Part shown: positions 1 through 38,300 of the stretch, one piece after another
Layout: every line of letters starts with the position of its first letter
Numbering within the stretch: position 1 is the first letter of the stretch
Origin: an uncultured Bacteroidales bacterium
Lineage (GTDB): Bacteria; Bacteroidota; Bacteroidia; Bacteroidales; Bacteroidaceae
Direction of reading: 5' to 3'
DNA length: 38,300 bases
NCBI GenBank assembly: GCA_945787885.1
Contig: CALZJF010000021.1
Location: forward strand, 1-38,300
Made by a program: the position numbers and the translations under genes
Notes under the pieces: generated by a model
Seen by the model: only the letters and a program-made list of their open reading frames with translations
Database searches by the model: none
What the model was told of the DNA's origin: nothing

Positions 1-134
1 TGTATTTGCGACTATCGTGCCGTAGGTTTTTGTTTTTCACGAGGGAGCGTAGCGAGCTATGTGACTGTTTTCAAGGCTAAAAGATGCGCCAAAGAGCGTG
101 TTCAAATATACAAGCCATAGAATAATTCCTACCA
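1..134. mobile_element. Chimeric palindromic element, A-type left half and B-type right half (left end outside window)
   Basis: The first ~53 bases match the left arm of the family A element (compare 155-213). From about 54 onward the sequence matches the reverse complement of family B (compare 23110-23180). The join falls in the central hairpin, CGTAGC at 48-53 and GCTATG at 56-61, where one arm is A-type and the other B-type. The B-type arm is interrupted at 134 by a complete family A copy (135-323) and resumes after it, ending with CCTACT at 360, only 8 bp before the start codon of the next gene. No TA is seen at that right boundary (TT instead), and the left boundary is out of the window. 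Confidence 0.75.
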
Positions 135-323
135 GGTAGGTTCTATAAATTAGCTTGCGATGTATTTGCGACTATCGTACCGTAGGTTTTTGTTTTTCAC
201 GAGGGAGCGTAGCGGGCTACGTGACTGAATGAAAGACAAAAAGATACGGTGCGAGAGGCGTGAAGACATCCAAGTAAAACAGAAACACTGCCTTGCATTG
301 AAACCTAATTTATAGAACCTACC
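135..323. mobile_element. Family A MITE-like element, copy 1
   Basis: This is a 189-bp non-coding element with perfect 19-bp terminal inverted repeats: GGTAGGTTCTATAAATTAG at 135-153 and its exact reverse complement at 305-323. It is flanked by the 4-bp direct repeat ACCA (131-134 and 324-327), as expected for a target duplication. The interior is an imperfect palindrome, with CCGTA and TTTTTGT on the left facing ACAAAAA and TACGG on the right. Its apex is CGTAGC-GG-GCTACG at 208-221. Two further 189-bp copies lie at 7480 and 27309. It is inserted inside a B-type element. Confidence 0.88.
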
Positions 324-327
324 ACCA

Positions 328-360
328 TACTTACCATAAAACATTTTTTTAATACCTACT
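328..360. mobile_element. Right end of the interrupted B-type element
   Basis: After the family A insertion, the sequence resumes with the terminal part of family B and ends with ATACCTACT at 360. It aligns with the outer arm of the copy at 27103-27292 in reverse complement. The next gene starts 8 bp further on, so this arm forms most of its upstream region. Confidence 0.65.
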
Positions 361-368
361 TTGCTTCC

Positions 369-1238
369 ATGCTGCGCAAACTACTGCTTGACTGGATAGA
401 CGAAGGTGCAGGCAATGAGGAGTTTCAGCAGGCACGACGCCTCAGGCAAAACATGGCGCACCTGACGCTGGTGGGGAAGCTGATTGAAGAAAACCATACG
501 GTGGCATATCCCATCAGGGGACGAAGTATGCGCATCTTCATCGAGCACGACCGCGACAAAGTCGTGCTCGCACCGTTCGCCCCTGAAAAGCTCAGGCGTG
601 GCGATGTGGTGCTGGCACGGATTTCGGCGGAACGCTTTGTACTACACCGCATTATCCATGCTGAGGGCGAACTGCTGACGCTGATGGGCGACGGCAATCT
701 GAACGAGACTGAACACTGCCGAAGGTGCGACGTCAGCGCATTGGCAGTGGGGTTTCTACGAAAAGGGCGTAAAAAGCCTGACCGCACCTCTGGCTGGAAA
801 TGGCGCATCTACTCAGAACTATGGGTGCGGCTGAGCACCTGCCGAAAAAGCCTGCTGCTGGCATGGCGACTGAAAGAAAGGCTCCTGCGATGTGTGGGGC
901 TGCAGGCTGACACATACAGACGTGCCCTTCCAACTTTCAAACACCCTATAGCTCCCGATACCAAAATGCGCTTCAACCCCTCTTTTGAATCGAGAAACGT
1001 CTGCGGAGAATTTGTGGTCATTAACTTCACACAGGAGCCTATCGACTTCTGCCAGTTGATACACTTCAATGAGACGGCGGCTGATATTTACCAGCATTTT
1101 CAGCAGAAAGACTTTAACATAAAAGATATTACGGACTATCTGACAGAGAATTACGATGTCGGACAACATGAGGCAGAGACGAGCGTCAGGGCAATGATTG
1201 ACGACCTCAGGCCCACTCGCCTTCTCCTGCTGCCGTAG
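369..1238 (+). CDS. S24/S26 signal-peptidase-like domain fused to a PqqD-like domain
   Basis: This 289-aa protein has two recognisable parts. Residues ~45-130 resemble the S26 peptidase fold: GRSM at 51-54 (candidate nucleophile Ser53), RRGDVV at 76-81, HRI at 93-95 and GDGN at 107-110. A His in the HRI position, rather than Lys, is the Ser-His arrangement of the SipW/Sec11 branch. The linker (~130-200) is rich in Arg, Lys and Trp and may lie on a membrane. Residues ~200-289 resemble PqqD, the small domain that presents peptides to modifying enzymes in RiPP pathways (FNETAADIYQHF, then two helices). I infer a role in processing or maturing a peptide. No precursor peptide or radical-SAM gene is visible in the window, but the upstream neighbour is cut off. 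The ATG is 8 bp after a mobile-element end. yidC starts 44 bp downstream on the same strand. Confidence 0.7.
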   Translation: MLRKLLLDWIDEGAGNEEFQQARRLRQNMAHLTLVGKLIEENHTVAYPIRGRSMRIFIEHDRDKVVLAPFAPEKLRRGDVVLARISAERFVLHRIIHAEGELLTLMGDGNLNETEHCRRCDVSALAVGFLRKGRKKPDRTSGWKWRIYSELWVRLSTCRKSLLLAWRLKERLLRCVGLQADTYRRALPTFKHPIAPDTKMRFNPSFESRNVCGEFVVINFTQEPIDFCQLIHFNETAADIYQHFQQKDFNIKDITDYLTENYDVGQHEAETSVRAMIDDLRPTRLLLLP

Positions 1239-1282
1239 CCCCCTCTCCCCTTCAAATTCCCTTTGCAATCAAAATACCGAAT

Positions 1283-3190
1283 ATGGACAAAAATACAATT
1301 ACAGGTCTGGTGCTTATAGCGACCGTGCTCTTCGGCTATTCGTTCTGGGCGAACCGCAACGCCGAACAATATGCTGCGCAGGAAACCGCAGAGCAGACGC
1401 AGACCACCGAGAAAACTTCTGCCCCAAAAGCCATCACTCCGACAATTCAGAATGCCGTGGAGACTGCTGATTCCACCGCACTCTTCTTTGAGGCTCGCAA
1501 ACGGAACACGCAAGCGGCCGTCATTCTGCACAACGGAAAGATGGAGGCCATCATCAATCCGAAAGGCGGACAGGTGGCGCGCGTGAATCTGAATGAGTTT
1601 AAGAGCTATCAGGTGTATCACGAAGGTGGGAACGCACCGCTCAATCTCTATAACGAGCGCGATGCTAAACTTAATTTCGTCTTTGAAACCAAAGAGGAGA
1701 ACATCAACACCGACGACTTCTACTTCACGGCTGAGAATGCCACGGACTCTACGGTGACGATGGTGCTGGCCGATGCTTCGGGCGCACGCCTGTGTTTCGA
1801 CTATAAGCTCTCGAAAGACTATATGCTGAACATGACGGTGCGCACGGAGGGCATGAAAAACCTCTTCTCGCCGAAGACAAAAACCTTCAGCATCGACTGG
1901 CAAGACCGCGTGCGCCAACACGAAAAGGGCTTCTACTTTGAAAACATGTATTCCACGCTGACCTATAAGGAAGCGGATGGCGATACGGAGAAGCTCAAGG
2001 AGCAGGGCGACGAGAATGAGAATGCCGAACAGGGCGTGAGATGGGTGGCTTTCAAGAATCAATACTTCTCCAGCTGTTTGATAGCCAAAGAGCTGCTTTC
2101 CGACTGCAAATTCTCCAGCATACAGATGGAGGAGGGTTCGGGCTACCTGAAGGCCTACACCGCTCAGGCTGAAGCCGCCTTCGATGCCAGCGGAAAGCAG
2201 CCCACGGAACTGCAGTTCTACTTCGGACCCAACAACTTCCGCCTGCTGCAATCAATGGACAAGCAGAGCGTGACGAACGACGACCTCGACCTGCAAGACC
2301 TCGTCTATCTCGGATGGCCCGTCATTCGATGGATCAACCGTTTCTTCACCCTCTATGTCTTTGACTTCCTCACGGCTGCCAACCTCCCCATGTGGCTCGT
2401 GCTGCTGCTCATCACGCTTCTGCTCCGCGTCTTGGTCTATGTGCCTACGCGCAAGAGCTTCCTCAGTTCTGCCAAGATGCGCGTGCTGCGCCCGAAGGTG
2501 GAGGAAATCAACAAGAAATATCCGAATCAGGAAGATGCCATGAAGCGTCAGCAGGAGATGATGACGCTTTATAGCCAATATGGCGCGAGCCCGATGGGAG
2601 GATGTCTGCCCATGCTCATTCAGATGCCTATCTGGATTGCCATGTTCAACTTCGTGCCGAACGCTATCGAGATGCGCCAGCAGTCGTTCCTCTGGGCAGA
2701 TGACCTCTCTGCCTACGACGATGTCATTTCCTGGGGAACGGAAATATGGGGACTGGGCAATCATCTATCCCTCTTCTGCATCCTCTTCTGCGCCACCAAC
2801 CTCCTCTATAGCTATCTGTCCATGCGCCAGCAGAAAGACATGATGGCGGGGAACCCCGAACAGATGCAACAGATGAAGATGATGCAGTGGATGATGTATC
2901 TCATGCCGCTCATGTTCTTCTTCATGTTCAACAAATATTCTGCCGGACTGAACTACTACTATTTCATCTCGCTCCTCTTCTCCGCCCTGACGATGTGGTA
3001 TCTCCGCAAGACGACGGACGATGAAAAGCTGCTGGCAAAGCTGGAAGACTACTACCAGAAACAGCGCAACAACCCGAACAAGAAGACGGGCGGACTCGCC
3101 GCACGACTGCAGGCCCTGCAAGAACAGCAGCAGGCTCTGCTCGACGAGCAACGCGCCCGCAACCGCGCCGCACGCGAAGAGAAAAAATAA
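1283..3190 (+). CDS. yidC: Membrane protein insertase YidC
   Basis: YidC inserts and folds inner-membrane proteins, alone or with SecYEG. The 635-aa length is normal for Bacteroidetes. The start MDKNTITGLVLIATVLFGYSF is the typical N-terminal signal-anchor helix. A large periplasmic domain follows (~60-340). The conserved 60KD_IMP core then spans ~345-600, with TM segments around NLPMWLVLLLITLLLRVLVY, SPMGGCLPMLIQMPIWIAMF, LSLFCILFCATNLLY and MYLMPLMFFFMF. Arg382 in the first core helix fits the positive charge of the hydrophilic groove. The tail (~600-635) is basic and glutamine-rich, as in YidC proteins that contact ribosomes. In many Bacteroidales pyrG precedes yidC (from memory). Here the preceding gene is the S26/PqqD fusion. 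Confidence 0.97.
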   Translation: MDKNTITGLVLIATVLFGYSFWANRNAEQYAAQETAEQTQTTEKTSAPKAITPTIQNAVETADSTALFFEARKRNTQAAVILHNGKMEAIINPKGGQVARVNLNEFKSYQVYHEGGNAPLNLYNERDAKLNFVFETKEENINTDDFYFTAENATDSTVTMVLADASGARLCFDYKLSKDYMLNMTVRTEGMKNLFSPKTKTFSIDWQDRVRQHEKGFYFENMYSTLTYKEADGDTEKLKEQGDENENAEQGVRWVAFKNQYFSSCLIAKELLSDCKFSSIQMEEGSGYLKAYTAQAEAAFDASGKQPTELQFYFGPNNFRLLQSMDKQSVTNDDLDLQDLVYLGWPVIRWINRFFTLYVFDFLTAANLPMWLVLLLITLLLRVLVYVPTRKSFLSSAKMRVLRPKVEEINKKYPNQEDAMKRQQEMMTLYSQYGASPMGGCLPMLIQMPIWIAMFNFVPNAIEMRQQSFLWADDLSAYDDVISWGTEIWGLGNHLSLFCILFCATNLLYSYLSMRQQKDMMAGNPEQMQQMKMMQWMMYLMPLMFFFMFNKYSAGLNYYYFISLLFSALTMWYLRKTTDDEKLLAKLEDYYQKQRNNPNKKTGGLAARLQALQEQQQALLDEQRARNRAAREEKK

Positions 3191-3272
3191 GCGGAAAGAT
3201 ATAGAAGCGGATATATATAAGCGGAGAGAAACAACAAAAGAAAAGTTCTCAAAACCCTAAACTCCTACAACC

Positions 3273-5555
3273 TTGGATATCAAGACTTCGATTATGGCTA
3301 TCGTCATGGCAGCCGGACTTTCAACAGGCACAGCCGAAAGCCATGCTGAAAATCCCATTGTAAAGCAGAGTAGCATGGCGTTCAAGACTGACTTGCTCAC
3401 GCCTGAAGCGCTGTGGGCGATGGGGCGCATCGGAAATGTTGCCCTCAGTCCCGACGGACAGCAGATGGTCTATACGGTCAGCTATTACAGCGTTGAGCAA
3501 AACAAAAGTCGCTCAATGATTTACCGCTACGACTTCAGGCAGGCTTCTTCGCAACTCCTGACGGACAGCGAGGCGGGACTGAGCGAGGCGGCTCCTGCAT
3601 GGGTGAAGATGCCCAACGGACAGACGCGCATCGCATTCCTCTGCAAAGGTCAGCTGTGGAGCATGAACTCTGACGGCTCTGACCGCCAACAACTTACACA
3701 CGACGATGCGGGCATCGGCGACTTCCTCTTCGCACCGGATGGCAGACGCGTCATACTCGTGAAGGAGGTGGAACAGCACACTTCCATTGCCAAGAACGAT
3801 GCAGACCTTCCGCTCGCCACGGGCATGGTCATCAATGACTTGATGTACAAGCACTGGGACCACTACGTCATGACGGCACCCCATCCCTTCCTGGCAGACG
3901 TGACTGCTGAGGGCATCAACGCTGGCACCGACATGCTCGCGGGCGAGCCTTACGAATGCCCCATGGAACCCTTCGGCGGCGTGGAGCAACTGGCCTGGTC
4001 GCCGGATTCCAAATTCATTGCCTACACCTGCCGCAAGAAAACGGGACGCGACTATGCCGTCTCGACCGACTCCGACATCTTCTACTATAACGTCGAGACC
4101 GGACGCACGGAGTGCAATCTGCTAAAACCTGCCGACTTCAAAGCGCCGGAGTATGACTATGTGCGTTCGCTGAAACGGCAGACAGTCAATGCCGGCACTT
4201 CCTCTCACCCGAAGGCGATGGGGGGAGCCCCTTTTGCGGGATATGACGACAATCCTGCCTTCTCGCCTGATGGAAGATACATGGCTTTCCGCTCCATGGA
4301 GCGCGATGGCTATGAGAGCGACCGCACACGCCTCGTCGTCCTCGACCGTCAGACGGGAGATTTCAAATTCGTCAGCGAACACTTGGATGTCAATCAGGCT
4401 GAAAAGCAAAGCGGCGTGGAAGACTATGTCTGGAGTCCTGACTCGCGATGCCTCTACTTCACTGCCGTTTGGCACGGCAAGACGAACATCTACGTGACGA
4501 ATTTGGAGGGCAAGGTGAAGCAACTGACTGACGATCAGGCTGACTATGGTATTTCCGCCATCACGCCCGACGGCAGCGGACTCCTCTGCAAGCGTCATTC
4601 CATGGCGGCTCCTGATGAGATTTATCTCCTTCGCCTCGACACGAAGGGCATTGACCGCGCCCTGAAATCAAAGAAATTCTGCAGCGACGTGCAGAATGGG
4701 CTGGCAAAGGTGGAGCAACTGACCTGCGAAAACAAACTCTTCTATGACAACCTCGCATGGGGAGATGTCAGACCGAGATGGGTGAGAACGACGGACAATA
4801 AGGATATGCTATGCTGGGTGGTCTATCCCCCTCACTTCGACCCCTCCAAACGCTATCCTACGCTCCTCTTCTGCGAGGGTGGACCGCAAAGTCCTGTCAG
4901 CCAGTTCTGGAGCTACCGTTGGAATATGCAAATCATGGCTGCAAATGGCTACATCGTCATTGCCCCCAACCGCCGCGGTCTGCCGGGCTTCGGCATGGAA
5001 TGGCTCGAACAGATTTCGGGCGACTACACGGGGCAGTGCATGAAGGACTATCTCAGTGCCATCGACGATGTTTGCCGGGAGCCGTACGTGGACAGCGAAC
5101 ACCTGGGCTGCGTAGGAGCATCCTTCGGCGGCTTCAGCGTCTATTGGCTGGCGGGTAACCACGAGAAACGCTTCAAAGCCTTCATTGCCCACGATGGTAT
5201 TTACAACACGCAGCAGCAATACGTAGAGACGGAAGAACTCTGGTTCCCCAACTGGGATATGGGGGCCGCACCGTGGGTGGCTGCAGCGGAGAGCGAGCAG
5301 CAAAAGGTGTTCACCACCTCGCCCCACCTCTATGTAGGCCGCTGGGACACGCCGATTCTCTGCATACACGGCCAGAAAGACTTCCGCATTGAATACACGC
5401 AGGCTGAAAGTGCCTTTACGGCTGCCAAGATGAGGGGCATTGATGCGCAATTGCTCCTCTTCCCCGATGAAAACCACTGGGTGCTGAAACCTCAGAACGG
5501 CATTCTCTGGCAGCGCACCTTCTTCCGCTGGCTCGACAAATATCTCAAGCCCTGA
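3273..5555 (+). CDS. S9 family serine peptidase, dipeptidyl-peptidase 5 (DPP5)-like
   Basis: This is a 760-aa prolyl-oligopeptidase-family enzyme with a beta-propeller (~40-470; repeats such as ALSPDGQQMVY, AWSPDSKFIAY, VWSPDSRCLYF) and a C-terminal alpha/beta hydrolase domain. The catalytic triad is visible: Ser617 in GASFGGF, Asp703 in GQKDFRI and His735 in DENHWV. The C-terminal part strongly resembles Porphyromonas DPP5 (FIAHDGIYN, WDTPILCIHG, LKPQNGILWQRTFF), which releases dipeptides in the periplasm. The start is uncertain. A TTG at 3273 gives a better export signal (MDIKTSIMAIVMAAGLSTGTAESHA) than the ATG at 3294. It lies 82 bp after yidC and 71 bp before an MFS permease, which may import its products. 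Confidence 0.9.
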   Translation: MDIKTSIMAIVMAAGLSTGTAESHAENPIVKQSSMAFKTDLLTPEALWAMGRIGNVALSPDGQQMVYTVSYYSVEQNKSRSMIYRYDFRQASSQLLTDSEAGLSEAAPAWVKMPNGQTRIAFLCKGQLWSMNSDGSDRQQLTHDDAGIGDFLFAPDGRRVILVKEVEQHTSIAKNDADLPLATGMVINDLMYKHWDHYVMTAPHPFLADVTAEGINAGTDMLAGEPYECPMEPFGGVEQLAWSPDSKFIAYTCRKKTGRDYAVSTDSDIFYYNVETGRTECNLLKPADFKAPEYDYVRSLKRQTVNAGTSSHPKAMGGAPFAGYDDNPAFSPDGRYMAFRSMERDGYESDRTRLVVLDRQTGDFKFVSEHLDVNQAEKQSGVEDYVWSPDSRCLYFTAVWHGKTNIYVTNLEGKVKQLTDDQADYGISAITPDGSGLLCKRHSMAAPDEIYLLRLDTKGIDRALKSKKFCSDVQNGLAKVEQLTCENKLFYDNLAWGDVRPRWVRTTDNKDMLCWVVYPPHFDPSKRYPTLLFCEGGPQSPVSQFWSYRWNMQIMAANGYIVIAPNRRGLPGFGMEWLEQISGDYTGQCMKDYLSAIDDVCREPYVDSEHLGCVGASFGGFSVYWLAGNHEKRFKAFIAHDGIYNTQQQYVETEELWFPNWDMGAAPWVAAAESEQQKVFTTSPHLYVGRWDTPILCIHGQKDFRIEYTQAESAFTAAKMRGIDAQLLLFPDENHWVLKPQNGILWQRTFFRWLDKYLKP

Positions 5556-5626
5556 AATTCAGAGAATAAAAAATTTTTCAATAACGGTGTGAATAGCGCA
5601 CCAAATAACACACACACTTCATCTCC

Positions 5627-7240
5627 ATGTCAAAAACAAAAACACTGAGAGATTCTGCCACACTGCGCTGGACCGCCCTCCTGCTCCTCGCCCTGGCCAT
5701 GTTCTGTTCATACATCTTTATGGACATTCTCTCGCCCATCAAAGCCCTGATGCAGGAAACGCGCGGCTGGGACTCCACTGCGTTCGGCACGATGCAGGGT
5801 TCGGAGACGTTCCTCAACGTCTTCGTCTTCTTCCTCATCTTTGCGGGTATCATCCTCGACAAGATGGGAGTTCGCTTCACCGCACTGCTCTCAGGCGTGG
5901 TAATGCTCATCGGTGCCACCATCAACTGGTATGCCGTGACGGAGGCCTTCATGGCAAGCAATCTCCATGTATGGTTCACGAACAATCTGAACTACATCCC
6001 CGTCTTCGATGAGCTTGGCGTTTCGCCGTTCTACGAGGGTATGCCTGCCTCAGCCAAGTTCAGTGCCGTAGGCTTCATGATTTTCGGTTGCGGTGTAGAA
6101 ATGGCCGGTATCACCGTCAGCCGCGGTATCGTAAAATGGTTCAAGGGCCGCGAAATGGCACTTGCCATGGGTTCTGAAATGGCACTCGCACGCCTCGGCG
6201 TAGCCACCTGCATGATTTTCTCGCCCATGTTCGCCACGCTCGGCGGTGTCGTCGATGTTTCGCGCTCCGTAGCCTTCGGCGTCATCCTGCTGCTCATCGC
6301 CTTGATCATGTTCATCGTCTATTTCTTCATGGACCGCAAACTCGATCAGCAGACGGGCGAAGAAGAGGAGAAGGACGCGCCCTTCCAAATCAAGGACATC
6401 GGTGCCATCCTCTCCAGCAAGGGCTTCTGGCTCGTAGCTCTCCTCTGCGTGCTCTACTACAGTGCCATCTTCCCCTTCCAGAAATATGCCGTGAATATGC
6501 TGGAGTGCAACCTCACGTTCCATCCCGTTCCCGAAGATAGCTTTTGGGCAGGAAGCAATGTGACCCTCATCCAGTACGTCATCATGCTCATCACGGCGGG
6601 AGCTGCCTTTGCCAGCAACTTCACACGCCGTGAACTGAGATACCCTCTCCTCAGCATTGCCGTCATAGCCTTGATAGCTTTCTGCTATATGGGCTATATG
6701 CGCCAGTCGGCTGCCACGGTGTTCTCCGTGTTCCCCCTTCTCGCCGTGGGTATCACTCCCATCCTCGGCAACTATCTTGACCGCAACGGCAAGGCTGCCA
6801 CGATGCTCATCCTCGGCTCCATTCTTCTCATTGCCTGCCATCTGACGTTTGCCTTCGTGCTCCCGATGTTCAAGGGCAGCGAAGTGGCTGGTGTCATCGT
6901 GGCCTACGTCACCATCCTCGTCCTCGGTGCGAGCTTCTCGCTGGTTCCTGCATCCCTTTGGCCCAGCGTTCCCAAACTCGTAGATGAGAAGATTATCGGT
7001 TCTGCCTACGCCTTGATTTTCTGGATTCAGAACATCGGCCTCTGGCTCTTCCCCATGCTTATCGGCAAGGTGCTCGATGCCAGCAACCAGGGCGTGACTG
7101 ACCCGATGAAGTTCGACTATACCAATCCGCTCCTCATGCTGGCAGGACTGGGCGTTGCCGCCTTCGTCATCGGTCTGATACTGAAGGTGGAAGACAAGCG
7201 CAAGAATCTTGGTCTTGAAAATCCCAACATCATGAAATAA
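5627..7240 (+). CDS. MFS transporter (12-TM permease), substrate unknown
   Basis: This 537-aa integral membrane protein has about twelve hydrophobic segments and the duplicated loop signature of the major facilitator superfamily: LDKMGVRF after TM2 in the N-terminal half and LDRNGKAA in the C-terminal half. A charged cytoplasmic loop (QTGEEEEKDAPFQIKD, ~residues 243-260) separates the halves. The opening RWTALLLLALAMFCSYIFMD recalls the MFSD1-like branch, which includes dipeptide carriers, but this is a weak resemblance from memory. Its position directly after the DPP5-like peptidase gene makes dipeptide import a reasonable inference. A strong intrinsic terminator follows the stop codon, so it is the last gene of this transcription unit. 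Confidence 0.85.
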   Translation: MSKTKTLRDSATLRWTALLLLALAMFCSYIFMDILSPIKALMQETRGWDSTAFGTMQGSETFLNVFVFFLIFAGIILDKMGVRFTALLSGVVMLIGATINWYAVTEAFMASNLHVWFTNNLNYIPVFDELGVSPFYEGMPASAKFSAVGFMIFGCGVEMAGITVSRGIVKWFKGREMALAMGSEMALARLGVATCMIFSPMFATLGGVVDVSRSVAFGVILLLIALIMFIVYFFMDRKLDQQTGEEEEKDAPFQIKDIGAILSSKGFWLVALLCVLYYSAIFPFQKYAVNMLECNLTFHPVPEDSFWAGSNVTLIQYVIMLITAGAAFASNFTRRELRYPLLSIAVIALIAFCYMGYMRQSAATVFSVFPLLAVGITPILGNYLDRNGKAATMLILGSILLIACHLTFAFVLPMFKGSEVAGVIVAYVTILVLGASFSLVPASLWPSVPKLVDEKIIGSAYALIFWIQNIGLWLFPMLIGKVLDASNQGVTDPMKFDYTNPLLMLAGLGVAAFVIGLILKVEDKRKNLGLENPNIMK

Positions 7241-7283
7241 TCTTCTGGCTGAAACCATCTTTCAACCACGCATCAGCAAAACG

Positions 7284-7333
7284 AACTCCCACGGACAGAC
7301 CCTCTCATTGGTCTGCTCGTGGGAGTTTGTTTA
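7284..7333 (+). terminator. Rho-independent terminator after the MFS gene
   Basis: AACTCCCACG at 7284-7293 pairs with CGTGGGAGTT at 7318-7327. An inner stem, CAGACC with GGTCTG, closes the loop. The T-rich sequence GTTTGTTTAT follows. It ends the unit that contains yidC, the S9 peptidase and the MFS gene. Confidence 0.85.
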
Positions 7334-7430
7334 TACCTTCGGCTGCTCCACCCTCCCCTTCCCAATACGGGCAACAAGCCTTCACACGGTTAAACCATGA
7401 GGGGAGAGGGTCATGCTCTACAATAAATGA

Positions 7431-7464
7431 TAAGTAGGAAAATAAGTAGGAAAATAAGTAGGCA
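7431..7464. repeat. Three tandem copies of a B-element end (period 12)
   Basis: TAAGTAGG occurs at 7431, 7443 and 7455 with an exact 12-bp period (unit TAAGTAGGAAAA). The unit is the TA target plus the first six bases of the family B element. The third copy continues into a longer B-type end. Confidence 0.75.
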
Positions 7465-7689
7465 ATGAAAATTAGTTTAGGTAGATTCTATAAATTAGCT
7501 TGCGATGTATTTGCGACTATCGTGCCGTAGGTTTTTGTTTTTCACGAGGGAGCGTAGCGGGCTACGTGACTGAATGAAAGACAAAAAGATACGGTGCGAG
7601 AGGCGTGAAGACATCCAAGCAAGACAGAAACACTGCCTTACATTGAAAACTAATTGATAGAACCTACCTTTACAGTAAGATTCCCTACT
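7457..7689. mobile_element. Remnant B-type element interrupted by family A copy 2
   Basis: The left end AGTAGGCAATGAAAATTAG begins at 7457 after TA (7455-7456). A short right end, CAGTAAGATTCCCTACT, is at 7673-7689. Most of the interior is missing, and the 189-bp family A element plus its TTTA duplication sits between the two ends. This is the second case of A nested in B in this window. The right boundary is degenerate, so this call is less certain than the complete copies. Confidence 0.5.
7480..7668. mobile_element. Family A MITE-like element, copy 2
   Basis: This 189-bp copy is nearly identical to those at 135 and 27309. Its ends are GGTAGATTCTATAAATTAG and CTAATTGATAGAACCTACC, with one substitution in each compared with copy 1. 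The flanking 4-bp direct repeat is TTTA (7476-7479 and 7669-7672). The central palindrome and the CGTAGC-GG-GCTACG apex are intact. No open reading frame of note lies within it. Confidence 0.88.
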
Positions 7690-7693
7690 TCAA

Positions 7694-8018
7694 CGGCAAA
7701 ATTCGTCTCAGAGTGAGCAATTTGAAGGAAAAAATGACCATTTACTGGGGGCAAAATAATCACTTGGAGGATTAAAATAATCATTTGGGAAGCAGAAGTT
7801 CTGCAGAAGGATGGCAAAGCCCATCATTTTCAATACTGCCACTCATTTCATGCCAGTCTGGACAGAGAGGAATTCATCAATTTTAGGACGTAATAAATGG
7901 GCTTCCAGAGTCAGATTTATCAGCAAGCATCCCAACGCCAGGAAATACGCCCCGCATATTTCCTCGGAGAAGGGCAAAACATGCGGTATTTACCACAAAC
8001 AGACTCTTGCGACTTACG
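7694..8018 (+). repeat. Degenerate ~325-bp intergenic repeat C, copy 1
   Basis: This stretch aligns along its whole length with 37757-38078 in the same orientation. Shared anchors include TTCGTCTCAGA, GGGAAGCAG, AGCAAAGCCC or GGCAAAGCCC, CATGCCAGTCTG, TGGGCTTCCAGAGTCAG, ACGCCCCGCATA and CTTGCGACTTAC, separated by diverged sequence. Short reading frames exist in both copies but do not agree well in frame or product, so I treat it as non-coding. From 8019 to about 8190 I see no gene or clear signal. Confidence 0.7.
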
Positions 8019-8222
8019 TATCATACAGAAAATTAGAGAAATACACAGGCCACACGCACTGGTTCTGACGCCCCCAATCCTAATACACACCCTCTCCCAT
8101 CCCCCTCTCAGCCTTCGTTCGTCTGAATATCTCCATGATTTCAGCGTGCGAAGGCACTAATTTCTTATTGCTGCCCACTCATTCCTTCTATCATCGTGCT
8201 ACGCTCCCTCGCAACCGGCAAT

Positions 8223-8251
8223 AAAAAACCCACACGGCTAAACCGTGTGGG
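8223..8251 (-). terminator. Rho-independent terminator of ispF
   Basis: Read on the minus strand, CCCACACGG (8251-8243) pairs with CCGTGTGGG (8037 side of the loop at 8237-8229) around the loop TTTAG, and TTTTTT (8228-8223) follows directly. It lies about 58 bp after the ispF stop codon and ends the porU-porV-ispF unit. Confidence 0.88.
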
Positions 8252-8308
8252 GGAGTATGATTGCGTAAAATCGGAAGCAGAATCGCGAGAAACGCGAGAA
8301 ACGCGAAC

Positions 8309-8791
8309 TTAATCACGATAAATAAGCACCGTTGCCCATGCGGCAATGCCTTCCTCACGCCCAGTGAAACCAAGGCGTTCCGTCGTCGTGGCTTTGATGC
8401 TGACCGCGTCGGTCTCTACATTCATCAAAGCAGCAAGCACTTCCTGCATGGCGGGAATGTGCGGCTTGAGTTTGGGCTGCTCAGCACACACCGTACAATC
8501 TACATTCCCGACGCGATAGCCCTTGGTGGCTATCAATTCGACCGTGCGTTTCAGCAGGATTTTGCTGTCGATGCCTGCAAATTCTGCCTTCGTATCAGGG
8601 AAATGATAGCCAATGTCGCGCATATTGGCAGCCCCCAACAGGCCATCGCAAAGAGCGTGAATCAGCACATCGGCATCGCTGTGCCCCAAAAGTCCTAACG
8701 TATGCGCTATCTGTATGCCGCCAAGCCAAAGTTCACGGCCTTCCACGAGACGGTGAACATCGTAGCCCATGCCTACCCGAATGGTGTTCAT
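8309..8791 (-). CDS. ispF: 2-C-methyl-D-erythritol 2,4-cyclodiphosphate synthase
   Basis: IspF cyclises CDP-methylerythritol 2-phosphate to MEcPP with release of CMP in the non-mevalonate isoprenoid pathway. The 160-aa length is typical of this trimeric family. The metal-binding Asp11 and His13 lie in GYDVHRL, and His45 follows the HSDADVLIHALCDGLLGA signature. Other family landmarks are IGYHFPD (residues ~60-66), the hydrophobic-cavity region and the C-terminal KATTTERLGFTGREEGIAAWA. It is 66 bp downstream of porV on the same strand and probably cotranscribed, an order I recall from Porphyromonas too. A strong terminator follows it. Confidence 0.97.
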   Translation of the reverse strand: MNTIRVGMGYDVHRLVEGRELWLGGIQIAHTLGLLGHSDADVLIHALCDGLLGAANMRDIGYHFPDTKAEFAGIDSKILLKRTVELIATKGYRVGNVDCTVCAEQPKLKPHIPAMQEVLAALMNVETDAVSIKATTTERLGFTGREEGIAAWATVLIYRD

Positions 8792-8857
8792 TGAAAGAGT
8801 ATGGATTAAGAGGTGAGCAGTGAAAAAAAAGAAAATATATGAGTGGTGGAAGTTCTG

Positions 8858-10033
8858 CTAACGTCGGCGGCGACGGCCCATCAACTCCTGTATGCCATCA
8901 AAGTCAAACATCAGACCCACGCGGATGGTCTGGTCGAGCGGATTGCCCGCAGTCGTCGCACAGCAATACGAGGCATCTATGGCAAGCACATTGAGTTTGA
9001 AGCCTGCTCCGAAGGTGGCATACTTACGATTTCCCTGATATTGCGACTCGTGGTGGTAGCCTGCACGGAGGGAGAACTTGTCGTTATAGACATACTCCGC
9101 ACCGACTCCGAACAGTATCTCTTCCATCTCGCCCTTGAATCCACGCTCAGAATCGCCGAAGGAGGTGAAGATTCCGGCAATGGACGACTTATCGTAATAA
9201 TCCCTACGGAGGCGTTCCTGATAATCCTCATTCAGTTCGTCCTCACCCTGAAGCGGCAACGACGGCACCAAGAGCTTGCTGGCTTCAGCACTGATGCTGA
9301 AACGATTATATTCATTCAAAGGTACACTCAGATTGAGGCCTAAACGCAACGTCGTGGGGATATAGAAACTATAGTCAGAGCCATAGTTAATCTTCGTACC
9401 AATGTTGGAAATGTTCAGACCCCAAGCCAAGTTGCATTCACGACGTCCGATGAAGAGGTAGTTATTCCAATACATGGCAATGTCGGCAGCGAAGGCGGAA
9501 CCCGGCGTAGTGTTGTCATCGTAATGACCGGAGAGGTCAGAATACATGTAACGAAGCGCGACGGCAGCAGAGAAACGCTCGGAGAGCATACGCGAATAGG
9601 CAATGTCTATGCCGAACTCATAGGGATTGACCGTATAGTCGGAACCAGAAACAGTGACATCGCCCAAGGTGAAATAGCGCACTGAGGCAGACAATGCCTG
9701 ATAATCGCCCAAACGATAGTAGCCCTGGGCATTGATAAGGGCGATACCGTCCGTCAGATAACGCAGCCACGGGGTATAGTTGACGGCAAATCCTGCACGG
9801 GAAATCGTGAAAGGATACTTTGCAGGGTTCCATGCCTGCGAATAGACATCAGGTTCGGTTGCCACGCCAATATCTCCCAAACCCGCTGCACGTGCATCAG
9901 AGGCAATACTCTGCGAGACGACAGCCGTCTGTACAGGATTAAACTGGTCGCGAACATCGTCCTCAGCCCAAACCGTTTGCACAGAGGTCAGGCCAAGCGC
10001 GATGACAAGAGTCTGGCTTATAGTTTTCTTCAT
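8858..10033 (-). CDS. porV: Type IX secretion system outer-membrane protein PorV (LptO)
   Basis: PorV is a FadL-like outer-membrane beta-barrel that collects substrates from the T9SS translocon and delivers them to the attachment complex with PorU. The 391-aa protein starts with a clear signal peptide (MKKTISQTLVIALGLTSVQTVWA, then EDDV). The family N-terminus is present: PVQTAVVSQSIASDARAAGLGDIGVAT, then SQAWNPAKYPF and a TPWLRYL motif. Alternating barrel strands continue to the end, and the C-terminal strand (RVGLMFDFDGIQELMGRRRRR) ends in a run of arginines. porU lies upstream on the same strand. The gap between them is filled almost wholly by a 189-bp family B element that ends 16 bp before this start codon. 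Confidence 0.95.
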   Translation of the reverse strand: MKKTISQTLVIALGLTSVQTVWAEDDVRDQFNPVQTAVVSQSIASDARAAGLGDIGVATEPDVYSQAWNPAKYPFTISRAGFAVNYTPWLRYLTDGIALINAQGYYRLGDYQALSASVRYFTLGDVTVSGSDYTVNPYEFGIDIAYSRMLSERFSAAVALRYMYSDLSGHYDDNTTPGSAFAADIAMYWNNYLFIGRRECNLAWGLNISNIGTKINYGSDYSFYIPTTLRLGLNLSVPLNEYNRFSISAEASKLLVPSLPLQGEDELNEDYQERLRRDYYDKSSIAGIFTSFGDSERGFKGEMEEILFGVGAEYVYNDKFSLRAGYHHESQYQGNRKYATFGAGFKLNVLAIDASYCCATTAGNPLDQTIRVGLMFDFDGIQELMGRRRRR

Positions 10034-10049
10034 GTGTTTCTATGTTTTA

Positions 10050-10238
10050 AGTAGATAATGAAAATTAGTTTTTTGTTTGCATGCTCTCTTTGGCGCATCT
10101 CTTAGCCTTGAAAGCAGTCACAAGGCAGGCTATGCTCCTTGATTTCAAGACCAAACCTGCATCCAAACAGTGCATTCAAACATACAAACCATAAACATTC
10201 TTACTATAACTACAATAAAATTATTTTCATTACCCACC
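10050..10238. mobile_element. Family B MITE-like element, copy 1 (porU-porV junction)
   Basis: This 189-bp palindromic element has diverged ends, AGTAGATAATGAAAATTAG on the left and ATTTTCATTACCCACC on the right. The dinucleotide TA is on both sides (10048-10049 and 10239-10240). The stem core resembles the copies at 23072 and 27103 (CTCTCTTTGGCGCATCT, TATGCTCC, ATTCAAACATA). On the minus strand, the right-hand TA and the first element base form the porU stop codon TAG. Confidence 0.85.
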
Positions 10239-13200
10239 TATCTGCGAGCGATAATCATTTTTTGAGCCTCAGTCTCGAAGCGTCCGTTAGAAGAGGTGAT
10301 GACGGCACGATAGAAATAGACACCATCGGGCAAAGGCTGATGGTCATTGCCGCATAAATCCCACACCATGAAGGCAGAACGTTCGTAGGCTGCCACGCTC
10401 TCCGTCCGCTTAAAGACGAGACGTCCACGCGTGTCATAGACTTCGTAACTGACGAGACCGGGATTTTCTGCATTCTGCGGGAAATAGGTGACCAGACTGG
10501 TAGTCGTGGCAGCAGGATTCTGCGTAGAGGTGATATAGCCCTCCGTCATCATGCCATCATGGTAATCACCCCGAACGATGAAATGGACATCCGAAACCGA
10601 ATAATTATTGTTGACATCCCAAACGCGCAAGCTGGCTTTGTGCAGACCGCGCGAAATACCCGTCATGGGATAGACGATTTGTCCCTTCTGATAGCTTCCG
10701 AAGTCGTAGTTGAAGTAAGACTTGAGGTTGATGTAAGAAGCATTGTCATCGTCCAAGACGAGCTCAATGTCATGTCCAAGGGCCACGCCGGCATTGTTGA
10801 TACCACATTCGTCGTAGATGTCTGCTATAAGTACAGGATTTTCGTCCGTTATGGTATAATCGGGATTGTCGATATTGTTGATATACAGCATGACTACGGG
10901 CGGAATGCTATCTTGATCAGCCTCTGCCGCCGTGCCGTTCATACAGAAATTTTCGGTATATCCGCTGTATTCCTGCTTCTTATCATCGCTGATGGCATAG
11001 AGCGATATGCGCCCAGGCTCTTCAGAATAGGAAATATCGCGAGGAATGGTCAGTACGAACTCAAAACGGCCGTCCTTGGCTTTCGCGTTACCACGATAGA
11101 GATTCTTCGCACGCTCATAGAAGGTGAAGGGCTCATTATCGCCTTGCAGAGACTTCTGATTGTCCTTGCACACCACCTTTTCCTTGCGGTCATAGAGCGT
11201 GGCGGTGACGATGCCTGCGAAGTTCGTGTCGATATCCTTATCGCTTCCCGGCTGGCACACATAGCCCGAGAAGCGAGCCACACCGCCCGCAGGCAGAGTA
11301 GTCAGGGGCGAAGAGGCGGTAATCTTCTTGCCGTTGATGGAGTCGATGACGATATGTCCGGAAGGAATGGCAAGTCGGAGGGCAGGATCGCCGAAGAAGA
11401 CGTACTTTAACTTATTAAAAGTCAAGTCGGTGCTGTTCTGCACCAAGCTCACCTTGGCGCGACGTAAAGCCTCAGCCATCGAAATGCGGTCTTCTGTGTC
11501 AGACGGCGCGAGGAGATTTTGACAGAAATTCTTGTTAATGGAGAAATTCTGCTGCGGATAGACGGCACGGGTGGCGCACATGAAGGCGATGCTACCACCG
11601 TCAGGCACCAGCATCGAGGTCTCTGCCAGGCTTTCCTCGTCGGAGTCGAATGGGAAAATCTCGCACGATGCCAAAATCCAGAGTGGCATATAGGGCGAGC
11701 GCGCCGTAGCAAAATCTTTCGTCACGAGCACTTGTGCGTGCGAAATGCTGTTCGGACCGCCGTGGCCGCTATAGTTAAAGATGGCTGCACCGTCCGTCAT
11801 AAATTGGTTGATGCGTTCAGTGGCTTGAGGATAGGAATAGCCCGTGGCAGAAGTGGTACGCACATAACGGTCCCAGAAGATGCGCTGCACGTCCAATCTG
11901 TCGTCCACGCTCTCAATCGTCTGCGCCACACGCTCAGCATCGTCCATGTGGAGGTTGTTGTCGCCGTCGTCGCCCATCATGACCACTGTGTTCTTCCAAC
12001 TTCCGGCATCGGCGTTGCTCATATATTTTTCTACTTTATCGACGAGTATCTTCGCCTCTTCGACGCTGCTGCATACCAAACGGCCCAAAGCAATATCGGG
12101 CTTTTCGCTACTGATAGCACGCCCCTCGCCATCATCAAGGAGGGAGAAGAAATCGTCAGTCACATAGCTCGGGACTGACCCAATGGTATTCGTCGTGCCA
12201 TCCACTTCATAGCAAAGCAGATAGTCGTCCTGCGATTTCCCCTTCATGGCAGCGGTCAGCAGACGATTGTCCCATGAGCACTTGCCCATAAACAAGCAAT
12301 ATTTAGGCATGGCAGCCTCATTATCGCCTGCACGGTCGTAGAGCATTTTGAGGAATCGGCGGTAAGCATTGGCATCGGGCGTTCCCGATGAGAACTCATT
12401 GTATATTTCGTCCGCACGCACCACCACGCCGCTGATTCCCTCGCGGTCATGGTGCAACGCCAGCAGCCTGCTTGCCTGCTCCGTCAGCTTTCCGTTAGCA
12501 GGGACGATGATGACATAGTCAATATCCTGAAGGGCGTGCAAGTTCTGATTCTTCACTTCTCCCACAAATTCAGGAGCGGCATAGGTCTTTGCCTCATCGA
12601 AGCAGACGAAACGGCGCAGGGGAGTGGATGTCACTGCCGAAAGCACGCCGTTGCTGACCGTAGAAGCCAACTCTGCCGTCGGACTGCCATACTGTCCGAT
12701 GCGCCAAAGATGCGTCGTGCTGCCCGCACCGCTGACGCTGAGCGTGACGGCATTCGACTTTTGCGGTGAGAAGCTATAGGGCGCATCGCTCACGGTGAGG
12801 CTGCGCTGATAGTTCAAATTGATGTAATCCAAGCGAGCACTGTTGTTGTTCGCGGTCGTAATCTGAATGGCGTTGCTCCCGCTTGCAGTCAGCGATGACA
12901 CGCCACGCGTGGTCTTTGTCTCCACCTTCGCCGAACTATTCGACACATCATAGCGCGCTACTGATGAGGAGAGCAACTTCGTCCCGTTGATGGTAATTTC
13001 GTAAGGCGTAGTGTCAGAGTTGGATGCTGCTCCGAAACTCGTTATGACGACTTGGTCGCCCTTGGCAAGGTCAGGCGTAGCGACACGGTAAGTATGAGTG
13101 TTGCCCGTTGAGAAATCATAGTCGTCGAACATTCTTCTACCACCGCTGTACCACGAGAAAGCATCATTGTCATAGACGACGGAATACGGGACGACGTCCA

Positions 13201-14200
13201 TGCGCAAAGCCGCCTGCGCCGTCTCTGCAGGCAATTTCTGTACGGCAGTGGGCGTCCCTTCGGTGATGAAATAATAGCTATACTTGCTATAGGGATTCTG
13301 AGTATGGGTATAGATTTGCGAGCCCGTCACCCACGTCTGTCGCAATGTGCCCTCTGCCCAAAAGAGCCGTCTGCCATCGCTCGTTGCCAGCGTCGGCACC
13401 TCCACTAAATCATCCGGCACGGTTGTCTGTAGCGTGCTTTCAGAAGGGTCAGGAAAACTGAACTGCTCGATTTGCATCAGTCCGCCATAACCGAAGACGC
13501 GGACATTATTCACCGAGGAAAAGCCCATTTTCTTCACATCAGCATCCGTCAGTTGATAGATGCCTTCCTTCTCCACGCGTATCTTTGCCCATTTTCCCGT
13601 TTCCAGCACACTCTTCTCTGCCCAGCGTTCTGCCACGGAAAGCGTGCGCTGGGGGGCAAAATGCGCATTTGCTGCCGTAGCCTGACGGGGAACAACGCGG
13701 ATTTGGCACGAAAGGATGCGTTTCCAACGTCCTTCGTGCAGCACGATGGGCGAGAAGGAGATGTTCAGATACCCCTTCTTCTTGCTCATCGCCATATAAG
13801 TCTCTAAGTTGAGGCTTCCGATTTTCTGCGGCTCTGGCATCAGCACTATGCCGTCTTGCTCAATTTCCTTGTCAGCCGCCACGATGCCTTTCTCCTGCAG
13901 TCTCCGCAGTGCCTTCACCTCGCGTCCAGACAGCAGGACATACTCTGGGTAGCGAATCTCTACATCATAGCCCGCGCTGCATGGCGTACCGACCGCCACT
14001 TCATGCGCATATCTCGGCAAGGCATCGCCAATAGCATAACGGTTGGAGTCGATATGTGCAAAACAAGAATCGGCCGTGATGCCACCCTCTTGCACGACGA
14101 CGGCCTCAGGGATTTCTCCCGAGGTCAGGGCAAGAACGGGCAACGCCAAAGCCGAGAACATGAAAAAGAAGGGTATAAGAAGACGTGAAACTGGAATCAT
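10238..14200 (-). CDS. porU: Type IX secretion system sortase PorU (C25 gingipain-like)
   Basis: PorU is the cell-surface cysteine protease that removes the C-terminal signal of T9SS cargo and attaches the cargo to anionic LPS. The 1320-aa protein has a signal peptide (MIPVSRLLIPFFFMFSALALPVLA). Its C25 domain (~600-960) carries the expected dyad: His813 in NYSGHGG and Cys846 in LASCEIFPF. A Por-secretion C-terminal domain closes the protein (~1245-1320: YEVYDTRGRLVFKR, then LPDGVYFYRAVI). It is longer than the ~1160 aa I recall for P. gingivalis PorU, mainly in the region before the protease domain. The FAH-fold gene lies 74 bp upstream and porV follows. A mobile element sits exactly at its stop codon. 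Confidence 0.95.
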   Translation of the reverse strand: MIPVSRLLIPFFFMFSALALPVLALTSGEIPEAVVVQEGGITADSCFAHIDSNRYAIGDALPRYAHEVAVGTPCSAGYDVEIRYPEYVLLSGREVKALRRLQEKGIVAADKEIEQDGIVLMPEPQKIGSLNLETYMAMSKKKGYLNISFSPIVLHEGRWKRILSCQIRVVPRQATAANAHFAPQRTLSVAERWAEKSVLETGKWAKIRVEKEGIYQLTDADVKKMGFSSVNNVRVFGYGGLMQIEQFSFPDPSESTLQTTVPDDLVEVPTLATSDGRRLFWAEGTLRQTWVTGSQIYTHTQNPYSKYSYYFITEGTPTAVQKLPAETAQAALRMDVVPYSVVYDNDAFSWYSGGRRMFDDYDFSTGNTHTYRVATPDLAKGDQVVITSFGAASNSDTTPYEITINGTKLLSSSVARYDVSNSSAKVETKTTRGVSSLTASGSNAIQITTANNNSARLDYINLNYQRSLTVSDAPYSFSPQKSNAVTLSVSGAGSTTHLWRIGQYGSPTAELASTVSNGVLSAVTSTPLRRFVCFDEAKTYAAPEFVGEVKNQNLHALQDIDYVIIVPANGKLTEQASRLLALHHDREGISGVVVRADEIYNEFSSGTPDANAYRRFLKMLYDRAGDNEAAMPKYCLFMGKCSWDNRLLTAAMKGKSQDDYLLCYEVDGTTNTIGSVPSYVTDDFFSLLDDGEGRAISSEKPDIALGRLVCSSVEEAKILVDKVEKYMSNADAGSWKNTVVMMGDDGDNNLHMDDAERVAQTIESVDDRLDVQRIFWDRYVRTTSATGYSYPQATERINQFMTDGAAIFNYSGHGGPNSISHAQVLVTKDFATARSPYMPLWILASCEIFPFDSDEESLAETSMLVPDGGSIAFMCATRAVYPQQNFSINKNFCQNLLAPSDTEDRISMAEALRRAKVSLVQNSTDLTFNKLKYVFFGDPALRLAIPSGHIVIDSINGKKITASSPLTTLPAGGVARFSGYVCQPGSDKDIDTNFAGIVTATLYDRKEKVVCKDNQKSLQGDNEPFTFYERAKNLYRGNAKAKDGRFEFVLTIPRDISYSEEPGRISLYAISDDKKQEYSGYTENFCMNGTAAEADQDSIPPVVMLYINNIDNPDYTITDENPVLIADIYDECGINNAGVALGHDIELVLDDDNASYINLKSYFNYDFGSYQKGQIVYPMTGISRGLHKASLRVWDVNNNYSVSDVHFIVRGDYHDGMMTEGYITSTQNPAATTTSLVTYFPQNAENPGLVSYEVYDTRGRLVFKRTESVAAYERSAFMVWDLCGNDHQPLPDGVYFYRAVITSSNGRFETEAQKMIIARR

Positions 14201-14274
14201 AGCGGAGGGGGGAGAGTGTGGATGAAGAATTTGAGAGGGGGGAGGAAAAGAGGGAATGCCTATTTAATAAATGC

Positions 14275-14877
14275 CTATTTTATATTAAAAGCCAAGACGC
14301 GGTGGTCGCCAACGTAGCCTTCCACGTGCGTATTGATGCTTGGGCAATATCCCTTGACGGGAGCGGGCAGCAGAATCATATCGCCATTGCGCACCATATA
14401 ATATTTGCTTATGCGCGCGATGGCCGATGCTGCCAAAGTTTCGACATCTTGCGCCGTTCCCTTCATCTCTGCGCCGTCGCTGGTCTGTATGCCATAGGCG
14501 ATAACGCCGTCTGCCGCCAACAAATCTTCCTTAGCGATGAAATTTCCGACGGGAAGAGCACTGTCGAAACCCGTTGCCGCAGACCAAGGAAGTCCTTGGC
14601 GCTGAGCCTCCAGCAGCATTTCTTTGGCTACGAAATGCGGCACCACGGTGGCAGCATCCCAATAACGATAGGCAAAGCGCGGACTCACCGTACGCCCCAG
14701 CCTACTGATGCGCAATGCCAGATGAACGGTCATCTCGCACGGCATGGCGAAGTCGGGAATAAAAACGGGCTTTCCATTTCGCTGCAGCGCAGTATCGGGC
14801 AGGGTGTAAAGCACTTCTGTGCCACAACCATTTAACGCCAAATGCTCCGAAATATTGTGTAAAACAAAGACTGTCAC
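14275..14877 (-). CDS. Fumarylacetoacetate hydrolase (FAH) fold protein, possibly without canonical activity
   Basis: The 200-aa protein aligns by eye with the single-domain FAH/FAHD family (NGKPVFIPDFAMP, RISRLGRTVSPRFAYRYWDA, QGLPWSAATGFDSALPVGNF). Members of this family hydrolyse or decarboxylate 2-keto acids using a metal held by Glu-x-Glu and Asp. Here the pattern reads Glu48-Met-Thr50, and the usual GIDFTARD segment is VPHFVAKE with His81 at the Asp position. Two of three ligands thus seem replaced. I recall an FAH-family gene in the same place upstream of porU in Porphyromonas, which suggests a conserved link, though its function there is not known to me. No signal peptide is present, so the protein is cytoplasmic. 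Confidence 0.8.
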   Translation of the reverse strand: MTVFVLHNISEHLALNGCGTEVLYTLPDTALQRNGKPVFIPDFAMPCEMTVHLALRISRLGRTVSPRFAYRYWDAATVVPHFVAKEMLLEAQRQGLPWSAATGFDSALPVGNFIAKEDLLAADGVIAYGIQTSDGAEMKGTAQDVETLAASAIARISKYYMVRNGDMILLPAPVKGYCPSINTHVEGYVGDHRVLAFNIK

Positions 14878-14985
14878 AAGATATTTTTGTGTCGGGAGTG
14901 AGGAAAAAGAGTATGCCAGTAGGCAAAACAGCTATTCTGCATCAATGTTTTCTAACGTACTTGGCAACCCTACTGTCTATTGAGG

Positions 14986-15032
14986 TTTTTGGCTGCCGCT
15001 CCCCTAAAGAAAGGGAAATCGGCAGCCAAAAA
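14986..15032. terminator. Hairpin between asnS and the FAH gene
   Basis: TTTTTGGCTGCCG (14986-14998) pairs with CGGCAGCCAAAAA (15020-15032). This 13-bp stem starts 11 bp after the asnS stop codon. On the minus strand the T run precedes the stem rather than following it, so it may be a weak terminator or an RNA-stabilising hairpin between asnS and the downstream genes. Confidence 0.55.
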
Positions 15033-15042
15033 AAATATATGA

Positions 15043-16464
15043 TTAGAACTCCGCGCTCTTCGGAGTGCGGGGGAAGGGAATGACATCACGAATGTTTGCC
15101 ATGCCCGTCACAAAGAGAATCAAACGCTCGAAGCCAAGGCCGAAACCTCCGTGGGGGCAACTTCCGAAACGGCGGGTGTCCATATACCACCACATGTCCT
15201 TCATTGGAATATTTCGCTCCTCGATTTCGTTCTGCAGCTTGTCGAAGTCCTCCTCGCGCACACTGCCACCGATTATCTCGCCAATAGAGGGGAAGAGCAC
15301 ATCAGTTCCCTGCACCGTCTGTTCTTGCGGTTCACCGTTGAAAGTGGGCACTTCCTCGTCAATCTTCATATAGAACGCCTTAATCTTCTTAGGATAGTGC
15401 GTCATGATGACGGGCTTTTTGAAATATTCTTCTACAAGATAGCGCTCGTGCTCCGAAGCGAGGTCATCGCCCCAATTGCAAGGGAATTCAAATTTACGTC
15501 CGCCCTTGATGGCTTCCTGCAGGATTTCGATACCGCGGGTATAATCAAGACGAACGAAATCTTCCTTCAGCACGCCCTCCAGACGCTCGATAAGCCCCTT
15601 ATCAATCATCTTGTTAAGGAATTCCAAGTCGTCTTTGCAGTGTTCCAAAGCCCATCTTACGCAATACTTGATGAAGTCTTCTTCCAAATCCATCAGATCG
15701 TTGAGGTCGATGAAGCAAACCTCGGGCTCAATCATCCAAAATTCTGCCAGATGTCGGGGGGTGTTGCTATTCTCTGCGCGGAAAGTAGGTCCGAAGGTAT
15801 AGATAGCTCCGAGGGCAGTAGCACCAAGTTCGCCTTCCAGCTGTCCGCTGACGGTGAGGCTGGTCTGCTTTCCGAAGAAGTCATCGTCGTAGATGATGCT
15901 GCCATTCTCGTCCTTCTTCAGGTCGTAGAGATTTTTCGTCGTCACCTGAAACATCTGTCCCGCCCCTTCGCAGTCGCTGGCAGTGATGAGCGGCGTATGG
16001 AAATAGTAGTACCCATGTTCGTGGAAATACGTATGTATGGCCATTGCCATGTTATGGCGAATGCGCATCACGGCACCAAACGTATTAGTACGCAGACGCA
16101 TATGGGCGTGCTGGCGCATATATTCAAACGTCTGGCCTTTCTTCTGCATGGGATAATCCGGTGCGCAGGCTCCGAAGAGTTGGAGTGTTTCGGCCTGAAT
16201 TTCAGCAGTCTGACCTGCTCCCTGGCTCTCTACGAGTTTTCCCGTGCAAGCGATGGCAGCTCCCGTGCCTATCTGGCGGAGGAGTTCGTCGTCAAATTTT
16301 TCGACGTCTGCCACGATTTGAATATTCTTGATGGTCGAACCATCGTTCAACGCTATGAAGTTTACATTCTTGCTGCCGCGCTTCGAGCGTACCCATCCCA
16401 TGACGGTCATCTCGCAGCCATACTCCGTACAAGCAAGGGCATCGATGATTTTTGTTCTTTTCAT
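15043..16464 (-). CDS. asnS: Asparaginyl-tRNA synthetase
   Basis: AsnS charges tRNA-Asn with asparagine. The 473-aa protein has an N-terminal OB-fold anticodon-binding domain (~15-110: [23 protein letters not shown]) and a class IIb catalytic core. Core landmarks are the region [13 protein letters not shown], motif 2 ([21 protein letters not shown]) and motif 3 ([17 protein letters not shown]). Its length matches Bacteroidetes AsnS. The start [10 protein letters not shown] directly precedes the OB fold. It follows rluB by 48 bp on the same strand, so both are probably in one transcript. Confidence 0.97.
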
Positions 16465-16512
16465 CGTTTGGTAATATGATAGAGGGGAATTTCTATTTTG
16501 CGTGTATATTGA

Positions 16513-17904
16513 TTATTCAAACGCTCCCATACGCAGCATATTGACCTCTTCTTCCGTCAGGAATCGCCAATCGCCGCGCTTCACATTCTTCTTCGTAAGT
16601 CCGGCAAAATATACGCGGTCGAGCTTCACGACATGATAACCAAGGCTTTCGAAGATGCGGCGCACGATACGATTTCTTCCTGAATGGATTTCTATTCCCA
16701 CCTGCTTTTTGTCCGTATCGCTGGCATAGTCAATAGCGTCGGCAGCAATCTCGCCATCTTCGAGGGTGATTCCCTCTGCTATCTGGCGAATATCAGCCGC
16801 CGTCACATTGCGGTCGAGATAAACATGATATATTTTCTTCTTCATGAAGGTGGGGTGCGTCAGTTTGCTGGCCAGTTCGCCATCGTTCGTCAGCAGGAGC
16901 ACTCCCGTAGTGTTGCGGTCCAGTCGTCCCACGGGGTAGATACGCTCACGGCAAGCCTTAGCCACGAGGTCCATCACTGTCTTACGGTTCTGCGGGTCTT
17001 CGCTGGTAGTCACGTAGCCTTTAGGCTTATTAAGCAGCACATACACTTTCTTCTCAGCCTTCACCTGCTGGTCATGGAAGAGCACGGTGTCGCTTCTCAA
17101 CACCTTGTGTCCGAGTTCGGTGATGATTTCTCCGTTCACCGTAACCACACCAGCAGCGATATATTTGTCAGCATCGCGCCGACTGCAGACACCCGCATTC
17201 GCCAAAAATTTATTCAGGCGAATCGGCTCATTGGGGTCATAGGGCTGCTCTTTATAGTCAATGCGACGTTTTCCAGGGTTCTGACGCTTGAAGGGTGCAG
17301 GCTTTCTGCCACGCTGCTGACCGTAACCGCGCTGCTGGCCATAGCCTCCCTGCTGTGCGCCATAGCCACCGCGGTAGCCTCCGCGCTGCTGGCCATAACT
17401 GCTGCCCTCACTGGTCTGTGGGCGGAACCCCTCGCCAGCATATACATTCTGTGATGCAAAGCCGCCGTCATGACCACCGTCATGGTTATATGAGCGTCGC
17501 TGTCCGCCGCCGCGCTGACCATAGCCACCCTGCTGTGCGCCGTAGCCACCACGGTAGCCTCCGCGCTGCTGATAGCTACCTTCAGAGTTCCAGGGTCGCC
17601 GCTGCTGGCCGTCACGCTGGAAACCTCCGCGCTGTCTGCCATAGCCTTCACCGTCCTGCCGTTGCTGGCCACCACGCTGAAATCCACCGCGCTGTGGGCC
17701 ATAGCTGCCGTCGCGATGCTCTTGCTGCATGCCGTGATAACGGTTAGGGCGTTCATCACCATAGAAATGTCGCCCGCGATTGCCTTCCGAAGAGAAGTTG
17801 CGGCCATAATTTCCACCACGCTGACGGTTGTATTCACCGTCGTGGTTCGAAGGAGTATAGCCTTCACGGCTGCCTCCATCGTACTTCTTGTTCATTTCTG
17901 ACAT
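16513..17904 (-). CDS. rluB: Ribosomal large-subunit pseudouridine synthase (RluB-type) with RGG-rich N-terminal extension
   Basis: The C-terminal half is a standard RsuA/RluB-family enzyme that isomerises uridine in 23S rRNA. It has an S4 RNA-binding domain (~228-285: RLNKFLANAGVCSRRDADKYI) and a catalytic domain with Asp329 in GRLDRNTTG, ending with GRNRIVRRIFESLGY. The first ~222 residues are unusual: low complexity, rich in Gly, Gln, Arg and Tyr, with nine RGG motifs and a duplicated block (QRGGYRGGYGAQQGGYGQ). Such extensions on RluB are known in Bacteroidetes and probably bind RNA. The DNA is also repetitive there (17300-17400 against 17505-17580), so the copy number may vary between strains. 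asnS follows 48 bp downstream and purB lies upstream on the same strand. Confidence 0.92.
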   Translation of the reverse strand: MSEMNKKYDGGSREGYTPSNHDGEYNRQRGGNYGRNFSSEGNRGRHFYGDERPNRYHGMQQEHRDGSYGPQRGGFQRGGQQRQDGEGYGRQRGGFQRDGQQRRPWNSEGSYQQRGGYRGGYGAQQGGYGQRGGGQRRSYNHDGGHDGGFASQNVYAGEGFRPQTSEGSSYGQQRGGYRGGYGAQQGGYGQQRGYGQQRGRKPAPFKRQNPGKRRIDYKEQPYDPNEPIRLNKFLANAGVCSRRDADKYIAAGVVTVNGEIITELGHKVLRSDTVLFHDQQVKAEKKVYVLLNKPKGYVTTSEDPQNRKTVMDLVAKACRERIYPVGRLDRNTTGVLLLTNDGELASKLTHPTFMKKKIYHVYLDRNVTAADIRQIAEGITLEDGEIAADAIDYASDTDKKQVGIEIHSGRNRIVRRIFESLGYHVVKLDRVYFAGLTKKNVKRGDWRFLTEEEVNMLRMGAFE

Positions 17905-18027
17905 AATATGATATTTTAGTGTAGGGGGAGGGGGCGGAGTTACAGAACCATCTGCAGTTCAGAAGCCTGCTTCTCCTCTCCCCGTCAGTTTTATGCTATA
18001 TAACAGGGGGCAAAGCGCCCCAGAATC

Positions 18028-19374
18028 TCAAATACCCGTATAGTTCTCCGGACGTATGCGGTGCAACTCTGCCTTTATCTCATCGCTTACCTCCAGCTGA
18101 TCGATGAAGGCAGCTATGCTCTCCTCATTGATACCATTGTTCGTTCGCGTCAGTGCCTTCAGTGCCTCATAGGGATGCGGATAAGCTTCGCGACGCAAGA
18201 TGGTCTGAATAGCCTCCGCACACACAGCCCAACACTGGTCAAGATCGCGTGCGATGCTCTCCTCGTGTAGCAACAGTTTGTCCAGTCCCTTCAGGGTGCT
18301 GGCGAAAGCAATGAGGGCATGCCCCATCGGCACCCCAATATTACGTATGACGGTAGAGTCCGTCAGGTCGCGCTGCAGTCTGCTGATAGGGAGCTTACGG
18401 CTCAGGTGTTCCAAGATGGCATTTGCCAGACCAAGGTTTCCCTCTGAATTTTCAAAGTCGATGGGGTTCACCTTATGCGGCATTGCGCTGGAACCCACTT
18501 CGCCCGCCTTGATTTTCTGCTTGAAATACTCCATCGAGACATACTGCCAGAAGTCGCGGTCGCAATCGATGAGGATGGTATGGATACGTTTCATCACGTC
18601 GAACACGGCCGCCAGATTGTCGTAATTAGAAATCTGCGTGGTGTATTCTTCGCGCTGCAGCCCCAGTCGCTCGCTGAGGAACTGGTTTCCGAAAGCCTTC
18701 CAGTCATACTCTGGATAAGCCACATGGTGAGCATTGAAATTTCCTGTAGCACCGCCAAACTTTCCACTGATGGGCAGCGCCTTCAGCTGTGCGAGTTGCT
18801 GCTCCAAGCGATAGCTGAACACGCGCACCTCCTTGCCCAACCGCGTCGGACTGGCAGGTTGGCCGTGGGTCTTCGCCAACATGGGAATCCCTGCCCATTC
18901 TTCAGCACGAGCGTTGAGCGCATCCACCACTTGCTGTAGCAGCGGAATATATACCTCCGTCAGACTGTCTTTCAGCATCAGGGGGAACGAGGTGTTATTG
19001 ATGTCCTGACTCGTCAGACCGAAGTGTACAAACTCCTTGTAAGCATCCAGTCCGCCTATGCCGTCCAGCTTTTCCTTGATAAAATATTCGATAGCCTTCA
19101 CATCGTGATTCGTGACGCTCTCAATTTCCTTCACGTGTGCAGCATCTGCCTCTGAAAACTGCGAATAGATTTCTCTCAGTTTTTCAAACAGGCTATGCGG
19201 AAAATCGCTTAACTGCGGCAGGGGGAGTTCGCACAGCGCGATGAAGTATTCAATTTCCACTCGTACGCGATACTTCATCAGAGCGTATTCAGAAAAATAG
19301 GGAGCCAATGCCTCCGTCTTTGAGCGATAGCGTCCGTCTATCGGCGAGACGGCTGTCAGAATATCCAATTGCAT
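18028..19374 (-). CDS. purB: Adenylosuccinate lyase
   Basis: PurB acts twice in purine synthesis: it cleaves SAICAR to AICAR and adenylosuccinate to AMP, releasing fumarate each time. I start the gene at MQLDILTAVSPIDGRY, giving 448 aa. An upstream in-frame ATG at 19443 would add 23 residues unlike any family N-terminus. Superfamily signatures are present: KTHGQPASPT, LTSQDINNTS and the flexible catalytic loop GSSAMPHKVNPIDFENSEGN with the active Ser pair. The upstream DNA is odd, with a 22-bp tandem duplication and a 67-bp alternating pyrimidine-purine run between this gene and the lipoprotein gene. rluB starts about 120 bp downstream on the same strand. Confidence 0.96.
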   Translation of the reverse strand: MQLDILTAVSPIDGRYRSKTEALAPYFSEYALMKYRVRVEIEYFIALCELPLPQLSDFPHSLFEKLREIYSQFSEADAAHVKEIESVTNHDVKAIEYFIKEKLDGIGGLDAYKEFVHFGLTSQDINNTSFPLMLKDSLTEVYIPLLQQVVDALNARAEEWAGIPMLAKTHGQPASPTRLGKEVRVFSYRLEQQLAQLKALPISGKFGGATGNFNAHHVAYPEYDWKAFGNQFLSERLGLQREEYTTQISNYDNLAAVFDVMKRIHTILIDCDRDFWQYVSMEYFKQKIKAGEVGSSAMPHKVNPIDFENSEGNLGLANAILEHLSRKLPISRLQRDLTDSTVIRNIGVPMGHALIAFASTLKGLDKLLLHEESIARDLDQCWAVCAEAIQTILRREAYPHPYEALKALTRTNNGINEESIAAFIDQLEVSDEIKAELHRIRPENYTGI

Positions 19375-19413
19375 AATCGAAAAGTGTATATTTGGGGGGA
19401 TGGGGTTTAGTTG

Positions 19414-19457
19414 TCTGTCAATATTTATATAGGGATCTGTCAATATTTATATAGGGA
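19414..19457. repeat. Perfect 22-bp tandem duplication upstream of purB
   Basis: Positions 19414-19435 and 19436-19457 are identical. The unit starts with TCTGTCAATATT and ends with ATATAGGGA. It lies 40-83 bp upstream of the purB start codon, so it may duplicate a promoter element or operator. Confidence 0.9.
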
Positions 19458-19467
19458 GAGCAAACAC

Positions 19468-19534
19468 CATATATATACGCATATATACGCGCGCGTGCGC
19501 ACGTATATATACACGTATATATATATGTGTATGC
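19468..19534. other. 67-bp uninterrupted alternating pyrimidine-purine tract (Z-DNA/cruciform candidate)
   Basis: Every step from 19468 to 19534 alternates pyrimidine and purine. AT-rich arms (CATATATATACG and ACGTATATATATAT) surround a GC core (CGCGCGCGTGCGCACG at about 19488-19503). Alternating CG/CA steps favour left-handed DNA, and the near-palindromic TA arms could extrude. The tract lies between purB and the lipoprotein gene, 94-160 bp upstream of purB. Confidence 0.85.
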
Positions 19535-19635
19535 CGCGATTGCTATTAGCCTGATGCACCGTTGTGTGCTTGTTCAGAAGAGTACACGAACATCCCGAAT
19601 CTTTTCGAGACGTATTGCGCCTGAGCCGTGCCTCT

Positions 19636-20055
19636 TCACCTCAGTCTCCAAGAGTCGCCAATGCGCACCATCGGAAGCATAATCTCCTCGAAGGAACGGT
19701 CATTGAACGTCACTTCCACGAAGACCTCAGCATACGTTCTCTCAGCATTAGGCTTCACTTCCAGCACACGGCAAGCTATGGGGCCGCCGTTCTCCTCCAC
19801 CTGCGCCCGATGCCGCTGTTTGAAGAGTGCCGCCATCTGCCGCCGATAGTCCTCCGTGGCATGGTCTGCCGACTCCATCTGCCTAACATAGGCATCGAAG
19901 TCGCCGCGGATGTAAAGCCCATACATTTCCGCCACGTCTGCCACATCGGGCAGCGCTGTCGCCTCCAATTGCTCCTCCGCCCTCGCCCTGCCGCACGCCG
20001 TCGTCAGCAGGAGGCAGCAGAACATCGTCAGGGCCATTGCCGTCCGTCGCATCAT
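19636..20055 (-). CDS. Small predicted lipoprotein, NTF2-like/DUF4878-type
   Basis: I choose the start [12 protein letters not shown] at 20055, where the ATG overlaps the der stop codon as ATGA. An earlier in-frame start at 20100 lies deep inside der. The resulting 139-aa protein has a short basic N-terminus, a hydrophobic stretch and a lipobox-like LTTAC, so it is probably a lipoprotein. The mature part (~35-139: [49 protein letters not shown]) has the helix-then-strands pattern of NTF2-like/DUF4878 proteins. Its function is unknown. Coupling to der suggests they are translated together. Confidence 0.75.
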
Positions 20056-21365
20056 TTCTGTCGGATAAAGATGTTCATCGGACAGCCGCTGAAGTCCCAA
20101 CGCTCGCGAATCTTGTTCTCCAAGAATCGCTTATAAGGCTCTTTCACATATTGCGGCAGGTTGGCATAGAAGACGAACGTCGGCACCTGCGTATCGCGAA
20201 TCTGCGAGCAATATTTTATCTTGATATACTTTCCCTTGATTGAAGGGGGCGGATAGGCCTCTATCAGCGGAAGCATCTCTTCATTCAGACGTCCCGTCGT
20301 CACATGGCGTCGCCGGTTCAGATATACCTCCTTCGCCGTCTCCAGCACCTTGAAGATGCGCTGCTTCGTCAGGGCACTGCCGAAGATGATGGGGAAGTCC
20401 GTGAAGGGAGCCATGCGCTCGCGGATAGCACCCTCAAAGCAGGCTATGCTCTGCGGCGTCTTGTCCTCCACCAAGTCCCATTTGTTCACCACCACCACCA
20501 AGCTCTTGCCATTCCGCTGTATGAGTTGAAAGATATTCATATCCTGTGCTTCTATGCCGCGCGTGGCGTCAATCATCAAGATGCAGACGTCAGAATTTTC
20601 GATGGCACGGATGGAGCGCATGACGCTGTAGAACTCCAAGTCTTCCGTCACCTTGTTTTTCTTGCGGATTCCTGCCGTATCCACCAAATAGAAGTCGAAG
20701 CCGAACTTATCGTAACGCGTATAGATAGCATCGCGTGTAGTTCCTGCCACGTCCGTCACGATATGCCGTTCTTCACCAATGAAAGCGTTCACGAGACTGC
20801 TCTTTCCTGCGTTCGGTCGCCCTACGATGGCGAATCGGGGAATGTTCTCCTCGCTCTCCTCGCTGTTCTTCACAGGGAGCATCGCGCAGATTTTGTCCAA
20901 GAGGTCGCCCGTGCCGCTTCCCGTAGCCGCACTGACGCAGAAGGGGTCGTCAAGGCCGAGCGAATAAAACTCTGGCGCACCATAGCGGTCCTCATTATTG
21001 TCGGTCTTGTTCGCACAGACAATCACGGGCACTTGGCTGCGACGCAAAATCTCTGCCACAGCCATATCCAAATCCGTCACTCCGCTCTGCACATCCACCA
21101 AGAAGAGTATCAAGTCACACTCTTCCGTGGCAATACTCACCTGCTTGCGGATTTCATGCTCGAAGACATCATCGCTCCCTACTACCCAACCGCCAGTATC
21201 GACGATTGAGAATTCCCTTCCGCACCATTCCACTTTGCCATACTGGCGGTCGCGCGTGGTGCCAGCTTCATCGCTGACGATGGCGTGGCGTGTTCCTGTG
21301 AGACGATTGAAAAGGGTAGATTTCCCGACATTCGGCCTACCGACTATTGCTACTAAATTGGGCAT
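20052..21365 (-). CDS. der: Ribosome-assembly GTPase Der (EngA)
   Basis: Der is a tandem-G-domain GTPase needed for 50S subunit maturation. The 437-aa protein has a first G domain with the P-loop GRPNVGKST (residues 9-17), DTGG and NKTD, and a second G domain from ~175 with [17 protein letters not shown] and NKWD. The C-terminal KH-like domain (~350-437) ends with FIRQK. A good Bacteroidetes promoter lies about 30 bp upstream on the minus strand. The stop codon overlaps the start of the downstream lipoprotein gene. Confidence 0.97.
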
Positions 21366-21394
21366 TCCTTTGGTATAATAAACAATTATGGCAG

Positions 21395-21426
21395 CAAAGT
21401 TAGTATTTTATTGAGGATTAAGCAAA
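21395..21426 (-). promoter_or_regulatory. Promoter of der
   Basis: On the minus strand, TTTG (21426-21423) is followed after 20 nt by TAACTTTG (21402-21395). This is a full match to the Bacteroidetes -33/-7 consensus. The -7 box ends 30 bp before the der start codon. Confidence 0.8.
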
Positions 21427-21473
21427 GCAAAGATTGTCAAAAACCCCCTCCGTTTGCTGAAATTCAGTCAAAT

Positions 21474-21506
21474 TTTCGTCACATTGGCTTTTATGTGCTA
21501 ATTTTG
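21474..21506 (+). promoter_or_regulatory. Promoter of the DUF4831 gene
   Basis: TAATTTTG at 21499-21506 fits the -7 box TAnnTTTG. The -33 box is weak: TTTC at 21474-21477, spacing 21. It points toward the DUF4831 gene, leaving a leader of about 130 nt, and is divergent from the der promoter. Confidence 0.6.
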
Positions 21507-21644
21507 CATTCAAGAATTATCAACTCCATGCCCCCGCAGGCCTCGCACGATGGCTTCGCACAAGAGTCTCATCATGCGCTGCTGCCCCTGTTGGTCTGCA
21601 CGCACTTTTTCAAAATCACCCTTTCCTTTTTCATATATTAAAAC

Positions 21645-22739
21645 ATGAAATCTCTCCGTTGCATCCTCCTCCCCCATCTGCTCCTACTCACAGCCCTCCC
21701 CATCGCCTCCACAGCCGTAGGCCAGACCCTCGTCAGCCCCTATACCCCCGGCGTGACCGCCGAAGGCATCACGTATTTCCTCCCCGAGACCCACGTTCGC
21801 CTCGTCCTGACTGCCACGCGCCGCTGCCATACCCCCGGCGAATATGCACAATATGCTGAGCGCTATCTGGGCATCAGCGATGCGACCACTGAGTCCTACG
21901 AAACGTGGACACTCGACAACGTGGAGATGATTCCCTACGGTGTCCCCGACACGAGCAAAGTCTATACCATAGCCCTCGCCTCCAAGACGAGTGCTCCCCT
22001 CGTCAGCCTCACCCCCGATGGCATCCTCCTTGCCGTCAATGCCGAAGTTCACCAGCCCAGCCCACTCCCTGAGGCCTCCTGCACGCCCCTGCCAACTCCC
22101 GCCCTCAACGCTTCTGACTATCTCACTGCCGACATCCTCCGGGCTGCCACTCGCGCCAAGCGGGCGGAGCTCGCCGCACAGGAGATTTATGACATTCGCG
22201 AGAACCGCAGCCTCCTCGCCAAAGGTTTGGCCGACTTCAACCCTGCCGACGGCGAACAGCTGAAGACGATGCTCCAGCAGCTCGCCACAGCTGAGCAGGC
22301 TCTGACCACGCTCTTCACGGGCAGCGAGCGCGCAGAACGCCACACCTTCGTCTTCGACTTCTGCCCTCGCGCTGCCGTCGAGCGTCAGCTCCTGTTCCGT
22401 TTCTCCAAATTCCTCGGCCTCGTCGATGCCGACGACTTGGCAGGCGAACCTTTCTATGTCAGCGTCGCCAACGAAACGCGTCTCCCGGAATCTTCCCTCG
22501 ACGGCAAGAAGAAGAAAAAGGAGAAGCCCGACCTTCGCTATTGCCTCCCCGGGCGCGCCCGCATCACGCTATCGTCGGCTTCCGAAACGATTACTGAGAC
22601 CATCATTGCCGTAGCACAGATGGGAAGAGTGGAACATCTCGGCGGCGAGCTCTTCAACAAGAAGTTCACCACCCACGTCATGCTGAACCCCGTCACGGGC
22701 AATATCGAAAAAATTTCTTCTGAGGAAGAAGAGGAATAA
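21645..22739 (+). CDS. DUF4831 family exported protein
   Basis: This 364-aa protein has a signal peptide (MKSLRCILLPHLLLLTALPIASTAVGQ). The family's N-terminal pattern follows: GVTAEGITYFLPET, then RRCHTPGEYAQYAERYLGI, a segment resembling the start of many Bacteroidales DUF4831 proteins. A helical stretch at ~165-225 (AELAAQEIYDIRENRSLLAKGL) precedes a beta-rich C-terminal half and a very acidic end (SSEEEEE). The family has no known function to my knowledge; it is probably periplasmic or outer-membrane associated. It has its own promoter and terminator, so it is a single-gene unit. Confidence 0.85.
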   Translation: MKSLRCILLPHLLLLTALPIASTAVGQTLVSPYTPGVTAEGITYFLPETHVRLVLTATRRCHTPGEYAQYAERYLGISDATTESYETWTLDNVEMIPYGVPDTSKVYTIALASKTSAPLVSLTPDGILLAVNAEVHQPSPLPEASCTPLPTPALNASDYLTADILRAATRAKRAELAAQEIYDIRENRSLLAKGLADFNPADGEQLKTMLQQLATAEQALTTLFTGSERAERHTFVFDFCPRAAVERQLLFRFSKFLGLVDADDLAGEPFYVSVANETRLPESSLDGKKKKKEKPDLRYCLPGRARITLSSASETITETIIAVAQMGRVEHLGGELFNKKFTTHVMLNPVTGNIEKISSEEEEE

Positions 22740-22762
22740 GCCCACGCTAAAAGTTCCAAAGG

Positions 22763-22797
22763 AAAGGGGGCGGACCGCTGCGGTCCGCCCCCTTTTT
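22763..22797 (+). terminator. Rho-independent terminator after the DUF4831 gene
   Basis: GGGGGCGGACCG (22766-22777) pairs with CGGTCCGCCCCC (22781-22792) around a 3-nt loop, followed by TTTTT. This is a very stable GC-rich stem, 24 bp after the stop codon. Confidence 0.92.
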
Positions 22798-22865
22798 CCT
22801 TCCCATTTCACAGGCATTCATGCGACGGGTTCAGACATCGCATTGGCTACACCTCTCAACATATA

Positions 22866-23492
22866 TCACTCATCATATTCAATGCCTGCTTTCTCCAGCA
22901 TTTCGCGCACTTCGTCATCGAACGACATTCTTTTGTGATGTGCTTTTTGATTCGCTATATAATTGCTGACAGCTGGCAAAAACGATTTGCTGTACGAGAA
23001 TGCACCACACCCCGTTTGCCATGCAAAATTCACGCCGCCATGCTGTTCCCTGATGTGCATCGTTGCTTGTAAGTAGGTAATAAAAATTATTTTATAGTAA
23101 GTATATAGTAGAAATTATGATGGTTTGTATGTTTGAACGCTCTCTTTGGCGCATCTTTTAGCCTTGAAAACAGTCACATAGCTCGCTATGCTCCTTTATT
23201 TCAAGACTAAAATCTGCATCCAAATAGAGCATTCAAACATAAAACTAATTTTCATTACCTACTTATCTTCAACGATTGCACCCATTCCGACAGAGCTTCC
23301 TTTGGTGTCATGCCAAAAAATGCACATCATCCTCCACCCCATTTATTATATATGGCGTATGCCCGTGGTTCTTGAGTGCGCCTGCCATATAACGATACAA
23401 TTCCTCTTGCCATTCGCGACGTATCAATGCCTCGCGTCCCTTAACGGCAAAGATGACATACGTATATATATTTGGGTATATGTATTTGCCAT
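22866..23492 (-). pseudogene. Inactivated Y1 (IS200/IS605-type) transposase, interrupted by a family B element
   Basis: The start ATG at 23492 encodes MANTYTQIY, then a frameshift moves the reading to VIFAVKGREALIRREWQEEL. The HUH region reads DDVHFL instead of the usual DHVHFL, and a second frameshift follows (next frame: FGMTPKEALSEWVQSLKI). A 192-bp family B element then splits the gene. The C-terminal part (QATMHIREQHGGVNFAWQTGCGAFSYS in the next block) includes NYIANQKAHH, with the candidate catalytic Tyr, and ends EKAGIEYDE. Removing the element and one TA gives ...TTG AAG ATA CAA GCA ACG ATG..., an in-frame L-K-I-Q-A-T-M. A B-type end also touches the start codon at 23494. Confidence 0.85.
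23072..23263. mobile_element. Family B MITE-like element, copy 2 (inside transposase pseudogene)
   Basis: This 192-bp element has ends AGTAGGTAATAAAAATTA and AATTTTCATTACCTACT and is flanked by TA (23070-23071 and 23264-23265). Inner arms pair, TATGTTTGAACGCTCT with AGAGCATTCAAACATA, and the apex is CATAGC-TC-GCTATG. It carries no gene. Its TA duplication is visible because the interrupted gene can be read through. Confidence 0.9.
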
Positions 23493-23493
23493 A

Positions 23494-23513
23494 AGTAGGT
23501 AATGAAAAAATCA
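23494..23513. mobile_element. Solitary family B end at the transposase start codon
   Basis: AGTAGGTAATGAAAAAATCA starts right after TA (23492-23493), whose complement supplies the first bases of the transposase start codon. The rest of the element is not recognisable further right. Confidence 0.55.
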
Positions 23514-23574
23514 TTGATTATGGCAGGCTGCAAGCATGTTCCCGAGGTGAAAATACTGAGCTGTTCGACCATTT

Positions 23575-23700
23575 CAGGGAGGCATCCACCCAAAAATGAC
23601 CACATTCCGCCCTCAAAGTAATCACTATCACCCCTCCATGTGGTCACATTGCCCCCTCAAAGTGGCCACATGGAGATGAAAATCACCGTAGAAAAACGTG
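23575..23700. repeat. Short inverted and repeated motifs related to repeat C
   Basis: CCATGTGGTCAC (23636-23647) and GTGGCCACATGG (23662-23673) form an 11/12 inverted repeat. The reverse complement of the region contains TGACCACAT, GGGGGCAA, TGATTACTTTGAGGG and TGGTCATTTT, motifs of the same type as the start of repeat C (7725-7795 and 37790-37855). From 23700 to 23940 I see no gene or clear signal. Confidence 0.45.
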
Positions 23701-23966
23701 AAAAACACGGTAAAAATGGGGATTCTCAAACCAAACATGGGGGAAACTCTCTGCATCCTGACCTCACATCGTCCGTTCTGCCCACGAAAATCGACCTTTC
23801 CGACCACTATTTTCTCTATTCGCAGAGGCAATCCTGACGGAAATTACGGCTTGAAAAAGTAAGTTTTTTTAGCCATACCCCTTTTCGATTTCAGAAATGT
23901 CATGCGCAGAGAACGCACGACAAACTGGCGTTTTTTGAAAAAAAAGAGACATTTTTGCGCCATAGT

Positions 23967-23998
23967 CTTGCTACATCGGGGAAGATGGGCTATATTTG
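23967..23998 (+). promoter_or_regulatory. Promoter of rubrerythrin gene
   Basis: The -7 box TATATTTG is at 23991-23998 and a -33 box CTTG is at 23967-23970, with 20 nt between them. The leader to the rubrerythrin ATG at 24045 is about 40 nt. Confidence 0.75.
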
Positions 23999-24044
23999 CA
24001 CCCGTCAAAAAAACCACATTAACCATCAACAACAAACGCACAAC

Positions 24045-24587
24045 ATGAAAAACAACAAGTATGCCGGCACGCAGACCGAGAAAAATCTGGAAGCCGCTTT
24101 CGCCGGAGAATCTCAGGCCCGCAACAAATACACCTACTTCGCTTCCAAGGCTAAGAAAGAAGGCTTCGAGCAGATTGCAGCCCTCTTCCTCAAGACCGCC
24201 GACAATGAGAAAGAGCATGCCAAACTGTGGTTCAAGGAGCTGAACGGCTTGGGCGACACGGCAGAAAACCTGCTGGATGCTGCTGAGGGCGAGAACTACG
24301 AATGGACGGACATGTATGAGGGATTCGCCAAGACTGCCGATGAGGAAGGATTCCACGAGCTCGCCGCAAAGTTTCGCCTCGTAGCTGCCATCGAGCGTCG
24401 TCACGAGGAGCGTTATCGCGCACTGCTCCACAATGTGAAGATGGCAGAAGTGTTCGCCAAGAGCGAGGTGAAGGTGTGGGAATGCCGCAACTGCGGACAC
24501 ATCGTCGTAGGCACGGAGGCTCCCGAACTCTGCCCCACCTGCGCTCATCCGAAGGCTTACTTCGAACTGCTCGCTGAGAACTACTAA
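24045..24587 (+). CDS. rbr: Rubrerythrin
   Basis: Rubrerythrin reduces hydrogen peroxide to water in anaerobes using a diiron site and a rubredoxin-type iron. I start at [15 protein letters not shown] (180 aa), because an upstream ATG at 23955 lies before the promoter. The N-terminal four-helix domain has the diiron ligands in ENLRPAR-like position [26 protein letters not shown] and [10 protein letters not shown]. The C-terminal rubredoxin domain (~145-180) has CRNCGH and CPTCAHPK. It is a single gene between its own promoter and a terminator. Confidence 0.96.
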
Positions 24588-24630
24588 TTCTCTTAGAGTC
24601 ATATCCCCCCACTCCTCGTAAAGGGAGAAA

Positions 24631-24674
24631 AATCAGGGCGCGGCCAGACCGAATGAGTCTGCCGCGCCCTGATT
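24631..24674. terminator. Bidirectional terminator between rubrerythrin and patB genes
   Basis: AATCAGGGCGCGGC (24631-24644) pairs with the matching arm ending at 24674, and an inner CAGAC/GTCTG stem continues it with one mismatch. The flanks have TTACGTTT on the plus side and TTTTCTCCCTTT on the minus side. The two genes converge here. Confidence 0.85.
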
Positions 24675-24709
24675 ACGTTTGTCGTGGGGGGAAATAAGAA
24701 GGAGGAGTG

Positions 24710-25900
24710 TTACTGCTCGATGTCGGCAGCAAGGCGAATGGCATCGCGCAGCTGCTCAAGGGCTTGCTGCAAGACGCTGCGAGGAGAGGCGATGTTCATG
24801 CGCATGAAGCCTTCACCGCCGGGGCCGAACATTGCGCCATCGTTGAGAGCCAGACGGGCTCGACGAACGAAGAGGTCGATGAGACGGGAGTGGGAAAGAC
24901 GGAGGGCGCGGCAGTCAATCCATACGAGGAAGGAGGCCTGCGGCCGCCAAGGCTTCAGCAGGGGCATCTCGCGCTCGCAGAAAGCGCGGACAAACTCATA
25001 GTTCGCCTCCACATACCGCAACATCTCCTGCCGCCACTCTTCGCCCTCGCGGAAGGCGGCTATCGTGGCAATGGGGGCAAAAAGAGTGGGTTCGTTCAGC
25101 TCGTTTGCCTGTAACCAGGAGAAGAAGGCATGGCGCAGGCGGGCATCGGGGACGATGGCGTAAGAGCTGACGATGCCGGCGATGTTGAATGTCTTTGAGG
25201 GCGCGCCGAAGGTGATGCTACAGGAGCGGGCGGCTTCGGAGACGCTGGCGAAGGGGATATGGCGATTGCCCCACAGTGCCATGTCGCAGTGAATTTCATC
25301 GCTAATGACGATGATGCCGCGCTCGGCACAAAATTCTGCCAGACGCTCCAGCGTGGGGCGACTCCAGACGATGCCGGCAGGATTGTGGGGATTGGAGAGG
25401 ATGAGCATTCGGCAGCGAGGGTCGGAGGCTATGTCGGCGAGCTGGTCGAAGTCCATTTCGTAGGTTTCGCCCTGCTCGCGCAGGGGGTTCAGCACCACCT
25501 CGCGATGGTTTCCCTCGGGCGTCAGGCGGAAGGGGTGATAGACGGGGGGCTGAATAATGACCTTCTCGTCGGGCTTCACAAAGACATTGATGGCCATGCC
25601 TATGCCTTTGACAATGCCGGGTATGTAGGTCATCCATTCGCGCTGCGGCCGCCATCCGTGGTGACTTTCTATCCAGCTGATGACGGTGGGCCAATAGTCG
25701 GGGGGCTCGACGGTGTAGCCATAGAGGGAATGCTCCAGACGGCGACGCAGGGCTTCCGTAATGAACGGGGGCGTCAGGAAATCCATGTCTGCCACCCACA
25801 GGGGCAGAAGATGGGCATCGCCGTATCGCTCCTCAAGCACTTCGAGCTTCAATGCGCCCGTGCCAGAGCGGTCGATGACGGTATCAAAATCGTATTTCAT
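24710..25900 (-). CDS. PatB/MalY-type PLP-dependent C-S lyase (cystathionine beta-lyase)
   Basis: This 396-aa fold-type I PLP enzyme belongs to the MalY/PatB group, which cleaves C-S bonds in cystathionine or cysteine. Group landmarks are KYDFDTVIDRSGTGALK at the start, LPLWVADMDF (~32-41), YGYT (~61), PPVYHPF, LSNPHNPAG (~169-177), SDEIHCDM (~200-207) and the PLP Lys236 in APSKTFNIAG. It follows the other PLP gene by 18 bp on the same strand, so the two form an operon. Together they suggest methionine/cysteine interconversion or release of H2S and methanethiol. The name patB is a family assignment, not proven. Confidence 0.9.
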   Translation of the reverse strand: MKYDFDTVIDRSGTGALKLEVLEERYGDAHLLPLWVADMDFLTPPFITEALRRRLEHSLYGYTVEPPDYWPTVISWIESHHGWRPQREWMTYIPGIVKGIGMAINVFVKPDEKVIIQPPVYHPFRLTPEGNHREVVLNPLREQGETYEMDFDQLADIASDPRCRMLILSNPHNPAGIVWSRPTLERLAEFCAERGIIVISDEIHCDMALWGNRHIPFASVSEAARSCSITFGAPSKTFNIAGIVSSYAIVPDARLRHAFFSWLQANELNEPTLFAPIATIAAFREGEEWRQEMLRYVEANYEFVRAFCEREMPLLKPWRPQASFLVWIDCRALRLSHSRLIDLFVRRARLALNDGAMFGPGGEGFMRMNIASPRSVLQQALEQLRDAIRLAADIEQ

Positions 25901-25918
25901 AGTGGGAGGGTATGTAGA

Positions 25919-27094
25919 TTAGTGTGCGAGTGCTGCCTGAATGTCGGCAATAAGGTCGATGGGAGATTCGAGTCCGACGGAGAAGCGGATAAGATTGTCG
26001 AGGATGTCCATCTCGCGACGCTGCTCATCGGTGAAGTTTCCGAAGATGGTGCTGGCAGGATGTATGGCGAGCGAACGGTTGTCGAAAAGATTCGTGGCAC
26101 GCTTGATGAGTTGCAGGCGGTTGATGAAGCGGAAGCAGGCTTCGCGACTGGCAAGCTGGAAGGTGATCATCGCTCCGCCACGCGCTCCAAGCTGACGGGT
26201 AAAGACATCGTGGAAAGGGTCGGACGGCAAGGCGGGATAGCGCACGCTGACGATTTCGGGGTGTTCTGCCAGGGCTTCTGCCACACGGAGGGCATTGTCG
26301 GTCTGGACGGCATAGCGCGCCGCCAGATTCTCCAGGCCCAGCGTTTGCATGTACGCCACATGGGGCGTCATGTATGCACCGAGGTTCATCAGCATCTCCT
26401 GCCGCATCCGATGGGTGAAGGTTTCATACCGCCCATAGTCGATGACGAGACCGCCAATGGAAGTGGCACCGCCGGAGAGATATTTCGTGCTGCTCACCAC
26501 CTCAACATCAATGCCTAACGCTTTGCCGCTGAACTCGGTGAAGGGAATCATCGTCGTGTCGGCAACGAGGGGCACGCCCCGGCGATGGGCGAGGGCTGAC
26601 AATGAGGGGATGTCTGCCACCTCCATCTGAGGATTGGTGAGGATTTCCATGAAGATGCAGCAGGTGTCGTCATCCATCAGCAGTTCTACCTCGGAGGGAT
26701 GGGTGAGGTCGCAGCAGCGGACTTCGACGCCGAAACGCCTCAGCGTGCCGGAAAGGAGAGCGAAGGTGTTGCCGAAAAGATGTCGGGAGGTGACGATGTT
26801 CTTCCCTGCGGAGCTAAGGGCGAGGAGGGCATTGGAGATGGCTGCCATGCCTGAACTGAAGGCTACCACATCGGCGGCATCGGTCAGCATGCGCACCTTG
26901 CGCTCGAAATAGGTGACGGTGGGATTTGTGACGCGTGAATAGTCGGGCATATCGGAGCGTCCGCAGAAGGACTCTATCATATCCTCGGCATTGGCGAACT
27001 CATAGGCGGCGCAATGATAGACGGGCATGCTCAATGCGCCATAGGCATCCGGCTGCTGATAGCGGGCATGGATGGCTGTAGTTTGTTTTTGCAT
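25919..27094 (-). CDS. Cys/Met metabolism PLP enzyme (methionine gamma-lyase / O-acetylhomoserine sulfhydrylase-like)
   Basis: The 391-aa protein belongs to the Cys/Met-Meta-PP family. It has YSRVTNPTVTYFERKV (~52-67), SSGMAAISNALLAL (~80-93), the PLP-stacking region SRHLFGNTFALL and the PLP-binding Lys204 in SSTKYLSGG. The C-terminal core is typical (RYPALPSDPFHDVF, SLAIHPASTIF, RFSVGLESPIDLIADI). The Asn in LFGNTF, where methionine gamma-lyases have Cys and sulfhydrylases Gly, leaves the reaction open. Its start codon lies 8 bp from a family B element that fills the upstream region and contains a -7-like box. patB-like follows after 18 bp. Confidence 0.88.
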   Translation of the reverse strand: MQKQTTAIHARYQQPDAYGALSMPVYHCAAYEFANAEDMIESFCGRSDMPDYSRVTNPTVTYFERKVRMLTDAADVVAFSSGMAAISNALLALSSAGKNIVTSRHLFGNTFALLSGTLRRFGVEVRCCDLTHPSEVELLMDDDTCCIFMEILTNPQMEVADIPSLSALAHRRGVPLVADTTMIPFTEFSGKALGIDVEVVSSTKYLSGGATSIGGLVIDYGRYETFTHRMRQEMLMNLGAYMTPHVAYMQTLGLENLAARYAVQTDNALRVAEALAEHPEIVSVRYPALPSDPFHDVFTRQLGARGGAMITFQLASREACFRFINRLQLIKRATNLFDNRSLAIHPASTIFGNFTDEQRREMDILDNLIRFSVGLESPIDLIADIQAALAH

Positions 27095-27102
27095 TGTAAA
27101 TA

Positions 27103-27292
27103 AGTAGGTAACAAAATAATTTTATTGCAAATATAGTAGGTAATTATTATGGCTTGTATGTTTGAACGCCCTCTTTGGCGCATCTTTTTGCCTTGAAGAC
27201 AGTCACACAGCACGCGCCATGCTCCTTTTTCACGACTAAAGCCTGCATCGAAATAGAGCATCCTAACATAAAACGAATATTCTTTACCTACT
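27103..27292. mobile_element. Family B MITE-like element, copy 3
   Basis: This 190-bp copy has ends AGTAGGTAACAAAATAATTT and ATATTCTTTACCTACT, flanked by TA (27101-27102 and 27293-27294). The arms around GTATGTTTGAACGCCC and TAGAGCATCCTAACATA still pair, but the apex has mutated (CACAGCACGCGCCATG). It is the immediate upstream region of the gene starting at 27094. Confidence 0.88.
27128..27135 (-). promoter_or_regulatory. -7-like box inside family B copy 3
   Basis: On the minus strand the sequence is TATATTTG, a match to TAnnTTTG, ending 33 bp before the start codon of the gamma-lyase-like gene. No good -33 box is present at the usual distance. Confidence 0.45.
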
Positions 27293-27308
27293 TAGAAGTA
27301 TGTTTTTT

Positions 27309-27497
27309 GGTAGGTTCTATCAATTAGCTTGCGATGTATTTGCGACTATCGTGCCGTAGGTTTTTGTTTTTCACGAGGGAGCGTAGCGGGCTACGTGACT
27401 GAATGAAAGACAAAAAGATACGGTGCGAGAGGCGTGAAGACATCCAAGTAAAACAGAAACACTGCCTTACATTGAAAACTAATTTATAGAACCTACC
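27309..27497. mobile_element. Family A MITE-like element, copy 3
   Basis: This 189-bp copy has ends GGTAGGTTCTATCAATTAG and CTAATTTATAGAACCTACC (one mismatch) and a 4-bp flanking repeat TTTT (27305-27308 and 27498-27501). It lies 16 bp from family B copy 3 and 32 bp from the end of the kinase gene. The interior is almost identical to copies 1 and 2. Confidence 0.87.
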
Positions 27498-27529
27498 TTT
27501 TACCTGTTTTCAACAAAAAAAGCAGTCTG

Positions 27530-28384
27530 TCACTCCCACATCGAACGGTTCGCCAGCAAACCGTCAATGGGAGATGGGAGGATGCGCCCTACACGGCAGC
27601 CCTCGGCCTCAGCGGCAAGATGGAGCTCATCGGAAAAGACGGCGGCGAGGCTGCCCACGAAATGCACGGGGAGGAGGGGGCTATGGTAGGGCAGCACGTT
27701 TCGCGAAAAGAAACGGCGGAAATGACGTACCAAAAAATCGTGGATGGCGGCATCATGGCGATAGGACGAAAGAAAAAAGGAGAAGCTGGCCAAATAACGG
27801 TTGGGGGCGGGCTGACGATAGACGTGGGCTATGACATCATCCAACGTAAGGCCATAGCGGGCATGGAAGGCGACAATGATGTGGGGCGGCAACTGCTGCT
27901 TGAAGATGTCGGACAGGAGGTTTCTGCCCAAGACGGCACCGCTGCCTTCATCGCCCAGGATATAGCCCATGCTGGGGGTTTGCTCCACGAAACGCTCGCC
28001 ATCATAGAGCGCACTGCCGCTGCCCGTGCCTAAGATGGCGACGATGCCTGCGGAGCGGCCACAAAGAGCATGGGCAGCACCGAGCAAATCGCTGGCGACG
28101 ACGACGCGCCCCACGCCTAAAACGTCCGCCAACATACGCTCCATGCGCTCTACGTGGACGGAGCGGCATCCGGCACCATAGAAGCGAACGACATCAACGG
28201 ACGAGCCTGACAAATTGGGGAGAACTTCGGAGCACAACGCTTGCTGCAAGTCTTCATCAGACATCAGGCAGGGATTCAGACCTGAGGTGGTGAAGCGAAG
28301 GGGGGATGTGGCGGCTGAGGAGACCGTAGGCGACAATGCCCATTCCGTCTTCGTAGAACCGCTGTCGGCAAATAATACTACCAT
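27530..28384 (-). CDS. BadF/BadG/BcrA/BcrD-type ATPase, N-acetylglucosamine-kinase-like
   Basis: This 284-aa protein (start at MVVLFADSGSTKTEW) has the ASKHA sugar-kinase fold. The phosphate-1 loop DSGSTKTEW is at residues 7-15, the phosphate-2 motif GTGSGS and the segment GYILGDEGSGAVLG lie in the middle, and GSLAAVFSDEL is near the C-terminus. Relatives phosphorylate N-acetylglucosamine or other amino sugars in the cytoplasm, which fits peptidoglycan or glycan recycling. The substrate cannot be read from sequence. An in-frame ATG four codons upstream is a less typical start. It is transcribed divergently from the M64 peptidase gene. Confidence 0.85.
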   Translation of the reverse strand: MVVLFADSGSTKTEWALSPTVSSAATSPLRFTTSGLNPCLMSDEDLQQALCSEVLPNLSGSSVDVVRFYGAGCRSVHVERMERMLADVLGVGRVVVASDLLGAAHALCGRSAGIVAILGTGSGSALYDGERFVEQTPSMGYILGDEGSGAVLGRNLLSDIFKQQLPPHIIVAFHARYGLTLDDVIAHVYRQPAPNRYLASFSFFLSSYRHDAAIHDFLVRHFRRFFSRNVLPYHSPLLPVHFVGSLAAVFSDELHLAAEAEGCRVGRILPSPIDGLLANRSMWE

Positions 28385-28415
28385 AAATATAATCACTTAC
28401 GAGGCTTTTACCGCG

Positions 28416-28423
28416 CAAAATTA
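28416..28423 (-). promoter_or_regulatory. -7 box for the kinase gene
   Basis: The minus strand reads TAATTTTG (TAnnTTTG), 31 bp before the start codon. A matching -33 box at the usual 19-21 nt is not evident. Confidence 0.5.
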
Positions 28424-28465
28424 CAAATTATGACCACAAATCTGGGAGATTATGGAAAAAAAACG

Positions 28466-28473
28466 TAACTTCG
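28466..28473 (+). promoter_or_regulatory. -7 box for the M64 peptidase gene
   Basis: TAACTTCG, a common variant of TAnnTTTG, lies 38 bp before the ATG at 28512. TCTG at 28441-28444, 21 nt upstream, may serve as a weak -33 box. Confidence 0.55.
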
Positions 28474-28511
28474 CGGACTGGATTACACATGAAAAGTAAA
28501 CAATCTGAACG

Positions 28512-29840
28512 ATGAAACACAGACATACCCTCTCTTGGCTCTGCCTCTTGCTGACAATGGCACTGGGGAACGTGCGGGCCGAAGCTGCTGCCACGCTGAA
28601 TGCGGATGACTTCGACGCATGGTTTCAAGATGCTACCCTGCGCGCAGACTATATCTTCTCAGGCACTGCACGCGAACAGCACATTGCTCTCGATGAACTG
28701 CGATGCGCAAAGGGATGGTTCGGACGACGAAACAACATGGACACCCTCGTGCTGAGAGGAAACGGCATCATCACGATGACAGACGCCGAGAGCGGGCGGA
28801 CGCTCTACAAGACATCGTTCAGCACGCTGTTTCAGGAATGGCAGACCACGGAAGAGGCTTCACGACTGACGAAGGCGTTTGAAAACGTCTTCCAGTTGCC
28901 CATGCCACGGCGAGACGCGGTGGTGAACGTGACGCTCTATGACACGCACAACCGCGCGACGGCATCCTTCAGCCATAGGGTAAAGACGGACGACATACTG
29001 ATTCGTCCGCTCGCCACTGCACATCCTGCCCCGCACCGCAGTCTGCACCGAGGCGGCGACAGCAAGGAGTGTATAGATGTGGTCATCGTGGGGGAGGGTT
29101 ACACGGCTGAAGAAGCGGAAACATTCTATGCCGATGCACAGCGTGCCTGCGACGAGATTCTCCGCTACCAACCTTTCGCTGCCAACCGCAAACACCTGAA
29201 CATGACGGCAGTGTTGCCTGAGAGCCGGGAAAGCGGGGTGAGCATACCGGGAAAGAATGTCTGGAAAGAAACGGCACTGTCAGCAAGTTTCGACACATTC
29301 TACAGCGCGCGCTATCTCACCACCCTGCGCCTGAAGACGCTGAACGATGCGCTGGCAGGAATACCCTATGAACACATTATCATACTGGCAAATACGGACA
29401 ACTATGGCGGCGGCGGCATCTACAACAGCTACACGCTATCGGCTGCCCACAACGAGAAATTCCTGCCCGTCACGGTGCATGAGTTTGGACACAGCTTCGG
29501 CGGTCTGGCTGATGAATATTTCTACGACGACCAGTATGAGGAGTTCTACTTCGCTGGCATAGAGCCTTGGGAGAAGAACATCACGACGCTGACGGACTTC
29601 AACAGCAAGTGGGCTGACATGCTGCCTGCGGGAACAGCCATACCGACACCGACGGAGGGCACCGCTCCCACGGACATGGAGCACATAGGCGTGTATGAGG
29701 GCGGCGGCTATATGTCGAAGGGAGTCTATCGCGCCTTCCGCGACTGCCGCATGAAGACGAACGAAGTGGAGGCTTTCTGCAAGGTCTGCGAAAGAGCGTT
29801 GCAGGAGGTCATCGACTTCCACGTTGTGCCGTTACACTGA
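28512..29840 (+). CDS. Exported zinc metallopeptidase, M64 (IgA peptidase) family
   Basis: This 442-aa protein has a signal peptide (MKHRHTLSWLCLLLTMALGNVRAEA), an N-terminal M64_N-like beta domain (~30-170) and a catalytic domain. The metzincin-like zinc site HEFGHSFGGLADEY has His323, Glu324, His327 and Asp334 as likely ligands and catalyst. Other family features are IDVVIVGEGYTAEE (~189-202) and the Cys-containing C-terminal region (CRMKTNEVEAFCKVC). The family is named for an IgA-cleaving enzyme of Clostridium ramosum; most Bacteroidetes members have no known substrate. No T9SS C-terminal domain is visible, so it is probably periplasmic or otherwise exported. ftsK follows 137 bp later. 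Confidence 0.93.
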   Translation: MKHRHTLSWLCLLLTMALGNVRAEAAATLNADDFDAWFQDATLRADYIFSGTAREQHIALDELRCAKGWFGRRNNMDTLVLRGNGIITMTDAESGRTLYKTSFSTLFQEWQTTEEASRLTKAFENVFQLPMPRRDAVVNVTLYDTHNRATASFSHRVKTDDILIRPLATAHPAPHRSLHRGGDSKECIDVVIVGEGYTAEEAETFYADAQRACDEILRYQPFAANRKHLNMTAVLPESRESGVSIPGKNVWKETALSASFDTFYSARYLTTLRLKTLNDALAGIPYEHIIILANTDNYGGGGIYNSYTLSAAHNEKFLPVTVHEFGHSFGGLADEYFYDDQYEEFYFAGIEPWEKNITTLTDFNSKWADMLPAGTAIPTPTEGTAPTDMEHIGVYEGGGYMSKGVYRAFRDCRMKTNEVEAFCKVCERALQEVIDFHVVPLH

Positions 29841-29977
29841 TTTCCCCCATTCCACCATCGTAGGCGCAGACTCCTATATATAATATATATATGAGTGTTG
29901 CAGCTTATTTCCACAAAAATCAGGAGGCAGACATCGGGGGACAACACTGACGACTGCCACACCTCCACACACAGACC

Positions 29978-32593
29978 ATGAGTACTGAAAAAAGAAAAAA
30001 ACAGACAAAGTCAAAGACGAAAGAGCAGCTGAAAGAAGAGTTGAAAAGCGTGGCGGGCGTGGATGCTCGTCGCGACATCGTGCGTATAGCCATTGCCGGA
30101 CTATTGCTGATATTTACGCTGTTCCTCGCCATTGCCCTGATTAGCAATATATTTACGGGAGCTGAAGACCAGTCGGACGTGATGGCTGGCACCAACTTTC
30201 ATGCGCAAAACAAAGGCGGACTACTGGGGGCTTACTGTGCCTACTTCCTGATGAACAAGATGTTTGGCATCGGAGCTTTCATCACGCCCTTCTTCCTGGC
30301 ATGCGTTGTAATGAAGATGATGATAGGGGCATCTTGTCCCATCCGCATATGGAAAGTATTCATACATAGCACTATCATCAGCGTGCTTCTCTCGGTAGAT
30401 ATGGCATTCATCAGCGAAAACCTGCTGCCGACGGAGGTGACCGACCTCTTCAGCTTTGAGCTGGGGGGCATGCACGGCAAGGAACTGGTGGGAATGATTG
30501 AGACGTATGTGGGCACGACGGTGGCGTTCATCATCCTCGCCGTTGTCACCGTGTTCTACATCGGCTATTGGTTTATCTCCGTCTTCATATGGATTTTCAA
30601 AGGATTCCATCGGCTTGGAAACCTCATCTTCGGCAAACGCGAGGATGATGAGGAGGAAGAGGAAGAGACTTCGGAAGAAAGCGACAGGGACGATGAAGAT
30701 ACTGCTGCCGACTCGGAGGAAAGCGCGCCTGAAGACGAAGAAAACGAGGGCGAAGAAAATGAGGACGATGAAGAGGCGAACGAAAAGGAAGAAAACGCCG
30801 AAGACAACGAGGAAGAGGAGGAGTCTGACACCAACCTCGACCTGACAGATATGCCAGAAACGGATGACGAGCCTACGGCTACGACCGCAGAAACCAACGA
30901 CGACGCCATAGAGACTGAAACAGAAAAAGGAAACGCCGACACAGCACTGCAAGAGCTGCCCGACGAACAACAGCCGAAGGCCATACAACTGAGCATCAAC
31001 GATGTGAAGGAAGAGGAAACTGCTGACAGCAAGACGATGGAGGGAAACAATCCCGACGAGCCTTTGGGGCTCTATAACCCGAAGCTCGACCTCGAACGCT
31101 ACGTCTATCCCACCATCGATCTCCTGAAGCATTATGAAACGACGGGGAGCGAAATTGACATGCACGAGCAGGATGAGAACAAGAACCGCATCATCACCGT
31201 GCTCCGGAACTTTGGCGTGGAGATAGAGGACATCAAGGCTACCATCGGTCCGACCGTGACGCTCTACGAAATTAAGCCTGCACAGGGCGTGCGCATTGCA
31301 CGCATCAGAAATCTGGAGGACGACATCGCACTGTCGCTCAGCGCACTGGGCATTCGCATCATTGCACCTATTCCGGGCAAGGGGACCATCGGCATTGAAG
31401 TGCCGAACAAGCGACCCAAAATTGTCCCGATGGAGAGCATCATCAATACGCAGAAGTTCAAAGACACGCAATATGAACTGCCCATCGCTTTAGGAAAGAC
31501 CATCACGAACGAAATCTTCATGGTCGATTTAACGAAGATGCCGCATCTACTCGTAGCAGGTGCAACCGGACAGGGTAAGAGTGTGGGACTGAACGCCATT
31601 GTCGCCTCGCTGCTCTACAAGAAACATCCGGCAGAGCTTAAATTCGTGATGATCGACCCGAAGAAGGTGGAGTTCTCCATGTACACACCGCTGCTGAAAC
31701 ACTTCTTGGCAGAAGTGCCGGGAAGCGAGGAACCCGTCATTACAGACGTGAAACAGGTGGTGAACACGCTGAAATCGCTCTGCCAAGAGATGGACGAACG
31801 CTACAATCTGCTGAAACTGGCGCACTGCCGAACCATCAAAGAGTATAACAATAAGTTCTGCCATCGCAACCTGAACCCTGAGAATGGGCACCACTATATG
31901 CCCTATATCGTGGTCATCATCGACGAGTTTGGCGACCTCATCATGACAGCTGGCAAGGAGGTGGAACTCCCCATCGCGCGCATTGCACAGCTGGCGCGTG
32001 CCGTAGGCATACACATGATTATCGCTACGCAAAGTCCACGCGCCACCATCATCACGGGAAAAATCAAAGCCAACTTCCCCGCCCGTATGGCTTTCAAGGT
32101 GGCACAGCGAGTGGAGAGCCAGACCATTTTAGACCGTTCGGGAGCCAACAACCTGATAGGACGCGGCGACATGCTCTTTCAGGCAGGCAACGACATCACA
32201 CGCGTGCAGTGTGCCTTTATAGATACACCTGAAATTGAGGCCATCACGGAATATATTGCCAAGCAGCAGGCCTATCCCTGCCCCTTCGAATTGCCGCTCG
32301 TGGCAGAAGATGGAGGCGACGGCATGGAGGGCATTGCATCGACGGACGGTGCCAGCACGTTCGAGCAGGTAGCGCGCTTCGTCGTAAATACACAGACGGG
32401 TAGCACTTCGAAGATTCAACGTACATTCAGCGTGGGATTCAACCGGGCCGGACGACTGATGGACCAGCTGGAAGAAGCAGGCATCGTCGGACCTCAGAAC
32501 GGTTCGAAACCTCGCGAAGTATTGGTGCAGAGCGAGATAGAACTGCTGCAAATCTTGCAAAGCCTACGCGAGGCTGGCAAGAAATTTGAATAA
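29978..32593 (+). CDS. ftsK: DNA translocase FtsK
   Basis: FtsK pumps chromosomal DNA at the septum and activates dimer resolution. The 871-aa protein has four N-terminal TM helices (~30-205), then a highly acidic linker (~220-320) made mainly of Glu, Asp, Asn and Ser. The alpha/beta motor (~365-780) has the Walker A GATGQGKSVGLN with Lys534, the Walker B-like VVIIDEFGDL and ATQSPRATIITGKIKANFPAR. A C-terminal gamma winged helix (~805-871: SKIQRTFSVGFNRAGRLMDQLEEAGIV) reads KOPS-type DNA sites. It starts a group with lolA-like and trxB on the same strand, an order I recall from other Bacteroidales. Confidence 0.96.
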   Translation: MSTEKRKKQTKSKTKEQLKEELKSVAGVDARRDIVRIAIAGLLLIFTLFLAIALISNIFTGAEDQSDVMAGTNFHAQNKGGLLGAYCAYFLMNKMFGIGAFITPFFLACVVMKMMIGASCPIRIWKVFIHSTIISVLLSVDMAFISENLLPTEVTDLFSFELGGMHGKELVGMIETYVGTTVAFIILAVVTVFYIGYWFISVFIWIFKGFHRLGNLIFGKREDDEEEEEETSEESDRDDEDTAADSEESAPEDEENEGEENEDDEEANEKEENAEDNEEEEESDTNLDLTDMPETDDEPTATTAETNDDAIETETEKGNADTALQELPDEQQPKAIQLSINDVKEEETADSKTMEGNNPDEPLGLYNPKLDLERYVYPTIDLLKHYETTGSEIDMHEQDENKNRIITVLRNFGVEIEDIKATIGPTVTLYEIKPAQGVRIARIRNLEDDIALSLSALGIRIIAPIPGKGTIGIEVPNKRPKIVPMESIINTQKFKDTQYELPIALGKTITNEIFMVDLTKMPHLLVAGATGQGKSVGLNAIVASLLYKKHPAELKFVMIDPKKVEFSMYTPLLKHFLAEVPGSEEPVITDVKQVVNTLKSLCQEMDERYNLLKLAHCRTIKEYNNKFCHRNLNPENGHHYMPYIVVIIDEFGDLIMTAGKEVELPIARIAQLARAVGIHMIIATQSPRATIITGKIKANFPARMAFKVAQRVESQTILDRSGANNLIGRGDMLFQAGNDITRVQCAFIDTPEIEAITEYIAKQQAYPCPFELPLVAEDGGDGMEGIASTDGASTFEQVARFVVNTQTGSTSKIQRTFSVGFNRAGRLMDQLEEAGIVGPQNGSKPREVLVQSEIELLQILQSLREAGKKFE

Positions 32594-32623
32594 CCAAATT
32601 AAAACACAAGCGAACGAAACCGT

Positions 32624-33220
32624 ATGAAATCACGCATCATACTCTTGCTCTTTGCCCTGTGCTCATTGGGCATCAGCGGTCAGACCGCAAAGAGCGTACT
32701 CGATAAGACCGCTGCACTCTGCACCAGTGGTGCCGTGCAGATTGATTTTTCTGCCAAAGCCAAACAAGGTTCCTCGGCAGGAACACTCGTGGCACAGGGT
32801 AATTGCTTTACCCTCGAAAGCCCAGAGGTCAGCATTTGGTTTGACGGAAAGACGCAATGGAGCTTAGTGAAGGGTTCGGGGGAGGTGAATGTAGTAGAAC
32901 CTACGGCAAAGGAGATTGCCGCGATGAACCCTCTCAACTTCATACAACTCTATAAGAAAGGCTATAAAATGTCAATGAAGACCGTGGGAAACAACCATGA
33001 AATACACATGATTGCCACTTCAAAGAAGCAGAGCATCAGCGAGATGTATCTCTATATACATAAACAAACGTTCAAACCCTCGACAGTGAAACTCCGTACA
33101 GGAAAGGATTGGACAGCTATCACCGTTCGTAACTTCAAGACGCTTGGCAAAAAACCAGCTTCAGCCTTCAGCTATAATCAGAAAGACCATCCTGGAGTGA
33201 CAGTGATAGATATGCGCTGA
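32624..33220 (+). CDS. LolA-like outer-membrane lipoprotein carrier protein
   Basis: This 198-aa periplasmic protein has a signal peptide (MKSRIILLLFALCSLGISGQ). Its LolA-type half-barrel follows, with alternating beta strands such as VQIDFSAKAKQG, LVAQGNCFTLESPEVSIWFDGKTQW and a C-terminal VRNFKTLGKKPASAFSYN. DGKTQW matches the family's conserved 'DG...W.Y' position. LolA ferries lipoproteins from LolCDE to the outer membrane. The gene begins 30 bp after ftsK, so the two are probably cotranscribed. Confidence 0.85.
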   Translation: MKSRIILLLFALCSLGISGQTAKSVLDKTAALCTSGAVQIDFSAKAKQGSSAGTLVAQGNCFTLESPEVSIWFDGKTQWSLVKGSGEVNVVEPTAKEIAAMNPLNFIQLYKKGYKMSMKTVGNNHEIHMIATSKKQSISEMYLYIHKQTFKPSTVKLRTGKDWTAITVRNFKTLGKKPASAFSYNQKDHPGVTVIDMR

Positions 33221-33272
33221 AACGCGGAGACAGCAAGGAGCAGCTTTCTCTCTGCGACTTCCCTACTCTCTC

Positions 33273-33304
33273 TGTCCTCTAAAAACATTGTCCTCTAAAA
33301 ACAT
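33273..33304. repeat. 16-bp tandem duplication between lolA-like and trxB
   Basis: TGTCCTCTAAAAACAT occurs at 33273-33288 and again at 33289-33304, identical, 45 bp before the trxB start codon. Confidence 0.85.
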
Positions 33305-33349
33305 TCATAAGAACCACTTCTAAAACGAAAACACAACCAATACAGAAAA

Positions 33350-34288
33350 ATGGAAACACTTCGCACCCTGATTCTCGGCAGTGGACCTGCAGGATATACT
33401 GCTGCCATCTATGCCGGACGTGCCGGCCTTTCGCCCGTAGTTTACGAAGGTTTGCAGCCTGGCGGACAGCTGACGCAAACCACCGAGATAGAAAATTTCC
33501 CAGGCTATCCTGAGGGCATTGATGCCAACGAGATGATGGATGACTTCCGCCGTCAGGCAGAACGCTTCGGCACAGAGGTTCGCAGTGCAGTCTGCACCAA
33601 AGCCGACCTTTCAACACGCCCCTTCACTCTTACCTTTGATGATGGCAGCACCGTACAAACCCATACGCTCATCATCGCTACTGGAGCCAGCGCAAAATAT
33701 CTCGGACTCGCCGATGAAGAGAAATATCGCGGACAGGGAGTCAGTGCCTGCGCCACTTGCGACGGATTCTTCTACCGCAAACGCACGGTTGCCGTGGTAG
33801 GAGGAGGAGATACGGCATGCGAAGAGGCCACCTATCTGGCAGGACTCGCCAAAAAGGTATATCTCATCGTCAGAAAAAATCATCTGCGCGCCTCAAAAGC
33901 GATGCAAGACCGCGTCTTCAACAATGAGAAAATTGAAATCCTCTTCGAATGCAACACGCTCGGACTCTTTGGAGAAGACGGCGTAGAGGGAGCACACCTC
34001 GTACGACGTAAAGGAGAACCTGATGAGGAGCTTTTCGACATTGCCATTGACGGCTTCTTCCTCGCCATTGGTCATCGCCCGAACTCCGAACTCTTCCGCG
34101 GACAGCTGGAACTGGACGAGACGGGCTACATCATGACTGACGGCCCATCGCCGCGCACAAACATCCCTGGTGTTTTTGCAGCAGGCGACGTGGCAGACCC
34201 TCATTATCGACAGGCCATCGTAGCAGCAGCTTCGGGCTGCAAGGCTGCCATGGAGGCTGAACGATACCTGCAATCAGAAAATCTCTAA
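33350..34288 (+). CDS. trxB: Thioredoxin reductase
   Basis: TrxB passes electrons from NADPH through FAD to thioredoxin. The 312-aa length is typical of the low-molecular-weight type. The FAD-binding GSGPAGYTAAIYAGRA (~11-26) opens the protein, the redox pair Cys134-Ala-Thr-Cys137 lies in SACATCDGFFYR, the NADPH-binding GGGDTACEEA follows (~152), and the second FAD motif GVFAAGDVADPHYRQ (~278) closes it. It lies 129 bp after the lolA-like gene. Confidence 0.97.
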   Translation: METLRTLILGSGPAGYTAAIYAGRAGLSPVVYEGLQPGGQLTQTTEIENFPGYPEGIDANEMMDDFRRQAERFGTEVRSAVCTKADLSTRPFTLTFDDGSTVQTHTLIIATGASAKYLGLADEEKYRGQGVSACATCDGFFYRKRTVAVVGGGDTACEEATYLAGLAKKVYLIVRKNHLRASKAMQDRVFNNEKIEILFECNTLGLFGEDGVEGAHLVRRKGEPDEELFDIAIDGFFLAIGHRPNSELFRGQLELDETGYIMTDGPSPRTNIPGVFAAGDVADPHYRQAIVAAASGCKAAMEAERYLQSENL

Positions 34289-34331
34289 TCCAACATGAGA
34301 TGGGCACCCCACACTCTCACGAGATAACATC

Positions 34332-36338
34332 ATGAATCAAACCATACCTGTGCAGGAAGACTTGAGATACCTTCAACTCCTCTCACGCGAATTTCCAAAT
34401 ATCCCCGCCGTGACGACGGAACTCATCAACCTTCAGGCTATTCTGCATCTACCAAAGCCTACCGAACACTTCGTGGCAGACCTCCACGGAGAACATGAGG
34501 CTTTTCTACACGTGCTGAGAAATGCCTCGGGCCGCATCAAACGCCGAGTGACGGACATATTTTCTGCCGACGGACCACTGCGACCTGAAGGGGTGAAACC
34601 ACTGACGGAGGAGGAGCAGCATGAATTCTGCTCGCTCATCTATTATCCGGAGCAGAAGCTCGAACTTCTGCACCAGCAAACGGAGCTTGACGATGAGTTT
34701 TATCACCGCACGCTCTACAATCTCGTGCTCATCTGTCGGAATTTCTCCTTGAAATATACGCGTTCGAAGGTGAGAAAGAGTCTGCCGGAAGAGTATGCCT
34801 ATATTATAGAGGAGTTGCTCCACGAGCGCATTGACGATGCGAACAAGCATGCCTACTACGAAGCCATCATCAGTGCCATCATCGAAACCCGGCGCGCCGA
34901 CCATTTTATCGTGGCTATATGCAATGTCATTCAACGTTTGGCGGTGGAGCGTCTGCACATTTTGGGCGACATCTTCGACCGCGGGCCTGGCGCACATCTC
35001 ATTATGGATCATCTGTGTGAATACCACCATTTGGATATCCAGTGGGGCAATCACGACATTCTCTGGATGGGAGCTGCCGCTGGGAATATGTGCTGCATCG
35101 CCACTGTCATCCGCCTCTCGTTGCGCTACGGAAACTCTGCCGTTCTCGAAGAAGGCTATGGCATCAACCTCGTTCCACTCGCCACCTTCGCCCTCGATGC
35201 CTACAACCAAGACGAATGCCTGCGCTTCCAGCCGCACTATCTGCGACGCGAAGGGCAACCGGCAGAGAAGCAGCGACAACTCGATGCGAAGATGCACAAG
35301 GCGATAGCCATCATAGAGTTCAAGCTGATGGGACAGTTGGTCAGGAAATATCCTGAATGGAATATGCTCGACCGCGACCTCCTCAATGCCTGCGACTTCG
35401 CTCATGGCACAGTCAACGTGGAGGGACAGACGTATGAGATGCTCGACACCTATTTCCCAACCATCGACCCCAACGAACCCTGTCGCCTGACACAGGAAGA
35501 AGAGGCTCTGATGAAAAGCATCTGCCGAAGTTTCCGCATCAGCGAACGTCTGCAACGTCATATCAACTGCATCCTGTCGCATGGCTCGATGTATAAAATC
35601 ACAAACGGCAACCTCCTCTTCCATGCTTCTATACCCATTCTTGCCGATGGCAGCTTGAAGGAGGTCAATGTCTTTGGCGAAAACCTGGCAGGACGAAAGC
35701 TCATGGACCGCGTAGAACAGATAGTGCGTACGGCATACGATGAAGCTGCCACACAGGAGGAACGCCGCGTGGCACGCGACTATTTCACCTATCTCTGGTG
35801 CGGACCTGACAGCCCGCTCTTCGATAAGGGAAAGATGACGACCTTCGAACGCTATTTCATTGCCGAAAAAAACACACACGAGGAACCGAAGGGCTACTAC
35901 TACTTGCTGCGCGATGATGCCAACGTCATTGATAATATCCTCGACCATTTCGAAGTGGAGGGATCTCTACGGCATATCATCAACGGACATGTGCCCGTGC
36001 ATGCTTCGAGCGGAGAGAATCCCGTCAAGGCCGACGGACGACTTCTCGTCATTGACGGAGGATTCGCCGAGGCCTACCACCGTACAACGGGCATCGCTGG
36101 CTACACCTTGGTCTATCACTCAAAAGGCTTCTACCTCGCTGCCCACGAACCCTTCACCTCTACAGCCGATGCCGTGGCAAAGGGGACGGACATCATCTCC
36201 ACACGCCAAATCATCGAACGAAGCGACCATCGAATACTCGTCGATGAAACGGAACGAGGAGCCGAGATGCGCATGCAGATTAACGACTTGCGCCGTCTTC
36301 TCACCGCCTATCGCCGAGGCTATATCAAGGAACATTGA
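34332..36338 (+). CDS. fbp: Fructose-1,6-bisphosphatase, class III
   Basis: Class III FBPase dephosphorylates fructose-1,6-bisphosphate in gluconeogenesis. The 668-aa length fits the Firmicutes/Bacteroidetes type. The calcineurin-like phosphatase core shows its metal motifs: DLHGEHEAF (~45), GDIFDRG at 212-218, and GNHD at 239-242. The C-terminal region has NGHVPVHASSGENPVKADGRLLVIDGGF, conserved in the family. It starts 43 bp after trxB on the same strand. Confidence 0.96.
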   Translation: MNQTIPVQEDLRYLQLLSREFPNIPAVTTELINLQAILHLPKPTEHFVADLHGEHEAFLHVLRNASGRIKRRVTDIFSADGPLRPEGVKPLTEEEQHEFCSLIYYPEQKLELLHQQTELDDEFYHRTLYNLVLICRNFSLKYTRSKVRKSLPEEYAYIIEELLHERIDDANKHAYYEAIISAIIETRRADHFIVAICNVIQRLAVERLHILGDIFDRGPGAHLIMDHLCEYHHLDIQWGNHDILWMGAAAGNMCCIATVIRLSLRYGNSAVLEEGYGINLVPLATFALDAYNQDECLRFQPHYLRREGQPAEKQRQLDAKMHKAIAIIEFKLMGQLVRKYPEWNMLDRDLLNACDFAHGTVNVEGQTYEMLDTYFPTIDPNEPCRLTQEEEALMKSICRSFRISERLQRHINCILSHGSMYKITNGNLLFHASIPILADGSLKEVNVFGENLAGRKLMDRVEQIVRTAYDEAATQEERRVARDYFTYLWCGPDSPLFDKGKMTTFERYFIAEKNTHEEPKGYYYLLRDDANVIDNILDHFEVEGSLRHIINGHVPVHASSGENPVKADGRLLVIDGGFAEAYHRTTGIAGYTLVYHSKGFYLAAHEPFTSTADAVAKGTDIISTRQIIERSDHRILVDETERGAEMRMQINDLRRLLTAYRRGYIKEH

Positions 36339-36340
36339 TT

Positions 36341-36387
36341 CCCTCGCCCCATCCCCTCACCACCCCCACCCACTCCCCCACCATCCC
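36341..36387. other. C-rich intergenic tract (G-quadruplex motif on the minus strand)
   Basis: Seven runs of three to five C occur between fbp and sdaA (36341-36343, 36347-36350, 36353-36356, 36363-36367, 36369-36371, 36375-36379, 36385-36387). On the minus strand this makes at least four G-runs with loops of 1-7 nt, a canonical G-quadruplex pattern. Confidence 0.65.
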
Positions 36388-36402
36388 TTCTCTTTCTAAT
36401 TT

Positions 36403-37608
36403 ATGAAATCACTGAAAGAACTTTTCCGCATCGGCTATGGGCCGAGCAGTTCGCACACAATGGGCCCACGCAGTGCCGCCTCACAATATCTTGCAAAACA
36501 CCCCGATGCCGAACGATTCCGCGTCAGCCTTTACGGAAGCCTCGCATCGACGGGAAAGGGGCACTTGACGGATGCTGCCATCATCGAGGTCTTAGGCAAA
36601 GACCGCACGGAAGTGGTATGGCATCCTGACATCGTGCTCTCATTCCATCCCAACGGCATGAAATTCGAAGCCATCATGCCCGATGGTCAAAGCATAGACC
36701 CTTGGACGGTTTTCTCCGTGGGAGGAGGTGCCTTGGCGGAAGAGGGAGAAACGGCGAGCGACACCCCCGACGTCTATGAGCTCGACCACCTCACCGACAT
36801 CATGAACTGGTGTGAAGAGCGCGGCATGCACTATTGGAACTATGTCGATATCTGCGAAGGACCAGAAATTTGGGAATATCTCGATGAGGTATGGAGCGTG
36901 ATGAAGGCCTCCGTCGAACGAGGTCTGGAGACGGAGGGCGTGTTGCCGGGCGGACTGAACCTGCAACGCAAAGCTCCGCGCTATTATATCAAAGCCTTGG
37001 GTTATGGCTCCAACCTTCAGAGTCGTGGCTTAGTGTTTTCCTACGCATTGGCAGTGAGCGAAGAGAATGCCTCGGGCGGACGCATCGTCACGGCCCCCAC
37101 CTGCGGCAGCTGCGGCGTCGTGCCAGGCGTGCTCTTCCATATTGCAAAAAGTCGTAATGTGCCCCGCACCCGCACGCTCCATGCCTTAGCCACGGCAGGA
37201 CTGGTGGGCAATGTTGCCAAAACGCTGGCGAGCATCTCGGGAGCAGAAGCGGGATGTCAGGCAGAAGTGGGAGTGGCATGTGCCATGGCGGCGGCAGCCG
37301 CCAACTATAGTTTCGGCGGCGGCGTGCGAGCCACGGAATATGCAGCAGAAATGGGACTGGAACATCATCTTGGCATGACATGCGACCCCATCTGCGGTCT
37401 CGTTCAAATTCCCTGCATCGAACGCAATGCGCACGCTGCCGGACGTGCCTTAGATGCAAACATCTATGCCACCTTTGCTGAAGGCTCACACCGCATTCCC
37501 TACGACAAAGCCGTCACCGTCATGGGAAAGACGGGACGCGACCTCCCTTCGCTCTACCGCGAAACTTCCGAGGGCGGACTCGCCATGCTCGTGAAAGACC
37601 GTAGCTGA
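36403..37608 (+). CDS. sdaA: L-serine dehydratase (L-serine ammonia-lyase), single chain, iron-sulfur
   Basis: This enzyme deaminates L-serine to pyruvate and ammonia with a [4Fe-4S] cluster. The 401-aa protein joins the beta domain (~1-160, with GPSSSHTMGPR near the start) to the alpha domain (~185-401). Candidate cluster cysteines are Cys234 and Cys237 in APTCGSCGV, and Cys327, Cys331 and Cys338 in CDPICGLVQIPC. Other landmarks are ATAGLVGNVAKTLASISGAEAGCQAEVG and HAAGRALDANIYA. In amino-acid-fermenting Bacteroidales it feeds serine into pyruvate. It is separated from fbp by the 64-bp C-rich gap and is followed by a long hairpin. Confidence 0.96.
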   Translation: MKSLKELFRIGYGPSSSHTMGPRSAASQYLAKHPDAERFRVSLYGSLASTGKGHLTDAAIIEVLGKDRTEVVWHPDIVLSFHPNGMKFEAIMPDGQSIDPWTVFSVGGGALAEEGETASDTPDVYELDHLTDIMNWCEERGMHYWNYVDICEGPEIWEYLDEVWSVMKASVERGLETEGVLPGGLNLQRKAPRYYIKALGYGSNLQSRGLVFSYALAVSEENASGGRIVTAPTCGSCGVVPGVLFHIAKSRNVPRTRTLHALATAGLVGNVAKTLASISGAEAGCQAEVGVACAMAAAAANYSFGGGVRATEYAAEMGLEHHLGMTCDPICGLVQIPCIERNAHAAGRALDANIYATFAEGSHRIPYDKAVTVMGKTGRDLPSLYRETSEGGLAMLVKDRS

Positions 37609-37648
37609 CGCACTCACAAAACTCCCTTAACTATCACTAAAGAACCAG

Positions 37649-37693
37649 AACGACACCTGCCAGTAGCTGACAATCTACTTGGCAGGTGTCGTT
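37649..37693. terminator. Long hairpin after sdaA
   Basis: AACGACACCTGCCA (37649-37662) pairs perfectly with TGGCAGGTGTCGTT (37680-37693). GTAG and CTAC extend it with one bulged base. No T tract follows (GGTATATACA), so termination is likely but the structure is not a textbook rho-independent terminator. Confidence 0.7.
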
Positions 37694-37756
37694 GGTATAT
37701 ACAGGAGACATACCTATAATATATAAGCAGATAAGCAGACAATCAAAAAAGATTTA

Positions 37757-38078
37757 CGGCACATTTCGTCTCAGACTGACCATTTTGAAGGGGAAAATGG
37801 TCATTTTGTGGGGGCATGACAATCACTTCGAGGGGTGAAAATGATGACTTGGGAAGCAGGAGTTCAGTAGAAGAGCAGCAAAGCCCGTCATTTTTGCCAC
37901 CGCTACTCATTCCATGCCAGTCTGAGCAGAGAAGATTTCATGGACTTAGGGGGGAATGGGCTTCCAGAGTCAGCTATATCAAGAAGCATCAACACGGGCA
38001 GGAAGCACGCCCCGCATAGTCCAGCAGATAAAGGCTATACATTTGGCAGTTCTAAGAAAACAAACCTTGCGACTTACC
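37757..38078 (+). repeat. Degenerate ~325-bp intergenic repeat C, copy 2
   Basis: This stretch is collinear with 7694-8018 in the same orientation (see the anchors listed for copy 1). It lies between the sdaA hairpin and the tRNA-Arg promoter. No convincing reading frame covers it. The rest of the region to 38190 shows no gene. Confidence 0.7.
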
Positions 38079-38196
38079 TATAGGGAAAAGGCCTAAAACA
38101 GAACTGTTTGCAAAGCTCTTATTGCATTTTTCAGAAAAACAACTATAAAAAAGTCGATTTTAAGCCTAAAACGAGGACTTTCACGCAGAAAGACCG

Positions 38197-38204
38197 TACC
38201 TTTG
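38197..38204 (+). promoter_or_regulatory. -7 box of the tRNA-Arg gene
   Basis: TACCTTTG matches TAnnTTTG, 43 bp before the tRNA 5' end. No clear -33 TTTG is seen at the expected spacing. A small hairpin, GCCGC/GCGGC (38224-38239), lies in the leader. Confidence 0.6.
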
Positions 38205-38247
38205 CACTCGCAAACAAGGAACAGCCGCAAGAAAGCGGCGTACGAAC

Positions 38248-38300
38248 GGCTCCTTAGCTCAACTGAATAGAGCATCTGACTACGGATCAGAAGGTTACAG
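38248..38300 (+). tRNA. tRNA-Arg (anticodon ACG), truncated by window end
   Basis: GGCTCCTTAGCTCAACTGAA begins the acceptor and D arms. The anticodon stem TCTGA/TCAGA encloses the loop CTACGGA with anticodon ACG, which becomes ICG and reads CGU, CGC and CGA. The window ends in the variable/T-arm region, so about a third of the gene is missing. Confidence 0.93.

Follow-up and report, generated by a model that had tools for sequence, protein, structure and literature searches.

A numerous, recently active MITE family of Bacteroidales with a strand-specific, covarying hairpin core that recurs between other ends

The three palindromic elements found in the analysed window, a 38,300-nucleotide stretch that is the entire contig C21 of a 2.70-Mb, 96-contig, 91% complete genome of an uncultured Bacteroidales gut bacterium, are members of a very numerous, recently active, non-autonomous family of MITEs, referred to here as Family A. 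What these elements add to known MITEs is a strand-specific covarying core that is common to families with different ends and different target lengths.

The initial annotation had described three near-identical copies of one length, bounded in copy 1 by perfect inverted ends and flanked by matching 4-bp repeats (ACCA, TTTA and TTTT). Our results bear out the positions, the shared length and the flanks for all three copies (Table 1). The 19-bp ends, of sequence GGNNNGTTCTATNAATT, are indeed perfect in copy 1, and no end of copies 2 and 3 deviates from the copy-1 pattern at more than one base. Identity to copy 2, measured across 196 nt with the flanks included, is 93% for copy 1 and 97% for copy 3. 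With up to three mismatches the terminus occurs six times in the window, versus 0 in 100 dinucleotide shuffles. The term palindromic proved to be an understatement: the complete element folds as one single long hairpin (-85.9 kcal/mol, z -11.8).

Table 1. Elements, ends, target duplications and hairpin cores in the window (for Family A copy 1 and the Family B element, plus or minus denotes the better-folding strand)
Feature	Position	Strand	Evidence and remarks
Fragment cut by contig start	1..134	+	Model R2 at 13-93, 42.2 bits; copy 1 is inserted in this fragment
Left 4-bp duplication ACCA, Family A copy 1	131..134	none	Flank comparison and empty site
Family A copy 1	135..323	+	189 bp; fold and duplication
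Left terminal inverted repeat, Family A copy 1	135..153	+	19 bp; end pattern
Hairpin core, copy 1	173..254	+	Model R2, 77.5 bits; copy 1 is in the R2 training set
Right terminal inverted repeat, Family A copy 1	305..323	-	19 bp; end pattern
Right 4-bp duplication ACCA, Family A copy 1	324..327	none	Flank comparison
Family A copy 2	7480..7668	+	189 bp; TTTA at 7476-7479 and 7669-7672
Hairpin core, copy 2	7518..7599	+	Model R2, 78.4 bits
Degenerate Family B copy	10050..10238	none	Flanked by TA on both sides; 3 mismatches in one end
Family B element	23072..23263	-	192 bp; ends AGTAGGTNNTNAAAATTA; TA on both sides; hairpin plan as in Family A
Hairpin core, Family B copy	23144..23225	-	Model R2, 63.8 bits; outside the R2 training set
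Degenerate Family B relative beside copy 3	27154..27254	-	Repeat D3 at 27154-27240; R2 at 27173-27254, E 0.086, weak
Family A copy 3	27309..27497	+	189 bp; TTTT at 27305-27308 and 27498-27501
Hairpin core, copy 3	27347..27428	+	Model R2, 78.4 bits

A search of the whole genome for the terminus, as suggested in the initial annotation, returned 214 + 224 ends with at most three mismatches, against 0 + 0 for a reversed-pattern control, which sets an upper limit of about 220 elements with both ends. Elements were then delimited in the part of the genome that was read (913,534 bases including 8,058 N, about one third). Pairing of ends with four or fewer mismatches yielded 62 elements there, 38 of 189 bp and the others of 44-258 bp, while 46 ends remained unpaired, many of them in damaged copies or where a contig stops. 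The ends of several contigs fall within elements. An exact 4-bp duplication flanks 41 of the 53 elements whose ends each have no more than one mismatch (8.7% in a mismatched-flank control), so the 4-bp duplication seen at the three window copies holds for further copies too. The figure rises to 49 of 53 when one difference is tolerated, whereas duplications of exactly 5 bp (none) or 6 bp (one) are virtually absent. Among the 12 elements without an exact duplication, eight have no flank match of 2 bp or more, and the rest match over 2 bp (two elements), 3 bp (one) or 6 bp (one). The target is of the type TNNA; in the 42 elements included in the target count, its first base is T in 36 and its last base A in 35. 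Exact 4-bp duplications were also found in 42 of 79 rows from the search of other genomes; removal of three own-genome and five repeated rows leaves 36 of 71, or 36 of 68 where both flanks are present (control 9.2%). The recent activity that had been deduced from low divergence is confirmed by the 38 copies of 189 bp, 31 of which differ from the consensus at 0-8 positions, two of them at none; the other seven differ at 21-110. A crude gene call puts 39 of the 41 elements with a length of 180-260 bp outside any reading frame of 100 aa or more, and the folded strand follows the direction of flanking same-direction genes in 16 of 24 elements, hence with no clear bias.

Evidence for empty targets comes from nested insertions rather than from orthologous sites in strains. 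We joined the flanks of 53 elements and found a match across the junction for seven. For window copy 1, the joined flanks match 17 uninterrupted places; the four listed (83-84%) are three copies of a second family, Family B, and the degenerate relative at 27102-27192. The empty 4-bp target implied by the initial annotation is thus seen in an uninterrupted second repeat. Two other Family A copies, C1:57260 and C5:30251, gave 10 and 20 places, with known Family B copies among the matches listed; they occupy the same position in Family B and may go back to one insertion event. The reciprocal case was also found: a Family B copy lying inside a Family A element (C5:54139) has one added TA, and its joined flanks match two uninterrupted Family A copies of the same genome at 96-98%. 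Three junction matches were discounted, namely those of window copy 2 (C21:7480, one weak partial match), of C8:47902 (chiefly a self-match) and of the Family B copy C3:1048 (its own right side).

Elements in other genomes keep the length and the plan of Family A and vary in their interior. We collected 65 elements of 170-215 bp, of which 37 were left after removal of near-duplicates and 34 (177-198 bp, two from the own genome) were aligned; three were dropped by eye (one hybrid and two carrying an additional 20-nt insert) and one was turned round by eye. RNAalifold alone gave 46 pairs, 31 of them with changes on both sides. Voting among the plus-strand single-sequence folds of the same 34 elements, a procedure that favours the plus strand, gave one long hairpin of 68 pairs. 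This structure has 85.6% of its cells paired, with compensatory changes on both sides at 50 of the 68 pairs (335 such cells). None of 500 shuffles, which leave relatedness in place, attains any of five structure measures. When the partner is slid by 1-3 columns, pairing drops to 39-51% (maximum 50.9%) and covariation from 0.391 to 0.089-0.121, part of this excess being due to the derivation of the structure from these same sequences. Close to the apex, pair 78-90 is A-U in 17 elements, G-C in 16 and U-A in one, and pair 80-88 is A-U in 18, U-A in 15 and unpaired in one. The base of the hairpin is formed by the ends of the element; a bulge of about 30-50 nt just inside the right end, on the 3′ side, and a 2x2 loop at the apex persist. 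An initial core model, R1, comprised just 11 pairs; its replacement, R2, was made from 33 Family A core sequences. Rfam, at its gathering score, matched neither the window nor two further sets of 5 and 7 loci; below threshold there were six weak matches, four of them to microRNA families.

The two strands of the element do not fold equally well. The better-folding strand, which in the window copy reads GAGGGAGC-stem-loop-GTGACTGA, is the more stable one in 32 of 34 diverse Family A elements, 39 of 39 Family A copies of the own genome, 14 of 14 of its Family B copies (one of 15 was dropped as unorientable) and 25 of 26 members of a third family. With DNA parameters the counts are 38 of 39, 14 of 14 and 26 of 26 for own Family A, own Family B and the third family. 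On one strand the conserved purine loop of the apex is favoured by the energy model. To reduce strand bias, folding was done without G-U pairs, and single mismatches between Watson-Crick pairs were counted with either strand as the source of the structure. The G-T:A-C counts on the better-folding strand, for the two source strands, are 35:14 and 29:12 in diverse Family A, 43:17 and 46:18 in own Family A, 30:2 and 29:2 in Family B, and 19:3 and 36:2 in the third family, with G-T the commoner mismatch throughout. Furthermore, A-G exceeds C-T by 55 v 4 in diverse Family A with the structure taken from the better-folding strand. Because copies within a genome are related, neither the strand counts nor the mismatch counts represent independent events. 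The excess of G-T in all four sets, whichever strand is the source, points to selection on one single strand, a role with which both RNA and DNA would fit.

The same core is found between other ends. The Family B element of the window folds at -82.8 kcal/mol on its minus strand versus -61.5 kcal/mol on the other, and model R2, although made from Family A cores only, detects it, as well as elements with other ends in other genomes. In contrast to Family A, Family B is flanked by TA, on both sides of all 12 own-genome copies with at most one mismatch per end; a looser match, C1:17460, does not have TA on both sides. The degenerate Family B copy at 10050..10238 was not reported by R2 at E 0.1. 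Further end types at the fetched loci include CCCAAATCGGTCATTAG, AGAGCCTGTTTAAATTTTG, AGAGGGTGTTTAATAACA and TAAGTAACTGTTCAAAATTA among others; 5 of 44 loci had no clear ends, partly from the match lying off the position assumed, and a 45th was too short. A Prevotella-group genome (G372) carries 243 + 231 CCCAAATCGGTCATTAG ends with at most two mismatches (control 0 + 0). These define the third family, for which pairing of ends with up to four mismatches in 400 kb gave 37 pairs, including one spurious pair of 3,201 bp. An exact 5-bp duplication is present in 19 of the 37 versus 20% by chance, a 4-bp one in four and a 6-bp one in one, so that the target is apparently 5 bp, by a modest excess. 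The ends of Families A and B are still alike (GTAGGT...AAATTAG), and divergence from one ancestor is hence as possible as exchange between systems. A strand-specific core shared across families was absent from the initial annotation.

Family A ends, searched with up to two mismatches in 36 genomes of the same genus, number 10-120 in six of them (G025 120, G030 68, G013 39, G010 27, G029 17, G036 10) and 0-6 in the remaining 30. In 24 genomes from other families of the order there are 0-2, as in the reversed control. The exact end pattern occurs in at least 69 stretches across GTDB, and the hosts among the matches listed include Prevotella isolates, Prevotellamassilia timonensis An873 and Candidatus Equimonas, together with MAGs labelled Alistipes, Rikenellaceae, Paludibacteraceae, Bacteroidaceae and others. 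Prevotella sp. P5-108 has one end per orientation, belonging to a single copy that is one base off the own-genome consensus and lies without an exact 4-bp duplication; recent transfer is one reading of it, and contamination may be another. Model R2 matched at least 4 of 149 genomes of the order, the own genome included (31 candidate sites scored per genome), and at least 48 of 200 in the genus group of Prevotella sp. P3-122 (23 candidate sites scored per genome). The end pattern had 0 matches in viral contigs, and plasmids gave no match.

The initial annotation took the elements for a non-autonomous transposon moved by a DDE-type transposase, with no autonomous partner in the window. The window indeed holds no such partner and the non-autonomous character stands, but the DDE transposase is one that we infer from the inverted ends and the fixed-length duplication, none having been found with PF13701 and PF01609. 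The own genome has 0 matches to either; at 91% completeness and with a shortest contig of 2,608 bp, a collapsed multi-copy IS could be missing from the assembly. In other genomes (61 for PF13701 and 58 for PF01609), the loci fetched from among the matches listed, 60 in number and some overlapping, never have Family A ends on both sides of the gene. A scan of the same loci with eight end patterns, and for inverted ends of whatever sequence, found no such pattern flanking a transposase on both sides. Three of 69 fetched GTDB stretches have a long pair of ends with at most four mismatches (L284, L309 and L311). The 2,696-bp pair of L284 encloses ordinary genes and was read as coincidence, as was a 3,201-bp pair in L407; the far end in L309 is part of a separate 75-bp element, and the exact end in L311 is part of a 177-bp element. 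Inspection by eye of the ends in the one-contig genome G004 and in four further genomes revealed no convincing long pair, nor did the reading-frame starts listed beside the unpaired ends of G004 include a transposase. A candidate end of an autonomous element at a contig end (C81:7761-7828) belongs to another MITE subfamily. A resemblance of the Family A end to that of ISEcp1/IS1380 was not confirmed; the fetched PF13701 loci lack ends of this kind on both sides.

Family A could in principle be an ordinary MITE, an internally deleted form of a known IS, with the transposase gene present in the strain but lost from the assembly and the fold a by-product. We consider this unlikely. Small contigs and contigs that end inside elements mean that collapsed IS copies may indeed be missing, and the cross-genome search covered two transposase families; yet neither the 60 transposase loci nor the 69 GTDB stretches contain an IS with Family A ends, and if the fold were a by-product, its recurrence between families that differ in their ends would be unexpected.

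A second explanation bears on the covariation itself. Template switching during replication could copy one arm of the palindrome from the other, in which case the matching changes would be mutational and the fold unselected. The elements are long inverted repeats, and the fragment at the start of the window changes family at the hairpin apex: its positions 1-52 are Family A (52/52 identical) and 56-130 are Family B-like (67/75), either as a real mosaic or through an assembly switch. Nevertheless, copying would produce perfectly complementary arms without strand preference, whereas the G-T and A-G excesses lie on one strand and the 3′-side bulge and apex loop are maintained. Moreover, a mosaic of A and B is seen in only one of 54 assignable cores, at a contig end. 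Homogenisation of the arms is thus quite improbable. Single-strand transposition of the HUH/Y1 type (REP/RAYT-like), with a one-strand hairpin as substrate, would suit the strand-specific folding of three families but is very hard to credit, as Y1 transposases are not known to leave precise 4-bp or TA duplications with inverted ends.

We therefore favour, as the probable explanation, a trans-mobilised MITE family with a covarying strand-specific core that is kept through divergence or swapping of its ends and transposase. A transposase supplied in trans would recognise the 19-bp ends and insert the element at AT-rich TNNA sites, mostly intergenic, with a 4-bp stagger. The strand-specific fold is maintained by compensatory change; the two ends close its long hairpin, the apex is short and conserved, and a large bulge sits on the 3′ side inside the right end. 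The core would work as a single-stranded molecule, either RNA or one DNA strand. The same core lies between other ends and at other targets, 2-bp TA in Family B and apparently 5 bp in the Prevotella-group family, and would be kept as ends and transposase diverge or are exchanged. From these comparisons of sequence we read the group as a structured-MITE superfamily, whose core is presumably under selection as a single-stranded molecule, RNA or DNA, and endures across differing ends and target lengths. A bolder version, which we put forward tentatively and hold to be rather doubtful, is that one strand-specific RNA or ssDNA module has spread through Bacteroidales via at least three unrelated transposition systems cutting 2, 4 and 5 bp apart; the module and not the ends would then be the conserved selfish or functional unit, for instance an RNA aiding its own movement or protecting host transcripts.

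Bacterial MITEs are usually viewed as two transposase-binding ends with filler between them. Here the filler is the part conserved across genera and end types, as a strand-specific covarying fold. If this is true, the purpose of ERIC- and Correia-like structure, a long-standing question, becomes testable, with natural material in the form of genomes with at least 100 copies, several end types, and cultured carriers in Prevotella and Prevotellamassilia. Assemblies are also broken by the elements, which may be markers of recent intergenus transfer. A full-text literature search for the end and core strings retrieved no relevant paper, only an unrelated match, and titles and abstract openings contained nothing recognisable as this repeat group. 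The accessible parts of a review (PMC10969869) and of the Porphyromonas gingivalis study cited below (PMC4596501) hold no description of a shared folded core.

Among Bacteroidales repeats, PINSR of Prevotella intermedia is a 188-bp repeat of which two strains have 177 and 184 copies (PMC4755523, accessible sections). It is like Family A in length, intergenic position, copy number, host order and apparently non-coding nature, but its authors report no terminal inverted repeats, in contrast to the 19-bp ends of Family A, and set it apart from MITEs. Compared by description only (size, number and host), a relation between the two is a guess. The P. gingivalis MITEs BrickBuilt, MITEPgRS, MITE239 and MITE700 are, in the portions of the study consulted, also from Bacteroidales, intergenic and nested in each other, some with 4-bp duplications (PMC4596501); their ends match or nearly match IS of the same genome (GAGACC..., ACGT...TTCGA), unlike the ends of Family A, which match none found. 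The closest kind is the structured MITE of the ERIC, Correia/NEMIS and RUP type, described in the available text as about 100-200 bp long, often intergenic and present in many copies (PMC2229807). Family A shares with these their size, inverted ends, target duplications, high copy number and a stem-loop closed by pairing of the two ends. Two features set it apart: ERIC, Correia and RUP carry TA at their ends, whereas Family A duplicates a 4-bp TNNA, and here one covarying core recurs across several Bacteroidales groups with several end types.

Elements bearing the related end pattern GGNNNGTTCTATNAATT constitute an additional subfamily, one that is also present in a cultured species. Allowing at most one mismatch, we counted 134 + 121 such ends in Prevotellamassilia timonensis An873 (G032), and 22 + 24 and 25 + 20 in two further genomes, G081 and G028, respectively. 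The majority of the ends listed for G032 and G028 read GGGGTG... In three other stretches, L356, L358 (G196) and L380, it is the ends AGAGGGTGTTTAATAACA and AGAGCCTGTTTAAATTTTG that enclose the same hairpin core. We take these ends to be similar to those of IS5-type elements.

Prevotella sp. P5-108 carries one copy of Family A, the 189-bp MITE (L324:6369-6557), that differs by 1 base from the own-genome consensus and could possibly reflect a recent inter-genus transfer. Adjoining this copy is a 311-aa reading frame, which, judged by eye, resembles an IS982-type transposase.

At the start of the contig, the fragment at window positions 1-134 follows Family A as far as the hairpin apex and Family B, the second MITE family, beyond it. 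This fragment is either a true mosaic or the product of an assembly switch, at the contig end, within the palindrome common to both families. At the opposite end, positions 38230-38300 resemble by eye the start of a tRNA gene truncated at the edge; ARAGORN called no tRNA gene there. Separately, two 65-nt direct repeats, 89% alike, lie at 17327-17571 inside a 463-aa reading frame.

Locations of the reading frame and of the ACGTGAGTTCGA(C/T)GAA sequences
Feature	Location	Strand	Remark
463-aa reading frame	window 16513-17904	minus	holds the 65-nt direct repeats
ACGTGAGTTCGA(C/T)GAA sequences	own genome C3:297, C79 start, C83:211		stretches L103, L172, L176

A Family A copy in contig C83 of the own genome is broken by a ACGTGAGTTCGA(C/T)GAA sequence. 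These own-genome sequences resemble the ISPg3/MITE239 ends, as given in the table of PMC4596501.
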